Part shown: positions 1 to 64,000 of the stretch, piece by piece
Layout of the letters: the number at the start of each line of letters is the position of its first letter
How positions within the stretch are numbered: the stretch's first letter is position 1
Virus record (IMG/VR): IMGVR_UViG_3300025671_011474
Coordinates: 25,924-89,923 of that record
Length of the DNA: 64,000 nucleotides
Strand: one strand, 5' to 3'
Source of the DNA: a virus
The notes under the pieces: generated by a model
Told to the model about the DNA's origin: nothing
Databases searched by the model: none
Seen by the model: the letters and a program-made list of their open reading frames with translations, nothing else
Translations under genes and position numbers: made by a program

Positions 1-1254
1 TCTCAGATTGTGGAGAATGGATCGACTATCAAGATTAGTGGAGGTTTCTATAATCAGATATATGAAACACCAACTACAGCTGGTGGGGACGCTGGTAAAA
101 TAGCTTCCTCTATCTATGAGATCCGGATCAGTAATTCTTCTGCGGGTGTGCTGGAACTTTCCTCCATTTTGCCCGGTGGATTAAGTGTTTTGGCAGGAAC
201 TGATAGTACTTATCCTCTTCCTTCCGGATACAGCACAAATTTAAGATATGGTGAGGTTCCTATATCCATCACATCACTCAATCCGTCGGACATTGTTGTT
301 CCAGGTTCATCCCTGGCTACTGATACCTCTTTTCAATTATTCAGGCAGGCACCACCGTATGCTTCGGGTAATTCGAGTAGCCAGTATTTATATCCCAGAT
401 GGAGGAGTGTAGGTCTAGACAACGACCTCTATATCCAGCCATCCGCTTTTAATTCTTCATATGCATATACTGGGGACACGGACGGTTTACCTAGGAATGG
501 AAGCCAGCTTTTGCCCTTCGATCCCGTGGTTGCTTCAGTCCCCACAGCTTCTGGTACGAATGCTAACGTTTGGAATGGAACATATAGCGGAAGTACCGGA
601 TCATACACCCCAGCTGGCAATGGAACACTTTCGGAGTTCTGTATACATAAGAATCACCCTATTCTAAATACCGGCTCTGGAATAGATTTTGAAAATCTAG
701 TTAAACCAGATTTTAGTAACGATGTGGTAGTTTACCCGTATTTCAGGCAATCTGATTATTTCTATGTCGACACAACTCTACCAAGTAACTTTATGCAGCT
801 AGGGTATCAGGAAGTCTCTGAAGATTTTGTGACTGGCCCAACAGCTTCAGTTAGAGATGATGGTATGTACCCACAGAAATTAGGATTTACTGAGGATGAT
901 TTATATCTAATCGGGAGATACACTTGTGGTGCTTACCTCTTTCTTGGACCACCAACTGCATCTCTTATCCAGGTCGAGGGGTCAACACAACTAGCTACCA
1001 AGAATATAGCGGATTCTTCCGGTTCCATAAATGTACCTCTCATATTTCAATTTAGAGCTACGGATGCTCTTGGTAATATAGGAGGATTTAGAGCTGATGG
1101 TAACCCAACTAATATTACATACACTAAAAAAGCGGGGATAGATATACAGGTTAAAAACCAGAGTCCATTCTCATTTGACGTTGAAGTTACCGGAAAATAT
1201 AAAAATGATACCCTTTCTTCTCCAAACTTTACTTCCTCACGGATTATTGGATAA
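1..1254 (+). CDS. Virion structural protein, 5' end cut by window edge
   Basis: The reading frame is open from the first base, with a possible GTG at position 10, so the true start probably lies upstream. The visible 418 codons are rich in Ser, Thr, Gly, Asn and Tyr, with short repeated beta-strand-like segments and no catalytic motif. That composition is typical of phage tail, baseplate or fibre proteins. It is followed 20 nt later by an even larger protein of the same style, so both probably belong to one late structural operon. I do not recognise the family; a baseplate or tail-fibre-network role is inferred from composition and position next to collagen-like fibres. Confidence 0.6.
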   Translation, partial: SQIVENGSTIKISGGFYNQIYETPTTAGGDAGKIASSIYEIRISNSSAGVLELSSILPGGLSVLAGTDSTYPLPSGYSTNLRYGEVPISITSLNPSDIVVPGSSLATDTSFQLFRQAPPYASGNSSSQYLYPRWRSVGLDNDLYIQPSAFNSSYAYTGDTDGLPRNGSQLLPFDPVVASVPTASGTNANVWNGTYSGSTGSYTPAGNGTLSEFCIHKNHPILNTGSGIDFENLVKPDFSNDVVVYPYFRQSDYFYVDTTLPSNFMQLGYQEVSEDFVTGPTASVRDDGMYPQKLGFTEDDLYLIGRYTCGAYLFLGPPTASLIQVEGSTQLATKNIADSSGSINVPLIFQFRATDALGNIGGFRADGNPTNITYTKKAGIDIQVKNQSPFSFDVEVTGKYKNDTLSSPNFTSSRIIG

Positions 1255-1274
1255 GATAGGATAAAGGGAAAAAT

Positions 1275-4200
1275 ATGTCTTCACCAAAACTCTTTGACTA
1301 TAATACATCCTTCGGGGTTCTTAGAACCAATCCTCTCCTGACTGGGAATCTCAAGATCACTTTAGATTCCACCGGGGGAGTGTGGTTAAATTCATTTAAT
1401 GCTAACCCGACCCTTAGCTCCCAAAGGTTTAAGAAATATCAGGTAACTGGTAATCTTCCATACGCTAAGGATGTTTATAATTTTTTCGAGGAAGGGGCGG
1501 TTCCTAATGATATAATCTTTGAAGTTGGTAAGTTTACTGACGGTGAGAATAAAGCGGTAGATAACTTTGATCTGCAGTATGATTTCTTTTATGGATCGGG
1601 TGCTTCCACTTTAATAGATAGGAATTATACCGAGAATTTTAGATATTTCCAGCCCCTTTGGTTAAGGAAGGAGCTTCCGGAATTCTTTGTTGTCTTCAAG
1701 GTTCCTGAACCCCTCTCATATCCATACAGCACTAACCAGGAGACAATAGTTGTAGGAAAGGAATACAAGCTTGTGCAGGACCCGGATTCCCCACAGACTT
1801 TTTCCATATCATACTCGATCGATAACTTCGGTGATCCTATATCTTATGTAGCTGATGACATGTTTACTGGTGTTGATAACTACCCCACGTACTCCGTTCT
1901 TTCTGGGACTGGAAAGGTAGTTGAAATGACAGAGCTAAAATATCAGCCTGATGTTGATAATGTGGAGGAATTTTTTAACAGCAAGATTTTGCCAAATTGC
2001 TCTGTAGTAGCCACCTTTGACTTAAGGGAGGATACACTTATAGGAAGCTATATCCGTGGTATAGTGAATGATCCAGGATTTAAGTACAACCCCATAGATT
2101 TTTCCCTTGAGAATAATACGTATACCTATTATAATGGGGTATCGATTAAAGATGGAGTTTATACCAGGTCTGGTGAGTTTTACTATGATTATCTCTCCTC
2201 TCCTAATTCTATGATTCAGTCGGATTTTGAAGATTATGTAACCTCTGGGTTTTCTAGAAATGGGATCATATCACCATCACTCCTAAATTTGGAGTTTCTT
2301 TTCAATGACCAGGATTCCGATCTCTATACTATAAATAGGTATTTTGGATTTTATGTTTCCCGTAATGACCTGGGTGAATTTAGGCTGAATGGTGATTATT
2401 TTTATAGGTTCAAAGACGCTAACAATAACCTGAATCTTCCTAAGCCTTCTAGAAATAATACGGGTTACTACTATAATAATAAGCCACAGTTCCAGAGCAG
2501 TACCGGTGGGGTTAGATTATATTATGAAGGCGCCAGTGGATGGATACCGGGTTCCTATGATGTTAACGTAAATGATCCTCAGAAGTTATACTATATCACG
2601 GACAAAAGAGATAAATTTTATTCTCTAAAAAGGACAGAGAACTATATTTCTTCTAATAAAACATGGAGTAATAACACTCCCGAATATGCCAAATATGGTC
2701 CCTATTACAATGGGGATTTTGGGATAACGGGTAATACTGGTGCAAGTACTGGTAGCTTGGTTGTTTTTGATAAATCTGTGAATTTGTCTAACTTTACTGG
2801 GGCGGACGAGCTTATAGGAAATTATGCAGGAATTTTACCCAGGACTAGGGGTAAAGCTAATTCCTATGTGGAATTTCTAAAAAAACTTGATTTACCCTCC
2901 GAGGTTGTTTTTAAGATATTTTGGCCCAACGGCACATATTCAGAAGATAGCGGGAGGTATGATCTAATACGAAGCGGGAACTTTTCTGGTAGCGTTCTCG
3001 GATGGGGTAAAGGGAAGGCTTATAACTCTGGAGATTACCATTACTTCAATTGGATGGACGGGAAAAAAACCGACTTTGCAGACTCTTTTGCTGAATGTGT
3101 AAAGTCGATAGATACCTCTGTCTGGGATTGTGCAACCTCAGATAATTCGGTTGTGATTGCCTCTAAATCTTCCGGATATTCCCTAAATAGGAATTTTTCT
3201 ATAGTTCTGTACGAGGACTATGATTCATTTAATAGCTCCTATGCTGGTGTTTGGAATGGGACATCCGCTTTCTCTCTAGGTGACATAGTTTTCTATGCAG
3301 GAAAATATTATGAGGTTACGGAATCTACCGGTATACCATCAGCTACATCATCATCTCCTAATAATCCCCCTAATGTAGATTCCAACGATTGGTCTCCATA
3401 TTCGACTTTCAGTAGTGAGGGATACGTCAAAATAGGAGGCGTAGATGCTTCCGAAACTAATGGAGTTGTTTATTTCTCAGGTGGAACTGATTATCCATTA
3501 TGTCGTGTGGCCTTTAGTATAGACGACTCAGATAAGGTTAAAAAAGACTACTGGATAGAGGTAGACGAGGGAACTGGAGTTACTGGAGGAATAGGTATGA
3601 TTGAGTCAATATCAAGATACGTTGAAGATCCCATTACATCCTCGGGAACTGTAACTGGTTTTGGTGGATTCCAGGACCTATTGGTTGCTAATCTTAGTAA
3701 TCAGAAGATCAAGATAGATCTGGGTAGTGATTCTAGATTTAAGGTTTTTGATGTAGCTAAATCTTATAGCGGTGTATTTTCATTCTTTGATCTTAAGACT
3801 CTTGATTTCGATCTTTGGAGTTCTTCCTATGGACAAACACCTACCGGGGAATACCACAGATATTTTGACCTTATTCCGGGAGTCTCCGGACAGATAGTGG
3901 AGAATGCCAAATATTTGGTGATGAAAGGATCTGTTAGGGTTGATCGGGGACTGCCGTCCGAAAGGGTTTTAGGCTCAGGATCTGCTTTTATAGGTTCATC
4001 TGTTAGTATCTTTTACGACGAGGGGATAGCTATAGACGGGACTCCTTCGGTTGTAGTTCCTGCCATTTTTACCCAGGTCTTCTGGGATAATCCTAGTACT
4101 ATTTATGATGTTGGCTCCATTAAATTTGAGGAAAATCTAGATGCTTTTGATGGATTTTATGGTATTCAATCTATAGATTCGGATGAACAAGTTCCATCTG

Positions 4201-6800
4201 ATGAAAATAAGGGCGCTCTATTTGAATATGGAAAACTAGAGAGTGAGTATGAATACCTGAGAGAGAATTACACGCAGAGGAGGGCTAATAGATCTAAAAT
4301 AGTCCCGTATATCAATAAATGGGGGTATTTTGGTGGAACCGACGCTAGAGGAAATTCTTACAGATTGAACGTATCTCCAGCTTTTAGCCCCACTAATTTT
4401 TCTCCGAGTTTCGAGAGGGAAATCCCGGATCCTAAGTATCTTACCCACGAATGGATGCTACTTGAAGGTATACCTCCTGGGTATCCCGTAGATAAAATAA
4501 ATGACCAGAGGAATTATCTACCTGGTGCTGTCGATCTGGATTTAATTCAGAGTGCGGACCCAAGCGATTATCTTTATTTCTCGTCTTTCTTCACTGTGGA
4601 TAGTCTTGATTATCCATCACCCTACAATTCTGGAGATAACTTCACAAAGGAGCTTTTCACACCTTTTTTCTATAATCAGGCCACAGGATATTACGATACT
4701 GTGTTTAGAGGGGTAAAGATGTCTTTAAAAAGGAAGAGTAATGTAGCTAATCCAACTACTGATTCTGAGAAATTTATCTCCAATTACAGGGGTTTTGAGG
4801 ATTATAAATTTTCTGCAGTCCTGAGAGTAGTCGACGAGACGCCTGATACTATACAGTCTCCGGTCAGTTATGAATTCATAGAAAATACCCAGCAGAAGTC
4901 GATACTCTTTATATGCAATATTGTCGTAAATGACTATAGAGCATTTAATTTAAATGATCCCGGACCTACTGGTGCTTTTGTTGACTATACATTATTATAC
5001 AGTATGGTTGATAAAAAGAAGGATTTGCAGATAGGCGTAACCGCAGGAGTCGCCGGCGGGCTTCAACTTTATGGACTAAGTGATGTAAAACTAAGTTCAG
5101 CCTTGGATCTCTCCGTGGTATCTCCGAGCTCCGTGACGGAAACGACAAATCCCGGGTTTATCTACATAATACCAAATCAATCTTACGATACCGATCTAAG
5201 AGAGGAGATAAACCTTATCTACCCTGTGGGAGGAACTGGATCTCTTGGTTTAACCGGCCCTGGAAGTTTCGACGTTCCAGCTATTTCCAGTAAGTATCCT
5301 TGGCCGATAGGGAGATCTAAAAATCTTGTGTCTTTTGGTCCTATAGGCACCAATTATGAATTTGATATCCCTTTTGCTTTTAGCAGTCCTGCTACGGTTC
5401 CGATTGGTTCTCAAAGTACTTATCGAGGCAACCCAGTTTTCCAGATTGGTGGGGGGGTCAATAATATGGCTTATATAATGAGAAGAATCTCCCTTTCCCA
5501 AATATCGGAGAGAGTAAATTCTGAAAGTCAATACATCTCATACACAACATACTACTGGGACGAGGATACATTATCAACAAAGTCAAGATCCAATAACTTT
5601 CTTATGCGTCTCGAAAAGCCCACTTCTTTTTTAAGGAACTCCGGGCTTGCCCCGATAAAGTCCTATGCAGGTCCACAAACTTTAGGACAAACTGAACCAA
5701 CTGGATATCGTATATCTGACGGAGGCCGATCATATGCATCCGATATATTAAGATATGCTGGCTCCTATGAGCCGCTATTTGATAAAGTGATCAGGTATAA
5801 GGGAGACAAGGGTGATACGGTTACCGGATATACAGCTGCTGATCTATCTTATAGAAACTGCACATTTGCCCCAGAGAAAAAAGATTTCGGACTATTAAAG
5901 AATCTTAATTATAGCAAGGTAGATAGAGGAAGTAACATTCTGAGTGCATCTGAAGAACTCCCTAGCGGTCCTGTTTATCCCCTAATTGGACAAACCCCCA
6001 TAGATAGGAAAAACTTCTCCATATTTCTGTCCTCTTGGGACCCTGGATATTATAACCTTTATTCCAATTCCACAACTCAGACACCAGTTGCTGGCACCAG
6101 ATCTATGAGGGAAAATAAATCTTTCCTTGGATCGAAAATGATGCAGACCCCTTACTTAATAACATCTTACACCTTCATTACTTTGGAAATATCTAGGATC
6201 TCGGGATCTACTGATATACAACTCATAAATGATAATGCCAGAGCTTCGGTTTCCCAGATACAGAATATCGGTCCTTCCAATTCCAATAAAGGCGTAGGTC
6301 AGTTGGGAACTGCTTTTAGTAGTGTGGATTTACAATCTGTGGATGAAGGAATATACCCGGATGTTGAGGTTTTCTGGCAGAAGGATGATCTTAATAATAA
6401 GCTCGTGGGATCTATTAGATTGGATAGAATACTCAGAAGGTATTTGCTCAATGCGGGTATAGATAAAGTTTTCGTTGATAATATCATTTCCGAGTATGGC
6501 GTGGGTGATCCTAACAGTATCGAGGATGATATTAATGCTTACATCGATAACAATATAGCCCCGATATATCAGGGGATAACATTCGATATGTATGTTAAAA
6601 AAACAGGTACTGATTTATCCTCCACTGAGATACTATTAAGGGGTGATTTGATAAATCCGGATAGGGTAAGGTATCGCTATTATCTAAACGATAATTACCG
6701 TTTAACCAGGAGGAATTCGCTCTCGTACACATTTGAGTTACCCCTGGAGGCTGGCAGCAATTATTCAACAACATTTACATTCCAGATTGAGAAAATTTGA
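1275..6800 (+). CDS. Giant tail/baseplate structural protein (1841 aa)
   Basis: This is the longest gene in the window. The protein is rich in Tyr, Ser, Asn and Asp, with many Gly-turn segments and no recognisable enzyme motif, as expected for an extended beta-rich virion protein. It starts at an ATG preceded by an A-rich stretch (AAAAAT) rather than a Shine-Dalgarno. It lies directly upstream of two collagen-like fibre genes. In T4-like phages, proteins of this size near fibre genes are usually baseplate wedge components such as gp7/gp10 or long fibre subunits, but I cannot align it with either. The call is structural by context; the exact role is unknown. Confidence 0.6.
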   Translation: MSSPKLFDYNTSFGVLRTNPLLTGNLKITLDSTGGVWLNSFNANPTLSSQRFKKYQVTGNLPYAKDVYNFFEEGAVPNDIIFEVGKFTDGENKAVDNFDLQYDFFYGSGASTLIDRNYTENFRYFQPLWLRKELPEFFVVFKVPEPLSYPYSTNQETIVVGKEYKLVQDPDSPQTFSISYSIDNFGDPISYVADDMFTGVDNYPTYSVLSGTGKVVEMTELKYQPDVDNVEEFFNSKILPNCSVVATFDLREDTLIGSYIRGIVNDPGFKYNPIDFSLENNTYTYYNGVSIKDGVYTRSGEFYYDYLSSPNSMIQSDFEDYVTSGFSRNGIISPSLLNLEFLFNDQDSDLYTINRYFGFYVSRNDLGEFRLNGDYFYRFKDANNNLNLPKPSRNNTGYYYNNKPQFQSSTGGVRLYYEGASGWIPGSYDVNVNDPQKLYYITDKRDKFYSLKRTENYISSNKTWSNNTPEYAKYGPYYNGDFGITGNTGASTGSLVVFDKSVNLSNFTGADELIGNYAGILPRTRGKANSYVEFLKKLDLPSEVVFKIFWPNGTYSEDSGRYDLIRSGNFSGSVLGWGKGKAYNSGDYHYFNWMDGKKTDFADSFAECVKSIDTSVWDCATSDNSVVIASKSSGYSLNRNFSIVLYEDYDSFNSSYAGVWNGTSAFSLGDIVFYAGKYYEVTESTGIPSATSSSPNNPPNVDSNDWSPYSTFSSEGYVKIGGVDASETNGVVYFSGGTDYPLCRVAFSIDDSDKVKKDYWIEVDEGTGVTGGIGMIESISRYVEDPITSSGTVTGFGGFQDLLVANLSNQKIKIDLGSDSRFKVFDVAKSYSGVFSFFDLKTLDFDLWSSSYGQTPTGEYHRYFDLIPGVSGQIVENAKYLVMKGSVRVDRGLPSERVLGSGSAFIGSSVSIFYDEGIAIDGTPSVVVPAIFTQVFWDNPSTIYDVGSIKFEENLDAFDGFYGIQSIDSDEQVPSDENKGALFEYGKLESEYEYLRENYTQRRANRSKIVPYINKWGYFGGTDARGNSYRLNVSPAFSPTNFSPSFEREIPDPKYLTHEWMLLEGIPPGYPVDKINDQRNYLPGAVDLDLIQSADPSDYLYFSSFFTVDSLDYPSPYNSGDNFTKELFTPFFYNQATGYYDTVFRGVKMSLKRKSNVANPTTDSEKFISNYRGFEDYKFSAVLRVVDETPDTIQSPVSYEFIENTQQKSILFICNIVVNDYRAFNLNDPGPTGAFVDYTLLYSMVDKKKDLQIGVTAGVAGGLQLYGLSDVKLSSALDLSVVSPSSVTETTNPGFIYIIPNQSYDTDLREEINLIYPVGGTGSLGLTGPGSFDVPAISSKYPWPIGRSKNLVSFGPIGTNYEFDIPFAFSSPATVPIGSQSTYRGNPVFQIGGGVNNMAYIMRRISLSQISERVNSESQYISYTTYYWDEDTLSTKSRSNNFLMRLEKPTSFLRNSGLAPIKSYAGPQTLGQTEPTGYRISDGGRSYASDILRYAGSYEPLFDKVIRYKGDKGDTVTGYTAADLSYRNCTFAPEKKDFGLLKNLNYSKVDRGSNILSASEELPSGPVYPLIGQTPIDRKNFSIFLSSWDPGYYNLYSNSTTQTPVAGTRSMRENKSFLGSKMMQTPYLITSYTFITLEISRISGSTDIQLINDNARASVSQIQNIGPSNSNKGVGQLGTAFSSVDLQSVDEGIYPDVEVFWQKDDLNNKLVGSIRLDRILRRYLLNAGIDKVFVDNIISEYGVGDPNSIEDDINAYIDNNIAPIYQGITFDMYVKKTGTDLSSTEILLRGDLINPDRVRYRYYLNDNYRLTRRNSLSYTFELPLEAGSNYSTTFTFQIEKI

Positions 6801-6844
6801 TGACAGTTAAATTTGGAATATATAAACAAAGATAAGATTTCAAC

Positions 6845-8368
6845 ATGCCGAATTTGAATATATCGAACCTTAACCAGGGAGATTCACAGGAAGATATAAT
6901 TAGGAAGGTTAATAACAACTTCGATTCCATAGTCTCCAATGGAGGTGGACCTCAAGGTATCAGAGGTAAAACTGGTCCTCAGGGTCCTGTGGGTGCTGCT
7001 GGTCCTAAGGGAGATCCTGGGCAACAAGGAACTAGGGGAACGAAATGGTTTATTCAAAGTACTGAGCCTCTTGGTGGAGTATCAGACCCTATAATTGTCG
7101 GCGACTATTGGGCGGATCCTCTACAGGATAATAAGATTTTCCAATATAGTAGTTCTGGCTGGGTTGATACGGGGGAAACCCTAAAGGCTCAGGAATCATT
7201 TAAGCTAGTAGAGGGTATATCAGGACCAACTGGAAATAAAGATGCGATAGTTTTTAGTACGCCATTCCCCGATAAAACTACGATGGTTCTGAGCGATTCC
7301 ATATCCACAACTACCACTGCAAATCCTACTTATTCTAAGCTTCTTATTTCGACAAACGGTGCTAATGATTATCCTCTGGTTGAATTTGCTAAAACCAATG
7401 CATCCGGTATCGGAACCCCAGCAGATTATAATCGACATCCGCAATTTAGATGGTTAACACCAGTAGGAACAACATATGATTTATTATTCACGGTTCCTCA
7501 AGATTCCCTTACCCTCCAGTCAGGAGGATCCCTGGATCTCTTGAGTACCAATGGAGATCTAAACATCACGTCCGCTGGTTCCACAACTTTCACTTCGGGA
7601 TCGATTATGAAGTTTCAATCCACTAATGGTAGTATCTTCGGTGAGGCGAGCGTGTTTACTGTTAATTCCAGTAACCTCTACATAGGACTTGGTAATCTTG
7701 TAACTAATTGTCCAGTAACGGTTAATGCACCTTCTAATAATTATGTTATGGAGATAATTAACACCAGCACGGGCACCGTTGGCGGTGGCTTATTTGTTGA
7801 TGTCTATACCACTTCTACCACCTCTTACTTATTGGATCTTAAGGTTTCAGGAACAAGATACTTCGGAGTAAGAGCGGATGGAAGAATAGAGGGGAGTAAA
7901 ATGATACAGGGAACATCCACATTTACTGGAAATTCTGGTAATGCTTATGGTAGTGCCGGAGGAGGAGGAACAAATAACCAGTGGCTCATAGGTTATACCA
8001 GAGCAAACAATGGTAACTTCTTGCAGGTTGACCTCAACCCTGGTACTGGGTCTGTTGCATATCTGGTTTTTAATGCCGCCGGACTCACTGACTCTTGGGG
8101 TGATTATCTTAATCCCGATACAGCCATGCAGCTTAGAATTGTATATCCAGGTACAGGTGCTCAGAAAATAAACGGCCTTTATGTAGTTAAATCTGGGTCT
8201 GTGTCAGGGCAAAACCCAGGGGCAAGTGGTATTAATTTTGATAGCGTGGCTTTCAGCTCAGGAGCGGTCTATGTTGATCTGGTTCTTTATAGAGGTACCA
8301 CTTCTTCTGATCTGTCCATATTCTATAATAACGACCAGGGGGACGCTGGAATTATCTCTGTAACATAA
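6845..8368 (+). CDS. Collagen-like tail fibre protein, copy A
   Basis: Residues about 10-35 form a conserved head segment (GDSQEDIIRKVNNNFDSI). Next come about nine Gly-X-Y triplets around residues 38-65, rich in GPQG/GPKGDPG, that should form a collagen-like triple helix. A WFI/GDYW module follows, then a long Ser/Thr/Gly-rich beta region. The layout matches a trimeric phage fibre: attachment head, collagen stalk, beta-helical shaft and receptor-binding tip. The next gene has the same plan and clearly related segments (SGPTGNKDAIVF versus SGPAGSVEDNAVV; SKLLISTNG versus AKLLISTAN), so the two are paralogues. The C-terminal third (GGTNNQWLIGYTRANNG) is unlike copy B and may carry receptor specificity. 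Confidence 0.75.
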   Translation: MPNLNISNLNQGDSQEDIIRKVNNNFDSIVSNGGGPQGIRGKTGPQGPVGAAGPKGDPGQQGTRGTKWFIQSTEPLGGVSDPIIVGDYWADPLQDNKIFQYSSSGWVDTGETLKAQESFKLVEGISGPTGNKDAIVFSTPFPDKTTMVLSDSISTTTTANPTYSKLLISTNGANDYPLVEFAKTNASGIGTPADYNRHPQFRWLTPVGTTYDLLFTVPQDSLTLQSGGSLDLLSTNGDLNITSAGSTTFTSGSIMKFQSTNGSIFGEASVFTVNSSNLYIGLGNLVTNCPVTVNAPSNNYVMEIINTSTGTVGGGLFVDVYTTSTTSYLLDLKVSGTRYFGVRADGRIEGSKMIQGTSTFTGNSGNAYGSAGGGGTNNQWLIGYTRANNGNFLQVDLNPGTGSVAYLVFNAAGLTDSWGDYLNPDTAMQLRIVYPGTGAQKINGLYVVKSGSVSGQNPGASGINFDSVAFSSGAVYVDLVLYRGTTSSDLSIFYNNDQGDAGIISVT

Positions 8369-8386
8369 TACCTAAAAAGAAATCTG

Positions 8387-10075
8387 ATGTCTCAATTTAA
8401 TACGAAATATATCTTACCTGGAGATTCTAAAGACGTTTTGTTGTCCAAGCTAAACCAGAATTTCAATCAAGTTTATTTCAATGGAGTAGGTGAAATGGGA
8501 CCAGATGGAGCCATAGGTGCTACTGGTATTATAGGTCAAGCCGGTGAAGATGGATCCCAAGGTTCTACCGGGGATAGAGCAGCAAATTGGTACTTCTCGC
8601 CAGATCAACCATCTGCTGTCATATCACAGGCTGGTGATATCTGGATAAACCTGGGAATTACGGGAGGACAGAAGGTTTACCAATATACAACTGATTGGGT
8701 TTACACCGGAGAAACTATACAAACCACGGGTATTTTTGGTACCTTGACTGAAATATCTGGTCCCGCTGGATCTGTGGAAGATAATGCGGTAGTCATAAAT
8801 TCATCTCCGGGAGACAAATACATGGTTATTTCCGATTCGGAGGGTACCACCGGGGATATTAATCCTAATTTTGCTAAACTTCTTATTTCTACTGCTAATT
8901 CTTCATCCCCAATCTTCGGTATGGATAAGCCATTTGCTGATAGAAGTAATATAGCGGGTTTTTACTGGGCGTCATCGTCTAGTTCTGACTATTCCCTGGT
9001 ATGGAAGAATCCGAATCTTAGTAGATATGCAGGTAGCTCGGTGTCCATTGGATCAACTGGGTCTAATGTGACCGCCCAGAGCAACAATTTGCTAAATGTA
9101 AAATCTTCTGGCTCTATTGAACTTGGTGCTACTGGAACTAACTTACAGCTCTATGCATTCTCAGGAAATGTAAACATTGAATCGTCAAATCTAAGAACAA
9201 ATTCTGCAGAGTTTTCTCTGAGCTTTAGCGGAAACTCCGGACTTACTCCTGATATTGCTTTTAGTAACAGAAATCTGATACCTTTTTACGGCTCAATCTA
9301 TCAAGCCTTTAGAGGATACAATACCAACCACAGTAAGGGTATAAGTGTTAATTTATCAGGAACCCCATATAATGCTGTTGCTGACTTGACGCAAGCTTAC
9401 CTTGCTGGGACCACTGGAGGTAGAGGTATAGCAGTAGGCGGTGATGGTACCATTCCGCAGGTTGGCCATAGCAGGGAGCAGTCTTTCATGGTAAGATCCA
9501 TGGGAGACGCTTTTCAGATTGGATCCCGAACTGGAGCTTCTGGTATTACTGGTGGAACCCTAACTAGATATACCCAGCTTGTTACGAGCCCCTTCACTCA
9601 GACATTTACCCTTTCCGGTCAGTCTTACCATTATGTTTCGGTGGCTGCTAATGAAGATGTGGTAGTCATAGAACCAGCAGCAATAGCCACTTCTCCTTCT
9701 TTGATATTTGCGGATGGGAGGAAAGGTAGGTTTTACCTCAGTATAGGTAGCAGCTACTCCTGGATTAATTACACGACTGGAAAATACAGGACCATTGAAT
9801 ATCTGGTAAATGATGCCAATAGATCATTTGGTGGTATAAGGGCAATATCAGCAGGAACTCTGAATAAGGCTTATATTTCAATCCCGGACAACTACGCTGA
9901 TGGAATTAATCCGCTGAAGAAAGGCTGTAAAAGGATAAGATTGACTTTCATATCAGGAAATAATTCTTGTTTTTACGAAGCTTGGGCTGATTCCGAGAAT
10001 GTCGCTGCCGGATGGCTTCAGATTAGTGGTGCTGAGATATTTGTTCCTGGCGGCGGCGGTGGAGTGGCTATTTAA
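8387..10075 (+). CDS. Collagen-like tail fibre protein, copy B
   Basis: A paralogue of the preceding gene, separated by 18 nt. It has the same head (GDSKDVLLSKLNQNFNQV), a shorter and less regular Gly-X-Y stalk (GPDGAIGATG and following), the same W-F/GDIW module and the same KLLIST block. The C-terminal region diverges and ends with a glycine-rich tail (VPGGGGGVAI). The collagen stretch has fewer prolines than copy A. Two fibres with related anchoring parts and different tips suggest either a heteromeric fibre or alternative receptor-binding proteins. The assignment is by domain architecture; the receptor is unknown. Confidence 0.75.
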   Translation: MSQFNTKYILPGDSKDVLLSKLNQNFNQVYFNGVGEMGPDGAIGATGIIGQAGEDGSQGSTGDRAANWYFSPDQPSAVISQAGDIWINLGITGGQKVYQYTTDWVYTGETIQTTGIFGTLTEISGPAGSVEDNAVVINSSPGDKYMVISDSEGTTGDINPNFAKLLISTANSSSPIFGMDKPFADRSNIAGFYWASSSSSDYSLVWKNPNLSRYAGSSVSIGSTGSNVTAQSNNLLNVKSSGSIELGATGTNLQLYAFSGNVNIESSNLRTNSAEFSLSFSGNSGLTPDIAFSNRNLIPFYGSIYQAFRGYNTNHSKGISVNLSGTPYNAVADLTQAYLAGTTGGRGIAVGGDGTIPQVGHSREQSFMVRSMGDAFQIGSRTGASGITGGTLTRYTQLVTSPFTQTFTLSGQSYHYVSVAANEDVVVIEPAAIATSPSLIFADGRKGRFYLSIGSSYSWINYTTGKYRTIEYLVNDANRSFGGIRAISAGTLNKAYISIPDNYADGINPLKKGCKRIRLTFISGNNSCFYEAWADSENVAAGWLQISGAEIFVPGGGGGVAI

Positions 10076-10106
10076 ATTGTCGAATGTTTTTAAATTTTGG
10101 ATAAAT

Positions 10107-10352
10107 ATGATAAAAAAATTAACTAAAGTGGAGCTTAAAAAGGCACAGTCGATTAAATCTGAATTTTCGAGGGTTAGAACGGAGATAGATGTAGTCCGGG
10201 AAAGAATGGATGAACTAAACTTAAAAGCCGGAACGCTAGTTAGAGAATTGGAAGATCTGAGAGAGTCTGAAAAAGATTTTATTGAGTCACTAAATAAAAA
10301 ATATGGGGATGGGAATTTAAATCCATTTGAGATGACGTATGAAACTTTATAA
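10107..10352 (+). CDS. Small coiled-coil protein (81 aa)
   Basis: I chose the ATG at 10107 (MIKKLTKVELKKAQSIKSEF), because earlier in-frame starts would lie inside the fibre gene. The protein is almost entirely charged alpha helix with heptad-like spacing of I, V and L, and no cysteine. It therefore looks like a coiled coil. Its end overlaps the next gene by 14 nt, which implies translational coupling with the membrane-anchored coiled-coil protein downstream. A chaperone or spacer role for fibres, or a partner in the downstream membrane complex, are both possible. I do not recognise the family. Confidence 0.6.
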   Translation: MIKKLTKVELKKAQSIKSEFSRVRTEIDVVRERMDELNLKAGTLVRELEDLRESEKDFIESLNKKYGDGNLNPFEMTYETL

Positions 10353-11130
10353 TGACATAATATCTTTTCTGAGTGGTAGGGTTTTCCCGATTGCACTATC
10401 AATTGTGCTGATATTTCTACTGTTTAGACAATGTGGAATTGCAGAGAATGCAAAGAAAGAGGCTAACCGCAATTTAGGTAACTTTCTTGCTGAGCAGGAT
10501 TCTGTTAAACACTTGGAATCCAGATTAAACTCAGTAGTGGCTGAGAGAGCTGCCTTCCAGCTGAAGTATAAAGAGCTTTCACTTGAGCAAGAGAATTTGG
10601 TGGGGAGATTGGAATTAGAAAGGAAAAAGAAACCCGGTGTAATAATTAGAACTGAGATAGTCTATAGAGATACCACAATACTGGTTGCTTCTACAAACCA
10701 CAACAGAGGAGATTCTTCTTATATAGAATTTGAGTATAATCCGGATTTACCTGGTACAAACCGTCTCTTGATAGGTGGGACTATTCCATATAGATTTGAT
10801 ACTGATAGCACAATTTTTCCAGGTAAGGTCTCCCTTGACATAAGTCAGAGAATAGATCTTGTTACTGGTTTATATAGTAATCCCTCTGATGGCTTATTAT
10901 ACATAAGGGCCTCTACTGATTTTCCAGGTATAAAGTTCAGAGAATTACAAGCTCTTAACATGATAGACGATCCTGAGACCAGGAGGGCTTTAAAATCTGC
11001 AAGGAAACCTTTTGGTGTTGGAATATCAGCGGGTTACGGGATTGGCTTAAATAACGGTGGATATACGGTTGGACCTTTCGTAGGAATTGGACTAAGTTAT
11101 TCTCCCAAATGGCTCCAATTTGGAAAATAA
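10339..11130 (+). CDS. Membrane-anchored coiled-coil protein, possible spanin-like
   Basis: A single hydrophobic segment (residues about 14-28, VFPIALSIVLIFLLF) follows a short N-terminus. A helical coiled-coil region follows (about 33-100, many E/K/L residues). The end is a beta-rich region with alternating Gly/aromatic residues (GVGISAGYGIGL, VGPFVGIGLSYS) that resembles outer-membrane strand patterns. An inner-membrane anchor, periplasmic coil and outer-membrane-like end would suit a unimolecular envelope-spanning lysis protein, but the location inside the structural operon also allows a virion or entry role. It is translationally coupled to the upstream small coiled-coil gene. Function is inferred only from topology. 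Confidence 0.5.
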   Translation: MKLYNDIISFLSGRVFPIALSIVLIFLLFRQCGIAENAKKEANRNLGNFLAEQDSVKHLESRLNSVVAERAAFQLKYKELSLEQENLVGRLELERKKKPGVIIRTEIVYRDTTILVASTNHNRGDSSYIEFEYNPDLPGTNRLLIGGTIPYRFDTDSTIFPGKVSLDISQRIDLVTGLYSNPSDGLLYIRASTDFPGIKFRELQALNMIDDPETRRALKSARKPFGVGISAGYGIGLNNGGYTVGPFVGIGLSYSPKWLQFGK

Positions 11131-11142
11131 TAAATAGATAGA

Positions 11143-13599
11143 ATGGCTTTTACAACGACATCTAAATACGTACAACTCTCTCCATATCTGGTTATGGAGT
11201 ATATGTATGCAAGTCCTCCAAATCCTGAGGATTACTTTGTCAATGTCGGTAGTCCTACAGTGGGTTATAATAGACTTGTGAATGGGATTCTCAAGGACTC
11301 CGATGGACAGGTTTCTAATGATGTTCAGATTTTTAATCTGGATGAAAATGCATCAATAACACAGAATACCTCTAATAATAGCGTTGTACAGACCAATCTT
11401 ACCACCTTCGTAACCCTTAATCCGAACCTGATAGTACCTTACAATGATTTTAAATCTGAGCTGACTGATACGGCAAACCTACCTATATCGTTCTCATCAA
11501 ATCTTAATGTTGTTTATGACTCCGTGAGATATCATATACTCGCCGGATATAACCTGGACAATCTGGACGGACTAATCCTTAATGTCAAGTACCCGGATGT
11601 TGATGGTTCTTATGTGACTTTTTCCCAGATAAAGCTTTCGAAGGGTAATTCACAGCAATACACACTAAACCCTAATCCTTTAACCATAGGGGCTAACATA
11701 TATGATAAGTATTTTGAGGTGAAGATACCTTCTCTCTCAGATATGATCAATAAGTATAACGCAGCTAGTCCATCAAACAAGCCTCTCACGCTTGCTGCTA
11801 AAACCTCTAAGAGCGGAAGAGGATTTTTAGCTGCCCAACCTCTAAGGGTAAATGCATATTCGATCACAGATACCTCCGTAGTTAGCGGATATGAAACATA
11901 CGGGACTCAGCTTTTGGCAGCATTATCTCTGGAACCCACTGATCCGTTCAATAACATAGGTGCCTATATCTCCCCAGCTGATACCGGAGATTTCTTTGAA
12001 TATTTTGGTACGGATGATGGCGGGTTTATTGAGGATTTTATACTGTTTCAGAATTCAATAGGCAATAGCTATTACATAGAAAATAGGATAGAGGTTCTTG
12101 AGCAGGTTGGTGCTGCTTGGCTGGAAACCTCTAACTTTACAAGCATCCAGACATCTGCATATGACGTTCCGAATCTTTTTAGACCAATAGTTAGATATTC
12201 CAATGTGGCTACAAGCTTCTCATTGAGATATACTATGACCCTTATAAATAGCAAGGATCAGACCAGAATTATGAGGGTAGCTACATATACATCGACAGAT
12301 CCGGGTAAGTATGGTTCTACAATTACCCCGCTTCAACTTTCAGTTTTGCCGCAACAGCAAAAGATATACAATAAACTAGCCGGAAAAACAGATATATCCG
12401 TTCCTTTTAATCAAATGTCACCTAGAGAAATTACCAAGTTTGCTAATGTATTCGTTGATAGAAATTTGGTGAATACATCATTGACTAATCTAGATGTTAA
12501 TGGAACTAATATTACGGAGAGAAGCAATTCGAGTGCCCCTTCTATTTCTTACGGGATAGGGAAGGCATATATTAGGGTCAGTCCTTTTGATAACTATTAT
12601 AAGTTTTCATTCTTTAGAAAGGGACCAGATGGTACAACACAGGAGATAGATCTTAGCTCCTCTGGTACCTACAATATGGTATTCATAAATAATATGGATA
12701 AGAAGGTATATGCCCCTTCTATTGCTGATGCCAATATAGCAAAACCTTCTAAGGGTGAATTAGCTTTTAAAGTGGATGAGTCCATATCTAACCAGATACT
12801 TCAGTTTACAAACAGAAAGTTCTATATCACCAATAAACCACCAGATCCTGATGGGGACAATACTGATACCCGGGGGATTTCAAAGGTTAATAAAACTAAG
12901 TCCCTATTAGCAAAGAGAGCTGTTAGTCTAAGAGATTCTTCTAGAAATATTATACTTGCTTCCAAGAAAGACTCCAATACTAGCAGAGCAGTAAATACAG
13001 CTAAAATAGGGGGTAATTCTTTCTCTACTCTATACTGGGGAAACTGGTTAAAAGATGATGAGCAAATTCCGGTACAGGCCAAAGTAGAAGCTGACGTTAA
13101 GGTTCTCCCGACTTCTCCTGTATTTAAAGCTCCACCGAACAAGCCTGGAAAAAGTTCCTGGCAGGTCTCGGGTATTCAGAGCGGAAACTTGGGAACGAGT
13201 GGTAATGGAAAGGTTAGCAAGGGTGGAAGCAACAGTAGTCAGCAAAAACTAAGTCAAGCCCAGCTGAAATCTGCCATCTCCTCCGACGTACAAGGAAAGG
13301 TAGCTACTGGGTGGTCTACGCCTGAGATAATTTCTTACTTCCTGGATCCTAGTTCTACTGGGTATAAGCTCTATGTTGGAATTACAAAAGAGTTGTTCAT
13401 ACAGGCGGTTCAGGGTATATTCGGAAGTGGAGATATGTCCTTAGTGTTTGCTTATGGCAACACCGGTGCAGGCAGAACCACTGGTGGATCTGCTAGTTCC
13501 AATGGGGGTACTGCGAATCAATCGGGGAGTGATAACGGGTCTTCACTGCCTAACCCAAAGGATGTGATTATCGATCCAGATCCGGGCGGAAGAAGCTAA
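11143..13599 (+). CDS. Large virion structural protein (818 aa)
   Basis: It starts with MAFTTTSKYVQLSPYLVMEY and is rich in Asn, Ser, Thr and Tyr through residue about 570. A basic linker follows (about 580-640), then a low-complexity Gly/Ser/Asn tail ending in a proline/aspartate motif (NPKDVIIDPDPGGRS). I see no enzyme motif. The position between the coiled-coil pair and a tail-tube-like protein, in the same orientation and with gaps of about 12 nt, places it in the tail assembly operon. A baseplate or tail-decoration protein is likely. I do not recognise the family and will not name a T4 equivalent. Confidence 0.5.
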   Translation: MAFTTTSKYVQLSPYLVMEYMYASPPNPEDYFVNVGSPTVGYNRLVNGILKDSDGQVSNDVQIFNLDENASITQNTSNNSVVQTNLTTFVTLNPNLIVPYNDFKSELTDTANLPISFSSNLNVVYDSVRYHILAGYNLDNLDGLILNVKYPDVDGSYVTFSQIKLSKGNSQQYTLNPNPLTIGANIYDKYFEVKIPSLSDMINKYNAASPSNKPLTLAAKTSKSGRGFLAAQPLRVNAYSITDTSVVSGYETYGTQLLAALSLEPTDPFNNIGAYISPADTGDFFEYFGTDDGGFIEDFILFQNSIGNSYYIENRIEVLEQVGAAWLETSNFTSIQTSAYDVPNLFRPIVRYSNVATSFSLRYTMTLINSKDQTRIMRVATYTSTDPGKYGSTITPLQLSVLPQQQKIYNKLAGKTDISVPFNQMSPREITKFANVFVDRNLVNTSLTNLDVNGTNITERSNSSAPSISYGIGKAYIRVSPFDNYYKFSFFRKGPDGTTQEIDLSSSGTYNMVFINNMDKKVYAPSIADANIAKPSKGELAFKVDESISNQILQFTNRKFYITNKPPDPDGDNTDTRGISKVNKTKSLLAKRAVSLRDSSRNIILASKKDSNTSRAVNTAKIGGNSFSTLYWGNWLKDDEQIPVQAKVEADVKVLPTSPVFKAPPNKPGKSSWQVSGIQSGNLGTSGNGKVSKGGSNSSQQKLSQAQLKSAISSDVQGKVATGWSTPEIISYFLDPSSTGYKLYVGITKELFIQAVQGIFGSGDMSLVFAYGNTGAGRTTGGSASSNGGTANQSGSDNGSSLPNPKDVIIDPDPGGRS

Positions 13600-13611
13600 T
13601 TCTAGTTAATA

Positions 13612-14145
13612 TTGGAATACAGTAGAGGAAATTTTACATACGATGGAATTTTTAAGAAACCGACTAGGGATCTTTTCGATGACTGGATTTCCTCCTGGCT
13701 GGATCATAACGGAACACCTACTGTCGACTTGTACCTTTGTGGTGCATTTTGCTCTAATTACTTTCTAGGAACCGAGATAAGTACCACCGACATAGATGTC
13801 GTGCTCTCAGGTAATATGTTCAGATACACCGAATTAAAGAAGCTTCTGGATTCCGGGGTTTCTATGGGAATGGATAGAGGTATCTTGGTTGACATTATAT
13901 GGAGGGAAGACCCTAAATCATATGCTGCCAGAAATACGAAGATATTGAATTATAGAAAAGTCGAGTTCTTTGATCGAGATAACAGGACTGAATATATAGT
14001 AGAAGGAGACTGTAAGGAATTAATTCCTGGGCTTTACCTGTACTCTAATTTTGATACAAGTAAAGCTATAGCTAAATCCGAGCAGAATAACTATAAAATA
14101 AACCATATAAAGATAAATTATGAGCATGTTAAACGCAAGGGCTAA
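13612..14145 (+). CDS. Nucleotidyltransferase-fold protein (pol-beta type)
   Basis: The segment around residues 43-67 reads LYLCGAFCSNYFLG followed by TDIDVVL. This is the glycine turn plus D-x-D pattern of the pol-beta nucleotidyltransferase superfamily; a later aspartate in VDIIW (about residue 98) could be the third metal ligand. The start is a TTG, because no ATG lies in frame before the conserved region, and the stop of the upstream gene is 13 nt away. The 3' end overlaps the tube-like gene by 26 nt. Such small transferases act on nucleotides, RNA ends or proteins; the substrate here is unknown. Its presence inside a structural operon is odd. Confidence 0.55.
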   Translation: MEYSRGNFTYDGIFKKPTRDLFDDWISSWLDHNGTPTVDLYLCGAFCSNYFLGTEISTTDIDVVLSGNMFRYTELKKLLDSGVSMGMDRGILVDIIWREDPKSYAARNTKILNYRKVEFFDRDNRTEYIVEGDCKELIPGLYLYSNFDTSKAIAKSEQNNYKINHIKINYEHVKRKG

Positions 14146-14680
14146 TAGCTTTTATTTTGTTTTTCCTAGAGGATTTTTCCCAGATGTTGTCCAAGAGAAG
14201 TATCTTGATTATATCAAGAGGCAGCCTACCCCCTACGATACAATAACCTCGTTCATGAATAGTTCTATACAGTCGGTAGGATTTCCAGGATTACAGATGG
14301 ACCTGGTGGAGCAGACGAGGAATCTTGGCAAAAGGATAAACTACCAGAGTGCAACACCTGTTCAGGATCTATTCAGCAGGGAATTTGATGTTTCTTTCCG
14401 TATATCCGAGGGTTTCATAAACTACTTCATTATGTTGGAAACTGTACTGGACAAGTTAAACTTTAAAAATCCACAAGTTTTCATTCAGAATCTCCCGCTA
14501 AGAATATTGGACAATGACGGGAATATAGTTACCACTGTTACCTTTAAGGAGGTGACATTGACTTCGATGAATAATCTAAATCTCAATTATACCCAGAATG
14601 CTCCCTCGGTTTATACATTCTCTGTAGGGTTTAAATGTAATTATTTGGACATATCTCTAGAAATTGGTAGGGAGAAGTAA
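14120..14680 (+). CDS. Tail tube-like protein (gp19/gp54 type)
   Basis: A 186-residue protein whose second half has the alternating pattern of contractile-tail tube proteins: FDVSFRISEGFINYFIML, a domain with LRILDNDGNIVTTVTFKEV, and a C-terminal NYTQNAPSVYTFSVGFKC stretch. T4 gp19 and related tube proteins share this length and the SFR / F-K-E-V / tFsVgFkyn rhythm. The match is by eye. It overlaps the upstream nucleotidyltransferase-like gene and is followed by a promoter-like box, so it ends the structural block. The alternative is a tube-initiator or completion protein of the same fold. Confidence 0.5.
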   Translation: MSMLNARANSFYFVFPRGFFPDVVQEKYLDYIKRQPTPYDTITSFMNSSIQSVGFPGLQMDLVEQTRNLGKRINYQSATPVQDLFSREFDVSFRISEGFINYFIMLETVLDKLNFKNPQVFIQNLPLRILDNDGNIVTTVTFKEVTLTSMNNLNLNYTQNAPSVYTFSVGFKCNYLDISLEIGREK

Positions 14681-14690
14681 GATATATAAA
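14681..14690 (+). promoter_or_regulatory. Late-promoter-like box GATATATAAA
   Basis: GATATATAAA lies 20 nt before the next ATG and directly after the stop of the tube-like gene. It is one of a series of near-identical boxes in this window and resembles the T4 late promoter TATAAATA. Assignment is by recurrence and spacing. Confidence 0.55.
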
Positions 14691-14709
14691 ACAGAAAAAA
14701 GCAAAGAAA

Positions 14710-14958
14710 ATGAAAAAATTCTCTGAACTAACTCAGTTAAATGAAATGAAATATGGTCAGCCCATGTATGGGGAGGATGACCTAAAACAGCATATGAAGG
14801 ATCTATTAGTAGCTGCTTCAGGTAACGATCAAAGGGTATTGAACGACCTGGTGGATTGCTTAAGTGACGACCAGATGAAAAAATGCTACGACAAGCTTGT
14901 TAATGTTTATAACTACACGGGCAAGAAGGGCAACGTGGTAAAACCATCTCTAGATTAA
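14710..14958 (+). CDS. Small protein with capsid-targeting-like leader (82 aa)
   Basis: The N-terminus MKKFSELTQLNE-M fits the capsid-targeting pattern seen repeatedly in this genome: a basic start, an aromatic residue, and L-N-E before a likely cut after Glu12. The remaining 70 residues are helical and acidic, with no known domain (GEDDLKQHMKDLLVAASGN, then a four-helix-like end). It has its own late-promoter-like box 20 nt upstream and is followed 2 nt later by another leader-bearing protein. Inference: an internal head protein processed by the prohead protease. The mature function is unknown. Confidence 0.6.
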   Translation: MKKFSELTQLNEMKYGQPMYGEDDLKQHMKDLLVAASGNDQRVLNDLVDCLSDDQMKKCYDKLVNVYNYTGKKGNVVKPSLD

Positions 14959-14960
14959 TT

Positions 14961-15326
14961 ATGGAATCCCTCTTAACTTACGAATCTTTTAAAGATCGAG
15001 GAAATTCCTCTATACAGATCAACGAGAAACTGGAGGTCAAGAAAAACAGCAAGGGAAACATCGTTTTGAATGGTGAGGAGTATCAGCTGGAGGCTAATTT
15101 TAATCCCGGGAATTATCTAAATCCATTTGGTAAAAAATGGAACAGGGTTCAGATTGTTGAATTAAACCCGTCGGGGGAAAATCTGAAGGTAAAAATCACG
15201 GAGCCTACAGAGCTTGAAAGCTCCATAGATAAGGAAATAGTAGGCAAGATAGAACAAGCTGTTGGTAAAGGGGAGAAAGAAATTGAGATCCCAGGACTAG
15301 TCACTAAGAGATTAGTAAAGGTCTAA
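14961..15326 (+). CDS. Protein with capsid-targeting-like leader (121 aa)
   Basis: The N-terminus MESLLTYESFKDRGNSSIQINE-K has the aromatic pair (Y-x-x-F) and an I-N-E site near residue 22, so the leader is longer than in its relatives. The mature part is basic and beta-rich (KKNSKGNIVLNGEEYQLEAN and similar), reminiscent of a small beta-barrel, but I recognise no family. It follows the previous gene by 2 nt and is closed by a strong terminator. Packaging in the head is inferred from the leader. Confidence 0.6.
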   Translation: MESLLTYESFKDRGNSSIQINEKLEVKKNSKGNIVLNGEEYQLEANFNPGNYLNPFGKKWNRVQIVELNPSGENLKVKITEPTELESSIDKEIVGKIEQAVGKGEKEIEIPGLVTKRLVKV

Positions 15327-15350
15327 TCACCAAAAAACCTAATTATCTAA

Positions 15351-15376
15351 AACCCCGGAATCCCGGGGTTTTTTGT
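15351..15376 (+). terminator. Rho-independent terminator
   Basis: AACCCCGG and CCGGGGTT form an 8-bp stem with a short loop, followed by TTTTTTG. It separates the two small leader-bearing genes from the RuvC/sugar operon. Confidence 0.85.
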
Positions 15377-15379
15377 GGT

Positions 15380-15389
15380 GATATATAGA
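15380..15389 (+). promoter_or_regulatory. Late-promoter-like box GATATATAG
   Basis: GATATATAG begins 4 nt after the terminator and ends about 24 nt before the TTG start of the RuvC-like gene. It is likely the promoter of the RuvC/sugar operon that runs to about 19.5 kb. Confidence 0.5.
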
Positions 15390-15412
15390 GTGAACTTTTA
15401 AATAAAACTATT

Positions 15413-16081
15413 TTGAGAACCCTTATAGGAATAGATTTCTCATTGAATTCCCCAGCATTTTGTTCGTTTAGAGATAATCATTTTAGATGGGGATCACTTA
15501 CAAGGAGTGACAGATCTGAGGAATCCTTGAAAAAGTCTAAAAATAAGCCATTTGCTTTCTTTTCGGATATTGATGAATTTGATCTTGTGTTCATGGGCAA
15601 GGAGAAAATGCCTGATGAATACACTGAAAGAGAGAGGATAAAAATTGATTATTTTTCGGATCTGGTGGAAAAATTCTGGGACTCTGTTAAGAACCACATT
15701 GAGCCTGGAGATGATGTGTTTATAGCTATAGAGGGCTTAAGCTTTGCTTCTAATGGCAATGCACTTATAGACATATCAATGGCAACTGCCTTGCTCCGGA
15801 AAAAGATAGTAGATTTCGTAGGAAGCTCAAATTTTTTCGTTTTCTCCCCAACCTCTGTTAAAAAATTTGCGATTAAGGGGAATGCCAAAAAGGATCAATT
15901 GTATGAGGCACTGATTAATACCGAAATCGTTGAAACCAACCTGAGCTATTTCACTAATATACTAAATGATAATAAGGGTGAATGGATAACCCCCAGTGGG
16001 AACGTGAATAAGCCATTGGATGATATTATTGATGCCACCTGGATATGTCTGTTTTTAGATGAGAGACTCAAAGAAGATTAA
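15413..16081 (+). CDS. RuvC-like Holliday junction resolvase
   Basis: The RNase H fold signature is visible: LIGIDFS with Asp8, FIAIEGLSFAS with Glu107, a FSPTSVKKFAIKGNAKKDQL block, and DDIIDA with acidic residues 203-207. These match the order and spacing of the acidic catalytic residues of RuvC-type nucleases. T4 uses the unrelated endonuclease VII for branch resolution, so this may be its functional replacement before packaging. The start is TTG (TTGAGAACC); no ATG precedes the first strand. The 3' end overlaps the nucleotidyltransferase gene by 23 nt. An alternative is a RuvC-fold nuclease with another role. Confidence 0.65.
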   Translation: MRTLIGIDFSLNSPAFCSFRDNHFRWGSLTRSDRSEESLKKSKNKPFAFFSDIDEFDLVFMGKEKMPDEYTERERIKIDYFSDLVEKFWDSVKNHIEPGDDVFIAIEGLSFASNGNALIDISMATALLRKKIVDFVGSSNFFVFSPTSVKKFAIKGNAKKDQLYEALINTEIVETNLSYFTNILNDNKGEWITPSGNVNKPLDDIIDATWICLFLDERLKED

Positions 16082-16805
16082 CATATTGATACCTCTGGGG
16101 GGAATGGGAAGAAGGTTTTCTGATGCTGGATACAGTGAGATAAAACCCTACATCAAAGTTATAGATGATTCCATGATAAGGACAGTAATCGATAACCTCA
16201 GAGACGGGTCTTCACACTTCATATTTGTCATCAATGAGGAGCATATTTCTATCGATGAATTCAGGGAACATATAGGTGATACTGGAATCTCTTTTGATGT
16301 CGTTTCTACTCCAGCATTAACTGAGGGCCCAGCTTGTACCGCACTCCTTGCGAAAGACCTTATTAACACTAAAAATCCACTTATTATAGCGAATTGTGAC
16401 CAGGTAATACTGGATTTTAATCTGGGTATTTTAGCCAAGTTCGCTTCTAATACCAATTGTGATGGATTTATAGGATGCTTCCTTTCCTCGTCTAAAAAAA
16501 ATAGCTATGTCAAGCTTGACCCTAATGGAGAAGTTTGTGATGTCAAGGAAAAGATAGTTATTTCGAATATAGCCACTAACGGGCTACATTACTGGGAGAG
16601 GGGTTCAGATTTTGTTGAATCTGCCCTTGAGATGATCGACAATAATGATCGATATAACAATGAGTTTTATGTTGCCCCAACATACAACTATCTTATAAAA
16701 AGGGGTAAGAAAATATTGCCATATTTTTTTAACCTTCATTTCCCGATAGGGACGCCGGAGGATTTGGAGATATACAAAAATAAAGTAAGATATGGAAGTA
16801 TCTAG
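16059..16805 (+). CDS. Sugar-phosphate nucleotidyltransferase
   Basis: The N-terminus ILIPLGGMGRRFSDAGYSE followed by IKP is the nucleotide-binding signature of sugar-1-phosphate nucleotidyltransferases (G-G-x-G-x-R and a later Lys). NCDQVI near residue 110 gives the metal-binding aspartate. At 248 residues it is a single Rossmann-like domain without the left-handed beta helix. The expected reaction is NTP plus sugar phosphate to NDP-sugar; the sugar is unknown. It opens a tightly overlapping set with a cupin, a RuBisCO-like protein, a GDPD-like protein and a glycosyltransferase-like protein, suggesting one pathway. Confidence 0.75.
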   Translation: MRDSKKINILIPLGGMGRRFSDAGYSEIKPYIKVIDDSMIRTVIDNLRDGSSHFIFVINEEHISIDEFREHIGDTGISFDVVSTPALTEGPACTALLAKDLINTKNPLIIANCDQVILDFNLGILAKFASNTNCDGFIGCFLSSSKKNSYVKLDPNGEVCDVKEKIVISNIATNGLHYWERGSDFVESALEMIDNNDRYNNEFYVAPTYNYLIKRGKKILPYFFNLHFPIGTPEDLEIYKNKVRYGSI

Positions 16806-17112
16806 AATAGAAGAATATAAGGGAGGTTGGTTTGTTGGTGATTTCTTACCTTCATCTTATGAAACCGATAAATTTGAGGTCTGCTTTAAGGAACATAAAA
16901 AGGGAGAGGAATGGACAGCACATTACCATAAGGAAGCGGACGAAATAAATTACTTACATAAGGGTAGAATGATTATACAGGATAGAGTCCTCGAATCTGG
17001 TGACGTTTTTGTCATACGGAGATATGAGATAGCTAATCCAGTTTTCCTCGAGGATTGCGAGGTTTTTATAGTTAAGACACCCTCTAAACCGGGAGATAAA
17101 TATGAAATCTGA
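16792..17112 (+). CDS. Small cupin protein
   Basis: A 106-residue single-domain cupin. It shows W-T-A-H-Y-H-K-E-A-D-E (metal-ligand style H-x-H and E), then a GRMIIQDRVLESGDVFVIRR stretch matching the second cupin motif. It overlaps the upstream transferase by 14 nt and the RuBisCO-like gene downstream by 11 nt, so the three should be translated together. Cupins next to sugar nucleotidyltransferases are often epimerases or isomerases of sugar intermediates. This one could act on the product or substrate of the RuBisCO-like enzyme. Domain call is strong; the reaction is unknown. Confidence 0.75.
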   Translation: MEVSRIEEYKGGWFVGDFLPSSYETDKFEVCFKEHKKGEEWTAHYHKEADEINYLHKGRMIIQDRVLESGDVFVIRRYEIANPVFLEDCEVFIVKTPSKPGDKYEI

Positions 17113-18295
17113 TTTATTTAAATTAAAGGAACAAATAGATAGCGAGAATTATTTCTTTGCTAAATACTATGTTGAATGTTCCAAAAATCTGGCATCTGCT
17201 GCTTGGAATATAGCGATAGGACAGAGTGTAGGTAACCCGTCTTCCAGGAGCGTATGGGAAACTGAGGAGCTGTTTCGGGATCACTCCTGTATCATAGTAG
17301 GAGATATGGAAAGCATGCTGGATAGCACCTCTGGGGAGGTTATAATTGCATTCCCTGTTGTAAATATAGATTTTAGAACAGATGGTGTATCTCACCTCTT
17401 GGTAAATGTGATGGGTGGACAGATGGATATTGAAGAGATCAAATCTTGCAAATTATTGGATATTGAATTCCCTGATTGTGTTTCGGAATGTTTTCTAGGG
17501 CCCAAGTACGGAATAAATGGTATCCGCGAATACACTGGGGTATATGATAAACCTTTACTCGGCGGTATATTAAAACCTAAGACCGGAGTTTCCCCTAGGA
17601 TAATGCTTGAGATGGTAAAAGAGATGGTTGAAGGTGGTGTGAATTTTATCAAAGAGGATGAAATACTATCAAGCCCCTCTTTTTGCAGGATAGAGGATAG
17701 GGTTCCTCTTATAATGGATTACCTGAAAGATAAAAGGGTTGTCTATTGTGTTTCCATACATTCGGATCCAGCTTATATACTGGAAAGGGTAAAGCAGGTT
17801 CATGAATTAGGTGGCAATGGGGTGCATGTCAATTTTTGGTGTGGTCTCGGGTCTTATAAAAATATCAGGGAATTGGATCTTCCCATATTCATGCACTTCC
17901 AAAAGAGCGGGGATCGGGTTATAACGAACCCGGATCACAATTTTAGTATATCCTGGCCCTTCATGTGTAAACTGGCAGGAATGATGGGTGTTGATTTTAT
18001 ACACTCTGGTATGATTGGCGGATATTATCCTGCTGATGAGGAAGAAGTTTTAAAAGCGATGGAGGAGTCAAGAAAACAAGGAACCCTTCCTGCTCTAAGC
18101 TGCGGATTTCATCCTGGTCTAGTTAACAATATAAACGAGCAGGTTGGCGTAGATTATCTAGCTAATGTAGGTGGGGCTATGCACGGTCACCCTAGTGGGA
18201 CTAAAAGTGGAGCCATAGCAATGAGGCAGGCAATAGATGGAATTGTTGGTAAAGAATTCAGGGAAGCTGTTGGTAAGTTTGGAAATCCTAAATAA
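17102..18295 (+). CDS. RuBisCO-like protein (form IV type)
   Basis: A full-length homologue (397 aa) of the RuBisCO large chain. Seen: the N-terminal YYVE motif (residues 22-25), GGILKPKTG with Lys158/Lys160, GGVNFIKEDE with Lys184, Asp186 and Glu187 (equivalents of carbamylated Lys201, Asp203, Glu204), His265, IHSG with His301 (His327), LSCGFH with Ser333, and NVGGAMHGHP with Gly357-358. Missing: the loop-6 lysine (Lys334), where the sequence reads GGYYPAD, and the Arg of the His-Arg pair. The metal-enolate site is kept but carboxylation is not expected. Family precedent is enolase, isomerase or decarboxylase chemistry on sugar-like or methylthio substrates. The neighbours favour a sugar substrate. 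Confidence 0.88.
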   Translation: MKSDLFKLKEQIDSENYFFAKYYVECSKNLASAAWNIAIGQSVGNPSSRSVWETEELFRDHSCIIVGDMESMLDSTSGEVIIAFPVVNIDFRTDGVSHLLVNVMGGQMDIEEIKSCKLLDIEFPDCVSECFLGPKYGINGIREYTGVYDKPLLGGILKPKTGVSPRIMLEMVKEMVEGGVNFIKEDEILSSPSFCRIEDRVPLIMDYLKDKRVVYCVSIHSDPAYILERVKQVHELGGNGVHVNFWCGLGSYKNIRELDLPIFMHFQKSGDRVITNPDHNFSISWPFMCKLAGMMGVDFIHSGMIGGYYPADEEEVLKAMEESRKQGTLPALSCGFHPGLVNNINEQVGVDYLANVGGAMHGHPSGTKSGAIAMRQAIDGIVGKEFREAVGKFGNPK

Positions 18296-18298
18296 TTG

Positions 18299-18742
18299 AT
18301 GATACTTATATCTCACCGGGGTAATGTAAACGGGTCATCTCCTGAGAGGGAAAACTCGACTGATTATATTTTGAAAGCAATGGAAAAATATGACGTTGAG
18401 ATAGATTTATGGTTTGTTGATGGGCTTTTTAAACTTGGCCATGATAGACCGCAGTATGACACACAGTACTCCTTCTTGGTTGAACACTCCGAAAAGCTTT
18501 GGATACACTGCAAGAATATCCCTTCCTTCAGGGAACTTTCCGTTATGGATCCTAAGGGGAACGTGCTGAACTATTTTATGCATGATTCTGATGATGTTGT
18601 CTTTACTAGCAAAGGATATAGATGGGCTCTTGTTGGTAACCAACCTATAGAAGGAAGCATAGCTGTTATGCCCGAGATCCACGGGGAGGATATCTCCCTG
18701 TGTATGGGTGTCTGTAGTGACTATATAGAAAGGTATCAATGA
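18299..18742 (+). CDS. Glycerophosphodiester phosphodiesterase-like protein
   Basis: The N-terminus reads MILISHRGNVNG then ENSTDYILKAMEKYDVEIDLW and GHDRPQY. This is the H-R-G / E-N / E-I-D / G-H-D series of the GDPD TIM-barrel family, with the WIHCKN strand later. At 147 residues it is about 100 shorter than free-standing phosphodiesterases, so it may be a reduced version. The ATG at 18299 is preferred over an adjacent TTG; it follows the RuBisCO-like stop by 3 nt. Short GDPD-like proteins of this type occur in glycan clusters, consistent with its neighbours. The substrate is unknown. Confidence 0.7.
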   Translation: MILISHRGNVNGSSPERENSTDYILKAMEKYDVEIDLWFVDGLFKLGHDRPQYDTQYSFLVEHSEKLWIHCKNIPSFRELSVMDPKGNVLNYFMHDSDDVVFTSKGYRWALVGNQPIEGSIAVMPEIHGEDISLCMGVCSDYIERYQ

Positions 18743-19524
18743 GGGTTGCTTTACTTCTTTCTGGTCAATTTAGAGAGGGCCTTGAATGTTATCCATATAT
18801 AAAGAGCAGAATACTCGATGTGTATTCACCCGATGTTTTTATCTCGTGCTGGAATCCTTCGGATCATATAAATTCTACAGTACAAGCAGATACGTCTAAT
18901 CTTAGTGATAGTCTCTCGGTTGGTGATATTATCTCCATGTATAAGCCCAAACTGATGCTATCCGAGGATTTTGATTCTGATTCCATAACAAGAATCCTCG
19001 AAAGATCAAACTTATATGATGAGTATTCTCCGATGAATGGTGAAATGAACCCGCAGTCGGTATTCTGTATGTGGTATAAAATAGACTCCTCATATTCCCT
19101 CATGGAAAAATACGAGAGCTCCGTGGGAAAGAAATATGACTATGTTATAAAAGGTAGATTCGATATAAAGATCCATAACGATCTTTTTTTCGACCCTGAC
19201 AAGTCAGTAATAAATATTCCGCATGGGTTTGATTGGAGGGGTGGAATTAACGATGTAATAGCATATGGGGGTAGAAATCCTATGTCTCACTACTGTGGAT
19301 TGTATAGAAGCATAGAAAACTATCTTTCTAGAGATTCTGTTTTTTTCCACCCTGAAACCCTATTAAGAAACCATTTGCTTATATCCGGATATAAAATAAT
19401 AAGGAGTGATCTACAAGTTTCTCTCCGAGGGAATATGCTATCTCACAAGGAGGTAAATAGGAGTAACAATATGAAAAAAAGTTCGGGATATATACAATCT
19501 AGGGGAAACTTTTGGGACACTTAG
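18739..19524 (+). CDS. Glycosyltransferase-like protein
   Basis: It begins MRVALLLSGQFREGLECY and has DVFISCWNPSD at about residue 35. This start is typical of a family of surface-polysaccharide transferases that read as LLSGQxR. A DYVIKGRFDIKI segment near residue 135 may hold a D-x-D-like metal site. The start ATG overlaps the upstream stop (ATGA), so it is coupled to the sugar cluster. It probably uses the nucleotide sugar made by the cluster to decorate DNA, virion or host surface. The family name and target are inference. Confidence 0.6.
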   Translation: MRVALLLSGQFREGLECYPYIKSRILDVYSPDVFISCWNPSDHINSTVQADTSNLSDSLSVGDIISMYKPKLMLSEDFDSDSITRILERSNLYDEYSPMNGEMNPQSVFCMWYKIDSSYSLMEKYESSVGKKYDYVIKGRFDIKIHNDLFFDPDKSVINIPHGFDWRGGINDVIAYGGRNPMSHYCGLYRSIENYLSRDSVFFHPETLLRNHLLISGYKIIRSDLQVSLRGNMLSHKEVNRSNNMKKSSGYIQSRGNFWDT

Positions 19525-19565
19525 AGATTAAATAAAGGATTTTAAAAAACAAAATTAAAGGAACA

Positions 19566-20513
19566 ATGAGTAATTTAGACATCTTCAACTTAGACGTTGA
19601 AAACTTCGTAACGAAGACCAAGAAAGAGGATTCGAGGGATTTAGAGTTTTACAAGCCATACCCGGAAAATGGAAAAGACGGGGTTTATAAATCTTTGATT
19701 AGATTTTTGCCAAACCACGTAGATCCGTCTAAATCCAAAATTCAAAAGTACTACGTGTATTTAAACGATCCTGCAACTGGAGAAGGGTTTCCAGTAGATT
19801 GCCCTTCTACCGTAGGTAAAAAATCAGTGCTTAAGGACATTTTTTGGAAGCTTAAGAATTCCAATTCCGCTGCCGATCAGGATCTGGCAAGGAATTTCTC
19901 AAGAAAGGAAGACTACTATTCGCTGATTCAGATTGTTCAGGATAAGAATAATCCGGAACTAGAGGGAAAGATCATGACTTTCAAATTTGGAAGGAAGATC
20001 AATGATATGCTTGAGTCTCAGCTTAAGCCCGAGTATGGAGATCCATGTAACCCGTACGATCTCTTTGAAGGTAAGCTATTCTCAATTCATTCTAGAAAGG
20101 TGGGGGAATGGAATAACTATGATCTATGTCAGTTTGTAGGAAACAATGCTCCGATAGAAATTGATGGCAAGAAGATGGATAAGAATAAGGAGGATATGAA
20201 TACCATTCTGGAATATCTGAAGACAGGTCCGGATAATCTTGCTAATTTTGAATACAAAGATTGGGACGATAATACTACCGAGAGGGTGATGAACATTATC
20301 AAGAATACCGTCCCCGACGGTAGAATGGTTAATGAAGTGATGTCTGGAGCTAACGTTACGACCTCTTCATCGACCCCGACTACCAAAACATCGGATGATA
20401 TCTACAATGAGGTATCTTCCACTAAGGTAGGATCAGTCAAAGAAGAGCCTTTGAAGCAGCCTTCAAGCCCCGAAACTGCTTCCTCTCTGGACGATCTTTA
20501 CTCTGACCTATAA
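19566..20513 (+). CDS. 32: Single-stranded DNA-binding protein gp32
   Basis: The sequence follows T4 gp32 in order: an N-terminal cooperativity segment (FNLDVENFVTKTKK), a core with SLIRFLPNH and YDLFEGKLFSIHSRKVGEWNNY, and an acidic, Ser-rich C-terminal tail ending SSLDDLYSDL that would recruit replication partners. At 315 residues it is close to T4 gp32 (301). One oddity: the T4 zinc ligands (a His plus three Cys) are not visible; only one Cys (in VDCPST) lies in that region, so the zinc site seems lost. The gene has its own spacer upstream and a strong terminator downstream, fitting high expression. Confidence 0.85.
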   Translation: MSNLDIFNLDVENFVTKTKKEDSRDLEFYKPYPENGKDGVYKSLIRFLPNHVDPSKSKIQKYYVYLNDPATGEGFPVDCPSTVGKKSVLKDIFWKLKNSNSAADQDLARNFSRKEDYYSLIQIVQDKNNPELEGKIMTFKFGRKINDMLESQLKPEYGDPCNPYDLFEGKLFSIHSRKVGEWNNYDLCQFVGNNAPIEIDGKKMDKNKEDMNTILEYLKTGPDNLANFEYKDWDDNTTERVMNIIKNTVPDGRMVNEVMSGANVTTSSSTPTTKTSDDIYNEVSSTKVGSVKEEPLKQPSSPETASSLDDLYSDL

Positions 20514-20528
20514 GGTTATAACACTTAA

Positions 20529-20566
20529 AGAGGAACAGCCACAAAGGAGCTGTTCCTCTTTTTTTC
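20529..20566 (+). terminator. Rho-independent terminator after gp32
   Basis: AGAGGAACAGC and GCTGTTCCTCT form an 11-bp stem around a 9-nt loop, followed by at least seven T. It isolates the gp32 gene from the primase downstream. Confidence 0.9.
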
Positions 20567-20582
20567 AAAGAGATTTTTTTAA

Positions 20583-21644
20583 ATGGATTTAGGGAGAATT
20601 GAAGAGCTTATTGGCGGGGTATTAATTAAGGGATTTCCTAACGATCCCAACCGCAGGAAAATATACAAGGCTGGAAATAGGCTCAATTTTTCCTGTCCTT
20701 ATTGTGGGGATAGTAATAATTACCGAAAGAAAAGGGGTAACTTCTATTTGGATACATTAACCTATAAGTGTTACAACGGAGGATGCGGGATCTTTAAGGA
20801 CGCATTCTCATTATTTAGGGATTTTGGTGAGGTATCGAGACTTGAAAAAAAAGAGAAAGCTGATATACTTGATATCATACAAAATGGGAAGGAAAAGAGA
20901 AGAAAGATATACGGGGATGTGGATATCTCCCTTTTCTTTGACACTGATTTTAGCAAGGTGGTTATTCCTAGAGCCATTTTCATGGAGAAGATGGGATTGT
21001 TGGAGGTTGCTGGTAGCAAGATGGAGAGATATCTTAGAAGAAGAAACCAAATACCAGATCAAAAGTTTGCATGGAGCGAAGAGGACCAGAAGCTATATCT
21101 TTTTAACCTGACAAGGAATAATGAGATACTGGGTCTTCAGTTTAGGAATATGTCTTCAAACTATGGTTCAAAATACTATACATATAAACTCAGCGGGATA
21201 TGGGAAAAAATGTTGGGTGTTACCGACAATGAATTTCTTGAAGAAGCCAGGAAGATAGATCCTGTATCCAGCGTTTTTAATGTGGGGACTGTTTCTTTCG
21301 ATCACACAATAACGATATTCGAGGGACCGATGGATTCCTGGTTGTGGAAAAATTCGGTTGCTTTGTGTTCAGTCGAGAATAAATTTCCCTTCGAGATGGA
21401 GAATATAAGGTATTGGTATGACTGGGATCGTGCGGGAAGAGCTAAAAATTCTGAGCTCCTTTCCAAGGGATTTAGTGTTTTTAATTGGAAGAAATTTCTG
21501 ACTGATCACGATCTTCCGATAAATAAGAAATGGGACCTGAACGATATAGTAAATTATCTAAGGGCCAAGAAAATAAAAATAAGAAGATTCGATAATTATT
21601 TCACTGGCGAGGTTCTCGACCTAATAGATTTTATCGATGCTTAA
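20583..21644 (+). CDS. 61: DNA primase (gp61-like)
   Basis: The N-terminal zinc ribbon has Cys38, Cys41, Cys63 and Cys68 (FSCPYCGDS and YKCYNGGCG). The TOPRIM domain shows the catalytic Glu near residue 247 (IFEGPMDSW) and a WYDWDRAGR block near 278 for the aspartates. At 353 residues it matches T4 gp61 (342). It should make RNA primers for lagging-strand synthesis with a replicative helicase that lies outside this window. Gene order gp32, primase, UvsY, UvsW is a compact replication/recombination cluster. Confidence 0.88.
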   Translation: MDLGRIEELIGGVLIKGFPNDPNRRKIYKAGNRLNFSCPYCGDSNNYRKKRGNFYLDTLTYKCYNGGCGIFKDAFSLFRDFGEVSRLEKKEKADILDIIQNGKEKRRKIYGDVDISLFFDTDFSKVVIPRAIFMEKMGLLEVAGSKMERYLRRRNQIPDQKFAWSEEDQKLYLFNLTRNNEILGLQFRNMSSNYGSKYYTYKLSGIWEKMLGVTDNEFLEEARKIDPVSSVFNVGTVSFDHTITIFEGPMDSWLWKNSVALCSVENKFPFEMENIRYWYDWDRAGRAKNSELLSKGFSVFNWKKFLTDHDLPINKKWDLNDIVNYLRAKKIKIRRFDNYFTGEVLDLIDFIDA

Positions 21645-21879
21645 TTTTGAAATGCCAACAATAGACAGAACTGAAGAATGGGAGGAATCGCTTGACGGAA
21701 GCAAGACTGGTAGCTTAAAATTTCCGATCTCTATACTAGATAGGGAGTCCATATCGGATATCGGTGAGGTTAAAGGATCTCTAAGTATTTCTAAACCAAG
21801 GATGGTAAATTCGAAGGTTAGAGAAATTAAACTTGGTAAATCCCATATAAATAGGAACAAAGGAAATAAACTTTTTTAG
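21637..21879 (+). CDS. Small hypothetical protein between primase and UvsY
   Basis: An 80-residue frame whose ATG overlaps the primase stop; a second in-frame ATG (MPTIDRTEEWEES) lies 8 nt after the stop and is an equally good start. The product is acidic at first (EEWEESLDGSK) and basic at the end (RNKGNKLF). It is encoded without a gap before uvsY, in a position where T4 also has very small genes. I do not recognise the family. Confidence 0.5.
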   Translation: MLNFEMPTIDRTEEWEESLDGSKTGSLKFPISILDRESISDIGEVKGSLSISKPRMVNSKVREIKLGKSHINRNKGNKLF

Positions 21880-21880
21880 G

Positions 21881-22333
21881 ATGTCGGAACAACAGACGGA
21901 TAAGGTTGATTATGCTAAGCTATTCGAGAAGGAAAGGTTCGAATGGAGGGAAAAGATTCAGATTATATCGCTGAATCTTAAAAACATTAAGACTGTAGCG
22001 GAGGCTCAGGTCGAGCTGTTTTCCACACGGCAAATTCTATTAGAATACAGCTTCAAGCTAGCTCAAATAGTTAGTAAGTTGAGCTCGAGGGAAAGACAAA
22101 CAAGAGCAGCTAAGCTTAAGGACTACAACCAAAACAGCGATGTTAGGTATGGATCCAATGAGACCAAAGTCCTGATAGAGGGAGACGTGGCTGAGATCGT
22201 TGGTAAAATTGAAATGGTGGAAGGACATAGGAAGTTTATAGACCAGACTATCCAAACTGTGGACCATATGCTATATGGGATAAAATCCAGGATAGCTCTG
22301 GAAGATTACCTCAGGGGTAGCACTATAAAATAA
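21881..22333 (+). CDS. uvsY: UvsY-like recombination mediator
   Basis: A 150-residue helical protein. The middle region (SSRERQTRAAKLKDYNQNSD) corresponds in character to the basic R-L-D-Y-Y part of T4 UvsY. The C-terminal half (VLIEGDVAEIVGKIEMVEGH then MLYGIKSRIALEDYLRG) follows the T4 order of a helix ending in A-I-K-S-R. Similar length (T4: 137) and position next to UvsW support this. UvsY loads the UvsX recombinase onto gp32-coated DNA. The similarity is weak at residue level, so the call leans partly on gene order. Confidence 0.65.
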   Translation: MSEQQTDKVDYAKLFEKERFEWREKIQIISLNLKNIKTVAEAQVELFSTRQILLEYSFKLAQIVSKLSSRERQTRAAKLKDYNQNSDVRYGSNETKVLIEGDVAEIVGKIEMVEGHRKFIDQTIQTVDHMLYGIKSRIALEDYLRGSTIK

Positions 22334-22342
22334 AATAAATGC

Positions 22343-23866
22343 ATGCTAAAATTCAACGTCTCTGAAGACAGACAATGGCTTATTTTAGTTCATTCACCAG
22401 ACGAGGTGGAAAAAAGACAGATAGAGCTTTCATTAACCAAAAAAATACACAACTGGTACTTTCACCCTCTGGTTAAGAAAAAAATATGGGATGGGAGTAT
22501 ATGCTTCGTTGAGAAAAAAGGTGCTTTTTGGAAAATCCCGATAGGACTTTGGAGAGAGGTTCTTGAGATTGGTAAGGAGTTTAATATAGAGATGGAGATA
22601 GAAGGATTATCTGATCTCTTGTTGAGCGATTTAAGTCTAGAGGATTTCCAGTCGTGGGTGGATGATTTTTTTAAGGATAAGGAGATCGAACCCAGGGACT
22701 ACCAGGTGGAAGCTGCTTGGAAAATAGTAAAATATAGATATTCAGTTTCCGAAATTGCTACATCCTCGGGTAAGACCCTTATATCGTTCATGATATTCGC
22801 TTATTTGAAGCAGATGGGACTGATCAGGAAGTTTATGGTAATAGTACCAAATACCAACCTGGTTTTCCAAGGAAATGACGACTTCATAGATTATGGAATT
22901 GATGACCTGGGAGTAAAAATACAGCAGATCGGTGGAGGAAGCAAGATGAGAGAAGGGTGTGATCTCATAATAGGAACCTTCCAGTCCCTGGTAAAGAAGG
23001 ATAAGGAATTCTTTGAGGAGATTGATGGTGTCTTTGTAGATGAGGCTCATCACACCAATTCCATGTCGATTAAAAAGATAGTGTCAAAATGTATGCACTG
23101 TGGATGGAGATTTGGACTTACTGGTACCCTTACTAAACGTGGATCTGCTGATCATCTTACTATACAGCAATTTTTAGGACCTGTAATAGTGGAGATTTCT
23201 CCGGATTTTCTGTTTAAAAACAAGCATGCTACCCCGGTGGAGATAAAGGTCGTTATGCTGGATTGGCTTGATAAATCGATCAAAGAAAAATTGGCCAATT
23301 TAAAGTCTAATTCACAGAACCTGGAGGGTAACGAACTTTATAATATCGAGAGAAAACTCGTAATAGAGAGCGAGAAGAGGTTAAAGTATATCGTGGACTT
23401 TATAGGGAGGACTTCAAAAAATTCCCTGGTCTTATTCCAGTCAGTTAAGGATGAATATGGGAAGCAGATATGGAATAGACTTAGAGATATTACTAACAAT
23501 AAGGAGGTATTTTATGTGGATGGAGATACCGACGAATCCCTGAGGGAGGAGTACAAAAACCGGATGTCCTCTGGAGAGAATAAGGTTCTAGTTGCTACGT
23601 ATGGAACCTTTTCTACTGGTATTTCCATTAATAATCTTCACAATATATTCCTGGTTGAATCCTATAAAAGCGAGGTACTGATAAAGCAAAGCTTGGGCAG
23701 GGGGATGAGAAAAATGGAAGGGAAGGAAAAGGTTAATGTGATTGATTTCGTGGATGATTTCAGCACAGCTAAATACAATAACTACCTCATGAAGCACGGG
23801 GAGGCTCGAATCCAGATCTACAAGAACGAGAATTTCAGGTATAAGATATTCAAGGTAAAGCTTTAA
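22343..23866 (+). CDS. uvsW: UvsW-type DNA/RNA helicase
   Basis: A superfamily 2 helicase. Visible motifs: Q-motif-like RDYQVEAA, Walker A ATSSGKT (about 139-145), VDEAHH (about 232-237), FGLTGTL motif III, and a motif VI-like SLGRGMRKMEG. The N-terminal 110 residues form the small UvsW-specific domain. At 507 residues it equals T4 UvsW (503). UvsW unwinds R-loops and branched DNA and switches replication from origin to recombination mode. It directly follows uvsY as part of one unit; the gap is 9 nt. Confidence 0.9.
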   Translation: MLKFNVSEDRQWLILVHSPDEVEKRQIELSLTKKIHNWYFHPLVKKKIWDGSICFVEKKGAFWKIPIGLWREVLEIGKEFNIEMEIEGLSDLLLSDLSLEDFQSWVDDFFKDKEIEPRDYQVEAAWKIVKYRYSVSEIATSSGKTLISFMIFAYLKQMGLIRKFMVIVPNTNLVFQGNDDFIDYGIDDLGVKIQQIGGGSKMREGCDLIIGTFQSLVKKDKEFFEEIDGVFVDEAHHTNSMSIKKIVSKCMHCGWRFGLTGTLTKRGSADHLTIQQFLGPVIVEISPDFLFKNKHATPVEIKVVMLDWLDKSIKEKLANLKSNSQNLEGNELYNIERKLVIESEKRLKYIVDFIGRTSKNSLVLFQSVKDEYGKQIWNRLRDITNNKEVFYVDGDTDESLREEYKNRMSSGENKVLVATYGTFSTGISINNLHNIFLVESYKSEVLIKQSLGRGMRKMEGKEKVNVIDFVDDFSTAKYNNYLMKHGEARIQIYKNENFRYKIFKVKL

Positions 23867-23877
23867 CCTTATCGTGG

Positions 23878-23886
23878 GATATATAG
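23878..23886 (+). promoter_or_regulatory. Late-promoter-like box GATATATAG
   Basis: The box is 20 nt before the ATG at 23907. It falls inside a longer frame starting at 23874, which argues for the later start of that gene. Confidence 0.55.
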
Positions 23887-23906
23887 TGTACAAAAAATGC
23901 GCTATC

Positions 23907-24389
23907 ATGAATAACTTGAAGAGCTTTTATTCATTCCTGAACGAGGATGATTACTCATATTCACCTCTCTCCGCTGAAGATAGAATCAGAGCAATCAGAA
24001 AGAGGATTGAGGCCCAAACCCCGGAGGAAAAGGTATACCAAACTGTTTACGACGAGGGCGGAGCAGCAGGGAGGTTACTTTCCAGGACTATAAATGCTAT
24101 CACTGGAGTTAGCAGGGGTATTGCTGATGTTTTCAAAAAGGAGGATATCTCCAAAATGGATGACGGATCGCTGGAAAAAAATAGAGACGAGATACTCTCT
24201 AAATGGGGTGATGGAATTAGGACTTCTGGTAGAAACAAGCAAAAAGATTACGAAGAATTTTACACCGATGCGGTAATAAAAGGAAAGAAAACCTTCGGCG
24301 GTAAATATGATATTAATAACCCAAAAAATAGGGAGGAGAGAATATATTCCGACTATATCTCTGGAGCTGAAAAATATTTTGACGTATAA
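23907..24389 (+). CDS. Protein with capsid-targeting-like leader (160 aa)
   Basis: The ATG at 23907 gives MNNLKSFYSFLNE-DDYSYS, a near-perfect capsid-targeting pattern (F-x-x-F-L-N-E, cut after Glu13). An upstream ATG in the same frame would place this leader internally and would overlap the promoter box, so I reject it. The rest is hydrophilic and helical, rich in Lys and Glu (AEDRIRAIRKRIEAQTPEEK and similar), with no known domain. It heads a run with the nucleotidyltransferase gene, which also carries a leader. Likely an internal head protein; the function is unknown. Confidence 0.65.
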   Translation: MNNLKSFYSFLNEDDYSYSPLSAEDRIRAIRKRIEAQTPEEKVYQTVYDEGGAAGRLLSRTINAITGVSRGIADVFKKEDISKMDDGSLEKNRDEILSKWGDGIRTSGRNKQKDYEEFYTDAVIKGKKTFGGKYDINNPKNREERIYSDYISGAEKYFDV

Positions 24390-25301
24390 ATGGACAGAAT
24401 ATATTCTTATAAAAAATTCATAGCACTATTCGAAGGCGGAGCAGCCATAAAGTTCTCCCGGAGAATAAAAGAGAGGGAGGTACCTGGTACTCTTGAATCT
24501 ATAAAGGAGGTACTTTTCCCCCTTATTGGTGATGGTGAGATTGGTAAGGATTATCTGGTTATAGGAAGTGTTGGTAAAAAAAAAGGTGGTGATGAAACTT
24601 CTGGTGATATAGACCTCGGGATAGATAAGAGTTTTATAGCTAGAAAGTACAGCACAAACGCGGACGGTGTACTAGAATTTATTTACAATAAGCTTCTGGA
24701 TGAGCTTCCGGACAAATTGGGCTTTGTTCCTGATATGAAGCTCATGAAGGGTATAAATGTTATTTCGATAGGGTGGCCTATAGAGGGAGATCCTAATTTG
24801 GGCATAGTACAGCTAGATCTTATTCCTCTATCTGATATGGATTGGGCCAAGTTTATTTTCTATTCTCCTGACTATAGGAAAAATGAGAGTAAATATAAGT
24901 CTGCACACCGTAACTGGCTTTTTCAAGCGATATTATCTTCGTTGAAGGAGGTAATCTCGGAAGATTCCGATGGTGAGATTGAGGATTATTATTCATACGC
25001 ACTCCGTCTCAGTGATGGGATATTTAAGAACAAGAAGAGTTTTAAAGGAGCGACCAAGAGGCTCAAAAACCCCAAAACTGTGAGCGGGAGCACAGAGTTC
25101 ATAACAAGGGATCCACAGGAGTTTATAGAAATGATACTCGGTGAAGGTTTTAACGAGAATGACGTAAAAACATTCGAGGATGTATGGTCTATAGTTTCTT
25201 CCCCTGATTTTATACACTCTGACAAGATGGAATCAATAAAGGAGGACCTCATTCGATATCTAAAGAATGGTGGTTATGAAATCCCGATGGAAGTTAGATG
25301 A
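24390..25301 (+). CDS. Nucleotidyltransferase-fold protein with capsid-targeting-like leader
   Basis: The N-terminus MDRIYSYKKFIALFE-G fits the leader pattern (Y-x-x-F, L-F-E before Gly). The mature protein has VIGSVGKKKGGDETSGDIDL (about 56-75), the GS...D-x-D pattern of pol-beta-fold nucleotidyltransferases; LDLIP near 145 may give the third Asp. At 303 residues it also carries a helical C-terminal region. It abuts the preceding leader protein and precedes an acidic protein and the RNA ligase-NMNAT fusion. A packaged nucleotidyltransferase could modify host RNA, protein or nucleotides on entry, comparable in logic to T4 Alt. The substrate is unknown. Confidence 0.65.
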   Translation: MDRIYSYKKFIALFEGGAAIKFSRRIKEREVPGTLESIKEVLFPLIGDGEIGKDYLVIGSVGKKKGGDETSGDIDLGIDKSFIARKYSTNADGVLEFIYNKLLDELPDKLGFVPDMKLMKGINVISIGWPIEGDPNLGIVQLDLIPLSDMDWAKFIFYSPDYRKNESKYKSAHRNWLFQAILSSLKEVISEDSDGEIEDYYSYALRLSDGIFKNKKSFKGATKRLKNPKTVSGSTEFITRDPQEFIEMILGEGFNENDVKTFEDVWSIVSSPDFIHSDKMESIKEDLIRYLKNGGYEIPMEVR

Positions 25302-25750
25302 TGAATTTTACTAGCAAACATAACGATTTGATGTACGGAGCTCTTGAGGTGTTCCTGGAAAAAGATTCACCTTTACTAGTGGGAAGAGACGGGGATACGA
25401 TAGAATTCTCTACCATATTGGGTAACCATGGAGTTTTGTCGGAGAACAGCGATGGCGAATGGGATATTTTATTAGAGGATGAGATTGTTTATACCATGGA
25501 GAGGGAGATATTTGATCTCATAGCGAGTGAAAGGGAAGACACCGATCCGGATTTGGACAAGCTTCTCCTAGAGCTATCAGATTTGTATAAGAAAGACCTC
25601 AGAAATAAATCGAAAATTCTTTTGGAAACTCTCATACAAGGTATAGGTTATCTAATAGTAATTGGGAAGGCCAAATCCGAGATGGATTTGCAGTTTGGTC
25701 CTCACTTTGTTAAATCTAGCTCTGATAGCCCGGATATAAACTATAATTAA
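25298..25750 (+). CDS. Acidic hypothetical protein (150 aa)
   Basis: It overlaps the nucleotidyltransferase stop (ATGATG). The protein is strongly acidic, with many Asp/Glu in the middle (SEREDTDPDLDKLLLELSDL) and a helical C-terminal half. No leader motif and no known domain are visible. It sits between the packaged-type nucleotidyltransferase and the RNA ligase-NMNAT gene, in one transcription unit. An accessory or inhibitor of its neighbour is possible, but that is only context. Confidence 0.5.
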   Translation: MMNFTSKHNDLMYGALEVFLEKDSPLLVGRDGDTIEFSTILGNHGVLSENSDGEWDILLEDEIVYTMEREIFDLIASEREDTDPDLDKLLLELSDLYKKDLRNKSKILLETLIQGIGYLIVIGKAKSEMDLQFGPHFVKSSSDSPDINYN

Positions 25751-25755
25751 TAAGA

Positions 25756-27669
25756 ATGGCAGGGATTAATCATCTATATGACATGTACAATAAGAAGGGA
25801 TCTGATTTTATAAATCAACTCTTCAACCAGTTTGTGACTATTAACGAGAAGATGGACGGGTCTGCATTTTCTTTCGAAAGGGATAGGGAAAGCGGGAAGT
25901 TCAGGTTTTATAGAAGGGACCAGAGAAATCCAATAACCTTAGTGGATAGGACCCTCATGAAGTATTATGAGAAGCCTATACAATACATAGAGTCCCTCCC
26001 TCCCCATATCCTAGAGAGAATACCAAGAGGATGGAGATTTGGTCTTGAATACTTTGCCAATAAATCCCCAGTGGAAATTGTGTATGATCGTATACCAAAG
26101 AACAATCTGATACTTTCCTACGTACACCAGATGGGTGACGGGGGTAAAATCAAGAAAACCGTACAAGATAAGGACGAATTAAACAATTGGGCGGATCTCC
26201 TGGGTGTTGAAAAACCTCCGATTATATTCCAGGGAAGACTTGACGAAGAGCAAAAGTCGGAACTGATGGAATTCATGGAAACCCCGTTCAAGGAGTTGGT
26301 CGAGAAATTCCGTACAAATAGTTTTGTCCGATTTATAATAAAGACTCTAAATCCAGGTCTTACTAAGACAGCTCTGAATGATGATCTTGATAAGGATGTT
26401 GAGGGAATAGTTTTTAGATTTGGAGAACCTGATAAGGAAAATGACACTGTACTAGCCAAGATGGTGGATCCGGTTTTTACTGAACTGGCTAAGCAGAAAG
26501 CCCAGGAGAGGAGATCGAAGAAACCTAGCGATTTTTTGGGAATCACTATCATGGATGTGATGAATTTTATTCTCGAGGAGGGTATAGATTCATTTGAGGT
26601 TGAGGGTGAAACTGACGATGAGAGGTATATTTCATTCATGTCCGAGGTCTTTGTGAGGTTTTTGGATCTGTATTCTAAGAAATATAGTGGTACTGATTTT
26701 GAGGAACCAGATTATCTTAAAAGAGATGAATTTAGATTGAATCTTGATATGATTAAAGATAGCAGGGTTCTTAAGCTGGTTAAGAAGGATGATTCTTTTG
26801 AAGCCCTATTTAAGCTAATGCTCAATTCATTCAGAAAAATTAAGACCAGAGCAGGAGGTATCATTACCCCAGGGATGAAGGATCAACTCAATTCTCTCAT
26901 CAATCAGATAAAGGAACACATCAAAAAACCAAAAAAGAAGGTTAACGAGTCTCAATTTTTCTCTTTTAATGAGTTTAGAAAGGAGTTTATAGCACCGGTT
27001 AATTATTTAAAGGAGGAAGACGATTTATCCGATAGTGACGAGGACCACTTCCATTCTTATGATGAATTTATAAGTGCCTTGGAAACTATCGATACTAGTT
27101 CACCTAAGGAGGTGGGAATTTCTGAGGTGAGAGAGGATAATGAGGATGTGTCGAGAAAGATCAATGTTATTATGGGGAGATTCCAGCCATTCCATTCGGG
27201 ACATCTAAAGATGGCTAGATATATGATGGATAAGAACGGTAGCCCTTCTTATCTTTTGGTGGTTCATCCAGGACATAATAAATCTGGCAAATCTCCATTC
27301 GACCCTGCCACGGTTAAAAGATATATGGATTCCGTTGTTCAGAATAACGAGGAGATCGCTGGATATGAGATGATTACCAGAGGACTTTTGGGATCTGGAA
27401 TTGCAAAACTTATCTCTATGGGATATGATCCTCAATTGATTGGTGCTGGGGAGGATAGAATTGACGATTATTCAAAGCAGCTCGATTACATAAAGGTATC
27501 CGATATAAAGGACAAACTAGGTCCGGGCTTTTCTTTAGAGGAGACTCCTAGAGGAACATCAGGGACTAAGGTTAGACAAACCCTAGCAGATAGGGATTTT
27601 TCTAAATTTAAAAAGCTAGTCCCGAGAGAGATTTCCAACCTTTATAACGATCTGATAAAGGATGTATGA
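25756..27669 (+). CDS. RNA ligase-like / NMN adenylyltransferase-like fusion
   Basis: Two enzymes in one chain. N-terminal: EKMDGSAFSF with Lys32 as the likely adenylated lysine of the ligase/capping-enzyme superfamily, followed by WRFGLEYF and, near residue 215, EGIVFRFG (motif IV-like). C-terminal: INVIMGRFQPFHSGH (469-483) and ETPRGTSGTKVRQTL, the signatures of NMN adenylyltransferases. The linker (about 395-445) contains two copies of a leader-like motif (QFFSFNEFRKEF, HFHSYDEFISALE) resembling the capsid-targeting leaders. NMNAT makes NAD while RNA ligases use ATP or NAD-like chemistry, so a joint RNA-end or NAD role is conceivable. Both activities are predicted from motifs only. Confidence 0.75.
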   Translation: MAGINHLYDMYNKKGSDFINQLFNQFVTINEKMDGSAFSFERDRESGKFRFYRRDQRNPITLVDRTLMKYYEKPIQYIESLPPHILERIPRGWRFGLEYFANKSPVEIVYDRIPKNNLILSYVHQMGDGGKIKKTVQDKDELNNWADLLGVEKPPIIFQGRLDEEQKSELMEFMETPFKELVEKFRTNSFVRFIIKTLNPGLTKTALNDDLDKDVEGIVFRFGEPDKENDTVLAKMVDPVFTELAKQKAQERRSKKPSDFLGITIMDVMNFILEEGIDSFEVEGETDDERYISFMSEVFVRFLDLYSKKYSGTDFEEPDYLKRDEFRLNLDMIKDSRVLKLVKKDDSFEALFKLMLNSFRKIKTRAGGIITPGMKDQLNSLINQIKEHIKKPKKKVNESQFFSFNEFRKEFIAPVNYLKEEDDLSDSDEDHFHSYDEFISALETIDTSSPKEVGISEVREDNEDVSRKINVIMGRFQPFHSGHLKMARYMMDKNGSPSYLLVVHPGHNKSGKSPFDPATVKRYMDSVVQNNEEIAGYEMITRGLLGSGIAKLISMGYDPQLIGAGEDRIDDYSKQLDYIKVSDIKDKLGPGFSLEETPRGTSGTKVRQTLADRDFSKFKKLVPREISNLYNDLIKDV

Positions 27670-27679
27670 GATATATAAA
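27670..27679 (+). promoter_or_regulatory. Late-promoter-like box GATATATAAA
   Basis: It starts 1 nt after the stop of the fusion gene and ends 16 nt before the GTG start of the next leader-bearing gene. Confidence 0.55.
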
Positions 27680-27695
27680 AAAATAACTATTCAAA

Positions 27696-28232
27696 GTGGA
27701 AAAAAGAATTAGAAACTTCGCGGATTTCGTAGGAAGCAGAATAGACGAGGGAGATGGTTTTGGAACATTGCCATTCCTGCAAAAGAGAGATGGTGATCTA
27801 TTTTATTATTTCTTCCAGCTGGAGCTAGAGAATGGTGGTCAGAAGGGAATTATGTTCATGATAGGCAAATACTCCCAATATGAAACCATGGAGGGTCCTA
27901 AAAACTCATATGCTGTTTTAAACGTAAATGAGATTGCTCCTGAAATAATAGAGGATATTGCGATGGGTAAAGCGGAAATCCCTGAGATGAGTGACGGTAA
28001 ATTCAGATTGAGAGATAACGATATGTCCAGATATTTCGAACAAATTTCTAAAGCTATCCTGAGTTACCTTGAGAAGAATCCTAAGGTCATAAGAATATTT
28101 GATGAAATGCAGGATCATCTGGAAGTGGAAAATTACGGGGAGAATATGAAGTCCATATTGTTATCCTTTATTGGTCCGGAGTGGTCAATACAAGAAGGAT
28201 CTCACGAAGGAACTTTCATAATTAGCAGATAA
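27696..28232 (+). CDS. Protein with capsid-targeting-like leader (178 aa)
   Basis: The start is GTG, set by the promoter box and by the leader itself: MEKRIRNFADFVGSRIDE-GDG, with F-x-x-F and I-D-E before Gly. The rest has an alternating beta/alpha pattern (YYFFQLELENGGQKGIMFMI; YAVLNVNEIAPEIIEDIA), with a helical C-terminal half. I recognise no domain. It is monocistronic: a promoter precedes it and a gap of 56 nt follows it. Likely an internal head protein. Confidence 0.6.
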   Translation: MEKRIRNFADFVGSRIDEGDGFGTLPFLQKRDGDLFYYFFQLELENGGQKGIMFMIGKYSQYETMEGPKNSYAVLNVNEIAPEIIEDIAMGKAEIPEMSDGKFRLRDNDMSRYFEQISKAILSYLEKNPKVIRIFDEMQDHLEVENYGENMKSILLSFIGPEWSIQEGSHEGTFIISR

Positions 28233-28288
28233 GGTCGAAACAAAAATAACGACATCGATATAAATTTTAAATCTTAATAAAAAGGAAG

Positions 28289-28465
28289 ATGGAAACATTT
28301 GATCAAATTAAAGCAGTTCTAGAATCTGCTGAAGCTGACGTTGCTAAGTTTACTGAAAAAGGAAACAAGGCAGCAGGAACGAGAATTAGACAAGCAATGC
28401 AGGAAGTTAAAAAACTTGCGCAGCAGGTTAGACTCGATGTACAGGAGATGAAGAATAATTCTTGA
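28289..28465 (+). CDS. Histone H1-like (Hc1-type) protein, 58 aa
   Basis: Start METFDQIKAVLESAEADV, followed by AKFTEKGNKAAGTRIRQAM and VKKLAQQVRLDVQEMKNNS. The block EKGNKAAGTR-x-R is a strong signature of small Hc1-type histone-like proteins common in Bacteroidota chromosomes. The domain is a two-helix basic bundle that binds DNA or RNA. It has a good A-rich start region and is followed by a terminator, so it seems to be an independent gene. In a phage it could condense or protect DNA, or displace the host protein. Apparently host-derived. The length is normal for the family. Confidence 0.8.
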   Translation: METFDQIKAVLESAEADVAKFTEKGNKAAGTRIRQAMQEVKKLAQQVRLDVQEMKNNS

Positions 28466-28487
28466 TCCCCTTGAGGAAAAGAAGGAG

Positions 28488-28515
28488 AGGCAACCCAAGT
28501 GGTTGCCTTTCTTGT
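28488..28515 (+). terminator. Rho-independent terminator
   Basis: AGGCAACC and GGTTGCCT form an 8-bp stem with a CAAGT loop, followed by TTCTTG. The T run is interrupted, so it may be weaker than the others. Confidence 0.75.
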
Positions 28516-28523
28516 ATTAGAAG

Positions 28524-28533
28524 GATATATAAA
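28524..28533 (+). promoter_or_regulatory. Late-promoter-like box GATATATAAA
   Basis: It lies between the terminator and the next ATG, 17 nt before the start. It probably drives a run of small genes to about 30.9 kb. Confidence 0.55.
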
Positions 28534-28550
28534 CTGTAAAATATTAGAAA

Positions 28551-28757
28551 ATGGGATATTACGTTGCAAAAGTAAGTTTTGAGTCAACCGAGACCAAAAG
28601 AAATGGTGATCCGGTAATTCACAAATCTGAATTTTTAGTTGCTGCAGAGTCTGTGCTTGAGGTAGAGACAAAAGTAGCTGGGTTCCTAGAGGGAACTACT
28701 GGATTTTTTGAGACCACACAAATCTCAAAATCCAAAATAGAAGCTGTAATAGAATAA
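28551..28757 (+). CDS. DUF4494-like small protein (68 aa)
   Basis: The sequence MGYYVAKVSFESTETKRNGD, an EFLVAAESVLEVETKVAGFL helix and an ISKSKIEAVIE end resemble the DUF4494 family of small proteins common in Bacteroidota and their phages. The fold would be a beta sheet packed on one helix. The stop and the next ATG share a base (TAATG), showing coupling. The function of the family is unknown. The match was made by eye and is moderate. Confidence 0.55.
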   Translation: MGYYVAKVSFESTETKRNGDPVIHKSEFLVAAESVLEVETKVAGFLEGTTGFFETTQISKSKIEAVIE

Positions 28758-29293
28758 TGGCAGAAACAGGAAGCTATATACCACCCCAATCCCCCATCGC
28801 CATACAACCAGGTGACAAGGGCTTTGAAATAGTTGGTAAGGGATACAATAGATGGCTCTGGATGTATCCGGAATGGAAGAAAAGCAAGAAGAAGATCATC
28901 GATCCCAATGCTAACTGGGGCCTGAATGCTAAGCCGATGAGTCCTGCAGAAATTAAAAAAAAGATGAAGGGCCTTTATCTACAGGAAGATTCTGACGAGA
29001 AGATTGAAGGTGGGATCTCATCGGGTAAGAACTTGAGGGATATCGCTATCTTGCACACATACGATGATTCGATGGACCATGTTGATAGGGATGCCATAGA
29101 AAAGATGCTTTTACACTTAGAGAGACAGCTTCAGATTGGCATTGAGGTAGAAATGGAACATACCGAGGACGAGGAGATAGCTTCTGAGATAGCTAGGGAC
29201 CATCTGGCAGAAGATCCCAACTATTACACTAAACTTAAAAAAGTCGAAGAGGGTATGAAAATTATTATCCCATTCGAAAAATATAGAATTTGA
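28757..29293 (+). CDS. DUF5661-like protein (178 aa)
   Basis: The C-terminal half contains VEMEHTEDEEIASEIARDHL and EDPNYYTKLKKVEEGM, a pattern of EHT-x-D, IA-x-DHL-x-E-x-P-x-YY-x-K-L that I associate with DUF5661. The N-terminal 70 residues are a Pro/Lys-rich basic segment (PEWKKSKKKIIDPNANWG) typical of small phage proteins. It is tied to its upstream neighbour by a one-base overlap and to the following gene by a 1-nt gap. Related families occur in many T4-like and jumbo phages. The function is unknown. Confidence 0.55.
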   Translation: MAETGSYIPPQSPIAIQPGDKGFEIVGKGYNRWLWMYPEWKKSKKKIIDPNANWGLNAKPMSPAEIKKKMKGLYLQEDSDEKIEGGISSGKNLRDIAILHTYDDSMDHVDRDAIEKMLLHLERQLQIGIEVEMEHTEDEEIASEIARDHLAEDPNYYTKLKKVEEGMKIIIPFEKYRI

Positions 29294-29294
29294 G

Positions 29295-29729
29295 ATGCCA
29301 TCAGTAAGTAAAGCACAACAAGCAATTATGGGTCAAGCTTGGGCTCTAAGACAAAACGAGTTAAAGCTAAAGGAAATCGATCCTAGATACCGAGAGGAAA
29401 TTGAAAAGATTGCTTTTGGATACAAAGATAAGGACGGTAAGTTTATTGCCCCTATGACTGACAAGGAACTTAAAAAGTTTGCAAAAACAAAATCTAAGGA
29501 TCTACCTGAGAATGTAAAGGACGGTAAACCACTAAATGAGGAGGGTAATTCTCTCGGTGTTATTGATTCTAAGGATATTCCTTCCTTTACACCTAAGATG
29601 AATTTTGGTGATGGTATAAACCCGATTATCCCTTATTTAAGGCCAGATGCTAAAAAGAAAAAGCCTGGTGGAAAGAATCTTGCTAACTTGAAAGATTATC
29701 GGGATTGGATAAAATCTAGTAAGGGGTAA
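29295..29729 (+). CDS. DUF3008-like protein (144 aa)
   Basis: The start MPSVSKAQQAIMGQAWALRQ resembles the first helix of DUF3008 family proteins (P-A-x-S-K-A-Q-Q-x-x-M-G). The rest is Lys-rich, with a predicted disordered middle (KDLPENVKDGKPLNEEGNSL) and a basic tail. It shares its last base with the next gene (TAATG), so it is cotranslated. The function is unknown. The DUF match covers only the first 25 residues. Confidence 0.5.
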   Translation: MPSVSKAQQAIMGQAWALRQNELKLKEIDPRYREEIEKIAFGYKDKDGKFIAPMTDKELKKFAKTKSKDLPENVKDGKPLNEEGNSLGVIDSKDIPSFTPKMNFGDGINPIIPYLRPDAKKKKPGGKNLANLKDYRDWIKSSKG

Positions 29730-30148
29730 TGTCTCAGATAAAATCATATAAAGATTACGAACCTAGGGAGGAATACCTGGAGGATAATAGGAGAGATATA
29801 GATCTGGATAAAATTAGGAAGGGAATTGAGTACCTTGATATACTAGACCTCGGGTTTGATGATATAACCTCTCATCAGCAGGAGCTTAATAATACCTTGA
29901 AATTTCAGAGAAAATCACAACCTGACGTAGATGGATACGGGGACGTCTTTTATACAATACACCCTACTGGTGTGGTTAGAAGGTATAACCCGGTTGAAGT
30001 TAGAGGTAACGAAGAAACCCCCGAGGGTCAAGGTAATCCTATCCGTACATATCCCGGTCCATTTAGGAATTCAACCGAATATAAGAAGGGACTTAGATAT
30101 CTCTTCAATTATTTAAGAAGGAAAGAATTAAGGGGAAATTACAGATAA
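29729..30148 (+). CDS. Hypothetical protein with MSQIKSYKDY start (139 aa)
   Basis: The first residues (MSQIKSYKDYEPREEYLED) echo the capsid-targeting leader (I-K-S-Y-x-x-Y) but lack a clean L/I-x-E cut site, so I leave it outside the confirmed set. The protein is charged, with many Arg/Lys and Tyr. The middle part contains GDVFYTIHPTGVVRRYNPVEV, a beta-hairpin-like region. I recognise no family. It is the last of a tightly coupled set of four small genes. Confidence 0.45.
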   Translation: MSQIKSYKDYEPREEYLEDNRRDIDLDKIRKGIEYLDILDLGFDDITSHQQELNNTLKFQRKSQPDVDGYGDVFYTIHPTGVVRRYNPVEVRGNEETPEGQGNPIRTYPGPFRNSTEYKKGLRYLFNYLRRKELRGNYR

Positions 30149-30176
30149 ATAGAAAGTAACTAGAAATATTTAAAAC

Positions 30177-30410
30177 ATGGGATGTGGTTGTAATAAAAAA
30201 AGAAATCTATCTTCTGCTAAACCTAGCTTGTCTGCGGAAAAAAGCGGTAGCGATCTAACCGGGAGCTGGGTGATTGATAATAAGGATAGGAAGCTTTTGG
30301 TGATCTCTCCGATATACGACTCTTATAATGATATAATAGGGTATATCACCAAAGACGAATCCCAGAACACTGTTAGAATATTTTCTAAAAACATAAAAAC
30401 AACATTATAA
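30177..30410 (+). CDS. Small cysteine-headed protein (77 aa)
   Basis: It begins MGCGCNKKRNLSSAK, a C-x-C near the start, with no further cysteines. The C-terminal 50 residues form an apparent beta sheet (GSWVIDNKDRKLLVISPIYD; IIGYITKDESQNTVRIFSKN). An A-rich 28-nt gap precedes it. Proteins starting MGCGC are common in Bacteroidota phages, but the function is unknown. The N-terminal C-x-C could hold a metal or undergo oxidation. Confidence 0.5.
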   Translation: MGCGCNKKRNLSSAKPSLSAEKSGSDLTGSWVIDNKDRKLLVISPIYDSYNDIIGYITKDESQNTVRIFSKNIKTTL

Positions 30411-30415
30411 TCGAT

Positions 30416-30913
30416 ATGGAAAATCTATATTATCCCACAGGACAATCCCCAGCAGGTAGAACATTAGTTTGTCTCTGTTGTGAAGATGATACCCCTGTTA
30501 TGGAGTCTGGATGTTCACCCGAGATGGTAGAATCCGCATATAAATCATGGCTAGATGAAAATGACTATTGTGTAGAAAAATGGCAGATTGAGGAAGAGAT
30601 TCTGGAAAAATGTGACTGCGATTCCTATTCTCTCAAGGAAATGGACGGTGGAGCTCCTGCGGGAGATATGGGTGGCGGATCCTTTGCTACGCTTAATACT
30701 GTCTCCGGTATGGGCCCGGTGGAAGCACCAGGAGCTGGAGGGACTAACGCTGATTTCTACAACGGACCAGTTGGATCGGGGGATAAATTCGATACCTTAA
30801 CCGTTGGCACCCCTGCGGCAAGGAAGGGATTAAAGAAAAAGAAGAGAGATCGTGTAGTGAAGGACTTTGGAACCTTTGTGGAAGCCATGAAGAAGCTACA
30901 GCTCAAGAAATAA
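30416..30913 (+). CDS. Cys- and Gly-rich hypothetical protein (165 aa)
   Basis: The N-terminal 75 residues carry seven cysteines (LVCLCCEDD, SGCSPEM, DYCVEKW, KCDCDSY), suggesting a zinc-binding or disulphide domain. The middle is Gly/Pro-rich linker (GGAPAGDMGGGSFATLNTVS). The end is very basic (RKGLKKKKRDRVVKDF). It starts 5 nt after the previous gene and is followed by a terminator. The N-terminal Cys-rich and C-terminal basic layout suggests nucleic acid binding, which is inference. The family is not recognised. Confidence 0.5.
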   Translation: MENLYYPTGQSPAGRTLVCLCCEDDTPVMESGCSPEMVESAYKSWLDENDYCVEKWQIEEEILEKCDCDSYSLKEMDGGAPAGDMGGGSFATLNTVSGMGPVEAPGAGGTNADFYNGPVGSGDKFDTLTVGTPAARKGLKKKKRDRVVKDFGTFVEAMKKLQLKK

Positions 30914-30940
30914 AGACAAAATTTCATACTCACATTAGAA

Positions 30941-30967
30941 AAGGTGACACAAAGTCACCTTTTTTTG
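30941..30967 (+). terminator. Rho-independent terminator
   Basis: AAGGTGAC and GTCACCTT form a short stem with a 5-nt loop, followed by a T run. It ends the 28.5-30.9 kb block of small genes. Confidence 0.85.
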
Positions 30968-31019
30968 TGTTCTTATTCATTGGAACATTTTTCGAAATAG
31001 TAGTGAATAAAAAACAAAA

Positions 31020-31376
31020 ATGATAAGTACAACTATTTATTCACCTTTAGAGATGATGGAGAGAATCCTAGAAAATCGAAACGGACTTGTTAATAGCAAG
31101 GAATATTTCATTCGGGAGGAAGATAAATCATATCTTATAGAAATTCCAGTTCCTGGATACAAGAACGATGACATCGATGTGGAGCTTGATGGTAGCACAT
31201 TGGTTATAGAGGGAAGAGGCAATGATTCCCACTGGACCGGAGATTTCACCAAGAGGTTTAGAATACCCAATGAGGTGAATTCTGATAAAATTAAGGCTGT
31301 TATCACGGAGGGAGTACTAACGATTTCTTTGGATAAGAAAAAAGAATCGCTACCTAGGAGAATTAAGATCTCATAA
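31020..31376 (+). CDS. hsp20: Small heat shock protein (Hsp20/alpha-crystallin)
   Basis: The alpha-crystallin domain is clear from residue about 40: SYLIEIPVPGYKNDDIDVEL, DGSTLVIEGRG, FTKRFRIPNEVNSDKIKAVI and the family consensus GVLTISL. The length (118 aa) is short, with a reduced N-terminal arm and a basic end (PRRIKIS). Hsp20 genes occur in T4-like cyanophages and other myoviruses. The gene is flanked by terminators on both sides, so it is an independent unit. Probable role: prevents aggregation during capsid or tail synthesis. Confidence 0.85.
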   Translation: MISTTIYSPLEMMERILENRNGLVNSKEYFIREEDKSYLIEIPVPGYKNDDIDVELDGSTLVIEGRGNDSHWTGDFTKRFRIPNEVNSDKIKAVITEGVLTISLDKKKESLPRRIKIS

Positions 31377-31407
31377 AGACGAAATTTTTCAACCACCTAC
31401 TAATAAA

Positions 31408-31436
31408 AAGCTCGCCCGAAGGCGGGCTTTTTTGTT
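31408..31436 (+). terminator. Rho-independent terminator after Hsp20
   Basis: AAGCTCGCC and GGCGGGCTT pair (one G-U) around a CGAA loop, followed by TTTTTTG. Confidence 0.85.
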
Positions 31437-31455
31437 AAATGTGAATTATTTTTAG

Positions 31456-31674
31456 ATGTCAAGAGAAATTGAAATGTTACAAAGGATAGCCAAGGAACAT
31501 GCCTCGGAGCTAGAAGAAAAAATGAAGAACCCTCAGTATAAAATGATGATAGATCGGGATTCCTGTATAAGGAAGCTTTCGATAATACTGGGCACCAACT
31601 ATCTGAAGACCACTGCACTCTTTGATAAGGAGGTAAAGAAATATCAGGATATTCTTAGGAGAAATAATTTCTAG
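31456..31674 (+). CDS. Small helical protein (72 aa)
   Basis: A helical, Lys/Glu/Arg-rich protein (MSREIEMLQRIAKEHASELE) without cysteine clusters or a leader motif. It sits 1 nt before the TTG of the MBD4-like glycosylase gene, so the two are translated together. No family is recognised; an accessory role to the glycosylase is only context-based. Confidence 0.5.
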   Translation: MSREIEMLQRIAKEHASELEEKMKNPQYKMMIDRDSCIRKLSIILGTNYLKTTALFDKEVKKYQDILRRNNF

Positions 31675-31675
31675 G

Positions 31676-32059
31676 TTGGAGAGGTTAATTCAAGAGGATT
31701 ATGTAGATAAGCCATGGGAAATGGTCGTAATCTGCATACTCCTTAATCAAACGACCAATTTGCAGGTCCGGAGAATACTGCCGGAGTTATTTAATCTGAT
31801 TAAGGATCCTGTTACCTGTTCCAAGATGGATCCTGACTTGATCGCAAAGGTGATAAGGCCCACCGGATTTTATAACATTAAGGCAAGGAGGATAGTTGAT
31901 ATGTCAGGTGTGTGGATTTCCGGTTTTAAAGACCCCTCAGACTTGCCTGGCGTTGGTAAATATGCTATTGAATCCTGGGAGATCTTTGTCAATGGAAATT
32001 TTTCAATATCACCCAGTGATAAGAAGCTAAGGGGATATCTGGAGAGTATGAACCACTAG
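31676..32059 (+). CDS. HhH-GPD DNA glycosylase, MBD4/TDG-like
   Basis: The single domain reads ILLNQTTNLQVRRILPELFN, VIRPTGFYNIKARRIVDMSG, then LPGVGKYAIES (helix-hairpin-helix, about 90-100) and PSDKKL with Asp115. The order matches the catalytic domain of the MBD4/MIG family, in which that Asp is catalytic. The usual activity is removal of thymine or uracil opposite guanine. The absence of the iron-sulphur Cys cluster fits MBD4 rather than endonuclease III. The start is TTG. It is convergent with the amidase gene, overlapping by 4 nt. In a phage it may protect against or repair deaminated or modified bases. Confidence 0.75.
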   Translation: MERLIQEDYVDKPWEMVVICILLNQTTNLQVRRILPELFNLIKDPVTCSKMDPDLIAKVIRPTGFYNIKARRIVDMSGVWISGFKDPSDLPGVGKYAIESWEIFVNGNFSISPSDKKLRGYLESMNH

Positions 32060-32889
32060 AGAGATCTTAACATCTGTATCATTTGTTGTGAAGGGTAGCA
32101 GTCTCTGATATCTGCCCTTACGTTGGAATGTGACCACAGTCCCTGAAATCCCTGTAAAGCTTGTGGTGAGAGATCAAATGGATTACTATTGAGATAATCG
32201 ATTGCTTGCAAATATCTGGTATCCTCTTCGCTATTTTCGATTAGCTTTTTCCCTTTGCTATCGGTTATTCCGTTCTTGTTCATCCATTTCTTCTGATCCC
32301 TTACTGATAAACCCTCGGGCATTTGGATTTCGCTCCTCCCGATCTCCTTTAATAATCCCCTCTTTAGATCTATATCATGTTTTTTCGCTAGTAGCAATAT
32401 TAGGTACCGGAGTGACTCTATTTGATGATCCGAATATGAATGGAAATACCTTTCCCCTTTGAATGGATCCTTTAATATTTCCACCTGTCCTTTGGGTATC
32501 TTTATATTGCCCTTGGTAAAGAATTCTCCATCCGTGCTCTTAGTAAGCTCCCCGTAATTACAGATCTCGATAGCTATACTTTTTTGGTTGAGAAAGGTAT
32601 TGCTTTTGTTTTTTATGAAGAGGTGATGTGACCAATGTTCTGAGTTGAATGCCTCTAGTATCTTACCGTCGTGTTTTTTATTCTTTGCGTTAATTGGATC
32701 GGGACCACCTATTACGTAAGAAGCTCCGGATCTTATTTTATTTGTTGATTCCTTTCGGTCTCTGCCCCAGCTATCTATTGTCCAGTCTGGTCTATGGTGT
32801 CCTCCTGTGTGATGTATGAATATCGAATCTTTAAAGTTGGGATCCGAATAATAAGATCCCTCATTGATGGGATGTTTGATTATTTCCAC
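32056..32889 (-). CDS. N-acetylmuramoyl-L-alanine amidase endolysin
   Basis: An Amidase_2 fold on the minus strand. DSIFIHHTGGHH near residue 22 carries the first zinc His. IAIEICNYG is the central strand. HSNVRADIRDCYP near 255 gives the second His and the Asp/Cys position. At 277 residues it has an insertion between about 90 and 215 and no visible cell-wall-binding repeat. It should cut the amide between MurNAc and L-Ala. Together with the upstream minus-strand gene, it is a lysis-type unit inverted relative to the flanking genes. Amidases with GHH are typical of phage lysins. Confidence 0.85.
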   Translation of the reverse strand: MEIIKHPINEGSYYSDPNFKDSIFIHHTGGHHRPDWTIDSWGRDRKESTNKIRSGASYVIGGPDPINAKNKKHDGKILEAFNSEHWSHHLFIKNKSNTFLNQKSIAIEICNYGELTKSTDGEFFTKGNIKIPKGQVEILKDPFKGERYFHSYSDHQIESLRYLILLLAKKHDIDLKRGLLKEIGRSEIQMPEGLSVRDQKKWMNKNGITDSKGKKLIENSEEDTRYLQAIDYLNSNPFDLSPQALQGFQGLWSHSNVRADIRDCYPSQQMIQMLRSL

Positions 32890-32901
32890 TTTACCAGCTC
32901 C

Positions 32902-33225
32902 TTATTTTTCCCCCTTCTGCTGAGGTAGAAGCTCCTCGTTTATTCGTCTCTTAAGATATTTAATTATTTTCTTCGGTTCTCCGTTATTCTCTTTGACTAT
33001 CCTATTAAACTCTTCCTCCTCGGAAAGGGTATCCAGATAGTTGTATAGGTCGGTTGTTTGGAACATTGAGTCCACTACTTGGGGCATTTGAGTATATGCT
33101 GGGCGGTAGTTCCTGGAATTAACGCTGTCCTTGTACCATTCACCCGGTACTACAACGCTACCTGGAGCTTCCGAAACGTAATATTCTAATAAGAAATCTT
33201 CGAAACTTTTGATGTTAGCTTTCAT
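32902..33225 (-). CDS. Small protein with capsid-targeting-like leader (107 aa)
   Basis: The N-terminus MKANIKSFEDFLLEYYVSE-APGS is a textbook leader match (F-x-x-F-L-L-E and a second V-S-E before Ala). It stands 13 nt before the amidase gene on the minus strand, so the pair is cotranscribed. The rest is hydrophilic, rich in Tyr/Asn and acidic residues. Being paired with an endolysin, it could be a packaged partner that helps at entry or lysis. A promoter-like box lies only 6 nt before its ATG. The family is unknown. Confidence 0.6.
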   Translation of the reverse strand: MKANIKSFEDFLLEYYVSEAPGSVVVPGEWYKDSVNSRNYRPAYTQMPQVVDSMFQTTDLYNYLDTLSEEEEFNRIVKENNGEPKKIIKYLKRRINEELLPQQKGEK

Positions 33226-33231
33226 ATACTT

Positions 33232-33242
33232 CTATATATCCT
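33232..33242 (-). promoter_or_regulatory. Late-promoter-like box on minus strand
   Basis: Read on the minus strand it is GATATATAG, 6 nt before the ATG of the 107-aa gene. This is closer than the usual 17-24 nt, so any transcript would be nearly leaderless or start elsewhere. Confidence 0.4.
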
Positions 33243-33283
33243 CCAACCTGATCTGGTTAGGATATAATAAATCTAAATATTTG

Positions 33284-34696
33284 ATGATAGTTGATATTGA
33301 GAATAAAGGAACCTACTTGAAGGTATCAAGTTTTTCTGAGGACGGTGATTTAATATTTATTAATGTTCCGGTCCCTGATAAGGAGAGATTCATATGGGAA
33401 AAATGCTCACCATCAGATAGTAGAAGGGAGAAGGAATGGGAGAGCTGGGACGGGTTCCCAGTTAGAAAAGCAAAAACCCAGAAATATGACAAGTATCGGA
33501 TGATACAGATCTTGGAAGAGGCTGATCCGGAGTTAACTAAGCCCCTTTTTGAATTCCAGACTCCCAAAAAATATTTTGTCGATATAGAGGTAGAGATGAC
33601 CGACGAGATGAGGGATTCACTCGATACAGCATCGGCAAAGAATAAGGTTCTTTCAATAGGTATAGCCACTGACCGATGTAAGGCGATTATGCTTGGTCTA
33701 GACCCACTTACCCCTGAAGAGCAAGCCGATATCCATAGAAGGACTAACGAGTATCTGTCTCCAATGGGCGATGAGTGGAGTTTTAAGTATCATAAATTCG
33801 AGAGTGAATATGATATGCTTTATACTTTCTTCAAGAACCTAGCACCCAAAATGTCCCTGATTACTGGATGGAACTGGTTTGGATATGACTGGCCGTATTT
33901 GGTTAACAGAGCTAAGAGGTTGGGCATAGATCCTAAGATAATATCTCCTTCCAATTGGCTCATTGGAAAGAACAACCTCCCCATGCACTTGCTCATGGTC
34001 GATTATCTGGAGATATACCGGAAGTGGGACCGAGTAATAAAAATTAAAGAAAGTAATAGACTTGATTACGTAGCGGAAAAGGCCACGGGACTTAAAAAGA
34101 TAGTCTATAATGGATCCCTAAGGGACCTGTATCAGTCCGATTTTCCAAAATTTATACTGTATAATGTTATTGACTGCGCTCTTGTTCACTATATAGACGT
34201 AAAGCTTCAAACAATGCTTACTTATCTCAAAATTGCCAATTTAAATGGCGTTGAGATAAGTAGGGCTCTTTCTCCTGTTTGGTCAACGGAAGTGCTGATG
34301 CTCCGCAAATTCTTAGAGAGGGGACAGGTTTTTGTTAACGAGAGGAAAGAGGAAAGCCACGTTAAATTTATAGGTGGATATGTGAAAGAGCCCATCAAAG
34401 GTCTACATGAATGGGTGGCTTGTTACGACTTTGCCTCTCTGTATCCTAATACGATTGTTCAATGGGGAATATCCCCTGAGGTTTATAAAGGAAAGGAGGG
34501 AATAAACTTATCCGAAGTTAAGGAAGGATGGGTGAGAACTTCATCTAAGGCCGTTTTTGGAGGTGACTCGGAAAATCCAATACTTAAGACAATAATTAAA
34601 GATCTTTATGCCAAGCGTAAAGCAACTAAAGATCGAATGTTAAAACTCCAGATTGAAATTGATCAGATGGAGAAACAATTAAAAAAAATGGGGTAG
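33284..34696 (+). CDS. 43A: DNA polymerase, N-terminal part (3'-5' exonuclease and palm motif A)
   Basis: A family B polymerase that ends half way. Exo I FVDIEVE, Exo II ITGWNWFGYDWPYL, Exo III YNVIDCALVHYID, and motif A CYDFASLYPN (Asp382, about residues 380-389) are all present. After motif A the protein continues into a long amphipathic helix (KRKATKDRMLKLQIEIDQM) and stops at residue 470. Motifs B and C are missing here and are found in the gene at 53630. I chose the ATG at 33284; an upstream frame would overlap the divergent gene. The break is at the fingertip of the fingers domain, so both halves can still fold and associate. Confidence 0.85.
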   Translation: MIVDIENKGTYLKVSSFSEDGDLIFINVPVPDKERFIWEKCSPSDSRREKEWESWDGFPVRKAKTQKYDKYRMIQILEEADPELTKPLFEFQTPKKYFVDIEVEMTDEMRDSLDTASAKNKVLSIGIATDRCKAIMLGLDPLTPEEQADIHRRTNEYLSPMGDEWSFKYHKFESEYDMLYTFFKNLAPKMSLITGWNWFGYDWPYLVNRAKRLGIDPKIISPSNWLIGKNNLPMHLLMVDYLEIYRKWDRVIKIKESNRLDYVAEKATGLKKIVYNGSLRDLYQSDFPKFILYNVIDCALVHYIDVKLQTMLTYLKIANLNGVEISRALSPVWSTEVLMLRKFLERGQVFVNERKEESHVKFIGGYVKEPIKGLHEWVACYDFASLYPNTIVQWGISPEVYKGKEGINLSEVKEGWVRTSSKAVFGGDSENPILKTIIKDLYAKRKATKDRMLKLQIEIDQMEKQLKKMG

Positions 34697-34731
34697 AAAA
34701 TCCTAAAAATACTCGACCTCTATAGACCACT

Positions 34732-34741
34732 TGATATATAA
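34732..34741 (+). promoter_or_regulatory. Late-promoter-like box GATATATAAA
   Basis: The box precedes the dUTPase start by 45 nt, a longer leader than elsewhere. It could serve dUTPase and the nrd genes. Confidence 0.4.
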
Positions 34742-34786
34742 AAAACCTAGTGTCTAGAGGATTAAAAATAGATCAAACAAAAAAAT

Positions 34787-35254
34787 ATGGCAAACACTGA
34801 TAATACTTGTGCAGAACTAGAAATTAAGGATCTGTATTCTGAATCTTCCGATACACTAGGTGAAATTCTTGAACTTCAAGCAGACACTCAGAAGAACGTT
34901 TACGGCTACAATTTTCAGGACATGACTCTCAGGGATCTAATGGATTTCTGGCATATGAATAACCATGCTATGATTGACGAGATCCACGAAGCTACTGATG
35001 CCTTGGGTGGTATTAAGCAAGGCGGGGGAAACGCAATCTGGAAAAGATGGAAGCAAGCGTATAATAGTTACACGGAGATCCGATTTAGTGATTTATCTGA
35101 ATCAGACCAGCTTGAGTGCAAGTTCGAAATAGTTGACATGCTTCATTTTTTTATGAATTATGCTGCCTCCATAGGAATGACTTCCCAGGAAATGTACAAT
35201 ATGTACATGAGTAAGAATGAGGAGAATAGGAGGAGACAGGAGAATAACTATTAA
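34787..35254 (+). CDS. dUTPase, dimeric all-alpha type
   Basis: An alpha-helical NTP-pyrophosphohydrolase family protein. Residues MIDEIHEATDAL near 66, IWKRWKQAYN near 85, and FEIVDMLHFFMNY near 112 give the E-x-x-E, K-x-W and E-x-x-D metal-binding pattern of dimeric dUTPases. The end YNMYMSKNEENRRRQENNY contains the K-N-x-x-N-x-x-R-Q motif typical of this family. It hydrolyses dUTP to dUMP, keeping uracil out of phage DNA. It is placed just before nrdB and nrdA, which is the normal nucleotide context. The trimeric dUTPase motifs are absent. Confidence 0.82.
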   Translation: MANTDNTCAELEIKDLYSESSDTLGEILELQADTQKNVYGYNFQDMTLRDLMDFWHMNNHAMIDEIHEATDALGGIKQGGGNAIWKRWKQAYNSYTEIRFSDLSESDQLECKFEIVDMLHFFMNYAASIGMTSQEMYNMYMSKNEENRRRQENNY

Positions 35255-35295
35255 GAACAAAGATCGATTAAAAATTAACCAAAAAATTAATACCT

Positions 35296-36276
35296 ATGGA
35301 AGGATATTCGTTACCTGAACCGATATTAAATGAAAATCCAAATCGCTTTGTGATTTTCCCAATAGAACACCAGGAGATCTGGGAGATGTATAAAAAACAG
35401 CAAGCATGTATTTGGACTGCTGAGGAAATTGATTTATCCAGTGATATTGATGATTGGAGAAATAAGCTCAATGATAATGAAAGGCATTTTATTAAGCATG
35501 TCTTAGCTTTTTTTGCTGCCTCTGATGGTATAGTTAACGAGAATCTTGCTGAGAATTTTGTTAGTGAGGTACAATATACGGAGGCTAAATTTTTCTACGG
35601 ATTCCAGATTATGATGGAGAATATACATTCCGAGACTTACTCCCTCCTGATCGATACTTATATCTCAGACCCTGAGGAGAAGTCCAATCTTTTTAATGCA
35701 ATTGATACTATCCCAGCTGTTAAAAGGAAAGCTGAATGGGCTCTTAAATGGGTGGAATCAGATCACTTCCAGGAAAGACTTATTGCTTTTGCCGCGGTGG
35801 AGGGCATATTCTTTTCCGGATCTTTTTGTTCCATTTTTTGGCTTAAGAAAAGGGGTCTAATGCCGGGTCTTAGTTTTTCTAACGAGCTTATCTCCAGAGA
35901 CGAAGGGATGCATTGCGATTTTGCTGTTATGCTCCACAATAGATTTGTAAATAATAAGGTATCTGAAGAAAGAATAAGGGAGATCATATTAAGTGCTCTT
36001 GAGATAGAGAAAGAATTCATCACCGAGTCCCTTCCAGTTAAATTGATTGGTATGAATTCAGATCTGATGAAGCAATATTTGGAGTTTGTTGCTGATAGAC
36101 TTTTGGTTGATCTTGAATGCTCTAAAGTTTTCAATGTGGAGAATCCGTTTGATTTTATGACCAATATATCACTTCAGGGAAAAACCAACTTCTTCGAAAA
36201 AAGAGTTGGGGAATATCAGAAAGCGGGAGTTATGAACTCCTCAGAGAACACGTTCGATATGGACGTGGATTTTTAA
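35296..36276 (+). CDS. nrdB: Ribonucleotide reductase, beta subunit (NrdB)
   Basis: The diiron and radical residues are all in place: Asp77 ([13 protein letters not shown]), Glu108 and His111 ([11 protein letters not shown]), and Tyr115. These have the same spacing as the mouse R2 protein. The second Glu pair lies further downstream. The acidic C-terminus ([11 protein letters not shown]) is the peptide that docks to NrdA. At 326 residues it is normal for the eukaryote-like class Ia beta subunit. It provides the tyrosyl radical for reduction of ribonucleotides. It lies 20 nt before nrdA, in one operon with dUTPase. Confidence 0.93.
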
Positions 36277-36295
36277 AAATAACCAAAAAAGAACA

Positions 36296-38791
36296 ATGTA
36301 CGTAACTAAGAGAGACGGATCTAGCGAAGCGGTAAGATTTGATAAAATATCTAACCGCGTGAGGAAAATGACTTATGGATTGAACACAGATTTTGTGGAT
36401 TCAATGGGTATATCACAAAAGGTGATCGCCGGAATTTATGACGGTATCACCACAGGTGAACTTGACAATTTAGCAGCCGAAACCGCTGCTTCACTTATAC
36501 CCATTCACCCGGACCACTCAATTCTGGCTTCAAGAATAGCGGTCTCGAGGTTACATAAAACAACTAAGAAGAAATTCTCGGATACCATAGAGGACCTATA
36601 TTCCTATATCGATCCGGAAACGGACAAGCCTGCAGGTCTTATCAGTGATGAGACGTACGAGGTTGTTAGAAAAAATAAGAACAAGTTGGATTCCTCGATT
36701 ATACATGATCGTGATTTCAATTTTGAGTATTTTGGTTTCAAAACATTGGAGAAGAGTTATCTTCTAAAAATGCATGGGAATCCTTCAGAAACCCCTCAGC
36801 ACATGTACATGAGGGTTGCGGTAGGAATATGGGGAAGCGACATAAAGAATGCCATTAAGACGTATGAGCTTTTGTCAACTCATATGATGACTCACGCTAC
36901 TCCTACCCTATTTAATGCGGGTACTAGAAAACCCCAATTATCGTCCTGCTTTCTTCTCACGATGAGTGATGATTCAATTCCGGGTATCTATAAGACCCTA
37001 TCCGATGTTGCTTTGATCTCTCAAAATGCGGGAGGTATTGGACTAGCCATACATAATGTGAGATCTACTGGTTCCTATATACGAGGAACAAATGGTAAGT
37101 CGAATGGGATTGTTCCGATGTTGAAGGTCTATAACGAGACCGCCAGATATGTTGATCAGGGTGGTGGAAAGAGAAAGGGATCTTTCGCCATTTACCTTGA
37201 ACCATGGCACGCAGATGTGGAGGATTTTCTAGAGCTAAGAAAAAATACGGGTAAGGAGGAGAGGAGAGCAAGAGATTTATTTTTGGCTCTCTGGGTTCCG
37301 GACCTGTTTATGGAGAGAGTAGAAAAGGATGAGGACTGGTCATTAATATCTCCTTCTGAAGTTCCTGGTTTACACGAGGTTTATGGAGAAGAATTCAATA
37401 AGAAATACATAGCTGCTGAGAGAGAAGGGAAAGTCAGGAAAAAAGTTAGAGCTCGCGAACTATGGGGAAAAATAATAGAATCCCAGATAGAGACTGGTAC
37501 ACCATATATCCTATATAAAGATGCTGCAAATAGGAAATCAAATCAGCAAAACCTCGGTACTATAAAATCTTCTAATCTGTGTACCGAGATAATCGAGTAT
37601 ACTGATAAAGATGAACAAGCAGTTTGTAATCTTGCTTCGATAGCGGTAAATAACTTCTTGAAATCTACTGATGCTAGAACCTCCAAAATACTGAGAGGAA
37701 AGTGTGAAGTCGATCACGATCTTCTGTATGAGGTGGCCTATCAAACCGCTATTAATCTTAATAAGGTTATAGATGTTAATTTTTATCCTACTCCAGAAAC
37801 TAGAAAATCCAACATGAGGCATAGACCCATAGGGATAGGAATACAGGGTCTGGCTGATCTTTATGCTATTATGGGAATACCATTCTCATCGGATGAGGCT
37901 AGGAAAATAAACTCAGATATATTTGAAACGATATATTTTGCTTCTATGTCCGCCTCAGTTTCTTTAGCCAAAAAACTTGGAGCATATGAGACCTTTGATG
38001 GATCTCCTCTGAGCCAGGGCAAATTCCAATTCAATCTATGGAATTTCACCGACGAGGAATTATCTGGTAGGTGGGACTGGAAAAAGCTTAGGAAGGAAGT
38101 TATGAAGCATGGGGCAAGAAATTCATTGCTTTTAGCCCCAATGCCAACTGCTTCTACCGCTCAGATTATGGGGAATAATGAAGCTTTCGAGCCTTTCACT
38201 TCAAACATTTATACTCGAAGAACTTTGAGTGGGGAATTTATTGTGATTAATAAGCATCTCGTGAATGATCTAATTTCACTCAATCTATGGGATGATGATA
38301 TGAAGAATATGATTATCATCCATAAGGGGTCAATTCAGAATATACCCAATATACCCGACGATATTAAGGAGATCTATAAAACTGTCTGGGAGATAAAGCA
38401 GAAGGATCTTATTGAAATGTCTGCTGAGAGAGGTAAATTTATATGCCAGTCTCAGTCCCTTAATCTTTTCATAGAGGGCGTGAATGCAGCCAAGTTAACT
38501 GCAGCTCATTTCCATTCCTGGAAGATGGGTCTTAAAACTGGTATGTACTATTTGAGAACTAAGGCAGCAGTGGATGCCTTATCCGGTCTCGGTATAGATT
38601 CAAGTAAGTATAAAACCAAGTCTCCCAGTGTAGTTAAGGTTGAGGAAACTGTCAATGTTCCCAATGATGAAAAGAATTCTAATCACTCTGAATCTGCTAG
38701 TGAGGAGTTAAAGGAGCTAGCAAATCAGGCAATGTCTGATATATCATGTAGTCTAGATAATCCGGATGACTGTATATCCTGTGGATCGTAA
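36296..38791 (+). CDS. nrdA: Ribonucleotide reductase, alpha subunit (NrdA)
   Basis: An N-terminal ATP-cone ([20 protein letters not shown]) is followed by the catalytic barrel: first catalytic cysteine in SSCFLL, the NLCTEI loop with Cys and Glu, and the conserved [20 protein letters not shown] segment. The C-terminus ends with a C-x-x-C pair (DDCISCGS) for re-reduction by thioredoxin, which this phage encodes at 57.8 kb. At 831 residues it is typical. It reduces NDPs to dNDPs. The intact ATP-cone suggests dATP feedback is retained. Confidence 0.95.
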
Positions 38792-38809
38792 CACATTTAA
38801 AAATAGCTG

Positions 38810-39418
38810 ATGAAGAGGGAAGATTTAATAAAAGAGATCTTTGTTAAAAGGGGCTTTAAAGTAGGAGCTGAGATTGGTTCCTTTAAGGGAGAATTTGCTG
38901 AGGAAATATTGAAAACGTGGGACGGAGATCTCTACATGATCGATGTTTGGAGAGAATTGGATTTCGAGGATTACCCAGATGGATCCAACCATGGGTCTTT
39001 TGAACCCTACGCAATCATGACTGAATGTGCGGAAAGGATGGAACAGTTTGGTGAGAGATCGACTATGATAAGGAACTTTTCTAATAAGACCTATAAGCTA
39101 TTTCCTGACGAGAGCCTGGATTTTGTTTTTATAGATGCTAACCATACCTACAAGTCAGTTTGTGAGGATATTGGTCTTTGGTATCCCAAAGTTAAAAGCG
39201 GGGGCATATTAATGGGCCACGATTATATAGACCTTAATTGGAAGGAGGGGCCTTTTTTACCAAACGGCAAGGATAAGCACATTTATGATAATATCCATAA
39301 ATGGTATTGTGGTGTATTTGGTGTGAATCCTGCAGTAGATGAGTTCTGTGAGAGAATGGGGTATCAGCTATCTGTAACCGATGAGTGGTTCGGTACTTGG
39401 TATTTCGAGAAAAAATAA
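38810..39418 (+). CDS. Class I SAM-dependent methyltransferase-like protein
   Basis: A Rossmann methyltransferase: GAEIGSFKGEFAEEIL (motif I, about 19-34), LYMIDVW (motif II), DESLDFVFIDANHTYKS (motif IV-like) and SGGILMGHDYID. The pattern resembles the Methyltransf_24 group, often acting on sugars or small molecules. It is translated shortly after nrdA and just before adenylate kinase. There is no target-recognition domain, so it is unlikely to be a DNA methylase. The substrate is unknown. Confidence 0.7.
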   Translation: MKREDLIKEIFVKRGFKVGAEIGSFKGEFAEEILKTWDGDLYMIDVWRELDFEDYPDGSNHGSFEPYAIMTECAERMEQFGERSTMIRNFSNKTYKLFPDESLDFVFIDANHTYKSVCEDIGLWYPKVKSGGILMGHDYIDLNWKEGPFLPNGKDKHIYDNIHKWYCGVFGVNPAVDEFCERMGYQLSVTDEWFGTWYFEKK

Positions 39419-39429
39419 GCTAAATTGAG

Positions 39430-40071
39430 ATGGATAAGGTTAAAAGCTACGAATATTTTATCAACGAGAGGGAAATCCCAGATAAGCAAGGAGAAATCAT
39501 AATCATAATGGGTCCTCCCGGTTCCGGAAAGGGAACGGTTTCTAAAAAACTTGCCTCCAAGAACGGATTTACCCATATTTCTACGGGAGAACTAATCAGG
39601 AATTCCAAGGATGAAGATCTAAAAAAGATCATAGCCAAAGGAGATTATATTCCGGATAGAATAATGGCTAGAATGTTAAGAAGAGAGCTTGGTAAAGCGG
39701 ATCTTGAAAGTGGTGTAGTAATAGACGGATTTCCAAGAACTATTAAGCAAACTAAGATGCTTGACTCCATCCTGGGTAAATTGGGTGTTGGATTAAACCA
39801 TTGCATCTACCTGGACCTGAGCAGAAAAAAATCGAGGGAAAGAATCCTCAATAGAGCCGAGAAGGAAGGAAGGGAAGATGATAAAAATCCAGATGTAATT
39901 AATAAGAGGTTCGACGAATATGAGAATAAAACCAAACCTCTATTGGATAAGTATAGGAAAAGTAGAAAGCTGGTTAAGATTAATGCCTCCCCCGGATCCG
40001 AAGAAGTCTATAAACAAGTGATAGATAAGATAGGAATAAAGCCAACCTCACTTGAAAAAGAAAAATCGTAA
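39430..40071 (+). CDS. adk: Adenylate kinase with capsid-targeting-like leader
   Basis: After the leader MDKVKSYEYFINE-REIP (Y-x-x-F-I-N-E, cut after Glu13) comes a normal adenylate kinase: P-loop MGPPGSGKGT (27-36), FTHISTGELIR, VVIDGFPRT, and RAEKEGREDDKNPDVINKRF in a short LID form. At 213 residues with the leader, the enzyme itself is complete. It should interconvert ATP, ADP and AMP. The leader suggests that a working kinase is carried in the head and released into the host. The 3' end overlaps the next gene. Confidence 0.85.
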   Translation: MDKVKSYEYFINEREIPDKQGEIIIIMGPPGSGKGTVSKKLASKNGFTHISTGELIRNSKDEDLKKIIAKGDYIPDRIMARMLRRELGKADLESGVVIDGFPRTIKQTKMLDSILGKLGVGLNHCIYLDLSRKKSRERILNRAEKEGREDDKNPDVINKRFDEYENKTKPLLDKYRKSRKLVKINASPGSEEVYKQVIDKIGIKPTSLEKEKS

Positions 40072-40465
40072 ATTACCGGATTCCGTAGTGTTTAATCAGG
40101 AGACCGGGGTTTTTGATGCTTTTCTAAAGCCATATCCAACTTCTTTAAGTTCCCCTAGTTTCCAGATAGATGACATCGACAAGTTTAAAGGAGGTGCTGT
40201 ATCCAAAGCTGCTAAAAAATTTAACAAGAGGGCTGAGGAAATAAAAGAGCAGATTAGGGATCTGTATAGTGAATATTCGGATAACCAGATGATATGGTCT
40301 TCTAAAATTTCTTTTGAACCCTATATAGGAATAGAGATATATCTATATGTTGGTAATAAAGAAAAGACATTTGCTAGCATAATTTCACCCGAAGAATGGG
40401 GTAATAAGTTTGAGTGTTTAGGGAGATTCAAGCTTGACACGGATTACTCCTGGAAAAGAATCTAA
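40052..40465 (+). CDS. DUF2452-like protein
   Basis: The chain reads KPYPTSLSSPSFQIDDIDKF, KFNKRAEEIKEQIRDLYSEY, ISFEPYIGIEIYLY and SIISPEEWGNKF, which follows the conserved blocks of DUF2452 (K-P-Y-P, SP-F-x-x-D-I, FEP-x-x-G-x-x-Y-Y-L-Y, P-EW). That family is common in Bacteroidota and their phages. The start is TTG and overlaps the end of the adenylate kinase gene by 20 nt, so it is coupled. The function is unknown. Confidence 0.6.
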   Translation: MKKKNRKLPDSVVFNQETGVFDAFLKPYPTSLSSPSFQIDDIDKFKGGAVSKAAKKFNKRAEEIKEQIRDLYSEYSDNQMIWSSKISFEPYIGIEIYLYVGNKEKTFASIISPEEWGNKFECLGRFKLDTDYSWKRI

Positions 40466-40472
40466 ATTGAAT

Positions 40473-41159
40473 ATGAACGATAATAACATCCTCTCAGAGT
40501 TTGTAGAAAGATTCGAACATGAGATGAATATGAGGAAGAAGATGACTAAATCTGAGGAGGAACAAGTTGCTTCCATAGGTATTGTCTTCGAAAATTATAT
40601 AAGGTATTATTCCAACCTTCGCATCAGGTCTTCCAAGATTATAAAGGGAGCTAATCCCCATTACCTAATGGATTTCTATAAATCTGAGGATGTGGAGGAG
40701 ATAATGGAGGCCCTAAGAAAATCCTTCATGGAGCTAGGTGTAAGATTTAAGCACCATAGATTCTCGGGTTCTTTAGGAATGTTTTCCTGCAAAAATGATA
40801 CCGTCCCCGGGCTTCTCGAGGGTAGAGGATATTTTTTGACCTCATTTTCTTCAGGTTTCAAGTCTAGAGGACCCTCGATAAAGATAGAATGCCTAAGAGA
40901 AAATCAGGTTGTAAAGATATTGGATGGTAAAATAGATAATCTCACCCTGGTTTATTGGAACGGTAGGGGTATGAGTAGATCTACCTTTCTTCCCAGGGTT
41001 AACCCGACGGAGGATATCGACATATGCGAGGAAACGGGATTTCTTAATGTGGATCTCATATCTACAAGCAAAAGAAATGTCGTAGCTAAGGGTGAATTTA
41101 CTATGACACTCAATGATGGACTCATTCTTGAGAGAATAACCTCGTTAGATCAGGGATAA
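40473..41159 (+). CDS. Hypothetical protein (228 aa)
   Basis: I chose ATG 40473 (MNDNNILSEFVERFEHEMN), 7 nt after the preceding stop, rather than a longer frame overlapping that gene. The N-terminal half is helical and basic; the C-terminal half is beta-rich (KIECLRENQVVKILDGKIDN). No signature is recognised. It is followed by a 56-nt gap containing ATATAAA-type sequences. The function is unknown. Confidence 0.5.
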   Translation: MNDNNILSEFVERFEHEMNMRKKMTKSEEEQVASIGIVFENYIRYYSNLRIRSSKIIKGANPHYLMDFYKSEDVEEIMEALRKSFMELGVRFKHHRFSGSLGMFSCKNDTVPGLLEGRGYFLTSFSSGFKSRGPSIKIECLRENQVVKILDGKIDNLTLVYWNGRGMSRSTFLPRVNPTEDIDICEETGFLNVDLISTSKRNVVAKGEFTMTLNDGLILERITSLDQG

Positions 41160-41215
41160 GGGTGAAATTTTTTAGTGTATTCCCCATATAAATGGAAAAT
41201 ATACTCATATAAAAG

Positions 41216-42499
41216 ATGGCATCCAAAAAATCAAGGAGCAAATCCAGACCTGCAATTAACAAAGAAAGTAAAAAAGAAATCGCTACGGAGGATGCATCTA
41301 CGGAAAAAGTAGATAAGTCCCAATCGATTAGTCTCTGTCTTGTTATGATCGTGAAAGATGAGGAGGACACGATCCGAAAATGTTTAACCAGATGTGCACC
41401 ATATATCTCATATTATGTAATATGTGACACTGGATCAAGCGATAATACAATAGATGAGATAAAATCAACTATGGATGAGCTTGGTATAGAAGGCGAAATC
41501 TACGAGAGACCCTGGGTTAACTTTGAAGTTAATCGCACGGAAAGTCTGGAATTAGCCAGAGGTAAATGTGATTACTCATGGATAATAGATGCTGATGATA
41601 CCTTCGAAGTTTTAAATCCCAACATTAATCCATTCTCGGATTTACCCTCTGATGTTGATTGCTTCCAGATAATGTACAGATTAAATAACCTACAGTATCA
41701 TCGAGCTCAGATAGTTAGATCCGATCAAGATTGGGTATACAAAGGGGTTTTGCATGAGTATTTGGATCTACCTGGAAAAGAGCCGGTAATACAATACCAA
41801 ATTCCAGGTGACAGATGTAGGGTAGATGCCGATATAAGTCCTCTGAAAAGGGCTAGCTCCTTGGAAGAAAAATACGCAAAGGATGCTGAAATATTGGAGG
41901 AAGCATTAGATAAGGATCCAGAAAATACCCGATATATGTTCTATTTGGCTCAAAGTTATAGAGATTCCCAACAGAAGGTAAAAGCCATAGACGCTTATCA
42001 AAAAAGGGCAGATGCTGGCGGATGGGATGAGGAGGTTTACTATTCCCTTTACATGATAGGTAGATTAAAAGAGCAGCTCGGGAGGCACCCCGATGAAGTC
42101 ATTACTGCCTATTCCAAAGCCTGGGAATACAGACCGGAAAGGCTCGAAGCTATATTCCATGCTATGAGAAAACTAAGGGAGCAGGAAAGATGGGTTCTTT
42201 CCTTTACTTACGGAAATATGGCAGTAAAGAATCCAGGAACATCGGATATATTATTTGTAGAACCTGAAATTTGGCAATGGCGTCTTCTTGATGAATTTGC
42301 ATTAGCTGCATATCACACAGGAAATCCTGAAATCTCCGCTGAGAAGATGGAAGCCATCATGAGGATGCCTTTCTTTGTTACAATGAGCGAAAATGAAAAA
42401 TCTAGGATAAGGAAAAACCATGAATATTTTAGGGAAGCAGCTTTGAAAAAAGCCAAAGCTATCGAGGAGAAAAAGAAGCTCAGTAAACAGGATACCTGA
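41216..42499 (+). CDS. Glycosyltransferase family 2 protein with TPR-like C-terminus
   Basis: The GT-A domain starts near residue 39 with ISLCLVMIVKDEEDTIRKCL, then CDTGSSDNTID and DYSWIIDADDTFEV with the D-x-D-like metal motif. The C-terminal half contains helical repeats (YMFYLAQSYRDSQQKVKAID and similar), TPR-like and rich in R/E. This resembles SunS-type peptide/protein glycosyltransferases. The N-terminal 35 residues are Lys/Ser-rich and disordered. It could glycosylate a virion protein or use the nucleotide sugar from the 16-19 kb cluster. The target is unknown. Confidence 0.75.
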   Translation: MASKKSRSKSRPAINKESKKEIATEDASTEKVDKSQSISLCLVMIVKDEEDTIRKCLTRCAPYISYYVICDTGSSDNTIDEIKSTMDELGIEGEIYERPWVNFEVNRTESLELARGKCDYSWIIDADDTFEVLNPNINPFSDLPSDVDCFQIMYRLNNLQYHRAQIVRSDQDWVYKGVLHEYLDLPGKEPVIQYQIPGDRCRVDADISPLKRASSLEEKYAKDAEILEEALDKDPENTRYMFYLAQSYRDSQQKVKAIDAYQKRADAGGWDEEVYYSLYMIGRLKEQLGRHPDEVITAYSKAWEYRPERLEAIFHAMRKLREQERWVLSFTYGNMAVKNPGTSDILFVEPEIWQWRLLDEFALAAYHTGNPEISAEKMEAIMRMPFFVTMSENEKSRIRKNHEYFREAALKKAKAIEEKKKLSKQDT

Positions 42500-42519
42500 T
42501 GAATGGGAAATTCCGAATC

Positions 42520-42528
42520 GATATATAG
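42520..42528 (+). promoter_or_regulatory. Late-promoter-like box GATATATAG
   Basis: Only 3 nt separate the box from the next ATG, unlike the usual 17-24 nt. Transcripts would be leaderless if this box acts here. Confidence 0.35.
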
Positions 42529-42531
42529 CAT

Positions 42532-43083
42532 ATGCGAATAAAGGGATTCTCAGATTTTGATAGATTAAGCGAAGGGATGGACTACCATTTGAAAAATGAG
42601 GTCTCTCTAATGGAAAGCGTGTATAGGATAGAGTCTGAGTCCTGGTTAGATCTAATTAATGAATCCAGGGATATGTGGCTTAATGATAGATTGGATCTAT
42701 CATTCGATGATGTTTTCCTTATAAGTACTGACGCTGGATCTAAATCCACTTATCTTGGCGAAGAAGTCTTATTGGATGTCCCCTTTGAGATTAACGAGGC
42801 TGAATATAAAGGAAGAGACGTGGAATTGAATAAGCCTTTCAGAACACCTAAAGCTCCCAGAAAGTTCGGGGTTTACACTAAGAACGGAGATGGGAAAGTC
42901 ATACTGGTTAGGTTTGGTCAGCCTGGAATGAGAATAAAGAATTCCGACAAAGAGGCATCAAAGTCTTTTAGAGCTAGACACAGATGTAATGATCCCGGGC
43001 CAAGATGGAAACCAAGATGGTGGTCATGTAATGTTCACAGGTATCATAAACTACTAGGACTTAAATCAAGTAATCCTTGGTAG
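42532..43083 (+). CDS. DUF5872-like protein with capsid-targeting-like leader
   Basis: The leader MRIKGFSDFDRLSE-GMDY has F-x-x-F and L-S-E before Gly. The C-terminal half reads APRKFGVYTKNGDGKVILVR, FGQPGMRIKNSD, KSFRARHRCNDPGPRWKPRW and WSCNVHRYHKLLGL. I associate this pattern (F-x-V-Y, F-G-x-P-G-M, R-x-R-H-x-C, W-S-C) with DUF5872, a family in T4-like and jumbo phages. Cys and His residues suggest a metal site. A packaged protein of this family would be unusual. The mature activity is unknown. Confidence 0.55.
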   Translation: MRIKGFSDFDRLSEGMDYHLKNEVSLMESVYRIESESWLDLINESRDMWLNDRLDLSFDDVFLISTDAGSKSTYLGEEVLLDVPFEINEAEYKGRDVELNKPFRTPKAPRKFGVYTKNGDGKVILVRFGQPGMRIKNSDKEASKSFRARHRCNDPGPRWKPRWWSCNVHRYHKLLGLKSSNPW

Positions 43084-43352
43084 ATCATCCTTATATAGAA
43101 ATACACGAATCTGGCAGCACCTACCGGAGAGTGTTCAGTGAAAATTCTGACGAGAATTCTCTAAAGTGGCATTGGGATGAGGAGGATCGAACTTTGGAAT
43201 TTTTAACCCCGAATGACTGGCTATTTCAGATCGATAACCAACTCCCGGTTGAATGTAAAGGTAAGATAAAAATAAAAGCGGGGGTCTGGCATCGGCTTAT
43301 AAAGGGAAATTCTAAGCTTGAGGTGATTGTTACAAAATATTTCCCTGAATGA
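43077..43352 (+). CDS. Small cupin-like protein (91 aa)
   Basis: The start is TTG, overlapping the upstream stop. The sequence has VFSENSDENSLKWHWDEEDR, an F-Q-x-D-N-x-L-P block, and KIKIKAGVWHRLIKGNSKLE, a pattern of small phage proteins that seem to form a cupin-like barrel (WHxD and WHRLIKG). A promoter box follows its stop directly. The function is unknown. Confidence 0.55.
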   Translation: MVDHPYIEIHESGSTYRRVFSENSDENSLKWHWDEEDRTLEFLTPNDWLFQIDNQLPVECKGKIKIKAGVWHRLIKGNSKLEVIVTKYFPE

Positions 43353-43361
43353 GATATATAG
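43353..43361 (+). promoter_or_regulatory. Late-promoter-like box GATATATAG
   Basis: GATATATAGATAAATC begins right after the stop of the cupin-like gene; the box ends 21 nt before the next ATG, which opens a leader-bearing gene. Confidence 0.55.
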
Positions 43362-43382
43362 ATAAATCTAATTTTTAAGTAG

Positions 43383-43916
43383 ATGAAGCACATAAGTTTA
43401 TTCGAAGACTATTCAAATAAGGTAAACGAAGGATCTACTCCTCTTTATAACGAGCTGGACTTTAAGAAGAATATAAATGCAGCTCCTGTCGAGGAATTGA
43501 AATACTCCGAAATCATACCTAGATTGAGGGATCTTCTAGCACAGAAAGAAATGGGATCGGTTGAGAACATCAATGTTATTGCTGAAGTCCCAACCCAGGG
43601 AAAGGGTGCTCCTGATTATATAAAAGATATTATAGCTCAAGAAAGAGAACGACTAGCCAGACAATATAAATCGACCATAGGTAAAAAAATAGGGAGCGAC
43701 GTAGAGGCGGAAGAATTTGACTTTGATGTTAACAGGTTCGGTGACCAGAGAACAATATTCTTCGATTCTGAATTTATCGTAGATCGCATTGAAAATGTAG
43801 GTGGTAATGATATGATAATAGGAATTCCAGCTTCTTTGCCGGATAAAGGATATGAAGCTAAGATCTCCCCTATGAAGGTCGATGAAATATATTTTACCCC
43901 AGCCGGAGAGGAATAA
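43383..43916 (+). CDS. Protein with capsid-targeting-like leader (177 aa)
   Basis: Start MKHISLFEDYSNKVNE-GSTP, with aromatic pair F/Y and V-N-E before Gly; the leader is 16 residues. The rest is mixed, containing PTQGKGAPDYIKDIIAQERE, then FDFDVNRFGDQRTIFFDSEF. No domain is recognised. It precedes the holin-like gene by 26 nt. Internal head protein by leader; otherwise unknown. Confidence 0.6.
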   Translation: MKHISLFEDYSNKVNEGSTPLYNELDFKKNINAAPVEELKYSEIIPRLRDLLAQKEMGSVENINVIAEVPTQGKGAPDYIKDIIAQERERLARQYKSTIGKKIGSDVEAEEFDFDVNRFGDQRTIFFDSEFIVDRIENVGGNDMIIGIPASLPDKGYEAKISPMKVDEIYFTPAGEE

Positions 43917-43942
43917 AACCCCAAAATCAAATTAATAAAAAA

Positions 43943-44119
43943 ATGAAAGAAAAAACACTAGGAATCATTAGACACGCTTTAACCTTCTTGGGAGGTGTGT
44001 TAATAACGCAAGGTCTTATTGATGATGCTATGTTCACAGAACTATTTGGTGCCACTATGACCTTAATAGGTGGTATTTGGTCTGTATTGGACAAAAACAA
44101 AGCTCCTGAGGAGGCCTAA
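43943..44119 (+). CDS. Holin-like small membrane protein (58 aa)
   Basis: Two hydrophobic segments are visible: IIRHALTFLGGVLITQGL near residues 8-25, and LFGATMTLIGGIWSVL near 34-49, separated by a short acidic turn (IDDAM). The end is a short charged tail (DKNKAPEEA). Size and topology match small class II holins or similar phage membrane proteins. It stands 11 kb from the endolysin but has a terminator directly downstream. Function as the lysis holin is inferred. It is shorter than most annotated genes here. Confidence 0.6.
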   Translation: MKEKTLGIIRHALTFLGGVLITQGLIDDAMFTELFGATMTLIGGIWSVLDKNKAPEEA

Positions 44120-44143
44120 ACCCTCCTATAATCTTCGATTTAA

Positions 44144-44174
44144 AAAGGTTTGGTTAACTCCAGACCTTTTTTTT
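44144..44174 (+). terminator. Rho-independent terminator
   Basis: AAGGTTTGG and CCAGACCTT pair with one G-U around a TTAACT loop, followed by TTTTTT. It ends the leader/holin unit. Confidence 0.8.
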
Positions 44175-44227
44175 GTGAAATAATCACATCGATTGGACAT
44201 ATAAACCTAGATCAATAGGATTTAAAT

Positions 44228-46012
44228 ATGAAATCAGCTAATAAGAGCATACAGGTACTTTCGGATTTTGAACATATACTCAAAAGACCAACTATTTATG
44301 TTGGATCCGTAAAAGTAACGGAGGAGCAGATCCCGATAGTGGAGAAAGATAAGATAAGACTGGTTCCTTATAACATATCTATAGGTATGTATAAGTTATT
44401 CGATGAGGTCTTTTCTAATTCTGTTGATGAGGCTAAAAGGATGAAGAAGTCCATGGACTCAATCACAATCGAGGTTGATTCAAAAACCAATACCATTAGG
44501 GTAACAGACTCTGGCGAAGGATTTATTAACGGCTCGTCTATCAATAAGAAGAGTGGAATGTCCAATGTTGCTACTGCGGTCTCGATGTTAAGAGCAGGGT
44601 CCAATTTTAATAATGACGATATAGCTGAAACCCTGATAGGTACCAACGGGATGGGGGTTAGCCTTGTTAATGCCATGTCCAGTTATTTTTCCATAGAGAC
44701 TGTTAGTCCCAATGAGTATTACTTTCAGGAGTGGAATAACTTTAAACCAGGGAAACCTAAGGTCCTCAAGCGAGGTAGAAAAAAACTGGGAACCTCTGTT
44801 AGCTTCTCTCCATTAGCTGAGATATTCGATAACTGCAGGTGGAATAAAGAAGTTCTAAGATCCCTGTTGCTGCTGAAAAAAAGAGTTTTGGAGACGGAGG
44901 ATAATACTAAAAGTATAAAGATTAATTTCATCTGGGATGAGGTCGTTATACCTATAGACACCAAGGTTTTCCAGCAGCTCTCATATAAGACTAGGATCGG
45001 AGAAATATTGATATGGGAGAAGATTGATGATTCTGGTTCTGTATCATTTGTTAATTCCGCTACTTGCACAGGCATACACCAAAAGATAATCATGGATCAG
45101 ATCAATGGAACCCTGGACGATTCTCTGGCTCATCACTTCTACGACTTCTGTTTAATATTGAACTTACCCCCAGGTAAGGTAAAATTTGGGGATCAGAATA
45201 AGACCAAATTTGTCACAAGGAGGGAAGAGGTAGAGGGAATAATATTGAATTCCTTTAGTGGTTCCCTAAAAAAATTCTTCTCCACCCCCTTATATAAAAA
45301 AGTAAAGGACAAGGTTGAGCGGAGAAAGAAGGAATCTAATCTGAAAAAAATTAGGAGGGAAAAGAAGAGTGTGAACGTAAAATACTCGCATAAATATTTT
45401 CCTCCTACCTCAAGGTCCGCTCAGAATTTGTTTATAGTTGAAGGTCTTAGTGCTATGGGATCGATCTTGCAGAAGAGGAATCCTTCTAGGGATGGGGTAT
45501 ATGCTTTAAAGGGCAAGATTAAAAATGCACGAAGCCTTTCGGACCTTGCGGAGAATAGAGAAATATTGGAGCTTATGCAGATACTCAATTTGGATCCGGA
45601 AAACTCAAATTTGCGATGTCCTTATCAGAACATCGTAATAGCGACGGACCAGGATCCTGACGGTGCACACATCACATCCCTTTTGATAAGCCTATTTTTC
45701 CGATGGTTCCCTTGGATTGTTGAGAAAAGAATGCTATATTTCCTGGAAACTCCTCTTGTATCTATAGGGGAGAGAAATAAAAAATATTTTTATTCTCTCG
45801 ATGATTTCAAAAAAGAATCTAAAAACTCCAGACTCTCTGGAGTCCGATATTTAAAAGGCCTTGGATCCCTATCTCTGGATGATTGGGATTACGTGATGAG
45901 GAATAAAAAGATGACAAATATCGTAAAGGATAAAAAATCATCAGCAATGCTTGATATGGCTTTCGGTAAATCTTCGGAGGCTAGAAAAGCCTGGTTATCT
46001 TCCATGGGTTAA
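44228..46012 (+). CDS. 39: DNA topoisomerase II large (GyrB-like) subunit, gp39-type
   Basis: The GHKL ATPase is clear: Glu60 and Asn64 in FDEVFSNSVDEA, VTDSGEG, GTNGMGVSLVNAMS. The TOPRIM domain has Glu405 (IVEGLSAMGS) and DQDPDG (Asp474, Asp476, Asp478). At 594 residues, the protein is a single ORF, whereas T4 splits the large subunit into gp39 and gp60. The transducer domain lies between. With the gp52-type subunit 4.4 kb downstream it would form a complete topoisomerase for phage origins and decatenation. The spacing matches known GyrB-type enzymes. A box with ATATAAAC lies upstream. Confidence 0.9.
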   Translation: MKSANKSIQVLSDFEHILKRPTIYVGSVKVTEEQIPIVEKDKIRLVPYNISIGMYKLFDEVFSNSVDEAKRMKKSMDSITIEVDSKTNTIRVTDSGEGFINGSSINKKSGMSNVATAVSMLRAGSNFNNDDIAETLIGTNGMGVSLVNAMSSYFSIETVSPNEYYFQEWNNFKPGKPKVLKRGRKKLGTSVSFSPLAEIFDNCRWNKEVLRSLLLLKKRVLETEDNTKSIKINFIWDEVVIPIDTKVFQQLSYKTRIGEILIWEKIDDSGSVSFVNSATCTGIHQKIIMDQINGTLDDSLAHHFYDFCLILNLPPGKVKFGDQNKTKFVTRREEVEGIILNSFSGSLKKFFSTPLYKKVKDKVERRKKESNLKKIRREKKSVNVKYSHKYFPPTSRSAQNLFIVEGLSAMGSILQKRNPSRDGVYALKGKIKNARSLSDLAENREILELMQILNLDPENSNLRCPYQNIVIATDQDPDGAHITSLLISLFFRWFPWIVEKRMLYFLETPLVSIGERNKKYFYSLDDFKKESKNSRLSGVRYLKGLGSLSLDDWDYVMRNKKMTNIVKDKKSSAMLDMAFGKSSEARKAWLSSMG

Positions 46013-46050
46013 TATTTTTTTAGAACGGCTGGTAATTGTAATTTTGGTTT

Positions 46051-47004
46051 ATGGATAGAAGATATGGATATTGCTGCATTAACCTGAGTATTTCTGAGGG
46101 CAGAAAAAAGAAAGATCGAGTGACTACTAACAGATCTATGACCAAGAAAACATTTCTTGAAAGGGGTATTGAGTATGTCTCTGAGTTATCTCTGCTCAAT
46201 GTGAAAGATCTCTGCACCATAATTGAGTGGAACAATCAGATGGGAATAAAGATGTACCGGATGAGCTCCGATATTTTTCCTTGGTGTTCTGAATATGAGC
46301 TATCCGATCTACCTGACTTCGAGGAGATAAAGACCCATCTTAAACGTGCTGGGGGTCTAGCAATTAGCGGAGATCAGAGAATAACATTCCATCCATCTCC
46401 CTACGGTGTTCTTGCTTCTCTCCGGGAAGATGTTGTCCATAATGCTTTGAAGGAATTAAGGCAGCATGGAGAAATTATGGATTTAATGGGTCTGGATCAA
46501 AATCTCCACTATCCCATAAATATACACGTCAATACTACCAAGCCAACTAAAGAGGAAGCTGCATCTAGATTCTGTAAGAACTTTATGCTACTCCCCGATT
46601 CGGTAAAGAAAAGGTTGGTCGTGGAAATTGATGATAAGGGATCTCAGTATACCTCTTTGGATCTCAAAGAAATGATACATGACTCGATAGGAATTCCGGT
46701 TACATTTGATTACTTGCATAATCGGTGTAATCCTCCGGAGGGTCTTTCTGAGGAGGAATCACTATTAGTGTGTCTATCAACCTGGCCTAATGACGTAACC
46801 CCTTTAACTCATTTTTCGGAATCCCGTGCTTTATTTGAAGACAACTCAGCAAAAGATTTAGCTCACTCTGATTGGATCCACGAAAAGATCGAAACTTATG
46901 GACATAACTTCGATATAGAATTGGAGGTTAAAATGAAGGACAAAGCACTTCTTCATTACCACTCTAATATCGAGGAAATTATATGTCAGGAAACCACGAA
47001 TTAA
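46051..47004 (+). CDS. UV damage endonuclease (UvdE/UvsE family)
   Basis: A TIM-barrel UV endonuclease. YGYCCINLSISEGRKKKDRV opens the protein. It continues with MGIKMYRMSSDIFPWCS, ITFHPSPYGVL, LHYPINIHVNTTKPTKEEAA, LVVEIDDKGSQYT, PVTFDYLHNRCNP and, near the end, LTHFSESR. These match the order and metal-binding His/Glu/Asp of UvdE (HP, H, E, D-x-H, H). At 317 residues it is complete. T4 uses the unrelated DenV for pyrimidine dimers, so UvdE is a functional replacement. The incision is 5' to the lesion. The next gene overlaps it. Confidence 0.88.
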   Translation: MDRRYGYCCINLSISEGRKKKDRVTTNRSMTKKTFLERGIEYVSELSLLNVKDLCTIIEWNNQMGIKMYRMSSDIFPWCSEYELSDLPDFEEIKTHLKRAGGLAISGDQRITFHPSPYGVLASLREDVVHNALKELRQHGEIMDLMGLDQNLHYPINIHVNTTKPTKEEAASRFCKNFMLLPDSVKKRLVVEIDDKGSQYTSLDLKEMIHDSIGIPVTFDYLHNRCNPPEGLSEEESLLVCLSTWPNDVTPLTHFSESRALFEDNSAKDLAHSDWIHEKIETYGHNFDIELEVKMKDKALLHYHSNIEEIICQETTN

Positions 47005-47246
47005 AGAAAGAAGACTATGAAAGGTTGAGAGAGTTCGAGGAGAAGATTATTTCTCTAAAAGACTCTGGTGTTTCTTATAGCAGGGACACTGAAATGGAAG
47101 CTCAAATCAAGCGTGAAGTGCTGTTTGAAAAATTTGGTTCAAAAAAAACTGATTGGGCATTGAAAAAATTAAACCTAAATTATTTAGATTTGAGCGAACA
47201 TGAAATTTATGTGGAGATATATAAATTTCTAGATACCATTAAATAA
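46983..47246 (+). CDS. Small helical protein (87 aa)
   Basis: Overlaps the UvdE gene by 22 nt. The chain is Lys/Glu-rich helix (KKEDYERLREFEEKIISLKD, MEAQIKREVLFEKFGSKKTD), then a shorter helix. No domain is recognised. Translationally coupled to UvdE, so a regulatory or accessory role in repair is possible, but unsupported. Confidence 0.5.
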   Translation: MSGNHELKKEDYERLREFEEKIISLKDSGVSYSRDTEMEAQIKREVLFEKFGSKKTDWALKKLNLNYLDLSEHEIYVEIYKFLDTIK

Positions 47247-47253
47247 AACCGGC

Positions 47254-47601
47254 ATGAATCTATCTTTCGACAATCAACATTTTCCAGATTGGAGATCTTC
47301 CTTTGAAGATCATCCTCAGCTTTCAGTTTTAAAGTGTCACGTCGAGAGAGCAGTCCAGGATCTTTTTTTGGAAGCCCTACGAGGCCAAAGCCAGGAGTTC
47401 ATCTACATATTTGCCAGTAAGGAGCAGATCTCAGATTTCTGCAAAAAAATGTGCAAATACTGGGAAAATGAAGAGAGCTATGAAATTTGCGGGGAAATTC
47501 TATCACTGGAGAATGAGCTTCTATCTAAGTGGAAAATGGTACCTGATTCCGATAGAGGAAAAGAGATGGTAATTAGGGAGTGGCTTAAGTCATCTTTCTA
47601 A
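47254..47601 (+). CDS. Hypothetical protein (115 aa)
   Basis: The protein is helical and acidic (LKCHVERAVQDLFLEALRGQ; KEQISDFCKKMCKYWENEES). It lies between the small UvdE-coupled protein and DnaJ, 3 nt upstream of the latter's possible TTG. No leader and no known motif are visible. Function unknown; a small partner of the DnaJ protein is conceivable. Confidence 0.45.
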   Translation: MNLSFDNQHFPDWRSSFEDHPQLSVLKCHVERAVQDLFLEALRGQSQEFIYIFASKEQISDFCKKMCKYWENEESYEICGEILSLENELLSKWKMVPDSDRGKEMVIREWLKSSF

Positions 47602-47607
47602 TTATTG

Positions 47608-48633
47608 ATGACAAAGGATTACTACAGGATATTAGAAGTTCAACGAACTGCTACTCAGGACGAGATAAAGAAATCTTATCGTAAGCTCGTTCAGAAGTAT
47701 CACCCGGATAAAACTGGTAACGATAAGGATTCCGAGAATAAGTTTAAGGAAATAGCTGAGGCCTATGAAATCCTAGGTAATCCTCAAAAAAGGAGAGATT
47801 ACGATAACCCCAACCCATTTTCTTCTCATAGCACATTTTCTTCAGGTAACCCATTCCCCGGTGGTTTTAACCCATTCGGTGGTTTTTCCGAGCAGGAGAT
47901 AATCAAAAGGGGAAAGAACATCAATGCCAGGGTTGAGATAAACCTCGAGGAGGTTATTAACGGAACCAAAAAATCCGCTAATATCTTTAGAAGGATGCAA
48001 TGTAGCCCTTGTATGGGTACCGGTGCTAAGGATGGACAGATGGATACATGTCAGGTCTGCAGCGGGATTGGGGTAAAGAGGAAAATAGTAAATAGCAATT
48101 TCGGGCAGATAGCTATGGACGAAACCTGTTACTCTTGCTCTGGTACTGGAAAAACTCCGAAAACCATTTGCCCTTCCTGCGGAGGCCAAGGAACGGAGAG
48201 AAGACAGGATAAGGTAGATATCAATATACCTAAGGGATCTGTATCAGGTATTAGTTTTACCTTAAGCGGAAAAGGTGATATGGCTAAATCTCCTTCCGAT
48301 CCCGGGGATCTGATTATTACCGTTTTTGACATGCCGCATCCATTTTATAAAAGGGATGGACTAAACCTCATATGTTCTGAAACCCTTACATTCCCTGAAG
48401 TTTGTCTTGGCAGTGAGATTAAAATTCCGAATATCTCAACAGGTGGGGAATATAAGATAACTATCCCTCCTGGAACCAGCCCAGGTAAGATATTTAGATT
48501 AGCTGGGAAGGGGGTGCCTGAATTTGGAAATAATTTTAGAGGTGATATCCTAGTGAGAATAGATGTCTCGGTCCCTCCTGTTCTATCCCAGGAGCAGAGG
48601 GAATTTTTAGAAGAATACAAGAAAATATTTTGA
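47608..48633 (+). CDS. dnaJ: DnaJ (Hsp40) co-chaperone
   Basis: The J domain has DYYRILEVQRTATQDEIKKS and His32-Pro33-Asp34. A G/F-rich linker follows (FSSGNPFPGGFNPFGGFS). The zinc-finger repeats begin at Cys132 (CSPCMGTG), Cys148 (CQVCSGIG), Cys174 (CYSCSGTG) and Cys188 (CPSCGGQG). The C-terminal substrate domain ends with RIDVSVPPVLSQEQREFLEE. The full type I layout is complete in 341 residues. An ATG 3 nt after a TTG is used as the start. The phage encodes no DnaK in this window, so it probably works with host Hsp70. Role: folding of phage proteins or replication complex remodelling. Confidence 0.92.
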   Translation: MTKDYYRILEVQRTATQDEIKKSYRKLVQKYHPDKTGNDKDSENKFKEIAEAYEILGNPQKRRDYDNPNPFSSHSTFSSGNPFPGGFNPFGGFSEQEIIKRGKNINARVEINLEEVINGTKKSANIFRRMQCSPCMGTGAKDGQMDTCQVCSGIGVKRKIVNSNFGQIAMDETCYSCSGTGKTPKTICPSCGGQGTERRQDKVDINIPKGSVSGISFTLSGKGDMAKSPSDPGDLIITVFDMPHPFYKRDGLNLICSETLTFPEVCLGSEIKIPNISTGGEYKITIPPGTSPGKIFRLAGKGVPEFGNNFRGDILVRIDVSVPPVLSQEQREFLEEYKKIF

Positions 48634-48634
48634 T

Positions 48635-48964
48635 ATGGAATTTTTAATTACACTCATTATCGGCTGGTCTATTACCAGTATTCTAGTTAACGGAACAATA
48701 TTCGACGGACTCCGCGTATATCTTCAAGTCAAAGCTCCCTCACTTTCCAAACTGCTTACGTGTATACAATGTAGTGGATTTTGGGTAGGGGTTTTTCTAG
48801 GAATTCTTTCATTTACTGGTGTTGTTACTAATCCCGTGGATTCCTGGGTACTTTCCTCTCACTGGCTATCCGAGGTCTTTCTAACTTGTATTTCCTATGG
48901 TTTTTTGAATAGTGGGGTTAGTGTGATTCTGGATTCCCTGATAGTTTATCTCATAAAGGAATAG
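48635..48964 (+). CDS. Small membrane protein (DUF1360-like)
   Basis: Three hydrophobic segments are seen (about 3-19, 48-63, 80-105). A conserved-looking loop LSKLLTCIQCSGFWVGVFLG contains a C-x-x-C with W-V-G, resembling DUF1360 proteins. At 109 residues it starts 1 nt after the DnaJ stop, so it is coupled to it. A terminal helix (SLIVYLIKE) closes it. The family function is unknown. An inner-membrane location is likely. Confidence 0.6.
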   Translation: MEFLITLIIGWSITSILVNGTIFDGLRVYLQVKAPSLSKLLTCIQCSGFWVGVFLGILSFTGVVTNPVDSWVLSSHWLSEVFLTCISYGFLNSGVSVILDSLIVYLIKE

Positions 48965-49010
48965 AAAGTTATTTGGAAACAGATAAATAGAACAAACACA
49001 TTGGGTTTGC

Positions 49011-50219
49011 ATGGATAGCAGGATACTTAACTTCAGTGATTTCAGGGAAGAGATATTAAATGAAAACTCTAGCGGGACATTAGATCCTGCTAAAGCTCAA
49101 CTTCACGCCTTAGCGGATCAAATACAGAAAAACAGCGATCGAATAAACCAAGCTAGGACTAATATAGCCTTATCATCAGGTCCCAACCAGCAACAAGTCG
49201 ACCAACCTAAGGTGGGTGACATTGGAAGCATAAAGGCAATAGACCTACTATTAGCAACTCCTGCCGGAGCGGGCCTAGCTAAGATTTTGGCTAATAATCC
49301 GGATTATATTGCTCAAGAGGGTGTACCAACTCAATCGGTATCTGATTCCCCTATGACTGTTGGTTCGGTTTTGGATAGGCTCAATAAATCTAGAGCGGAC
49401 AAGGACCAATTTGATAACAATGTGGAATCTATAAAAGCCGCAGCAGAGGATGAAAACGCGGTGATGGAACCATCGTCTAGTCTATTGCCTCCCAGCTCCC
49501 CATATAATTACGGTTCTTGGTCCAAGAAAAGATCCCACACTGATACCGATGATGAAAGGTGGGATGCGGTCAAGAAAGCACTTACGGATGAGGGATATAA
49601 GGTTAACACCAAAGAAGTTAACCTTATTGCGATAAGAAATAACCTCTCCGAGAAGATTGGACATCAAAACCACTTCACAGATTGGATTATTGTGATGAAC
49701 CCAAAAAAGGATAAGATTATTCGGATGTTTGAAGCAACGACTACTCCTGGTCCTTTGTATTTGGCGGTTCCTTTCAGAAACTGGTATGTTGCTGCTAACC
49801 CGGATTCCTCGATTAATCCAAAGGGTTTAGCTATCGTACAACCTGGTAAATATTCATATAAGATCGGAAGCCATAGAGGCTACCAGGCATTGGTACAGGA
49901 CGGAAGCGTAAAGGTGCATCGATACGTTCCTGTTGCATCTCCAGGCGATGCCAAATATACCACTTATTCTCCTGGTAACTCTGAATCCGGTAAGTTTGGA
50001 ATAAACATCCACAGAGCTGATCGCTCAGGATCTACTGAAAAAATAAATAGTTATTCAGCTGGATGTTTTGTTTTCGAGGATTCGAGTGGACTCTCCAACA
50101 CTCTTTACGCTCTTGAGAAGAACAAGCAAAGTAAAGTAGATGTGTATTTGTTAGAGTTGGATAAATTAGATTCGAGTGCACGTAAGGAAATAGAGAGCGT
50201 TATTTCATCTCTTAGCTAG
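49011..50219 (+). CDS. L,D-transpeptidase-like protein with capsid-targeting-like leader
   Basis: The leader MDSRILNFSDFREEILNE-NSSG shows F-x-x-F and L-N-E. Residues about 20-170 are helical and low complexity. The C-terminal domain (about 180-400) contains GKFGINIHRADRSGS and YSAGCFVFEDSS, the H-x-A... S-x-G-C catalytic pattern of the YkuD-like family. In phages, this fold appears in peptidoglycan-active proteins. A packaged enzyme of this type could help DNA cross the cell wall during entry, and it is far from the amidase gene. The catalytic domain call rests on the His and Cys motifs. Confidence 0.65.
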   Translation: MDSRILNFSDFREEILNENSSGTLDPAKAQLHALADQIQKNSDRINQARTNIALSSGPNQQQVDQPKVGDIGSIKAIDLLLATPAGAGLAKILANNPDYIAQEGVPTQSVSDSPMTVGSVLDRLNKSRADKDQFDNNVESIKAAAEDENAVMEPSSSLLPPSSPYNYGSWSKKRSHTDTDDERWDAVKKALTDEGYKVNTKEVNLIAIRNNLSEKIGHQNHFTDWIIVMNPKKDKIIRMFEATTTPGPLYLAVPFRNWYVAANPDSSINPKGLAIVQPGKYSYKIGSHRGYQALVQDGSVKVHRYVPVASPGDAKYTTYSPGNSESGKFGINIHRADRSGSTEKINSYSAGCFVFEDSSGLSNTLYALEKNKQSKVDVYLLELDKLDSSARKEIESVISSLS

Positions 50220-50355
50220 TAGATCCTCTCTCCTTTCTCATAATTTTTCTTCTCTCCTTTCTGTCCATTACCATATCTGGAATCTCACCCTTGGGATGTA
50301 CAATGATGATTGTTGATCCCTGCTTCTTTTTTCTGTGGATTTTTGATTTGGGCAT
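50212..50355 (-). CDS. Small basic protein on minus strand (47 aa)
   Basis: The frame MPKSKIHRKKKQGSTIIIVH followed by PKGEIPDMVMDRKERRKIMR is very basic (many Lys/Arg) and starts in a clean A-rich context on the minus strand. Its 3' end overlaps the end of the transpeptidase-like gene by 8 nt (convergent). Small arginine/lysine-rich proteins of this length are common among T4-like phages, but I recognise no family. It fills most of a 200-nt gap. Confidence is limited by its shortness. Confidence 0.5.
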   Translation of the reverse strand: MPKSKIHRKKKQGSTIIIVHPKGEIPDMVMDRKERRKIMRKERGSTS

Positions 50356-50433
50356 TTGTCTTATTTTTTTGCTTTACCAATATAGAAACAAAATCACGAT
50401 GTCCTTATAGAAAAGACACAAAATAACTCGGAT

Positions 50434-51807
50434 TTGAGCTCTACTTTAACCATTACGGATCAGATAAACCAGAAATATAGGGAATATGCCTTATATGTCT
50501 TGCAGGCTAGAGGAATACCTAATTTCTATGATTCCTTGACCCCGGTACAGAGAATAATAATAGAAAATTCGCCAAATTCTTTCAATAAGACCGTTGGCCT
50601 CGTGGGAGAGGTGATAAGAACTGGCCTATATCATCATGGCGATTCTTCACTGGCTGGCGCTATATCAAAATTGGCTCGACCTTTTGGCTGTGCCTATCCT
50701 ATACTCGAGGGGGATGGGTTTTTTGGATCTCCTGTTAACCCTAACCCTTCCGCTCCCAGATATACCTCGGTAAGAATAAACCGGGATATAAAGGATATAG
50801 TCAAGAGACATGAGGATCTCAATGAGAAGAATGAGGAGGGTGGTCATGATTGGATACATCTGGAAGTTCCTGTGGGTCTTCTTACCCATGTGGTCGGTAT
50901 TGCGGTTGGGTACCGGAGTAATATACTTCCCCGTAAGATGGAGGATATAGTGGAGTATTTGGAGGGGAAGAATAAGTTATTGAAACCATATTTCAAAGAC
51001 TTCAGAGGGAAAATTTATAAGGTTGGTCCAGAGGATAATATCTGGATTCTGGAGAGCGGATTTGAGGTCAATAAAACTAGGAAGACAGTTAGAATTTTTG
51101 ATCTTCCTCCCGTTATGAGGTATGACTCATTCATGAAAAAGCTCCTATCCAAGCTGGATTTTTCAGATTGGGAATTTAGGGTCAACAATAATTCTCAGAG
51201 TACCTGCGATGTTACGGTGTATCTAAATAAGGTGCCAACTAAGGAATTTGATTCTGCTGTTGAGCTTATTAAGAAACAAACGAAGATAGTGGTGAAAGAG
51301 GATGTCGTCTTAATCAAAGACGGGCTTGTTGCTCAATTTGACTCCGTAAAAGAGTATCTGGATGCGTTCAGGGTTCACTTAGAGAATGTCCGCTTGAAGA
51401 GACTAATTAGAGACGAGGTGAATCTTAACCTTGATCTCGAATTCTTGGAGGCCAAGTTAAAGTTCCTGCTCTACATGAGCGAGAAGAAGAGGAAGAATAG
51501 TGAAATTATATCTTTCTTATCTGGATTCAAAAAGTGGATATCACAGAAGCTATCATCTATCCAAATTATAAAGCTCTCTTCTGATCACATCAAGGAGACC
51601 GAGGATGAAATAAAAAGAGTTAAAAGTGAGATTAGAAAAACTCAGGCCCTAATTAAGAAGCAGGAATCGGTGGTTAAAAAAGTAACAGCTTCTCTTAGAA
51701 AAACCAAGGCTGCTTCTCTACTTCCTAAATCCAACGTTAGAACTCCCCAGGAGATAGATCCCGAGGTGGAGATTTTTGAATTAACAGATGACGAGGAGGA
51801 TATATAG
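50434..51807 (+). CDS. 52: DNA topoisomerase II medium (GyrA-like) subunit, gp52-type
   Basis: The start is TTG. The catalytic block near residue 110 reads SAPRYTSVRI with the active Tyr110. Typical GyrA-like segments precede it: LQARGIPNFYDSLTPVQRII and YHHGDSSLAGAISKL. Later helices form the long coiled-coil tail (KETEDEIKRVKSEIRKTQ and similar). At 457 residues it matches T4 gp52 (442). It forms the DNA-cleaving part of the topoisomerase with the gp39-type subunit. The two genes are separated by 4.4 kb, here as in T4 they are not adjacent. Confidence 0.9.
   Translation: MSSTLTITDQINQKYREYALYVLQARGIPNFYDSLTPVQRIIIENSPNSFNKTVGLVGEVIRTGLYHHGDSSLAGAISKLARPFGCAYPILEGDGFFGSPVNPNPSAPRYTSVRINRDIKDIVKRHEDLNEKNEEGGHDWIHLEVPVGLLTHVVGIAVGYRSNILPRKMEDIVEYLEGKNKLLKPYFKDFRGKIYKVGPEDNIWILESGFEVNKTRKTVRIFDLPPVMRYDSFMKKLLSKLDFSDWEFRVNNNSQSTCDVTVYLNKVPTKEFDSAVELIKKQTKIVVKEDVVLIKDGLVAQFDSVKEYLDAFRVHLENVRLKRLIRDEVNLNLDLEFLEAKLKFLLYMSEKKRKNSEIISFLSGFKKWISQKLSSIQIIKLSSDHIKETEDEIKRVKSEIRKTQALIKKQESVVKKVTASLRKTKAASLLPKSNVRTPQEIDPEVEIFELTDDEEDI
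51799..51807 (+). promoter_or_regulatory. Late-promoter-like box inside gp52 3' end
   Basis: GATATATAG overlaps the stop of gp52 and lies 21 nt before the next ATG, in keeping with the standard spacing. Confidence 0.55.
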
Positions 51808-51828
51808 GATAAATTATACAGGTTATCC

Positions 51829-52752
51829 ATGATTAATGACTATGTAGACCACTACTTCCTAACCGCAATCGATGAGGGACTTCAAGTTGACTGGGAGAAG
51901 TCAGGACTCCCTATAGACAGTGAGATTAAAATAAACAACCAGTCCGTAAAGCCATATGAGATCTCACTGAATGTTGTTGATACCTGTTTGGAAAACATTA
52001 GGGAAGTTTCCAAAGAAAATGTTGTGAATGCTGCAAGGCCGATCTTCTTGGTAGCTTTTAATAGGATGGCCAAAAAGATATTTCCTGCTTTGGTCCCCTA
52101 TATAATCCCGGGAATTAAATATGAGGGAAAGGACGTTATAAAAGAGAAAGTCATAACTCCACAACAATTTTGGAAGGAAGCTTGGCCTAAAGTATGGAGT
52201 GAATTCAGTGAACCCGAGAAAAAACTTCTCAAGAAATATACCGTCCTATCCCCTGAGACCACGTACGATGAAGTGATGGACGGATTAGCTGATGCACTGT
52301 ATAATCCTACTTATAGTATGATTGTAGAAGAACAGGCTAATCTTTTCATAGAATTGATGGGAAACACATTTTCTCGACTTTTCGGTGGAAGAAGAGTTGA
52401 GATGTCAAACAAGATGCTTTCCGATTTATTTACGGATCTTAATTCCAGACTTGGTAGTAAAAAGATAGATTTCAAGCTATTAAAGAAACCGGAGGTAGAG
52501 GATGGCAACGTAGAGGATGTGAAATCCGATATAAAGTCTCCTGAAGCTAAGAAATCCCTTGCGGAGCTAGAGAAGCAGCTTTCCTCTTTTAGTGCAGATC
52601 TGGCCAAATCTAAGTCTACCGGAGGATCAAAAAATGACAGTCAATCGACTATCCCCACTGATGTCCCTTCAGTAAAGAAATGGGCAAAGACCTTAGACCC
52701 AGCTACTAAGCAAGTTATAATAGATACCATTAGATCTACTGGCATGAGGTAA
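51829..52752 (+). CDS. Hypothetical protein with helical C-terminus (307 aa)
   Basis: The N-terminal 200 residues are mixed alpha/beta with no motif that I recognise (DYVDHYFLTAIDEGLQVDWE; NAARPIFLVAFNRMAKKIFP). From about residue 210 comes a Lys/Asp-rich, Ser-rich linker and helix (SPEAKKSLAELEKQLSSFSA), then a globular end (VPSVKKWAKTLDPATKQVII). It stands between gp52 and the probable clamp, with its own promoter box and a terminator. A replication or structural role cannot be separated. Confidence 0.5.
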   Translation: MINDYVDHYFLTAIDEGLQVDWEKSGLPIDSEIKINNQSVKPYEISLNVVDTCLENIREVSKENVVNAARPIFLVAFNRMAKKIFPALVPYIIPGIKYEGKDVIKEKVITPQQFWKEAWPKVWSEFSEPEKKLLKKYTVLSPETTYDEVMDGLADALYNPTYSMIVEEQANLFIELMGNTFSRLFGGRRVEMSNKMLSDLFTDLNSRLGSKKIDFKLLKKPEVEDGNVEDVKSDIKSPEAKKSLAELEKQLSSFSADLAKSKSTGGSKNDSQSTIPTDVPSVKKWAKTLDPATKQVIIDTIRSTGMR

Positions 52753-52779
52753 GATATAATGTAACTTAACGAGATTTAA

Positions 52780-52808
52780 ATCCCAGCAAAAAAGGCTGGG
52801 ATTTTTTG
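52780..52808 (+). terminator. Rho-independent terminator
   Basis: ATCCCAGC and GCTGGGAT form an 8-bp stem around an AAAAAAG loop, followed by TTTTTTG. Confidence 0.9.
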
Positions 52809-52862
52809 TTTTAATCGAAAACAATCTACAGTGTCGTCATAGAAGATCTAAATATTAACACT

Positions 52863-53621
52863 ATGAAGATTAGAGTAACCAGCACCAGCAACCTTATTTC
52901 TTTCCTGAAGAAGCTGAAGGTTGTTGATAAGAGCGTCCTTCTTGAATTAGATAGCGAGAAGCTCTTTTGTAAGGTCCACACCCCCGATAAATCTGTTATG
53001 AAGTATGCCTCGGTGGATGTTGATCAGGTATTTGATGAAATGCCTGAATTAGATGGGTCCTGTGATAGAATAAAGATCGGTTTAATCGACGTCACTAGAC
53101 TCATGGATTGCTTCAAGCACTTCAGGCCGGAGGAGGATATACATCTTGATCTCGAGGTTTCTGAGATTGATGGAGATTGCGTAGCTACACAACTACATGT
53201 TATATCAAATTCTCTCCAGATTAAAATTAGATGTGCAGATCTTTCCCTGATATCATATGTTGAGGACAATATCCTTTCCATAGTGCATTCAAAGGAGGAT
53301 CCTCTCTCAAAGTTTAAGATCTATAGTTCGGATTTCTCCTCTGTAATGGCCCTATGTGGGTTGGAAAGTAATTCCGAGGAACTTCTAGTCTACAAGGTAG
53401 ACGCTGAGAATGTGAAAATCAATGGGGATTCATTCAATTATAAGCTAAACATAGGCCCGGATGAGATTTCCGTTGAGGGTAGCACAGAATCCTCCATCTA
53501 TAAATCACATCTCAACTATGTTGATACTGAAACGTGTGGATGTTATTTGCACGAAAACAGAATCGTGTTTTTTTCTGAGCAGTCCGATACATCAACTGCT
53601 GTGGGTATTATAGAGAAGTAA
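52863..53621 (+). CDS. 45: Probable sliding clamp (gp45-like)
   Basis: 252 residues with repeated strand/helix units: MKIRVTSTSNLISFLKKLKV opening, then ILLELDSEKLFCKV-type strands (VLLELDSEKLFCKV) and a second unit (KFKIYSSDFSSVMALCGLES). The C-terminal strand HENRIVFFSEQSDTSTAVGI is similar to clamp ends. Length (T4: 228) and fold pattern suit gp45. The strongest support is context: it is 8 nt upstream of the catalytic half of DNA polymerase, which it would tether. The sequence match is weak at residue level. It may also contact late transcription, as in T4. Confidence 0.6.
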   Translation: MKIRVTSTSNLISFLKKLKVVDKSVLLELDSEKLFCKVHTPDKSVMKYASVDVDQVFDEMPELDGSCDRIKIGLIDVTRLMDCFKHFRPEEDIHLDLEVSEIDGDCVATQLHVISNSLQIKIRCADLSLISYVEDNILSIVHSKEDPLSKFKIYSSDFSSVMALCGLESNSEELLVYKVDAENVKINGDSFNYKLNIGPDEISVEGSTESSIYKSHLNYVDTETCGCYLHENRIVFFSEQSDTSTAVGIIEK

Positions 53622-53629
53622 GATAAGCT

Positions 53630-54775
53630 ATGTCTGAGAGGGAAGAATTAAAGGAAAAAATTGAGGTTCTTACGGCTCTTAAGAATGAGCTTAAGAACGA
53701 GGAGCAAGCTGTAAAACTTACCATGAATTCCATTTATGGTGCAATAGGGAATAGCTGGTTTGCCTGTTTTAATCCCGAAGTAGCTGAAGCTGTTACCCTA
53801 CAAGGACAAAGCTTGATTAAGCACTCCGAGAAGATTCTCGATAAGTATTTTCATGAGTTTTGGCATAAGGACAAGGAATTGCATGATAAGCTGGGACTAA
53901 CATCGGTTAAGAAGATACACAAGCCGATGGTCGTTTATGGTGATACTGACTCCAACTATGTAACCTTTCAGGAAGTCGTAGCCTCTTGTGAAGGATGGGA
54001 AGGAAGTGAAAAGGATTTGATATTAGCAATAAATGAGAATCGATTAGTCGGATATCTCAAGAAGTGCTTTGATATCTACGCAGAAAAATGGGGAACTGAT
54101 AATTATCAGGATTTTGAGATGGAGACTCTCTCCATCAACGGGATATTCCTGGGTAAGAAAAAATATGTTACCAATATCGTTTATTCCGAAGGTGTACATT
54201 CCGAGCCTTTAACATCCATCAAAACTACTGGGGTTGAGATGGTGAAAGGCGGAACCCCATCATTCGTAAGGGAGAAGCTCATATACTTAACCAAATTTAT
54301 TTTTAGCAAGGGTAATAAATTCGAGCTCCGAGAATTTGTTCAGGAGCTCAAGAAGATCAAGAGAGACTTTAAGGCTCAAGAGCCCGAAAATATATCCGCT
54401 GCTATCATGGTTAATAACTACGAGAAGTTTGTATTAAACGACACAACCAATCTGGAGGTAGCCAAGGGTTGTCCTATACATGTTAGAGCATCAGCATATC
54501 ACAATTACCTTCTGAATTCAACGAAGTTCAAGGATAAATATCCCTTGATCGGGGGCGGGGAAAAGGTTAGATTTTATTTTGTAAAGAGGAAGAACGTAAT
54601 GGAAAATAACGTTTTTGCATATGCTCAGGGTACATTCCCACATGAATTTGCTCCACCTATAGATTTTGATGAGCAGTTTACTAAAACTATCCTTGATCCG
54701 ATTAACAGATTTATAGAGGTAATGGGTTACAACCCGATAAGCCCTAATTTATTTATGATAAACACTCTTTTTTAA
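53630..54775 (+). CDS. 43B: DNA polymerase, C-terminal part (fingers, palm motifs B and C, thumb)
   Basis: This completes the split polymerase. It begins with a charged helix (MSEREELKEKIEVLTALKNE), then motif B VKLTMNSIYGAIGNS (Lys29, Asn33, Tyr36, Gly37) and motif C VVYGDTDSNY (103-108), followed by a thumb domain with KKKYVTNIVYSEG. Exonuclease and motif A are missing and are in the gene at 33284. Together the halves give about 851 residues, near T4 gp43 (898). The charged start mirrors the helix ending the first half, so the two fingers helices could pair. It follows the clamp gene by 8 nt. Confidence 0.9.
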   Translation: MSEREELKEKIEVLTALKNELKNEEQAVKLTMNSIYGAIGNSWFACFNPEVAEAVTLQGQSLIKHSEKILDKYFHEFWHKDKELHDKLGLTSVKKIHKPMVVYGDTDSNYVTFQEVVASCEGWEGSEKDLILAINENRLVGYLKKCFDIYAEKWGTDNYQDFEMETLSINGIFLGKKKYVTNIVYSEGVHSEPLTSIKTTGVEMVKGGTPSFVREKLIYLTKFIFSKGNKFELREFVQELKKIKRDFKAQEPENISAAIMVNNYEKFVLNDTTNLEVAKGCPIHVRASAYHNYLLNSTKFKDKYPLIGGGEKVRFYFVKRKNVMENNVFAYAQGTFPHEFAPPIDFDEQFTKTILDPINRFIEVMGYNPISPNLFMINTLF

Positions 54776-54776
54776 T

Positions 54777-54950
54777 ATGGGATTTAATAAGAGATATCTT
54801 CCCGATCTAGCTGAACTTAAATCAATAAGGGAGAGAATGAATGACGACTCAAGGTTTCTTGAAATTTACCTATATAAACCCGATGCTTTAATTGGTCCCA
54901 CTGAATCCATGGAATATCTACATAAATTGGAAAGGGAGATTCAAAAATGA
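54777..54950 (+). CDS. Small hypothetical protein (57 aa)
   Basis: The frame MGFNKRYLPDLAELKSIRER continues with MNDDSRFLEIYLYKPDALIG and PTESMEYLHKLEREIQK. It starts 1 nt after the polymerase stop and ends inside the next gene start (ATGA overlap), so it is tightly coupled. Similar short proteins with N-K-R-Y-L-P occur in T4-like phages. The function is unknown. It is too short for most gene finders but the context is convincing. Confidence 0.6.
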   Translation: MGFNKRYLPDLAELKSIRERMNDDSRFLEIYLYKPDALIGPTESMEYLHKLEREIQK

Positions 54951-55225
54951 GAGAAGTTTTTGAAGATGACGAAATTGATGCTGGTTTTGAAGAATACCGG
55001 GATTCGATGTATTTAAACTTTGATGTAATAAGCCAGAATACCTTCGAGTTCATGAGGGATGACTATTTTAGCCCTAAATACAAGCTCAGCAGGGTACAAG
55101 AGATGTTGGACTTCTTCCTATTGGAGGACCGATATGACAAGTGCGAGAAGCTTATGTATATAAAGGCAGCACTGGAAGTAGATTACATAATATCTGAAGT
55201 TTATAACAGGGAAAGGAACTACTAG
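54947..55225 (+). CDS. Acidic hypothetical protein (92 aa)
   Basis: The N-terminal 20 residues are acidic (MREVFEDDEIDAGFEEYRDS); the rest is mixed helical (VQEMLDFFLLEDRYDKCEKL). It overlaps the preceding gene by 4 nt and ends 37 nt before the RimK-RimB fusion. No motif is recognised. Cotranslation with the polymerase part suggests an accessory replication role, without other evidence. Confidence 0.5.
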   Translation: MREVFEDDEIDAGFEEYRDSMYLNFDVISQNTFEFMRDDYFSPKYKLSRVQEMLDFFLLEDRYDKCEKLMYIKAALEVDYIISEVYNRERNY

Positions 55226-55236
55226 ATGTAAACGTG

Positions 55237-55245
55237 GATATATAC
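55237..55245 (+). promoter_or_regulatory. Late-promoter-like box GATATATAC
   Basis: It ends 17 nt before the ATG of the RimK-RimB fusion, the typical distance. The final base deviates from the A/G consensus. Confidence 0.5.
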
Positions 55246-55262
55246 AAGAAAAGAAACAACCG

Positions 55263-56741
55263 ATGGGAAAAATATCCCCAGCTCTTAATTATAGCTCTTT
55301 CTTAAACGAAGCAGAGGATAGAGGGTCAATAGATATAATAATTTTAAGTGGTCAATCCTCGCCCAGTAAAACAGCTGAATCTTTCATTAGTGAGTGTTCG
55401 AACAGAGGAATAGAATGTAAGGCAGTCAATGTCAATAACTGCGTACTCGAGAAGGTTTATAACGGACATTTACTTAGAGAAGAAAAAGGGGATGAAACCA
55501 TAGAGATACTAATACGCCCGGAAACTACAGCCATAGTTCCGAGAAGAGGAGTCATAACCAACTCGCATACTAAGAGGATCATGTCGGATCTGGAAGACTC
55601 CAGATACTTTTGTCTGAACTCCCTCGAGTCTATAGAGATCTGCGAAAGCAAATACACAACTTCACAGGTACTTGACGATTCAGGAATTCCCGTTCCTAGG
55701 TATTCTTTAGTAAGTGGAGAAGATACACTTGATAGATCGCTCGAAGAAGTTGGTGGGGAATTTCCGATAGTAATGAAGCTGTTAGCGGGTACTCAGGGAA
55801 TCGGAGTATCCGTAGTTGATTCCTATGCTTCTCTTAAATCTGTATATCAGACAATAAGGAAGCTCGATCCGGATGGTGAGATCCTACTCCAGGAAAAAAT
55901 AGATTCCAACTTCGATATTAGGGTTCAAGTCATTACTAAGAAGTTTGACCCTCTTAATCCTGGCAAGGATAATTTTGAAATTCTGGGTGCTATGAAAAGA
56001 GAGGCAGTTGAGAAGGATTTCAGAACTAACTATTCACTAGGAGGAAGCGTTTCCTCGTATGAAATCACAGAGGAGATCGAAAAGATAGCTTGCGAATCTG
56101 CTAATGCTGTAGCTTGTCATTGGTGTGGTGTTGATATTATGATAGATTCAAAAACCGGGAATCCCTATGTTCTGGAGGTTAATTCCTCCCCGGGAACAGA
56201 GGGTATATCAGAGGCTATAGGAAAACCTATTGTGGGTGATGTGATCGATTTTATATCCAACAAGAACAATTGGTCTTACACCAAGATGGAGGTGGGATAT
56301 CTAGAAACGGTGGAAATCCCTCAAATAGGAAAATTTGTAGCTAAATTTGATACTGGTAATGGTTCCACCGCTAGCTCTATACATGCGGATGAGCTTAATA
56401 TAGATGGAGACCAACTAAAATGGAAGATCGGTGATGTTGAGTTAGAAAATAAAATAGTAGGATATACAAACACAGAAATTGGAAGAGAAACGGTAGAGAG
56501 ACCAATAATAGAGGTTGATCTAATTTTTAATGGTGTTAAGATACCAGGTGTTAAAATAGCACCAACTGATAGGGTATCCAAATCCACCCCTTTGCTTATT
56601 AACCGAAAACTTATGAAGAGATTGGGTGTTATGGTCAATCCACATAAGGCTTTTGTGATATCCGATCCTATCGATGATTACTCCCCACTTAAGACAAAAG
56701 GGGAAAGGCACGGAGGTATAGAATTTGATCAGAGTAATTGA
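55263..56741 (+). CDS. RimK-like ATP-grasp ligase fused to RimB-like protease, with capsid-targeting-like leader
   Basis: Three parts. The leader MGKISPALNYSSFLNE-AEDR matches the capsid-targeting pattern (Y-x-x-F-L-N-E before Ala). The ATP-grasp region (about 25-335) has IPVPRYSLVSG, GGEFPIVMKLLAGTQGIGVS, EILLQEKIDSNFDIRVQVIT, GGSVSSYEITEEIEKIACES and NPYVLEVNSSPGTEGISEAI, the RimK signature. The C-terminal region has KFVAKFDTGNGSTASSIHA with Asp363-Thr-Gly (RimB/retropepsin-like D-T-G) and LLINRKLMKRLGVMVNPHK. RimK adds glutamates to ribosomal protein S6; RimB removes or trims them. A packaged fusion could rewire host ribosomes at entry. The substrate is inferred. Confidence 0.8.
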   Translation: MGKISPALNYSSFLNEAEDRGSIDIIILSGQSSPSKTAESFISECSNRGIECKAVNVNNCVLEKVYNGHLLREEKGDETIEILIRPETTAIVPRRGVITNSHTKRIMSDLEDSRYFCLNSLESIEICESKYTTSQVLDDSGIPVPRYSLVSGEDTLDRSLEEVGGEFPIVMKLLAGTQGIGVSVVDSYASLKSVYQTIRKLDPDGEILLQEKIDSNFDIRVQVITKKFDPLNPGKDNFEILGAMKREAVEKDFRTNYSLGGSVSSYEITEEIEKIACESANAVACHWCGVDIMIDSKTGNPYVLEVNSSPGTEGISEAIGKPIVGDVIDFISNKNNWSYTKMEVGYLETVEIPQIGKFVAKFDTGNGSTASSIHADELNIDGDQLKWKIGDVELENKIVGYTNTEIGRETVERPIIEVDLIFNGVKIPGVKIAPTDRVSKSTPLLINRKLMKRLGVMVNPHKAFVISDPIDDYSPLKTKGERHGGIEFDQSN

Positions 56742-56750
56742 AACCTCGGG

Positions 56751-56760
56751 GATATATAAA
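56751..56760 (+). promoter_or_regulatory. Late-promoter-like box GATATATAAA
   Basis: A perfect repeat of the consensus, 22 nt before the next ATG. Confidence 0.6.
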
Positions 56761-56782
56761 TCAATAAAAAAACCAATCTAAA

Positions 56783-56962
56783 ATGGCTAGCGAAGAAAAA
56801 ACTGAAAAGATCCAAGTTCTCCTATCTAGTGAAGATCTCGAGGAACTAAGCAAAAAGATATCCAAAAAAGCATTGACCCAGGGACAACCTCCAGAGTCGA
56901 TTTCACATTACGTGAGAAGATTGATCAGGAGAGATCTGGGTAGATCCGGATCGGGTGATTAA
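56783..56962 (+). CDS. Small helical protein, possibly DNA-binding (59 aa)
   Basis: The frame MASEEKTEKIQVLLSSEDLE continues with ELSKKISKKALTQGQPPESI and ends SHYVRRLIRRDLGRSGSGD. The beta-alpha-alpha rhythm (I-Q-V-L-L, helix, then S-x-Y-V-R-R-L-I-R) is compatible with a ribbon-helix-helix transcription factor. It has its own promoter box and a terminator-like hairpin after it. I cannot assign a family with confidence, but DNA binding is plausible. Confidence 0.55.
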   Translation: MASEEKTEKIQVLLSSEDLEELSKKISKKALTQGQPPESISHYVRRLIRRDLGRSGSGD

Positions 56963-57271
56963 TTAGGATTGATCCCTGATAAAATCTTCAAACCTCATCA
57001 CCCTTGTTGGGTTAGGTGAGGTTTTTTGTTGTTCTATCTCGGGTTGATTGTGGTCGGTGTTTTGAAGTCCAACGTCCTCTTGTCGATCTACCTCATTGTC
57101 AGGAATCTCAGATATACCATTATGTCCTTCTGGATCTTCCGCTATTTCTTGCGGGTCTGTTTCTCCTGGAAATTCTTGGTTTACCGGAAAATCCTCTGTT
57201 GAATCCTGTTCTTGGTCGTCGAATTCAAGTGTATCCTCAATTTGGACGTCAATGTTTTCCTCTTCTGTCAT
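56963..57271 (-). CDS. Very acidic protein with leader-like motif at its C-terminus
   Basis: A 102-residue protein on the minus strand rich in Asp, Glu, Gln and Pro (DSTEDFPVNQEFPGETDPQE), so it should be disordered and strongly negative. It ends RVMRFEDFIRDQS, which copies the aromatic part of the capsid-targeting leaders (R-F-x-x-F-I) but at the C-terminus and without a cut site. The same strand has an internal ATG right at that motif. A scaffold or decoy interacting with the same head receptor is possible. The terminator of the convergent gene lies inside its 3' coding end. Gene reality is moderate. Confidence 0.45.
   Translation of the reverse strand: MTEEENIDVQIEDTLEFDDQEQDSTEDFPVNQEFPGETDPQEIAEDPEGHNGISEIPDNEVDRQEDVGLQNTDHNQPEIEQQKTSPNPTRVMRFEDFIRDQS
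56991..57027 (+). terminator. Terminator overlapping the convergent gene's coding end
   Basis: AACCTCA and TGAGGTT pair, with an inner ACCC/GGGT step, followed by TTTTTTG on the plus strand. It should stop transcription from the 59-aa gene while lying inside the minus-strand acidic gene. Confidence 0.65.
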
Positions 57272-57368
57272 TTTGATTTTTTATAAGATGTTGATCTATA
57301 TATTAGTATTCATATTTCCGTTTTTTGTTTCTCCCTAAGATAAATAGTGTATAATAATCTTTATCAAC

Positions 57369-57689
57369 ATGAAAAGACTTTTTGAATTCGATGACTTTAT
57401 GTCAGATCTTTCTTTATCCTTGCCCCAGCAGGAGATGATTAAAAATTTCGTGAGGAAATATGAGAAGTACTTTAAATTCCATGACCCAGATGAATTTGAA
57501 AATTCTTTAGATGAGATAGTTAAGGATGTTATGAACCAATTCTCATTCAAACCCAACCTGGAGGATGCAGTGAAAAACTACATATCGGGTTTACAGGACT
57601 TATCTGATGGTATATCTGTTATAATGGCTCCTAATCCGCAGATGATATATCGAACCCAACCGGACATGGTTCAAACCATAATGGGATAA
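57369..57689 (+). CDS. Small protein with partial leader motif (106 aa)
   Basis: Starts MKRLFEFDDFMSDLSLSLPQ, which has the basic start and F-x-x-F of the leaders but then M-S-D rather than x-x-E. So it is a borderline member. The rest is helical (EMIKNFVRKYEKYFKFHDPD, NLEDAVKNYISGLQDLSDGI). It is divergent from the acidic gene across a 97-nt AT-rich gap containing GATAAATAG. No domain is recognised. Confidence 0.5.
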   Translation: MKRLFEFDDFMSDLSLSLPQQEMIKNFVRKYEKYFKFHDPDEFENSLDEIVKDVMNQFSFKPNLEDAVKNYISGLQDLSDGISVIMAPNPQMIYRTQPDMVQTIMG

Positions 57690-57760
57690 ATAATATCGGA
57701 GGATCGAAATATTCATGTAGTCTGTGTCTAAAAAATCTAAGAAAATAAATAGCGAAAGAT

Positions 57761-58063
57761 ATGAATGCTTTAGAACTTATTAAGGAAATGGATGGATCTG
57801 ATTTAACTATGGTGGATTTTTGGGCCCCATGGTGCGGTCCATGTAAAATGATGAAACCTATCTTGGAGTCGGTTGAGGAGGATAACCCAAGGGTAAAGCT
57901 GATCAAAATAAATGTAGACGAATCACCAGATCTTGCTGGACAGTTTAATGTAAGAAATATACCAACGGTTGTTTTCTTCAAGGGAGATGATGAGATACAA
58001 AGGGCGATAGGAATTAAGCAGAAAAATCAGCTTCAGGAAATCATAGATAGTAATCTTCCATGA
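57761..58063 (+). CDS. Thioredoxin
   Basis: Active site WAPWCGPCKM with Cys25 and Cys28, followed by KLIKINVDESPDLAGQFNVR and the cis-Pro segment IPTVVFFKGD. At 100 residues it is a complete, small thioredoxin. It is expected to reduce the C-terminal C-x-x-C of NrdA and could serve as host polymerase-like factor only in other phage groups. Its stop overlaps the start of the next gene. The upstream AAATAAATAG may act as its promoter. Confidence 0.93.
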   Translation: MNALELIKEMDGSDLTMVDFWAPWCGPCKMMKPILESVEEDNPRVKLIKINVDESPDLAGQFNVRNIPTVVFFKGDDEIQRAIGIKQKNQLQEIIDSNLP

Positions 58064-58383
58064 GTTTAGTTGATAGTCTGAAAGAATTCTTCGAAAAATC
58101 AGGGAGTACCCAGGTTTGCTGCTCTAATGTAAGATGGGGATTAGAAGGAAAGGGTGTTGTCTATGTTGATTTGGAACATCCCGATCACGGTAAGGGTAGA
58201 ATTAGATGCGGCATACACAGAAATATGAATGACGTAAAAGTTACTTCGATAACCCCAATGAAAAGATTCTTTGAAAACTATTCCCCTTGGGATAGCACTA
58301 TAAAAAGTGTCGCTACTCTATATTCAGGTATATCTGGAGTTAATGGGGTTGCTAATAGATCGGTGAATACCTCTCTTATTTAA
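58060..58383 (+). CDS. Hypothetical protein (107 aa)
   Basis: Starts within the thioredoxin stop (ATGA). Two Cys (VCCSN) and a GRIRCGIHRNMNDVKVTSIT strand are visible; the rest has a Ser/Gly-rich end (LYSGISGVNGVANRSVNTSL). Coupled translation suggests a redox or folding partner of thioredoxin, without direct evidence. The family is not recognised. Confidence 0.5.
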   Translation: MSLVDSLKEFFEKSGSTQVCCSNVRWGLEGKGVVYVDLEHPDHGKGRIRCGIHRNMNDVKVTSITPMKRFFENYSPWDSTIKSVATLYSGISGVNGVANRSVNTSLI

Positions 58384-58452
58384 TTTCATAAAAATTTTTT
58401 TAAAACGACTGATTCTGGTATTTTTGTAATACATTTCGTAAAAAGTGAAAAA

Positions 58453-58656
58453 ATGAATCAGTTAAAATTATTAATCCAAGGCGCGGAGTCCAAGCTAAAC
58501 TCCGTGGTTACAGACATTGAGGACCTAACCATTTCCAAGAATAGGAGAGTTAATATACTTGACGTTGTAGAGGAAATTAAGGTGACACAGAAAATGCTTA
58601 ATGAAGCCCTTAGCATAACATTAAAACAGCAAAAAATAGATGAACATAAAAGATGA
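58453..58656 (+). CDS. Small coiled-coil protein upstream of ClpP (67 aa)
   Basis: A helical chain (MNQLKLLIQGAESKLNSVVT, VNILDVVEEIKVTQKMLNEA), probably a coiled coil, ending KQQKIDEHKR. It overlaps the ClpP-like start by 17 nt, so the genes are coupled. It may regulate or recruit the protease, which is inference. Confidence 0.5.
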   Translation: MNQLKLLIQGAESKLNSVVTDIEDLTISKNRRVNILDVVEEIKVTQKMLNEALSITLKQQKIDEHKR

Positions 58657-59311
58657 ATTCGGTAAATATGCAATGAGCGAACATGGAATCAGCTCATTGA
58701 ATATGATGTATTACGAAAATATGGTCGAATCCTCTCTTACCCCATATATATTGGAGGAAAGGGAATTGAGAGCTACCCAGATGGATATATTTTCCCGACT
58801 GATGATGGATAGACTCCTTTGGGTCTCCGGGGTGGTCAACGATAAAATGTCGACTATCGTTCAGGCTCAGTTAATGTTCCTAGATTCGGTTGACAAGAAG
58901 GACATAACTATGCATATAGATTCACCAGGGGGATCTGTAAAGTCTGGCCTTTCGATGGTGGACGTTATGGATTATATTAAATCCGACATAATCACGGTTA
59001 ATACCGGTATGGCAGCTTCCATGGGATCTGTGCTGCTTGGAGCTGGGACCAAGGGGAAAAGATATTCTCTCAGATTCTCGAAGGTAATGCTTCATCAATC
59101 TTCCGGGGGTTTTAGTGGTAATATACAAGACGCTAAAATCGATTTCGTTGAATGGGATAAGTATAATAAGATCCTATTTGATCTTCTGGGCTCATATTGC
59201 GATAAAGATCCGGAACAAGTAAAGAATGATGCGACTCGTGATTTTTGGCTAGATTCACAGGAGGCGGTAGAATATGGAATTATAGATGAGGTCATCTCAA
59301 CTAGAAAATAA
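58640..59311 (+). CDS. clpP: ClpP-like serine protease
   Basis: The catalytic triad is preserved with E. coli ClpP spacing: Ser127 (GMAASMGSV), His152 (MLHQSSGG) and Asp201 (TRDFWLDSQEAVEYG). The IDSPGGSV block for the oxyanion site is present. It has about 60 extra N-terminal residues (helical, YYENMVESSLTPYILEEREL). At 223 residues it is a complete ClpP. It could act with a host ClpX/ClpA, or in head maturation; the gp21-type protease expected for the leader-bearing proteins is not seen in the window. ClpP genes occur in cyanophages and other T4-like phages. Confidence 0.87.
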   Translation: MNIKDEFGKYAMSEHGISSLNMMYYENMVESSLTPYILEERELRATQMDIFSRLMMDRLLWVSGVVNDKMSTIVQAQLMFLDSVDKKDITMHIDSPGGSVKSGLSMVDVMDYIKSDIITVNTGMAASMGSVLLGAGTKGKRYSLRFSKVMLHQSSGGFSGNIQDAKIDFVEWDKYNKILFDLLGSYCDKDPEQVKNDATRDFWLDSQEAVEYGIIDEVISTRK

Positions 59312-59418
59312 ATGGAATAAAATTTTTTTAGTACGATTTGGATAACTAAATTTGCTCCCAATTAAAAAAGAAACAAAAGATATTTTTTCCATATAAGGAA
59401 TTGATTAAAACGGAAGCT

Positions 59419-60867
59419 ATGAAACTAGTAAACGCCTTGAGAACGAAAGATTCGATTACCGAAAACGGTATGGCAACTAACTCTTCATCCCTTAGCTTCT
59501 GTGTTGATCTATTTTTTAACATCGGAGCTATGAGGGGGTCGGAGAAAGAAGTCTTAATCCAGAAGTTTTCCCTTGCATACAACGAGGATCCGGAAAGGGC
59601 AATGAAGATCCTTTTCTGGGCGAGGGATGTGAGAGGTGGAGCAGGAGAGAGACAGATATTCAGGGATATTATCATATACCTTGCTGAACACCAAGATCTA
59701 ATCGTTAAGAGTAATCTTTCACTTATACCTTTCTACGGAAGGTGGGACGATGTGCTAGTTTTCGAGGGGACCAGAGTTGAAAAAGATGCTTTCAGTCTAA
59801 TCACCGAAGCATTGGATAACAAGGACGGGCTTTGTGCTAAATGGATGCCACGAAAGGGTAAAGTAGCTGCGAAGCTTAGAAATTTTATGAAGCTCTCTCC
59901 CAAGGAATACAGAAAGCTGTTGGTTTCTCTTACGGACGTAGTTGAAAGTAAGATGTGCTCGGGCGATTGGGATTCCATTGACTTTAGTAAACTCCCCTCT
60001 TTGGCCTCTGCTAGATATCAGAAAGCATTTACTAAAAATGCACCCGAGCAATATGCTAAATATAGGGAGGCTCTTAAAAACGGGACCGCAAAAATAAACG
60101 CAGGTGCCGTATATCCTTACGATATAACTAAATCTCTGGGATTTGGAGATTCCGAAGTTGCTAATCAGCAGTGGAAATCCTTGCCTAATTATATGGAGGG
60201 TGCAAACGGAATGATTCTGCCCGTGGTAGACGTCTCTGGATCTATGCAATGTAGCGCTGGTAATAATAAGAATCTTACCTGCATGGACGTGGCAATTTCT
60301 TTGGGTCTTTATATCTCCGAGAGGAATGAAGGAAGTTTTAAGGACTCTTTCATAACTTTTTCTGCTAATCCTGATCTCCAGGTTTTAAGCGGAGACCTCA
60401 ATGATAGATTTAGACAATTGAGCCGCTCGGATTGGGGAATGAACACCGATCTCCAGGCGGTATTTGAATTGATACTCAACCAGGCGGTAAAAAATTCAGT
60501 TCCTGATGAGGAGATGCCATCAACACTTCTAATTTTATCCGACATGGAGTTTGATCAAGCTGTATACAAAAGGGAAGAGGTATTCGGTTGGGGAGAGCAG
60601 GGAAAGAATATTTGGAACCCTACTGCACAGGAGATGATTAAAAAATCCTATGAAGAAGCAGGATATGAGGCTCCATCCATAGTGTATTGGAACCTTAATG
60701 CCAGTGGAAAAAACATACCAGTTAGCTTTGACGAGGCTGGTACAGCTTTGGTTTCTGGATTTTCCCCAGCAATCATGAGGAGTATCCTCAATTGTGATGG
60801 GATGACACCAGAAAAAATTATGGATCAAACCATCGATTCTGAGAGATATAAACAAATTAAGATATAA
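59419..60867 (+). CDS. DUF2828-family protein (TROVE/vWA-like)
   Basis: I chose ATG 59419 (MKLVNALRTKDSITENGMAT). The protein reads SSLSFCVDLFFNIGAMRG, WARDVRGGAGERQIFRDIII, YGRWDDVLVF, KWMPRKGK, EYRKLLVSLTDVVESKMCSG, then the vWA MIDAS motif DVSGSMQ (Asp271, Ser273, Ser275), MNTDLQAVFELIL, LSDMEFD and IVYWNLNASG. This order of a helical TROVE-like repeat domain and a vWA domain matches DUF2828. Ro60/TROVE relatives bind structured RNAs (Y RNAs); the function of DUF2828 itself is unknown to me. An 87-aa gene separates it from a non-coding gap that could hold an RNA partner. Confidence 0.8.
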   Translation: MKLVNALRTKDSITENGMATNSSSLSFCVDLFFNIGAMRGSEKEVLIQKFSLAYNEDPERAMKILFWARDVRGGAGERQIFRDIIIYLAEHQDLIVKSNLSLIPFYGRWDDVLVFEGTRVEKDAFSLITEALDNKDGLCAKWMPRKGKVAAKLRNFMKLSPKEYRKLLVSLTDVVESKMCSGDWDSIDFSKLPSLASARYQKAFTKNAPEQYAKYREALKNGTAKINAGAVYPYDITKSLGFGDSEVANQQWKSLPNYMEGANGMILPVVDVSGSMQCSAGNNKNLTCMDVAISLGLYISERNEGSFKDSFITFSANPDLQVLSGDLNDRFRQLSRSDWGMNTDLQAVFELILNQAVKNSVPDEEMPSTLLILSDMEFDQAVYKREEVFGWGEQGKNIWNPTAQEMIKKSYEEAGYEAPSIVYWNLNASGKNIPVSFDEAGTALVSGFSPAIMRSILNCDGMTPEKIMDQTIDSERYKQIKI

Positions 60868-60868
60868 T

Positions 60869-61132
60869 ATGCCTAGCTTTATAATAGAAAGAGAAGTAGA
60901 TTTTGATCCTGAGGAATTTTGGTCAGAATGCAGCGACAGAGAAAGAGAAGAGATCTCTCTGATATCCATCAGAGAAGGGTACACCTCGGGAGAGAAAGCT
61001 TTTATTACCACCTCCTATAGGGAAGAGGAAATAGCCAAGCTAATATTGGACATTTGGCAAAATAAGGATTTCATGACTGTTCAAATGGTTGATTCATTAC
61101 GAGAAGAATTAAGGAACAAAAGAGTACTTTGA
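60869..61132 (+). CDS. Small acidic hypothetical protein (87 aa)
   Basis: Begins 1 nt after the DUF2828 gene. The chain is acidic and helical (MPSFIIEREVDFDPEEFWSE; EEIAKLILDIWQNKDFMTVQ). No motif is visible. It could be a partner of the DUF2828 protein because the two are cotranslated. It is followed by the structured gap. Confidence 0.5.
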   Translation: MPSFIIEREVDFDPEEFWSECSDREREEISLISIREGYTSGEKAFITTSYREEEIAKLILDIWQNKDFMTVQMVDSLREELRNKRVL

Positions 61133-61144
61133 CGTATAAAAAAT

Positions 61145-61336
61145 AGGCTTCTTACAGCAAACTTTTTTCAACTACGATTATGATTACTGAAAAAAATGAA
61201 GCCTGGTAAAGGGATCGGTTCAGCAAACTTTACCGTTAAAACAGAGAGATGGAATTTTGGGATAATACCATCAATAAAAAAAGATAACCCCTCTTCCGAC
61301 GGGAAGTAAAACACGAACCACGATCCCGTTTTTTAT
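61145..61336 (+). ncRNA. Candidate structured RNA in the gap after the DUF2828 unit
   Basis: A non-coding stretch with several consecutive helices: AGGCTTC (61145) with GAAGCCT (61198), enclosing TTTTTCA with TGAAAAA; GGTAAAG (61205) with CTTTACC (61228); GATGG with CCATC (61248-61272); and ACGGGA with TCCCGT then a T run (61299-61336). The 11-nt CAGCAAACTTT occurs twice, at 61155 and 61221. A TATAAAAAATAG promoter-like box lies just before it. I see no ORF. Proximity to a TROVE-like gene suggests a Y-RNA-like partner; alternatives are a leader or regulatory element. Confidence 0.35.
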
Positions 61337-61343
61337 CATTAAT

Positions 61344-61371
61344 CCCTGGCCCATCGGGCCGGGGTTTTTTG
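61344..61371 (+). terminator. Strong rho-independent terminator
   Basis: CCCTGGCCC and GGGCCGGGG pair over 9 bp (one G-U) around ATC, followed by TTTTTTG. It divides the DUF2828/RNA block from the glycan genes. Confidence 0.92.
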
Positions 61372-61401
61372 TGTTAACATACGAAACTTTAGTTCCCATC
61401 T

Positions 61402-61410
61402 TTTATATAG
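61402..61410 (+). promoter_or_regulatory. Late-promoter-like box TTTATATAG
   Basis: TTTATATAG, a variant of the GATATATAG consensus, ends about 20 nt before the ATG of the aminotransferase gene. Confidence 0.45.
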
Positions 61411-61429
61411 ATTAAAAATATATCAGGTA

Positions 61430-62617
61430 ATGAGCAAAGAAAATATTCCTCTTTTTAAAGTTTTCATGTCACCCCAAGCTGGAGATAAGGTTGCTGAGGT
61501 TTTAAATAGTGGCTACATAGGACAGGGTGCAAAAGTCGATCAATTTGAGTCTGATCTGAGAAAGTACTTTAATCAAGACTATATCTCGACAGTAAACTCG
61601 GGAACCTCAGCTTTACACCTAGCTCTTCATCTATTGAAAAAACCAACCAAGATTACACAGATATATCACGGGGCAATTGCTGCGGATTCTATATGGCCTG
61701 GGCTTCAGCCAGGTGATGAGGTTTTAGCAACCCCTCTGACGTGTACCGCTTCAAACTGGCCTATCTTAGCAAATGGGCTGAAAATAAAATGGGTAGACAT
61801 AGATCCTGAAACACTCAACATGGATCTAGACGATCTTGCAAGGAAGATAACGCATAAAACAAAGGTTATCATGCTGGTCCATTGGGGAGGATATCCGAAT
61901 GACCTCGATAAGATCAGAAGTATACAGGAAAAATCTTACCTTAAACTGGGTTTCAAACCAGCGGTTATTGAGGACGGGGCTCATTCATTTGGGTCGAGGT
62001 ATAAAGGAAAATTAATAGGATCCCACGGAAATCTAACTATGTTCTCCCTTCAGGCTATAAAGCATGTAACCTCAGTTGACGGGGGATTACTTATCTCTCC
62101 ACATAAAGAATTGCACAACAGAGGTAGACTAATCAGGTGGTATGGAATAGATAGGGACGGAGATCGCAAGGATTTTAGATGTGAGGCGAATATAGAGGAA
62201 TGGGGATATAAATTTCACATGAACGACGTCTGTGCAACCGTGGGCATAGAAAATCTAAAACATGCGGATGATATAGTTAATTCTCATAGATCGAATGCTT
62301 CTTTCTACGACTCGGAGCTTTCTGATGCAGACGGTGTGAATCTCCTAAGGAGGGATGAAGGTTTTGATTCCTCCTTCTGGATCTATTCAATGCTCGTGGA
62401 TAATAGGGATGGGTTCTATAGATGGATGGATGAATGTGGAATTTCGGTATCTCAAGTCCATGAGAGAAACGATAAGCATACCTGCGTTGCAGAATATAGA
62501 TCTTTTCTACCAACCCTGGATAAGACTATAGGTAATGTTGTTTCAATCCCAGTAGGTTGGTGGGTGACTAATGAACAAAGAGAGTATATTGCGGATTGCA
62601 TTAAGAAGGGATGGTAG
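61430..62617 (+). CDS. DegT/DnrJ/EryC1-type PLP aminotransferase
   Basis: The fold is shown by VNSGTSALHLALHLL, GDEVLATPLTCTAS, IKWVDIDPETLNMDLDDL, VIEDGAHSFGSRYKGK and MFSLQAIKHVTSVDGG with Lys211 as the PLP lysine. It has 395 residues, normal for the family. Such enzymes convert a keto-sugar nucleotide to an amino sugar. It starts the last operon of the window, with a GNAT acetyltransferase overlapping its stop and a glycosyltransferase-like gene after that, the standard set for an acetylated amino-sugar glycan. Confidence 0.88.
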   Translation: MSKENIPLFKVFMSPQAGDKVAEVLNSGYIGQGAKVDQFESDLRKYFNQDYISTVNSGTSALHLALHLLKKPTKITQIYHGAIAADSIWPGLQPGDEVLATPLTCTASNWPILANGLKIKWVDIDPETLNMDLDDLARKITHKTKVIMLVHWGGYPNDLDKIRSIQEKSYLKLGFKPAVIEDGAHSFGSRYKGKLIGSHGNLTMFSLQAIKHVTSVDGGLLISPHKELHNRGRLIRWYGIDRDGDRKDFRCEANIEEWGYKFHMNDVCATVGIENLKHADDIVNSHRSNASFYDSELSDADGVNLLRRDEGFDSSFWIYSMLVDNRDGFYRWMDECGISVSQVHERNDKHTCVAEYRSFLPTLDKTIGNVVSIPVGWWVTNEQREYIADCIKKGW

Positions 62618-63213
62618 AGATAATTTCTTTAATTACTATGTATAAACACAAGAATGGGATAACTCTATTAAAAATAGAGAGTGAGGATCTTCCGATTCTT
62701 AAGGATCTCAAGAATGAGTCATGGTTTGGAACCCACAATATATCCTTTGTTAATTCGATGGACCAGGAAAGGTGGTTTTCATCTCTAGATAGCTCCAAAT
62801 CACTAATTCTTAAAGCTCTGAACCAGTCCGGAGATATGGTTGGTTTATATAAGATACAAAATATAGATTGGGTTAATAGAAGGTATGATTCTGCCCATGA
62901 TGTGATATCGGATCATAGGGGACAAGGTTATTCCAAACCTGTACTAGAAGCTGGGATAGACTTTGGCTTCGAGGTTTTAAATATGAATAGGATTGATACT
63001 GAGGTCTTAGAGAATAATATAGCTAGTCTGAAGAGTGCCCTTTGGGTTGGTTTTGTAAAGGAGGGAATCAAAAGGAGATGTATCCATAAATGCGGGCAAT
63101 ACCTGGATAGCATATTCCTGGGAATCCTGAGGGAAGATTGGGTTAGTCTTAGCCGGGTGGTTGATATGTCAGGTCTATGTAACATTTCTTATGTACCCAA
63201 GGATGGAAAATAA
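62611..63213 (+). CDS. GNAT-family N-acetyltransferase (RimJ-like)
   Basis: The domain contains MVGLYKIQNIDWVNRRYDSA, DHRGQGYSKPVLEAGIDFGF (the R-G-x-G-Y acetyl-CoA loop), LNMNRIDTEVLENNIASLKS and GFVKEGIKRR. It starts at an ATG overlapping the aminotransferase stop; another in-frame ATG nine codons later is also possible. It probably acetylates the amino sugar made upstream. The stop overlaps the next gene by 11 nt. Confidence 0.75.
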   Translation: MVEIISLITMYKHKNGITLLKIESEDLPILKDLKNESWFGTHNISFVNSMDQERWFSSLDSSKSLILKALNQSGDMVGLYKIQNIDWVNRRYDSAHDVISDHRGQGYSKPVLEAGIDFGFEVLNMNRIDTEVLENNIASLKSALWVGFVKEGIKRRCIHKCGQYLDSIFLGILREDWVSLSRVVDMSGLCNISYVPKDGK

Positions 63214-64000
63214 GTATATCGACGATTCCTTAGTTATAGTGGGAGCTCACCAGGATAGCATGGAAAAACTATCACATACTATGGATATGCTACTGTCGCT
63301 AAAGAGAAGCGGAATTAACGTCTGTTTCGTTACACATTGCAATTATGGGCTGGACAAAATTGCCGAGGCCTGTGATTATCTTATTTTTGATTCGAATAAC
63401 ACCTTTGTTAACGATTACGAGCTTATAAATTGCTGTCCCTTATTCAAACCTGAAGGGATTTCTCAGAGGTGGTCTAACTGGTATTCCGTTCCTAATCTAG
63501 GTCTGTTTAGTTCATTCATGGCCAGACACGCACCACACCAAAGATCTGCTTTAAGCTTAATAAAAAATGGAATTAATTTGGCTTCTCGTAATAACTACGA
63601 ATGGACAATATACCTCGAATATGATTATTCCCAGCCCCTGGTGGATTTTGGAGATATAATCAAGGATCAGATAGAAGATATGGTTTCAGAGGGTAAGGAT
63701 TCTCTCCTACTTATGAGAAAAAATGAGGGATTTATAAGTGGGGGGTTTTCGATATACCGAACTGAGATATTCCAGCAAAATGAGATGTTTTCATCACGGT
63801 GGGAAAAAGATAGTATTTCATGGTTTGGTACGTTTCGAAACATGTTCTTTGAGGAAATAATAGAGGCTGTAGCATGCTCGGGAGGTGAAGATTCCGTCCT
63901 ATATAGAGACGAGGAAGAATTCTTCCAGAAATATTGGGGAAAGTCCGGGAGGGAACTGACATTATATAAAGCGCTTACTGATAAGCCTCCAAGCAAGGAT
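63203..64000 (+). CDS. Glycosyltransferase-like protein, 3' end cut by window edge
   Basis: The frame from ATG 63203 stays open to the last base (266 codons). It starts MENKYIDDSLVIVGAHQDSM, with a Rossmann-like SLVIVGAH strand, and contains TIYLEYDYSQPLVDFGDIIK and KNEGFISGGFSIYRTEIFQQ. The acidic cluster E-Y-D-Y could be a D-x-D-type site. It overlaps the acetyltransferase gene, so all three are one operon. The role is likely transfer of the acetylated amino sugar. The family is inferred, and the end is missing. Confidence 0.6.
   Translation, partial: MENKYIDDSLVIVGAHQDSMEKLSHTMDMLLSLKRSGINVCFVTHCNYGLDKIAEACDYLIFDSNNTFVNDYELINCCPLFKPEGISQRWSNWYSVPNLGLFSSFMARHAPHQRSALSLIKNGINLASRNNYEWTIYLEYDYSQPLVDFGDIIKDQIEDMVSEGKDSLLLMRKNEGFISGGFSIYRTEIFQQNEMFSSRWEKDSISWFGTFRNMFFEEIIEAVACSGGEDSVLYRDEEEFFQKYWGKSGRELTLYKALTDKPPSKD

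What the first reader, a model, noticed from the sequence alone, without database searches (positions are those of the whole stretch)
14710..57689. Many unrelated proteins share a T4 capsid-targeting-like leader: a packaged protein cargo
Eleven proteins begin with an aromatic leader ending in L/I/V-x-E: 14710 (LNE-M), 14961 (INE-K), 23907 (LNE-D), 24390 (LFE-G), 27696 (IDE-G), 32902 minus (LLE or VSE-A), 39430 adenylate kinase (INE-R), 42532 (LSE-G), 43383 (VNE-G), 49011 (LNE-N) and 55263 RimK-RimB (LNE-A). The bodies are unrelated, so shared descent of the whole proteins cannot explain it. T4 IPIII starts MKTYQEFIAE, and gp21 cuts after L/I-x-E. The T4 internal proteins are few, so a cargo of this breadth, including metabolic and ribosome-directed enzymes, would be a new scale of head-delivered effector system. 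One weaker case is at 57369.
Basis: partly seen in the sequence, partly recalled or inferred. Interest (0 to 1): 0.88.

Follow-up and report, generated by a model that had tools for sequence, protein, structure and literature searches.

The report
Phage proteins tagged for capsid packaging
This huge virus of bacteria puts the same short, probably detachable address label on many unrelated proteins, very likely so that they are loaded into its shell and delivered into the next cell with its DNA; the label and its cutting enzyme resemble those of the classic phage T4, but here the load may run to dozens of proteins.

Summary
Confirmed: 11 window proteins start with a short aromatic leader ending in a hydrophobic-x-Glu site, [ILV]xx[F/Y]xx[F/Y]...[L/I/V]xE. 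The motif is at protein starts far above chance (9 of 82 called genes, 0.3 expected) and is common in relatives: 30 of 411 genes in a 373-kb relative, 33 of 487 in 400 kb of huge phage LR756500. Bodies are unrelated: 29 families among 30 in that relative. In T4 the motif finds IPI, IPII, IPIII and 61.1.

The S77 (gp21-type) protease is not in this 90-kb fragment, but 12 of 23 relative records have it, including all 10 of at least 230 kb. Residues matching T4 H85 and S140 are invariant in 14 aligned proteins. In G014 it sits beside a Gp23 capsid protein; all 9 distinct clade capsid proteins carry LNE|S near the start, the commonest leader site.

Best reading: a T4-type capsid-targeting propeptide expanded to dozens of cargo proteins, including adenylate kinase and RimK-RimB. 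Packaging, cleavage and injection are inferred; I found no virion proteomics of this clade. New variant of a known kind; strong candidate.

The parts
14710..14958 (+). 82-aa cargo candidate; leader MKKFSELTQLNE = 14710-14745 (second aromatic replaced by Leu)
   Evidence: orthologues in G002 and G014 keep the LNE/INE-M site
14961..15326 (+). 121-aa cargo candidate; leader ending INE = 14961-15026
   Evidence: strict pattern hit; orthologue in G002 with leader
23907..24389 (+). 160-aa cargo candidate; leader MNNLKSFYSFLNE = 23907-23945
   Evidence: strict pattern hit; orthologues in G002, G005, G014 with leader, G006 scored without (it reads LKNFSMFSE)
24390..25301 (+). 303-aa nucleotidyltransferase-like cargo candidate; leader MDRIYSYKKFIALFE = 24390-24434
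   Evidence: 12 of 12 distinct relatives (19 loci) have a leader by the looser pattern (one search peptide came from the leader); model pLDDT 85 with residues 1-16 below 50; weak Foldseek matches to Cid1 / Pol beta folds, best E 4e-3
27696..28232 (+). 178-aa cargo candidate (GTG start); leader ending IDE = 27696-27749
   Evidence: 5 of 5 distinct relatives (7 loci) with leader (one search peptide came from the leader); orthologues in G002, G005, G006, G014 with leader
32902..33225 (-). 107-aa cargo candidate; leader MKANIKSFEDFLLE = 33225-33184
   Evidence: orthologues in G002 and G005 with leader, G014 scored without (it reads FKDCVNE)
39430..40071 (+). 213-aa adenylate kinase; leader MDKVKSYEYFINE = 39430-39468
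   Evidence: PF00406 3.4e-35, matched from residue 26; the five best solved adenylate kinases align from query residue 19-23 to their own residue 2-7; orthologues in 4 of 4 fetched relatives keep a leader
42532..43083 (+). 183-aa cargo candidate; leader MRIKGFSDFDRLSE = 42532-42573
   Evidence: strict pattern hit; phrog_7595 5e-12, unknown function; orthologues: leader in G002 and G006, none in G005 and G014
43383..43916 (+). 177-aa cargo candidate; leader MKHISLFEDYSNKVNE = 43383-43430
   Evidence: strict pattern hit; orthologues in G002, G005, G014 with leader
49011..50219 (+). 402-aa cargo candidate with a C-terminal L,D-transpeptidase-like domain; leader MDSRILNFSDFREEILNE = 49011-49064
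   Evidence: invariant H334 and S-A-G-C 349-352; Foldseek best match Csd6, E 7e-4, low TM, poor model; 5 of 11 distinct relatives have a leader, the 6 far ones start at the domain without it
55263..56741 (+). 492-aa RimK (ATP-grasp) plus a possible RimB-like protease domain; leader MGKISPALNYSSFLNE = 55263-55310
   Evidence: PF08443 2.6e-33, PF05618 0.002 below its cut-off; 37 of 37 relatives show [FY]xx[FY][LI]NE[AS] on reading the listing
57369..57689 (+). 106-aa protein with the aromatic core MKRLFEFDDF but no clear cut site; doubtful member

Best explanation
The leaders are capsid-targeting propeptides of the T4 kind. Each cargo protein is made with a 12-22-residue N-terminal tag, probably a short helix with two aromatic residues, which binds the scaffold core of the prohead. 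When the prohead matures, the phage's S77 protease cuts after the Glu of L/I-N-E (or a close variant), the tag leaves and the mature protein stays in the head with the DNA. At infection it is ejected into the next cell and can act before phage genes are expressed. Shown by sequence: the shared tag, its site preference, its place at the start of unrelated bodies, its conservation in most orthologues, and a protease plus capsid protein with the same kind of site in relatives. Inferred: binding to the core, cleavage, presence in the virion, injection, and the use of each cargo.
For: Enrichment at starts in G000, G002, G005, G006, G014 and LR756500. T4 control: 6 of 218 called genes, four of them ipI, ipII, ipIII and 61.1. 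Positions the pattern leaves free are also biased: in 132 distinct leaders P2 is Asn in 40% (7% background) and P1' is S/N/A/G in 58% (25% background), whereas Asn is not among the six commonest P2 residues of 120 internal matches. [LIVFM]xE follows 90 of 158 N-terminal cores (57%) against 20% of 441 internal ones; no other residue rises comparably. Conservation: RimK 37 of 37; 35 of 40 orthologue pairs in four relatives, one of the 35 at a doubtful start. S77 over the cut-off in 12 of 23 relatives; H85, S140 and D168 of T4 gp21 invariant in 14 aligned proteins. The neighbouring G014 capsid protein is Gp23, 2e-40; all 9 distinct capsid proteins of 12 clade records have LNE|S near residue 43, and four distant phages have LYE|N, INE|N, IHE|N and ITE|S there. 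The closest long relative, G002, begins inside a Gp23 gene. For 39430 and 24390 the leader lies outside the folded domain.
Against: No protease or Gp23 gene was found in the near-identical records of this virus: S77 0 in G000 and G001, Gp23 0 in G001. No proteomics. S77 and Gp23 are also present in pT24 and YerA41, which show no leader excess (2 of 259 and 0 of 188), so the leader does not follow automatically from this head type. The RimK homologue of YerA41 has no such leader. Five of 40 orthologue pairs scored as lacking the leader. T4 Alt, a packaged protein with a short propeptide, does not fit the pattern, so the pattern is not a full definition of head cargo.
Confidence: 0.8

Rival explanations
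1. The leader is an S77-cleaved tag, but many carriers are structural or assembly parts (prohead core, cell-wall-cutting machinery of entry) rather than effectors released into the cytoplasm.
For: In G014 three leader or leader-like genes lie directly after the capsid gene (54668, 55817, 56700); T4 has core genes close to its protease and capsid genes. Several carriers are cell-wall enzymes: SLT twice, CHAP, PG_binding_1, LysM, phage lysozyme, and 49011 looks like an L,D-transpeptidase.
Against: Adenylate kinase, RimK, LRR proteins, a PNK3P phosphatase and a nucleotidyltransferase-like body are not plausible structural parts.
Confidence: 0.3
2. The leader addresses proteins to something other than the capsid (a phage-made compartment or a phage complex), and the Glu is only part of a binding motif.
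For: No direct link between leader and capsid has been measured; pT24 and YerA41 have S77 and Gp23 without leader excess.
Against: The T4 internal proteins, whose leader is a capsid-targeting sequence by the literature (PMC3012670 and PMC7411985, passages read), fit the same pattern. The Glu site has the same shape as the clade's capsid junction. The stretch between core and Glu changes length among orthologues while the Glu stays.
Confidence: 0.12
3. Chance or composition: N-termini rich in aromatic and acidic residues look alike.
For: Some single hits are chance (61430 in the window), and three phage sets show none or about the expected number (pT24 2 of 259, YerA41 0 of 188, first 50 kb of phiKZ 0 of 50).
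Against: 9 of 82 against 0.3-1.0 expected under three nulls, and excesses in other genomes.
Confidence: 0.01
4. Recent copying of one gene start onto others explains the likeness without function.
For: LR756500 has near-identical leaders (MKYIKEYEEF...) in gene arrays, some with related LRR bodies.
Against: In the window the leaders use different codons, and RimK orthologues keep the motif while neighbouring residues change. Copying may be how new cargo gains the tag, but it does not explain its upkeep.
Confidence: 0.05

Closest known systems
T4 internal proteins IPI, IPII, IPIII with the capsid-targeting sequence, cut by gp21 (MEROPS S77)
   Same: Short N-terminal leader with two aromatic residues three apart and a hydrophobic-x-Glu end (MKTYQEFIAE, MKTFKEFT...ITE, read from the T4 record); diverse bodies; S77 protease; Gp23-type capsid protein.
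   Different: About 30 pattern hits per large genome instead of a handful; bodies such as adenylate kinase and RimK; commonest site L/I-N-E; the protease is part of a long protein (656 aa in G014; open frames of 657-681 aa in 12 relatives; 212 aa in T4).
Ejection proteins of SPN3US / phiKZ giant phages (prohead protease family S80)
   Same: Many head proteins packed, several cut after x-x-Glu, and injected (PMC5694885 and PMC7411985, passages read).
   Different: Several propeptides longer than 100 residues, eight processed proteins in SPN3US, S80 protease; known cargo includes virion RNA polymerase and inner-body proteins (also PMC13282480, passages read). Here a short T4-type tag on dozens of genes.
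Polyvalent effectors and MuF-fused enzymes, head-packaged ADP-ribosyltransferases
   Same: Predicted broad enzyme cargo carried in phage heads (PMC9503650, passages read).
   Different: There delivery is linked to fused domains such as MuF; here to a peptide of 12-22 residues.
YerA41 RimK homologue
   Same: 35% identical over 87% of the window protein, annotated 'structural protein'; a 'ribosomal protein modification protein' of YerA41 is marked as LC-MS/MS-identified in particles (PMC7354516, Table 3 passage). That the two are the same gene is my inference, as numbering differs.
   Different: No aromatic leader; particle purity unknown, since 63 proteins including DNA polymerases and helicases were found.

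Membership tests
T4-type capsid-targeting sequence (CTS) proteins | 10-20-residue N-terminal leader of the T4 internal-protein pattern | tested here: met
   (window leaders 12-22 residues)
T4-type capsid-targeting sequence (CTS) proteins | Same leader on unrelated bodies | tested here: met
   strict-pattern proteins: 9 body families of 9 in G000, 29 of 30 in G014, 22 of 27 in G005, 25 of 33 in LR756500
T4-type capsid-targeting sequence (CTS) proteins | Leader removed by the prohead protease | not testable with these tools
   needs virion mass spectrometry or a peptide assay
T4-type capsid-targeting sequence (CTS) proteins | Protein present inside the mature head and injected | not testable with these tools
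   no virion data of this clade found; YerA41 RimK is only an analogy
S77 prohead protease (gp21) | Family match in the phage | tested here: inconclusive
   0 in the 89,923-base fragment; over the cut-off in 12 of 23 relatives, including 10 of 10 with at least 230 kb
S77 prohead protease (gp21) | Catalytic His and Ser (H85, S140 of gp21; their roles are recalled) | tested here: met
   in relatives: invariant in 14 aligned distinct proteins (9 of the clade, T4, LR756500, pT24, LR756504, LR745206); the YerA41 match was not aligned because BLAST with the G014 protein did not find it
S77 prohead protease (gp21) | Gene next to a Gp23-type major capsid protein with a matching N-terminal site | tested here: met
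   in relatives: G014 50884-52854 and 52871-54574; LNE|S in 9 of 9 distinct clade capsid proteins, similar sites in 4 distant phages; the YerA41 locus gave no matching ORF
S80 giant-phage ejection proteins | Long propeptides and S80 protease | tested here: not met
   leaders of 12-22 residues in the window; the G014 protease passes the S77 cut-off and misses the S80 cut-off narrowly (23.2 against 23.4 bits)

The most novel reading that the evidence does not exclude
A clade of huge phages, with likely kin of more than 600 kb, uses a portable T4-type peptide tag as a general protein-loading system: about 30 unrelated proteins per genome are packed and delivered at once, including enzymes that act on ribosomes (RimK), nucleotides (adenylate kinase, nucleotidyltransferase-like) and the cell wall. 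Takeover of the host would then begin with a delivered enzyme set before any gene expression.
Probability: 0.55. Interest if true: 0.87.

Novelty: new variant of a known kind. Interest (0 to 1): 0.76.

Why it matters
If right, a simple pattern at protein starts reads out much of the head cargo of uncultured huge phages directly from sequence. That would turn dozens of 'hypothetical proteins' per genome into predicted injected effectors, give enzymes to test, and offer a natural set of short tags for loading proteins into phage heads. It would also show that the T4 internal-protein system is one small case of a larger delivery strategy.

Tried and rejected
Scans of viral contigs with adenylate kinase, 43383 and 27696 brought few loci (2, 2 and 7), so their conservation rests mainly on the genomes fetched in bulk. 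One search peptide each for 24390, 27696 and adenylate kinase came from the leader itself, which favours relatives with a leader; none of the RimK, 49011 or 43383 peptides did.

In one search the strict pattern scored only 20 of 26 distinct RimK N-termini, because an Ala stands where it wants I/L/V/M; the count of 37 of 37 comes from reading the printed N-termini for [FY]xx[FY][LI]NE[AS]. A first look at capsid proteins read only one strand and took a wrong ORF for L180; one search repeated it on both strands: 17 of 19 loci gave a capsid protein (13 distinct), 2 (L181 of YerA41, L183) gave none.

Three orthologue hits outside the four relatives: adenylate kinase in pT24 was scored 'leader' only at a far upstream, implausible start, which I discount; 42532 in pT24 and RimK in YerA41 have none.

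An ADP-ribosyltransferase content like T4 Alt was suspected by eye from Y-H-x-like stretches in four leader proteins of relatives; only one had a weak family match (phrog_5470, RNA 2'-phosphotransferase, 1.9e-4), the other three none, and none of the four matched in Pfam. I do not claim it. An annexin-like look of two proteins was not confirmed (one is a phage lysozyme).

Linking the clade to the published bS21-encoding Bacteroidetes phages (PMC9723584, passages read) by that marker failed: S21 in 3 of 18 records searched.

The PDB sequence search with the 24390 profile found nothing at E <= 1; its fold match is weak (none at E <= 0.001). The 49011 model is poor (pLDDT 59), so its L,D-transpeptidase reading rests on conserved residues plus one match at E 7e-4.

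In print: (the last returned nothing) searched for capsid-targeting leaders in phages and in jumbo or huge phages; no listing I saw names a cargo of this breadth with a T4-type tag. I read passages only, of seven papers besides YerA41's (and 34 for YerA41), and papers outside that library were not searched.
Full report
What was given and where it lies. The window is positions 25,924-89,923 of a virus record of 89,923 bases (G000), taken to be a fragment of a large contractile-tailed phage: it carries a gp32-like protein, family-B DNA polymerase pieces, ribonucleotide reductase and topoisomerase subunits. In the one DNA search made (33209-38791 against the phage collection) the named matches are ribonucleotide reductase genes of Tenacibaculum and Cellulophaga phages at 67-73% identity, which hints at a Bacteroidetes host (inference). 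Relatives of the RimK protein lie in records of up to 430 kb.

The observation. The core is [ILV]xx[F/Y]xx[F/Y] near the start, followed after 0-10 residues by [LIVFM]xE. At called starts of G000 the strict pattern hits 9 of 82 genes; internal positions predict 0.3, residue shuffles 0.45 (largest count 3 in 500 shuffles) and column shuffles 1.0 (largest 4). One of the nine, 61430, is probably chance; 14710, 32902 and 55263 miss the strict pattern but carry recognisable leaders. Because the pattern was drawn from these leaders, other genomes are the fairer test: G005 27 of 318 (2.4 expected), G014 30 of 411 (2.0), G006 12 of 224 (1.2), the first 400 kb of LR756500 33 of 487 (2.7). In 41-kb stretches of two further huge phages, LR756504 and LR745206 (636 and 635 kb), 3 of 30 and 4 of 41 hit, with 0.1 and 0.3 expected. 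My gene caller is simple and some starts will be wrong.

Controls. T4 gives 6 of 218, of which four are ipI, ipII, ipIII and 61.1 and two look like chance; T4 Alt (MELITELFDE) does not fit the pattern. pT24 (2 of 259, 1.5 expected), YerA41 (0 of 188) and the first 50 kb of phiKZ (0 of 50) show no excess. So the motif is not a general feature of phage proteins, nor of all phages with S77 and Gp23, since pT24 and YerA41 have both.

The Glu and its neighbours. Among 158 N-terminal cores in five records, 90 (57%) are followed within 13 residues by [LIVFM]xE, against 20% of 441 internal cores; Asp falls from 27% to 13% and no other residue rises comparably. In 132 distinct leaders from six records, P2 (not fixed by the pattern) is Asn in 40% against 7% background, and P1' is Ser, Asn, Ala or Gly in 58% against 25%; in 120 internal matches Asn is not among the six commonest P2 residues. 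The 132 include some chance hits.

Conservation. RimK: 37 of 37 relatives (26 distinct N-termini) show [FY]xx[FY][LI]NE[AS] on reading the listing, while the residues before it vary; the strict pattern scores 20 of the 26; the search peptides did not come from the leader. By a looser pattern, 24390 has it in 12 of 12 distinct relatives, 27696 in 5 of 5, 43383 in 2 of 2, 49011 in 5 of 11, where the six far ones start at the domain without it, so that body exists elsewhere without the tag. Over four relatives, 35 of 40 orthologue pairs carry a leader by the looser pattern, one of the 35 (57369 in G002) at a doubtful start; the misses are 23907 in G006, 32902 in G014, 42532 in G005 and G014, and 57369 in G005. 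Two misses are near-leaders (FSMFSE, FKDCVNE).

Bodies. By BLAST the strict-pattern bodies fall into 9 families of 9 in G000, 29 of 30 in G014, 22 of 27 in G005 and 25 of 33 in LR756500, which has a group of eight. Named bodies in the window: adenylate kinase, RimK with a RimB-like match below its cut-off, a nucleotidyltransferase-like fold for 24390 (conserved GS...SGDIDLG; weak fold matches), an L,D-transpeptidase-like domain for 49011. Of 28 leader proteins that I picked for Pfam had a family over its cut-off: SLT twice, CHAP, peptidoglycan-binding, LysM, phage lysozyme, DUF2201 metallopeptidase, PNK3P phosphatase, LRR and adenylate kinase; an acetyltransferase match stayed below its cut-off. 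Of ten window leader proteins scanned only RimK passed.

Protease and capsid. The S77 family is absent from G000 at E <= 10 but over its cut-off in 12 of 23 relative records, including all 10 with 230 kb or more. In G014 it is a 656-aa protein whose first part matches S77 (1.1e-7) and which lies directly before a Gp23 capsid protein (2e-40). H85, S140 and D168 of T4 gp21 are invariant in 14 aligned distinct proteins (their catalytic roles are recalled); the YerA41 match was not in that alignment. The capsid proteins start like T4 gp23. Of 19 capsid loci, 17 gave a protein matching the G014 one, 13 distinct: 9 of 9 clade proteins have ...HSLNE|SAGAY near residue 43, LR756500 has LYE|N, LR745206 INE|N, LR756504 IHE|N and pT24 ITE|S at the like place; YerA41 gave none. 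The cut after this Glu is predicted, not measured. The protease itself begins with TTQ[KR]LNE in several members. G002, in which 10 of 12 orthologues of the listed proteins are 85-96% identical, begins inside the C-terminal part of a Gp23 gene, so the head genes of the present phage most likely lie some 20 kb upstream of its record (inference from gene order).

Mechanism. By the T4 literature (PMC3012670, PMC7411985, PMC5694885; passages read) internal proteins are brought into the prohead core by the CTS, the CTS is removed by gp21 and leaves, and the proteins enter the cell with the DNA. The present leaders fit the sequence-level demands of that scheme. The five best solved adenylate kinases align from query residue 19-23 to their own residue 2-7, so leader plus linker is an extension, and in the 24390 model residues 1-16 have low confidence while the body is confident, both as expected for a removable tag. 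A RimK-like protein has been listed among particle-associated proteins of YerA41 (PMC7354516 Table 3 passage); the YerA41 homologue has no such tag.

What is known and what is new. Head-packed cargo, Glu-directed prohead proteases and CTS leaders are known. Large head cargo is known for phiKZ and SPN3US, with other propeptides and S80 proteases. What I did not find described is a T4-type short tag on about 30 genes per genome, on unrelated enzymes, in a clade of huge phages. I file it as a new variant of a known kind; the claim that it works like the T4 system is stronger than the claim that each listed gene is delivered cargo.

Limits. No protein of this clade has been seen in a virion; some carriers may be core or entry parts; the gene caller is rough; genomes share orthologues, so counts are not independent; completeness of the relatives is not known; the proteins sent to family searches were picked, not sampled at random.

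Noticed in passing
window 17102-18295: A RuBisCO large-chain catalytic domain (PF00016, 2.5e-34) in a phage, next to genes that by eye look like a sugar-nucleotidyltransferase (16059) and a cupin (16792).
   Followed up: no
window 33209-34696 and 53630-54775: Family-B DNA polymerase in two pieces 19 kb apart: exonuclease plus start of the polymerase domain, and a further part of the polymerase domain.
   Followed up: no
window 59401-60867: DUF7788/DUF2828 protein (6.7e-56, 1.4e-28).
   Followed up: no
L156 11706-15898, L171 12960-18055 (LR756500): Arrays of leader genes with near-identical leaders, several with leucine-rich-repeat bodies.
   Followed up: partly
L064 12884-14854 (G014 50884-52854): The S77 protease part is followed by a long C-terminal stretch with many L-x-E-like sites, possibly protease and scaffold in one protein.
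   Followed up: partly
G014 242467-242988 and places in seven other records: A second, shorter Gp23-like match far from the main capsid gene, perhaps a vertex protein.
   Followed up: no

Follow-up and report, generated by a model that had tools for sequence, protein, structure and literature searches.

A mostly viral clade of RuBisCO-like proteins that lacks key carboxylase residues is encoded beside sugar nucleotidyltransferases and may supply glycan biosynthesis

Enzymes built on the RuBisCO fold usually rely on metal-assisted removal of a proton beside a carbonyl, giving an enediolate. The RuBisCO-like proteins (RLPs) whose roles are established serve methionine salvage or help to break down unusual sugars and sugar acids; OiaX, a 3-oxo-isoapionate-4-P decarboxylase, takes a sugar-acid phosphate as substrate. 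The roles in RuBisCO of the active-site residues considered below are likewise established. PMC10173188 cites known RLP subgroups together with a 3-keto-ribitol-bisphosphate oxygenase. For viruses, PMC12607003 groups viral RbcL with 'RbcL-like' proteins, reports this RbcL from random IMG/VR viruses too and lists it under CO2 fixation, and PMC12615777 reports that an rbcL from a soil virus has carboxylase activity. A sugar-nucleotide module is not described in the sections of the latter two papers considered here, and no description of such a module with an RLP was found in the open-access full-text subset of the literature.

The window studied here, a stretch of 64,000 nucleotides from a source record of 89,923 bases, is a fragment of a T4-like tailed-phage genome encoding gp32, a primase, a UvsW-type helicase, topoisomerase II and ribonucleotide reductase. 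Two ORFs separated by about 19 kb have family B DNA polymerase domains, one with exonuclease and early polymerase parts (33209-34696) and the other with a later polymerase part (53630-54775), possibly representing a split polymerase gene. Other genes of the window encode a 637 aa protein (25756-27669) that starts with an RNA ligase domain and matches a cytidyltransferase-like PHROG in its C-terminal part, a GT2 glycosyltransferase with TPR repeats (41216-42499), a RimK-like ATP-grasp protein (55263-56741) and a DegT-type sugar aminotransferase adjoining a GNAT acetyltransferase (61430-63213), a possible further glycan pair. The RLP gene is located in a same-strand run composed as follows.

15413-16081, + strand: RuvC-like protein
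16059-16805, + strand: stand-alone sugar-1-phosphate-type nucleotidyltransferase (NTase), 248 aa (PF00483, E=9.5e-10)
16792-17112, + strand: small cupin, 106 aa, with an HxH...E metal-ligand pattern (Cupin_2, E=0.0048, under the curated cut-off)
17102-18295, + strand: RLP, assigned to the form IV type by fold, active-site map and tree, 397 aa (PF00016, E=2.5e-34)
18299-18742, + strand: minimal GDPD-like protein, about 147-148 aa, recognised by motifs with weaker profile and fold support
18739-19524, + strand: ORF of 261 aa at the cluster end, possibly a glycosyltransferase (PHROG 13607, function label unknown)
after 19524, + strand: gp32-like single-strand binding protein, next in the tightly packed run

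The overlapping arrangement described in the first-pass annotation is borne out by tight packing: the NTase and cupin genes overlap by 14 nt, the cupin and RLP genes by 11 nt, and the GDPD-like gene and the 261-aa ORF by 4 nt, while 3 nt separate the RLP stop from the GDPD-like ATG (18299). The identities it gave to the partner proteins fared unevenly. Assignment of the NTase to PF00483 is firm (38.9 bits, cut-off 21.2), and a profile search also matches the protein to the structure of a nucleoside-diphosphate-sugar pyrophosphorylase (4evw, E=2.5e-31). The cupin label holds through its ligands H44, H46 and E51, this HxH...E pattern being invariant in a 30-sequence alignment, although the protein scores under the Pfam cut-off. 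The GDPD-like label is carried by the motifs HRG, EN, ExD, GHD, HxK and a C-terminal CxD, invariant or nearly so among 31 sequences, and less strongly by profile (GDPD 7e0v, E=2.3e-4) and fold; a Pfam search gave no match. The AF2 model of this protein (pLDDT 97.7) has Thermus thermophilus GDPD 1v8e as its top fold match (E=3.5e-3, probability 1.00, TM 0.42), and its matches to GDPD folds are modest overall (TM 0.42-0.52, E values of at least 3.5e-3). It reads as a shortened GDPD relative with a presumed function. The term 'glycosyltransferase-like' for the 261-aa ORF, on the other hand, finds no family support in Pfam or NCBIfam, and PHROG 13607 has no assigned function. Relatives of this ORF are close in only 2 of the first 16 loci compared and distant (23-28% identity) in 6 of the 16.

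The RLP reading frame is intact from its ATG start with no internal stop, and thus shows no sign of the frame-disrupting sequencing error that had been named as a possible refutation. Membership of the superfamily is clear from PF00016 (RuBisCO_large; 119.3 bits, curated cut-off 30.1), and yet the protein falls short of every curated NCBIfam RuBisCO and RLP cut-off. Its top NCBIfam match by E-value is rubisco_III (1.7e-54), at 185 bits against a cut-off of 497; it reaches 126.7 bits with the MtnW profile TIGR03332 (cut-off 513.6), 155.1 with NF007095 (cut-off 409) and 138.1 with the OiaX profile NF042437 (cut-off 700). An AlphaFold2 model, built from 13 relatives, adopts the RuBisCO fold (mean pLDDT 85.3), with a type III Rubisco bearing 2-CABP as best PDB match (TM 0.83, E=8e-34). 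Model pLDDT falls below 50 at residues 268-276 and 308-310, which correspond to the altered R295 loop and to loop 6. In a dN/dS comparison of the window with locus L001, the synonymous sites of the RLP gene were saturated.

We aligned the RLP to form I, II and III RuBisCO, MtnW and OiaX-type references, using form I numbering, and surveyed the active site across 46 non-redundant relatives, of which 45 are viral and one comes from a MAG. All residues listed in the first-pass annotation are in place, namely K158 (K175), K160 (K177), K184 (K201), D186, E187, H301 (H327), S333 (S379) and G357-G358, and the loop-6 lysine is indeed missing, Y308 taking the place of K334. The Mg/carbamate triad K184, D186 and E187 is hence retained, as are both the K175 and K177 lysines. 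Across the survey, K175, K177, K201, D203, E204, H327, S379, G381 and two glycines of the GGG phosphate loop are kept in 46/46 relatives, and a second group is replaced just as uniformly: E60 by G, T65 by N, N123 by G, H294 by Q, R295 by K, K334 by Y and G380 by C. Such uniform replacement indicates constraint and selection toward a different reaction, and not decay. With Q in place of H294 and K in place of R295, the bound substrate may be something other than a classic bisphosphate.

These data bear on the label of carbon-fixation RuBisCO that a KEGG-type annotation would attach to the viral gene. The E-value ranking, led by type III RuBisCO, speaks for that label; against it, four residues that mark carboxylase forms I-III (K334, E60, N123 and H294) are Y, G, G and Q in all 46 relatives, a RuBisCO small subunit was not found in 27 RLP-bearing virus records, and the NTase is a fixed neighbour of the gene (see below). 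We regard carbon fixation by this protein as having a negligible chance of being right. Judged by its sequence, the window RLP is a form IV-type RuBisCO-like protein and no carboxylase, as had originally been proposed.

The same protein family extends well beyond this phage. A single-sequence scan of viral contigs located RLP relatives at 16 loci, and an alignment-based scan found them on 198 contigs, which reach 518 kb in length (L052); the best 80 of these 198 viral loci were kept for later comparison. Neither the isolate phages of INPHARED nor PHROGs gave an RLP match. A scan of cellular genomes returned one RLP only, in a Patescibacteria MAG, and a search of 192 Patescibacteria genomes for a second cellular source otherwise gave only distant RuBisCO homologues. 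The MAG contig also has cellular genes, and next to the RLP on it are genes for an NTase, a GDPD-like protein, a cupin and GT2 proteins. A phage origin of that contig was considered and is unsupported, the ten proteins scanned including an M23/LysM peptidase, a Mg-chelatase-type protein and a GT2. Plasmids gave only other RLP and RuBisCO types (<32% identity among the records listed), most commonly the OiaX / four-carbon-acid-kinase type. The clade is thus widespread and mostly viral, not the oddity of a single phage, and the first-pass annotation understated it.

When the viral contigs were scanned with alignments of forms I-III and of the OiaX type, no confirmed relatives emerged, an absence that is no proof given that these scans need exact short patterns. 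Set against 198 contigs carrying the RLP clade, this result argues for checking loop 6 before viral 'rbcL' genes are counted as carbon-fixation genes, a name that those of the RLP clade should not receive. The soil viral rbcL of PMC12615777 would differ from the protein described here.

Phylogenetic analysis recovers the viral RLP family as monophyletic (100/100 in two trees), with the MAG sequence nested within viral diversity. The stem of the clade is long (2.5-3.5 changes per site), and its sister differs between the two trees, which have long branches. The references comprised one MtnW and no IV-Photo, IV-NonPhoto or IV-GOS sequences, and ocean (GOS) RuBisCO homologues placed in new branches without known members (PMC1821046) may belong to the RLP clade. 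In the trees with this single MtnW reference the clade is separate (100/100). One tree offers MtnW as a possible sister (86/75, short of significance, where long branches meet), the one observation that favours a methionine-salvage enolase or isomerase. We consider that assignment highly improbable: the 126.7 bits obtained lie far below the MtnW cut-off of 513.6, the clade retains K177 and H327, both replaced in MtnW, and the MtnA family (PF01008) was not found in the 27 virus records, nor were salvage neighbours seen. The methionine-salvage setting named earlier as a refutation is therefore not what these loci present.

The trees also bear on an OiaX-like decarboxylase acting on a phosphorylated 3-keto sugar acid, with the shortened keto-sugar phosphate then being nucleotidylated. 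Such an activity would fit the common fold and metal site and the prevalence of the OiaX / four-carbon-acid-kinase type among plasmid RLPs. However, the viral clade lies outside the OiaX-type clade (100/100), scores 138.1 bits where the OiaX cut-off is 700, and retains K177, which OiaX-type RLPs replace; the four-carbon acid kinase (PF07005) was not found in the 27 virus records. A decarboxylase role hence appears unlikely, if still worth weighing.

Gene neighbourhoods tie the clade to sugar activation. Among 82 loci, an NTase is present in 79, a GDPD-like gene in 72 and a cupin in 65. In a non-redundant set of 44 RLP loci with enough upstream sequence, the corresponding counts within 6 kb of the RLP are 43/44, 37/44 and 36/44. 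Immediately upstream of the RLP stands a cupin gene (33/44) or an NTase gene (7/44), usually overlapping it, with a median gap of -4 nt. The NTase is a stand-alone protein of about 240 aa in 39/44 loci, and in the other 5/44 no stand-alone form is near by. Further neighbours, named by eye from sequence, include GDP-mannose-dehydratase-like, UDP-glucose-dehydrogenase-like, GT11-like, DegT-like and WecB-like proteins. The nucleotide-sugar and glycan context initially proposed for one phage is therefore conserved, recurring in dozens of divergent viruses as well as in one cellular genome. Of the five-gene set in that proposal, the NTase and RLP form the core and the cupin and GDPD-like genes accompany them in most loci; the fifth gene is not constant, with close relatives in the 2/16 loci noted above.

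So frequent a GDPD-like partner points to phosphodiester chemistry, and the P1 phosphate site is changed (T65 to N, K334 to Y), both of which would suit a tailoring enzyme that acts on a nucleotide-sugar or phosphodiester precursor and not upstream of the NTase. We know of no RLP that acts on nucleotide sugars, and the metal-site lysines and glycines of the protein are those used with small phosphates; we thus find a tailoring role for the RLP quite improbable.

Loci without the RLP offer a natural comparison. The RLP is present in 70 of the best 80 cupin loci and absent in ten, several of which are near-duplicates. All ten RLP-less viral loci carry a longer NTase (364-462 aa), the extra domain in their representatives being an N- or C-terminal HAD phosphatase or RpiB. 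Fused NTases are present in a few RLP loci too. In the isolate cyanophage Bellamy, which lacks the RLP, a PfkB-type kinase gene is followed by an NTase-RpiB fusion and then the cupin, and a HAD phosphatase is also encoded. A tree of the NTases places the RpiB-fused forms next to the main clade linked to the RLP (support 88). Together, the fused NTases of RLP-less loci and this tree suggest that the RLP substitutes for a different route of sugar-phosphate preparation. RpiB (PF02502) was not found in the 27 RLP-bearing virus records, which is weak evidence given its rarity in viral records. Since replacement by RpiB is seen in three sequences and most RLP-less loci have HAD phosphatases, the case for treating the RLP as equivalent to an isomerase is no more than suggestive. 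Another widespread type of viral NTase, fused to an N-terminal HAD phosphatase, was also noted (L148, L169, L176, L180, L023, L060); some loci carry it together with the RLP-linked NTase.

The loss of the parts needed for carboxylation, combined with a compact set of sugar-activation genes, makes it probable that the RLP produces an unusual sugar unit and does not fix carbon. Beside the observed fold, carboxylase-residue loss and NTase linkage, we infer an isomerisation step: the RLP would isomerise or epimerise a phosphorylated keto-sugar drawn from host metabolism by way of an enediolate. The neighbouring NTase would join this product to a nucleotide, after which the activated sugar would be transferred onto a glycan of the virion or the infected cell, and the cupin and GDPD-like protein could tailor or trim the product or its linkage. 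That the clade enolises or isomerises a sugar phosphate which the NTase activates for glycan synthesis is, in our estimate, evenly balanced between right and wrong, with reaction and substrate both putative. Among the points that weigh against it are the changes at H294 and R295 and the 5/44 RLP loci that have no stand-alone NTase near by. We put at about an even chance the broader proposal that a large, mostly viral RLP clade, covering all RuBisCO homologues found in the uncultured virus contigs scanned, was recruited to glycan biosynthesis, where it would provide the precursor of a perhaps undescribed nucleotide-activated sugar. If true, this would mean a new job for the well-known RuBisCO fold and a route to a sugar not yet described.

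A comparison with known systems places these features in context. Form III RuBisCO (Thermococcus kodakarensis 3a12; 8dht) shares with the RLP the fold (TM 0.83), the metal/carbamate triad, K175, K177, H327 and S379, but identity is about 25% and E60, N123, H294, R295 and K334 are replaced in the RLP; carboxylase chemistry is not expected. MtnW, the DK-MTP-1-P enolase, resembles it in form IV fold and metal triad, and by analogy its enolase chemistry may serve as a model for the proposed step; in contrast to the RLP, it lacks K177 and H327 and is surrounded by methionine-salvage genes. The OiaX / four-carbon-acid-kinase RLPs are likewise of form IV and have a sugar context, if a catabolic one, whereas they keep H294, R295 and K334, lack K177, are linked to a four-carbon acid kinase and form a separate clade. 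A genomic parallel is offered by cyanophages of the Kyanoviridae: Bellamy, SynMITS9220M01, S-PRM1 and B23 carry a related NTase (34-42% identity), a GDPD-like gene and surrounding glycan genes, and the cupin of Bellamy and SynMITS9220M01 is related to that of the window (42%). Unlike the window, these Kyanoviridae glycan loci have no RLP and carry HAD phosphatases instead, accompanied in Bellamy by the PfkB-type kinase and the NTase-RpiB fusion.
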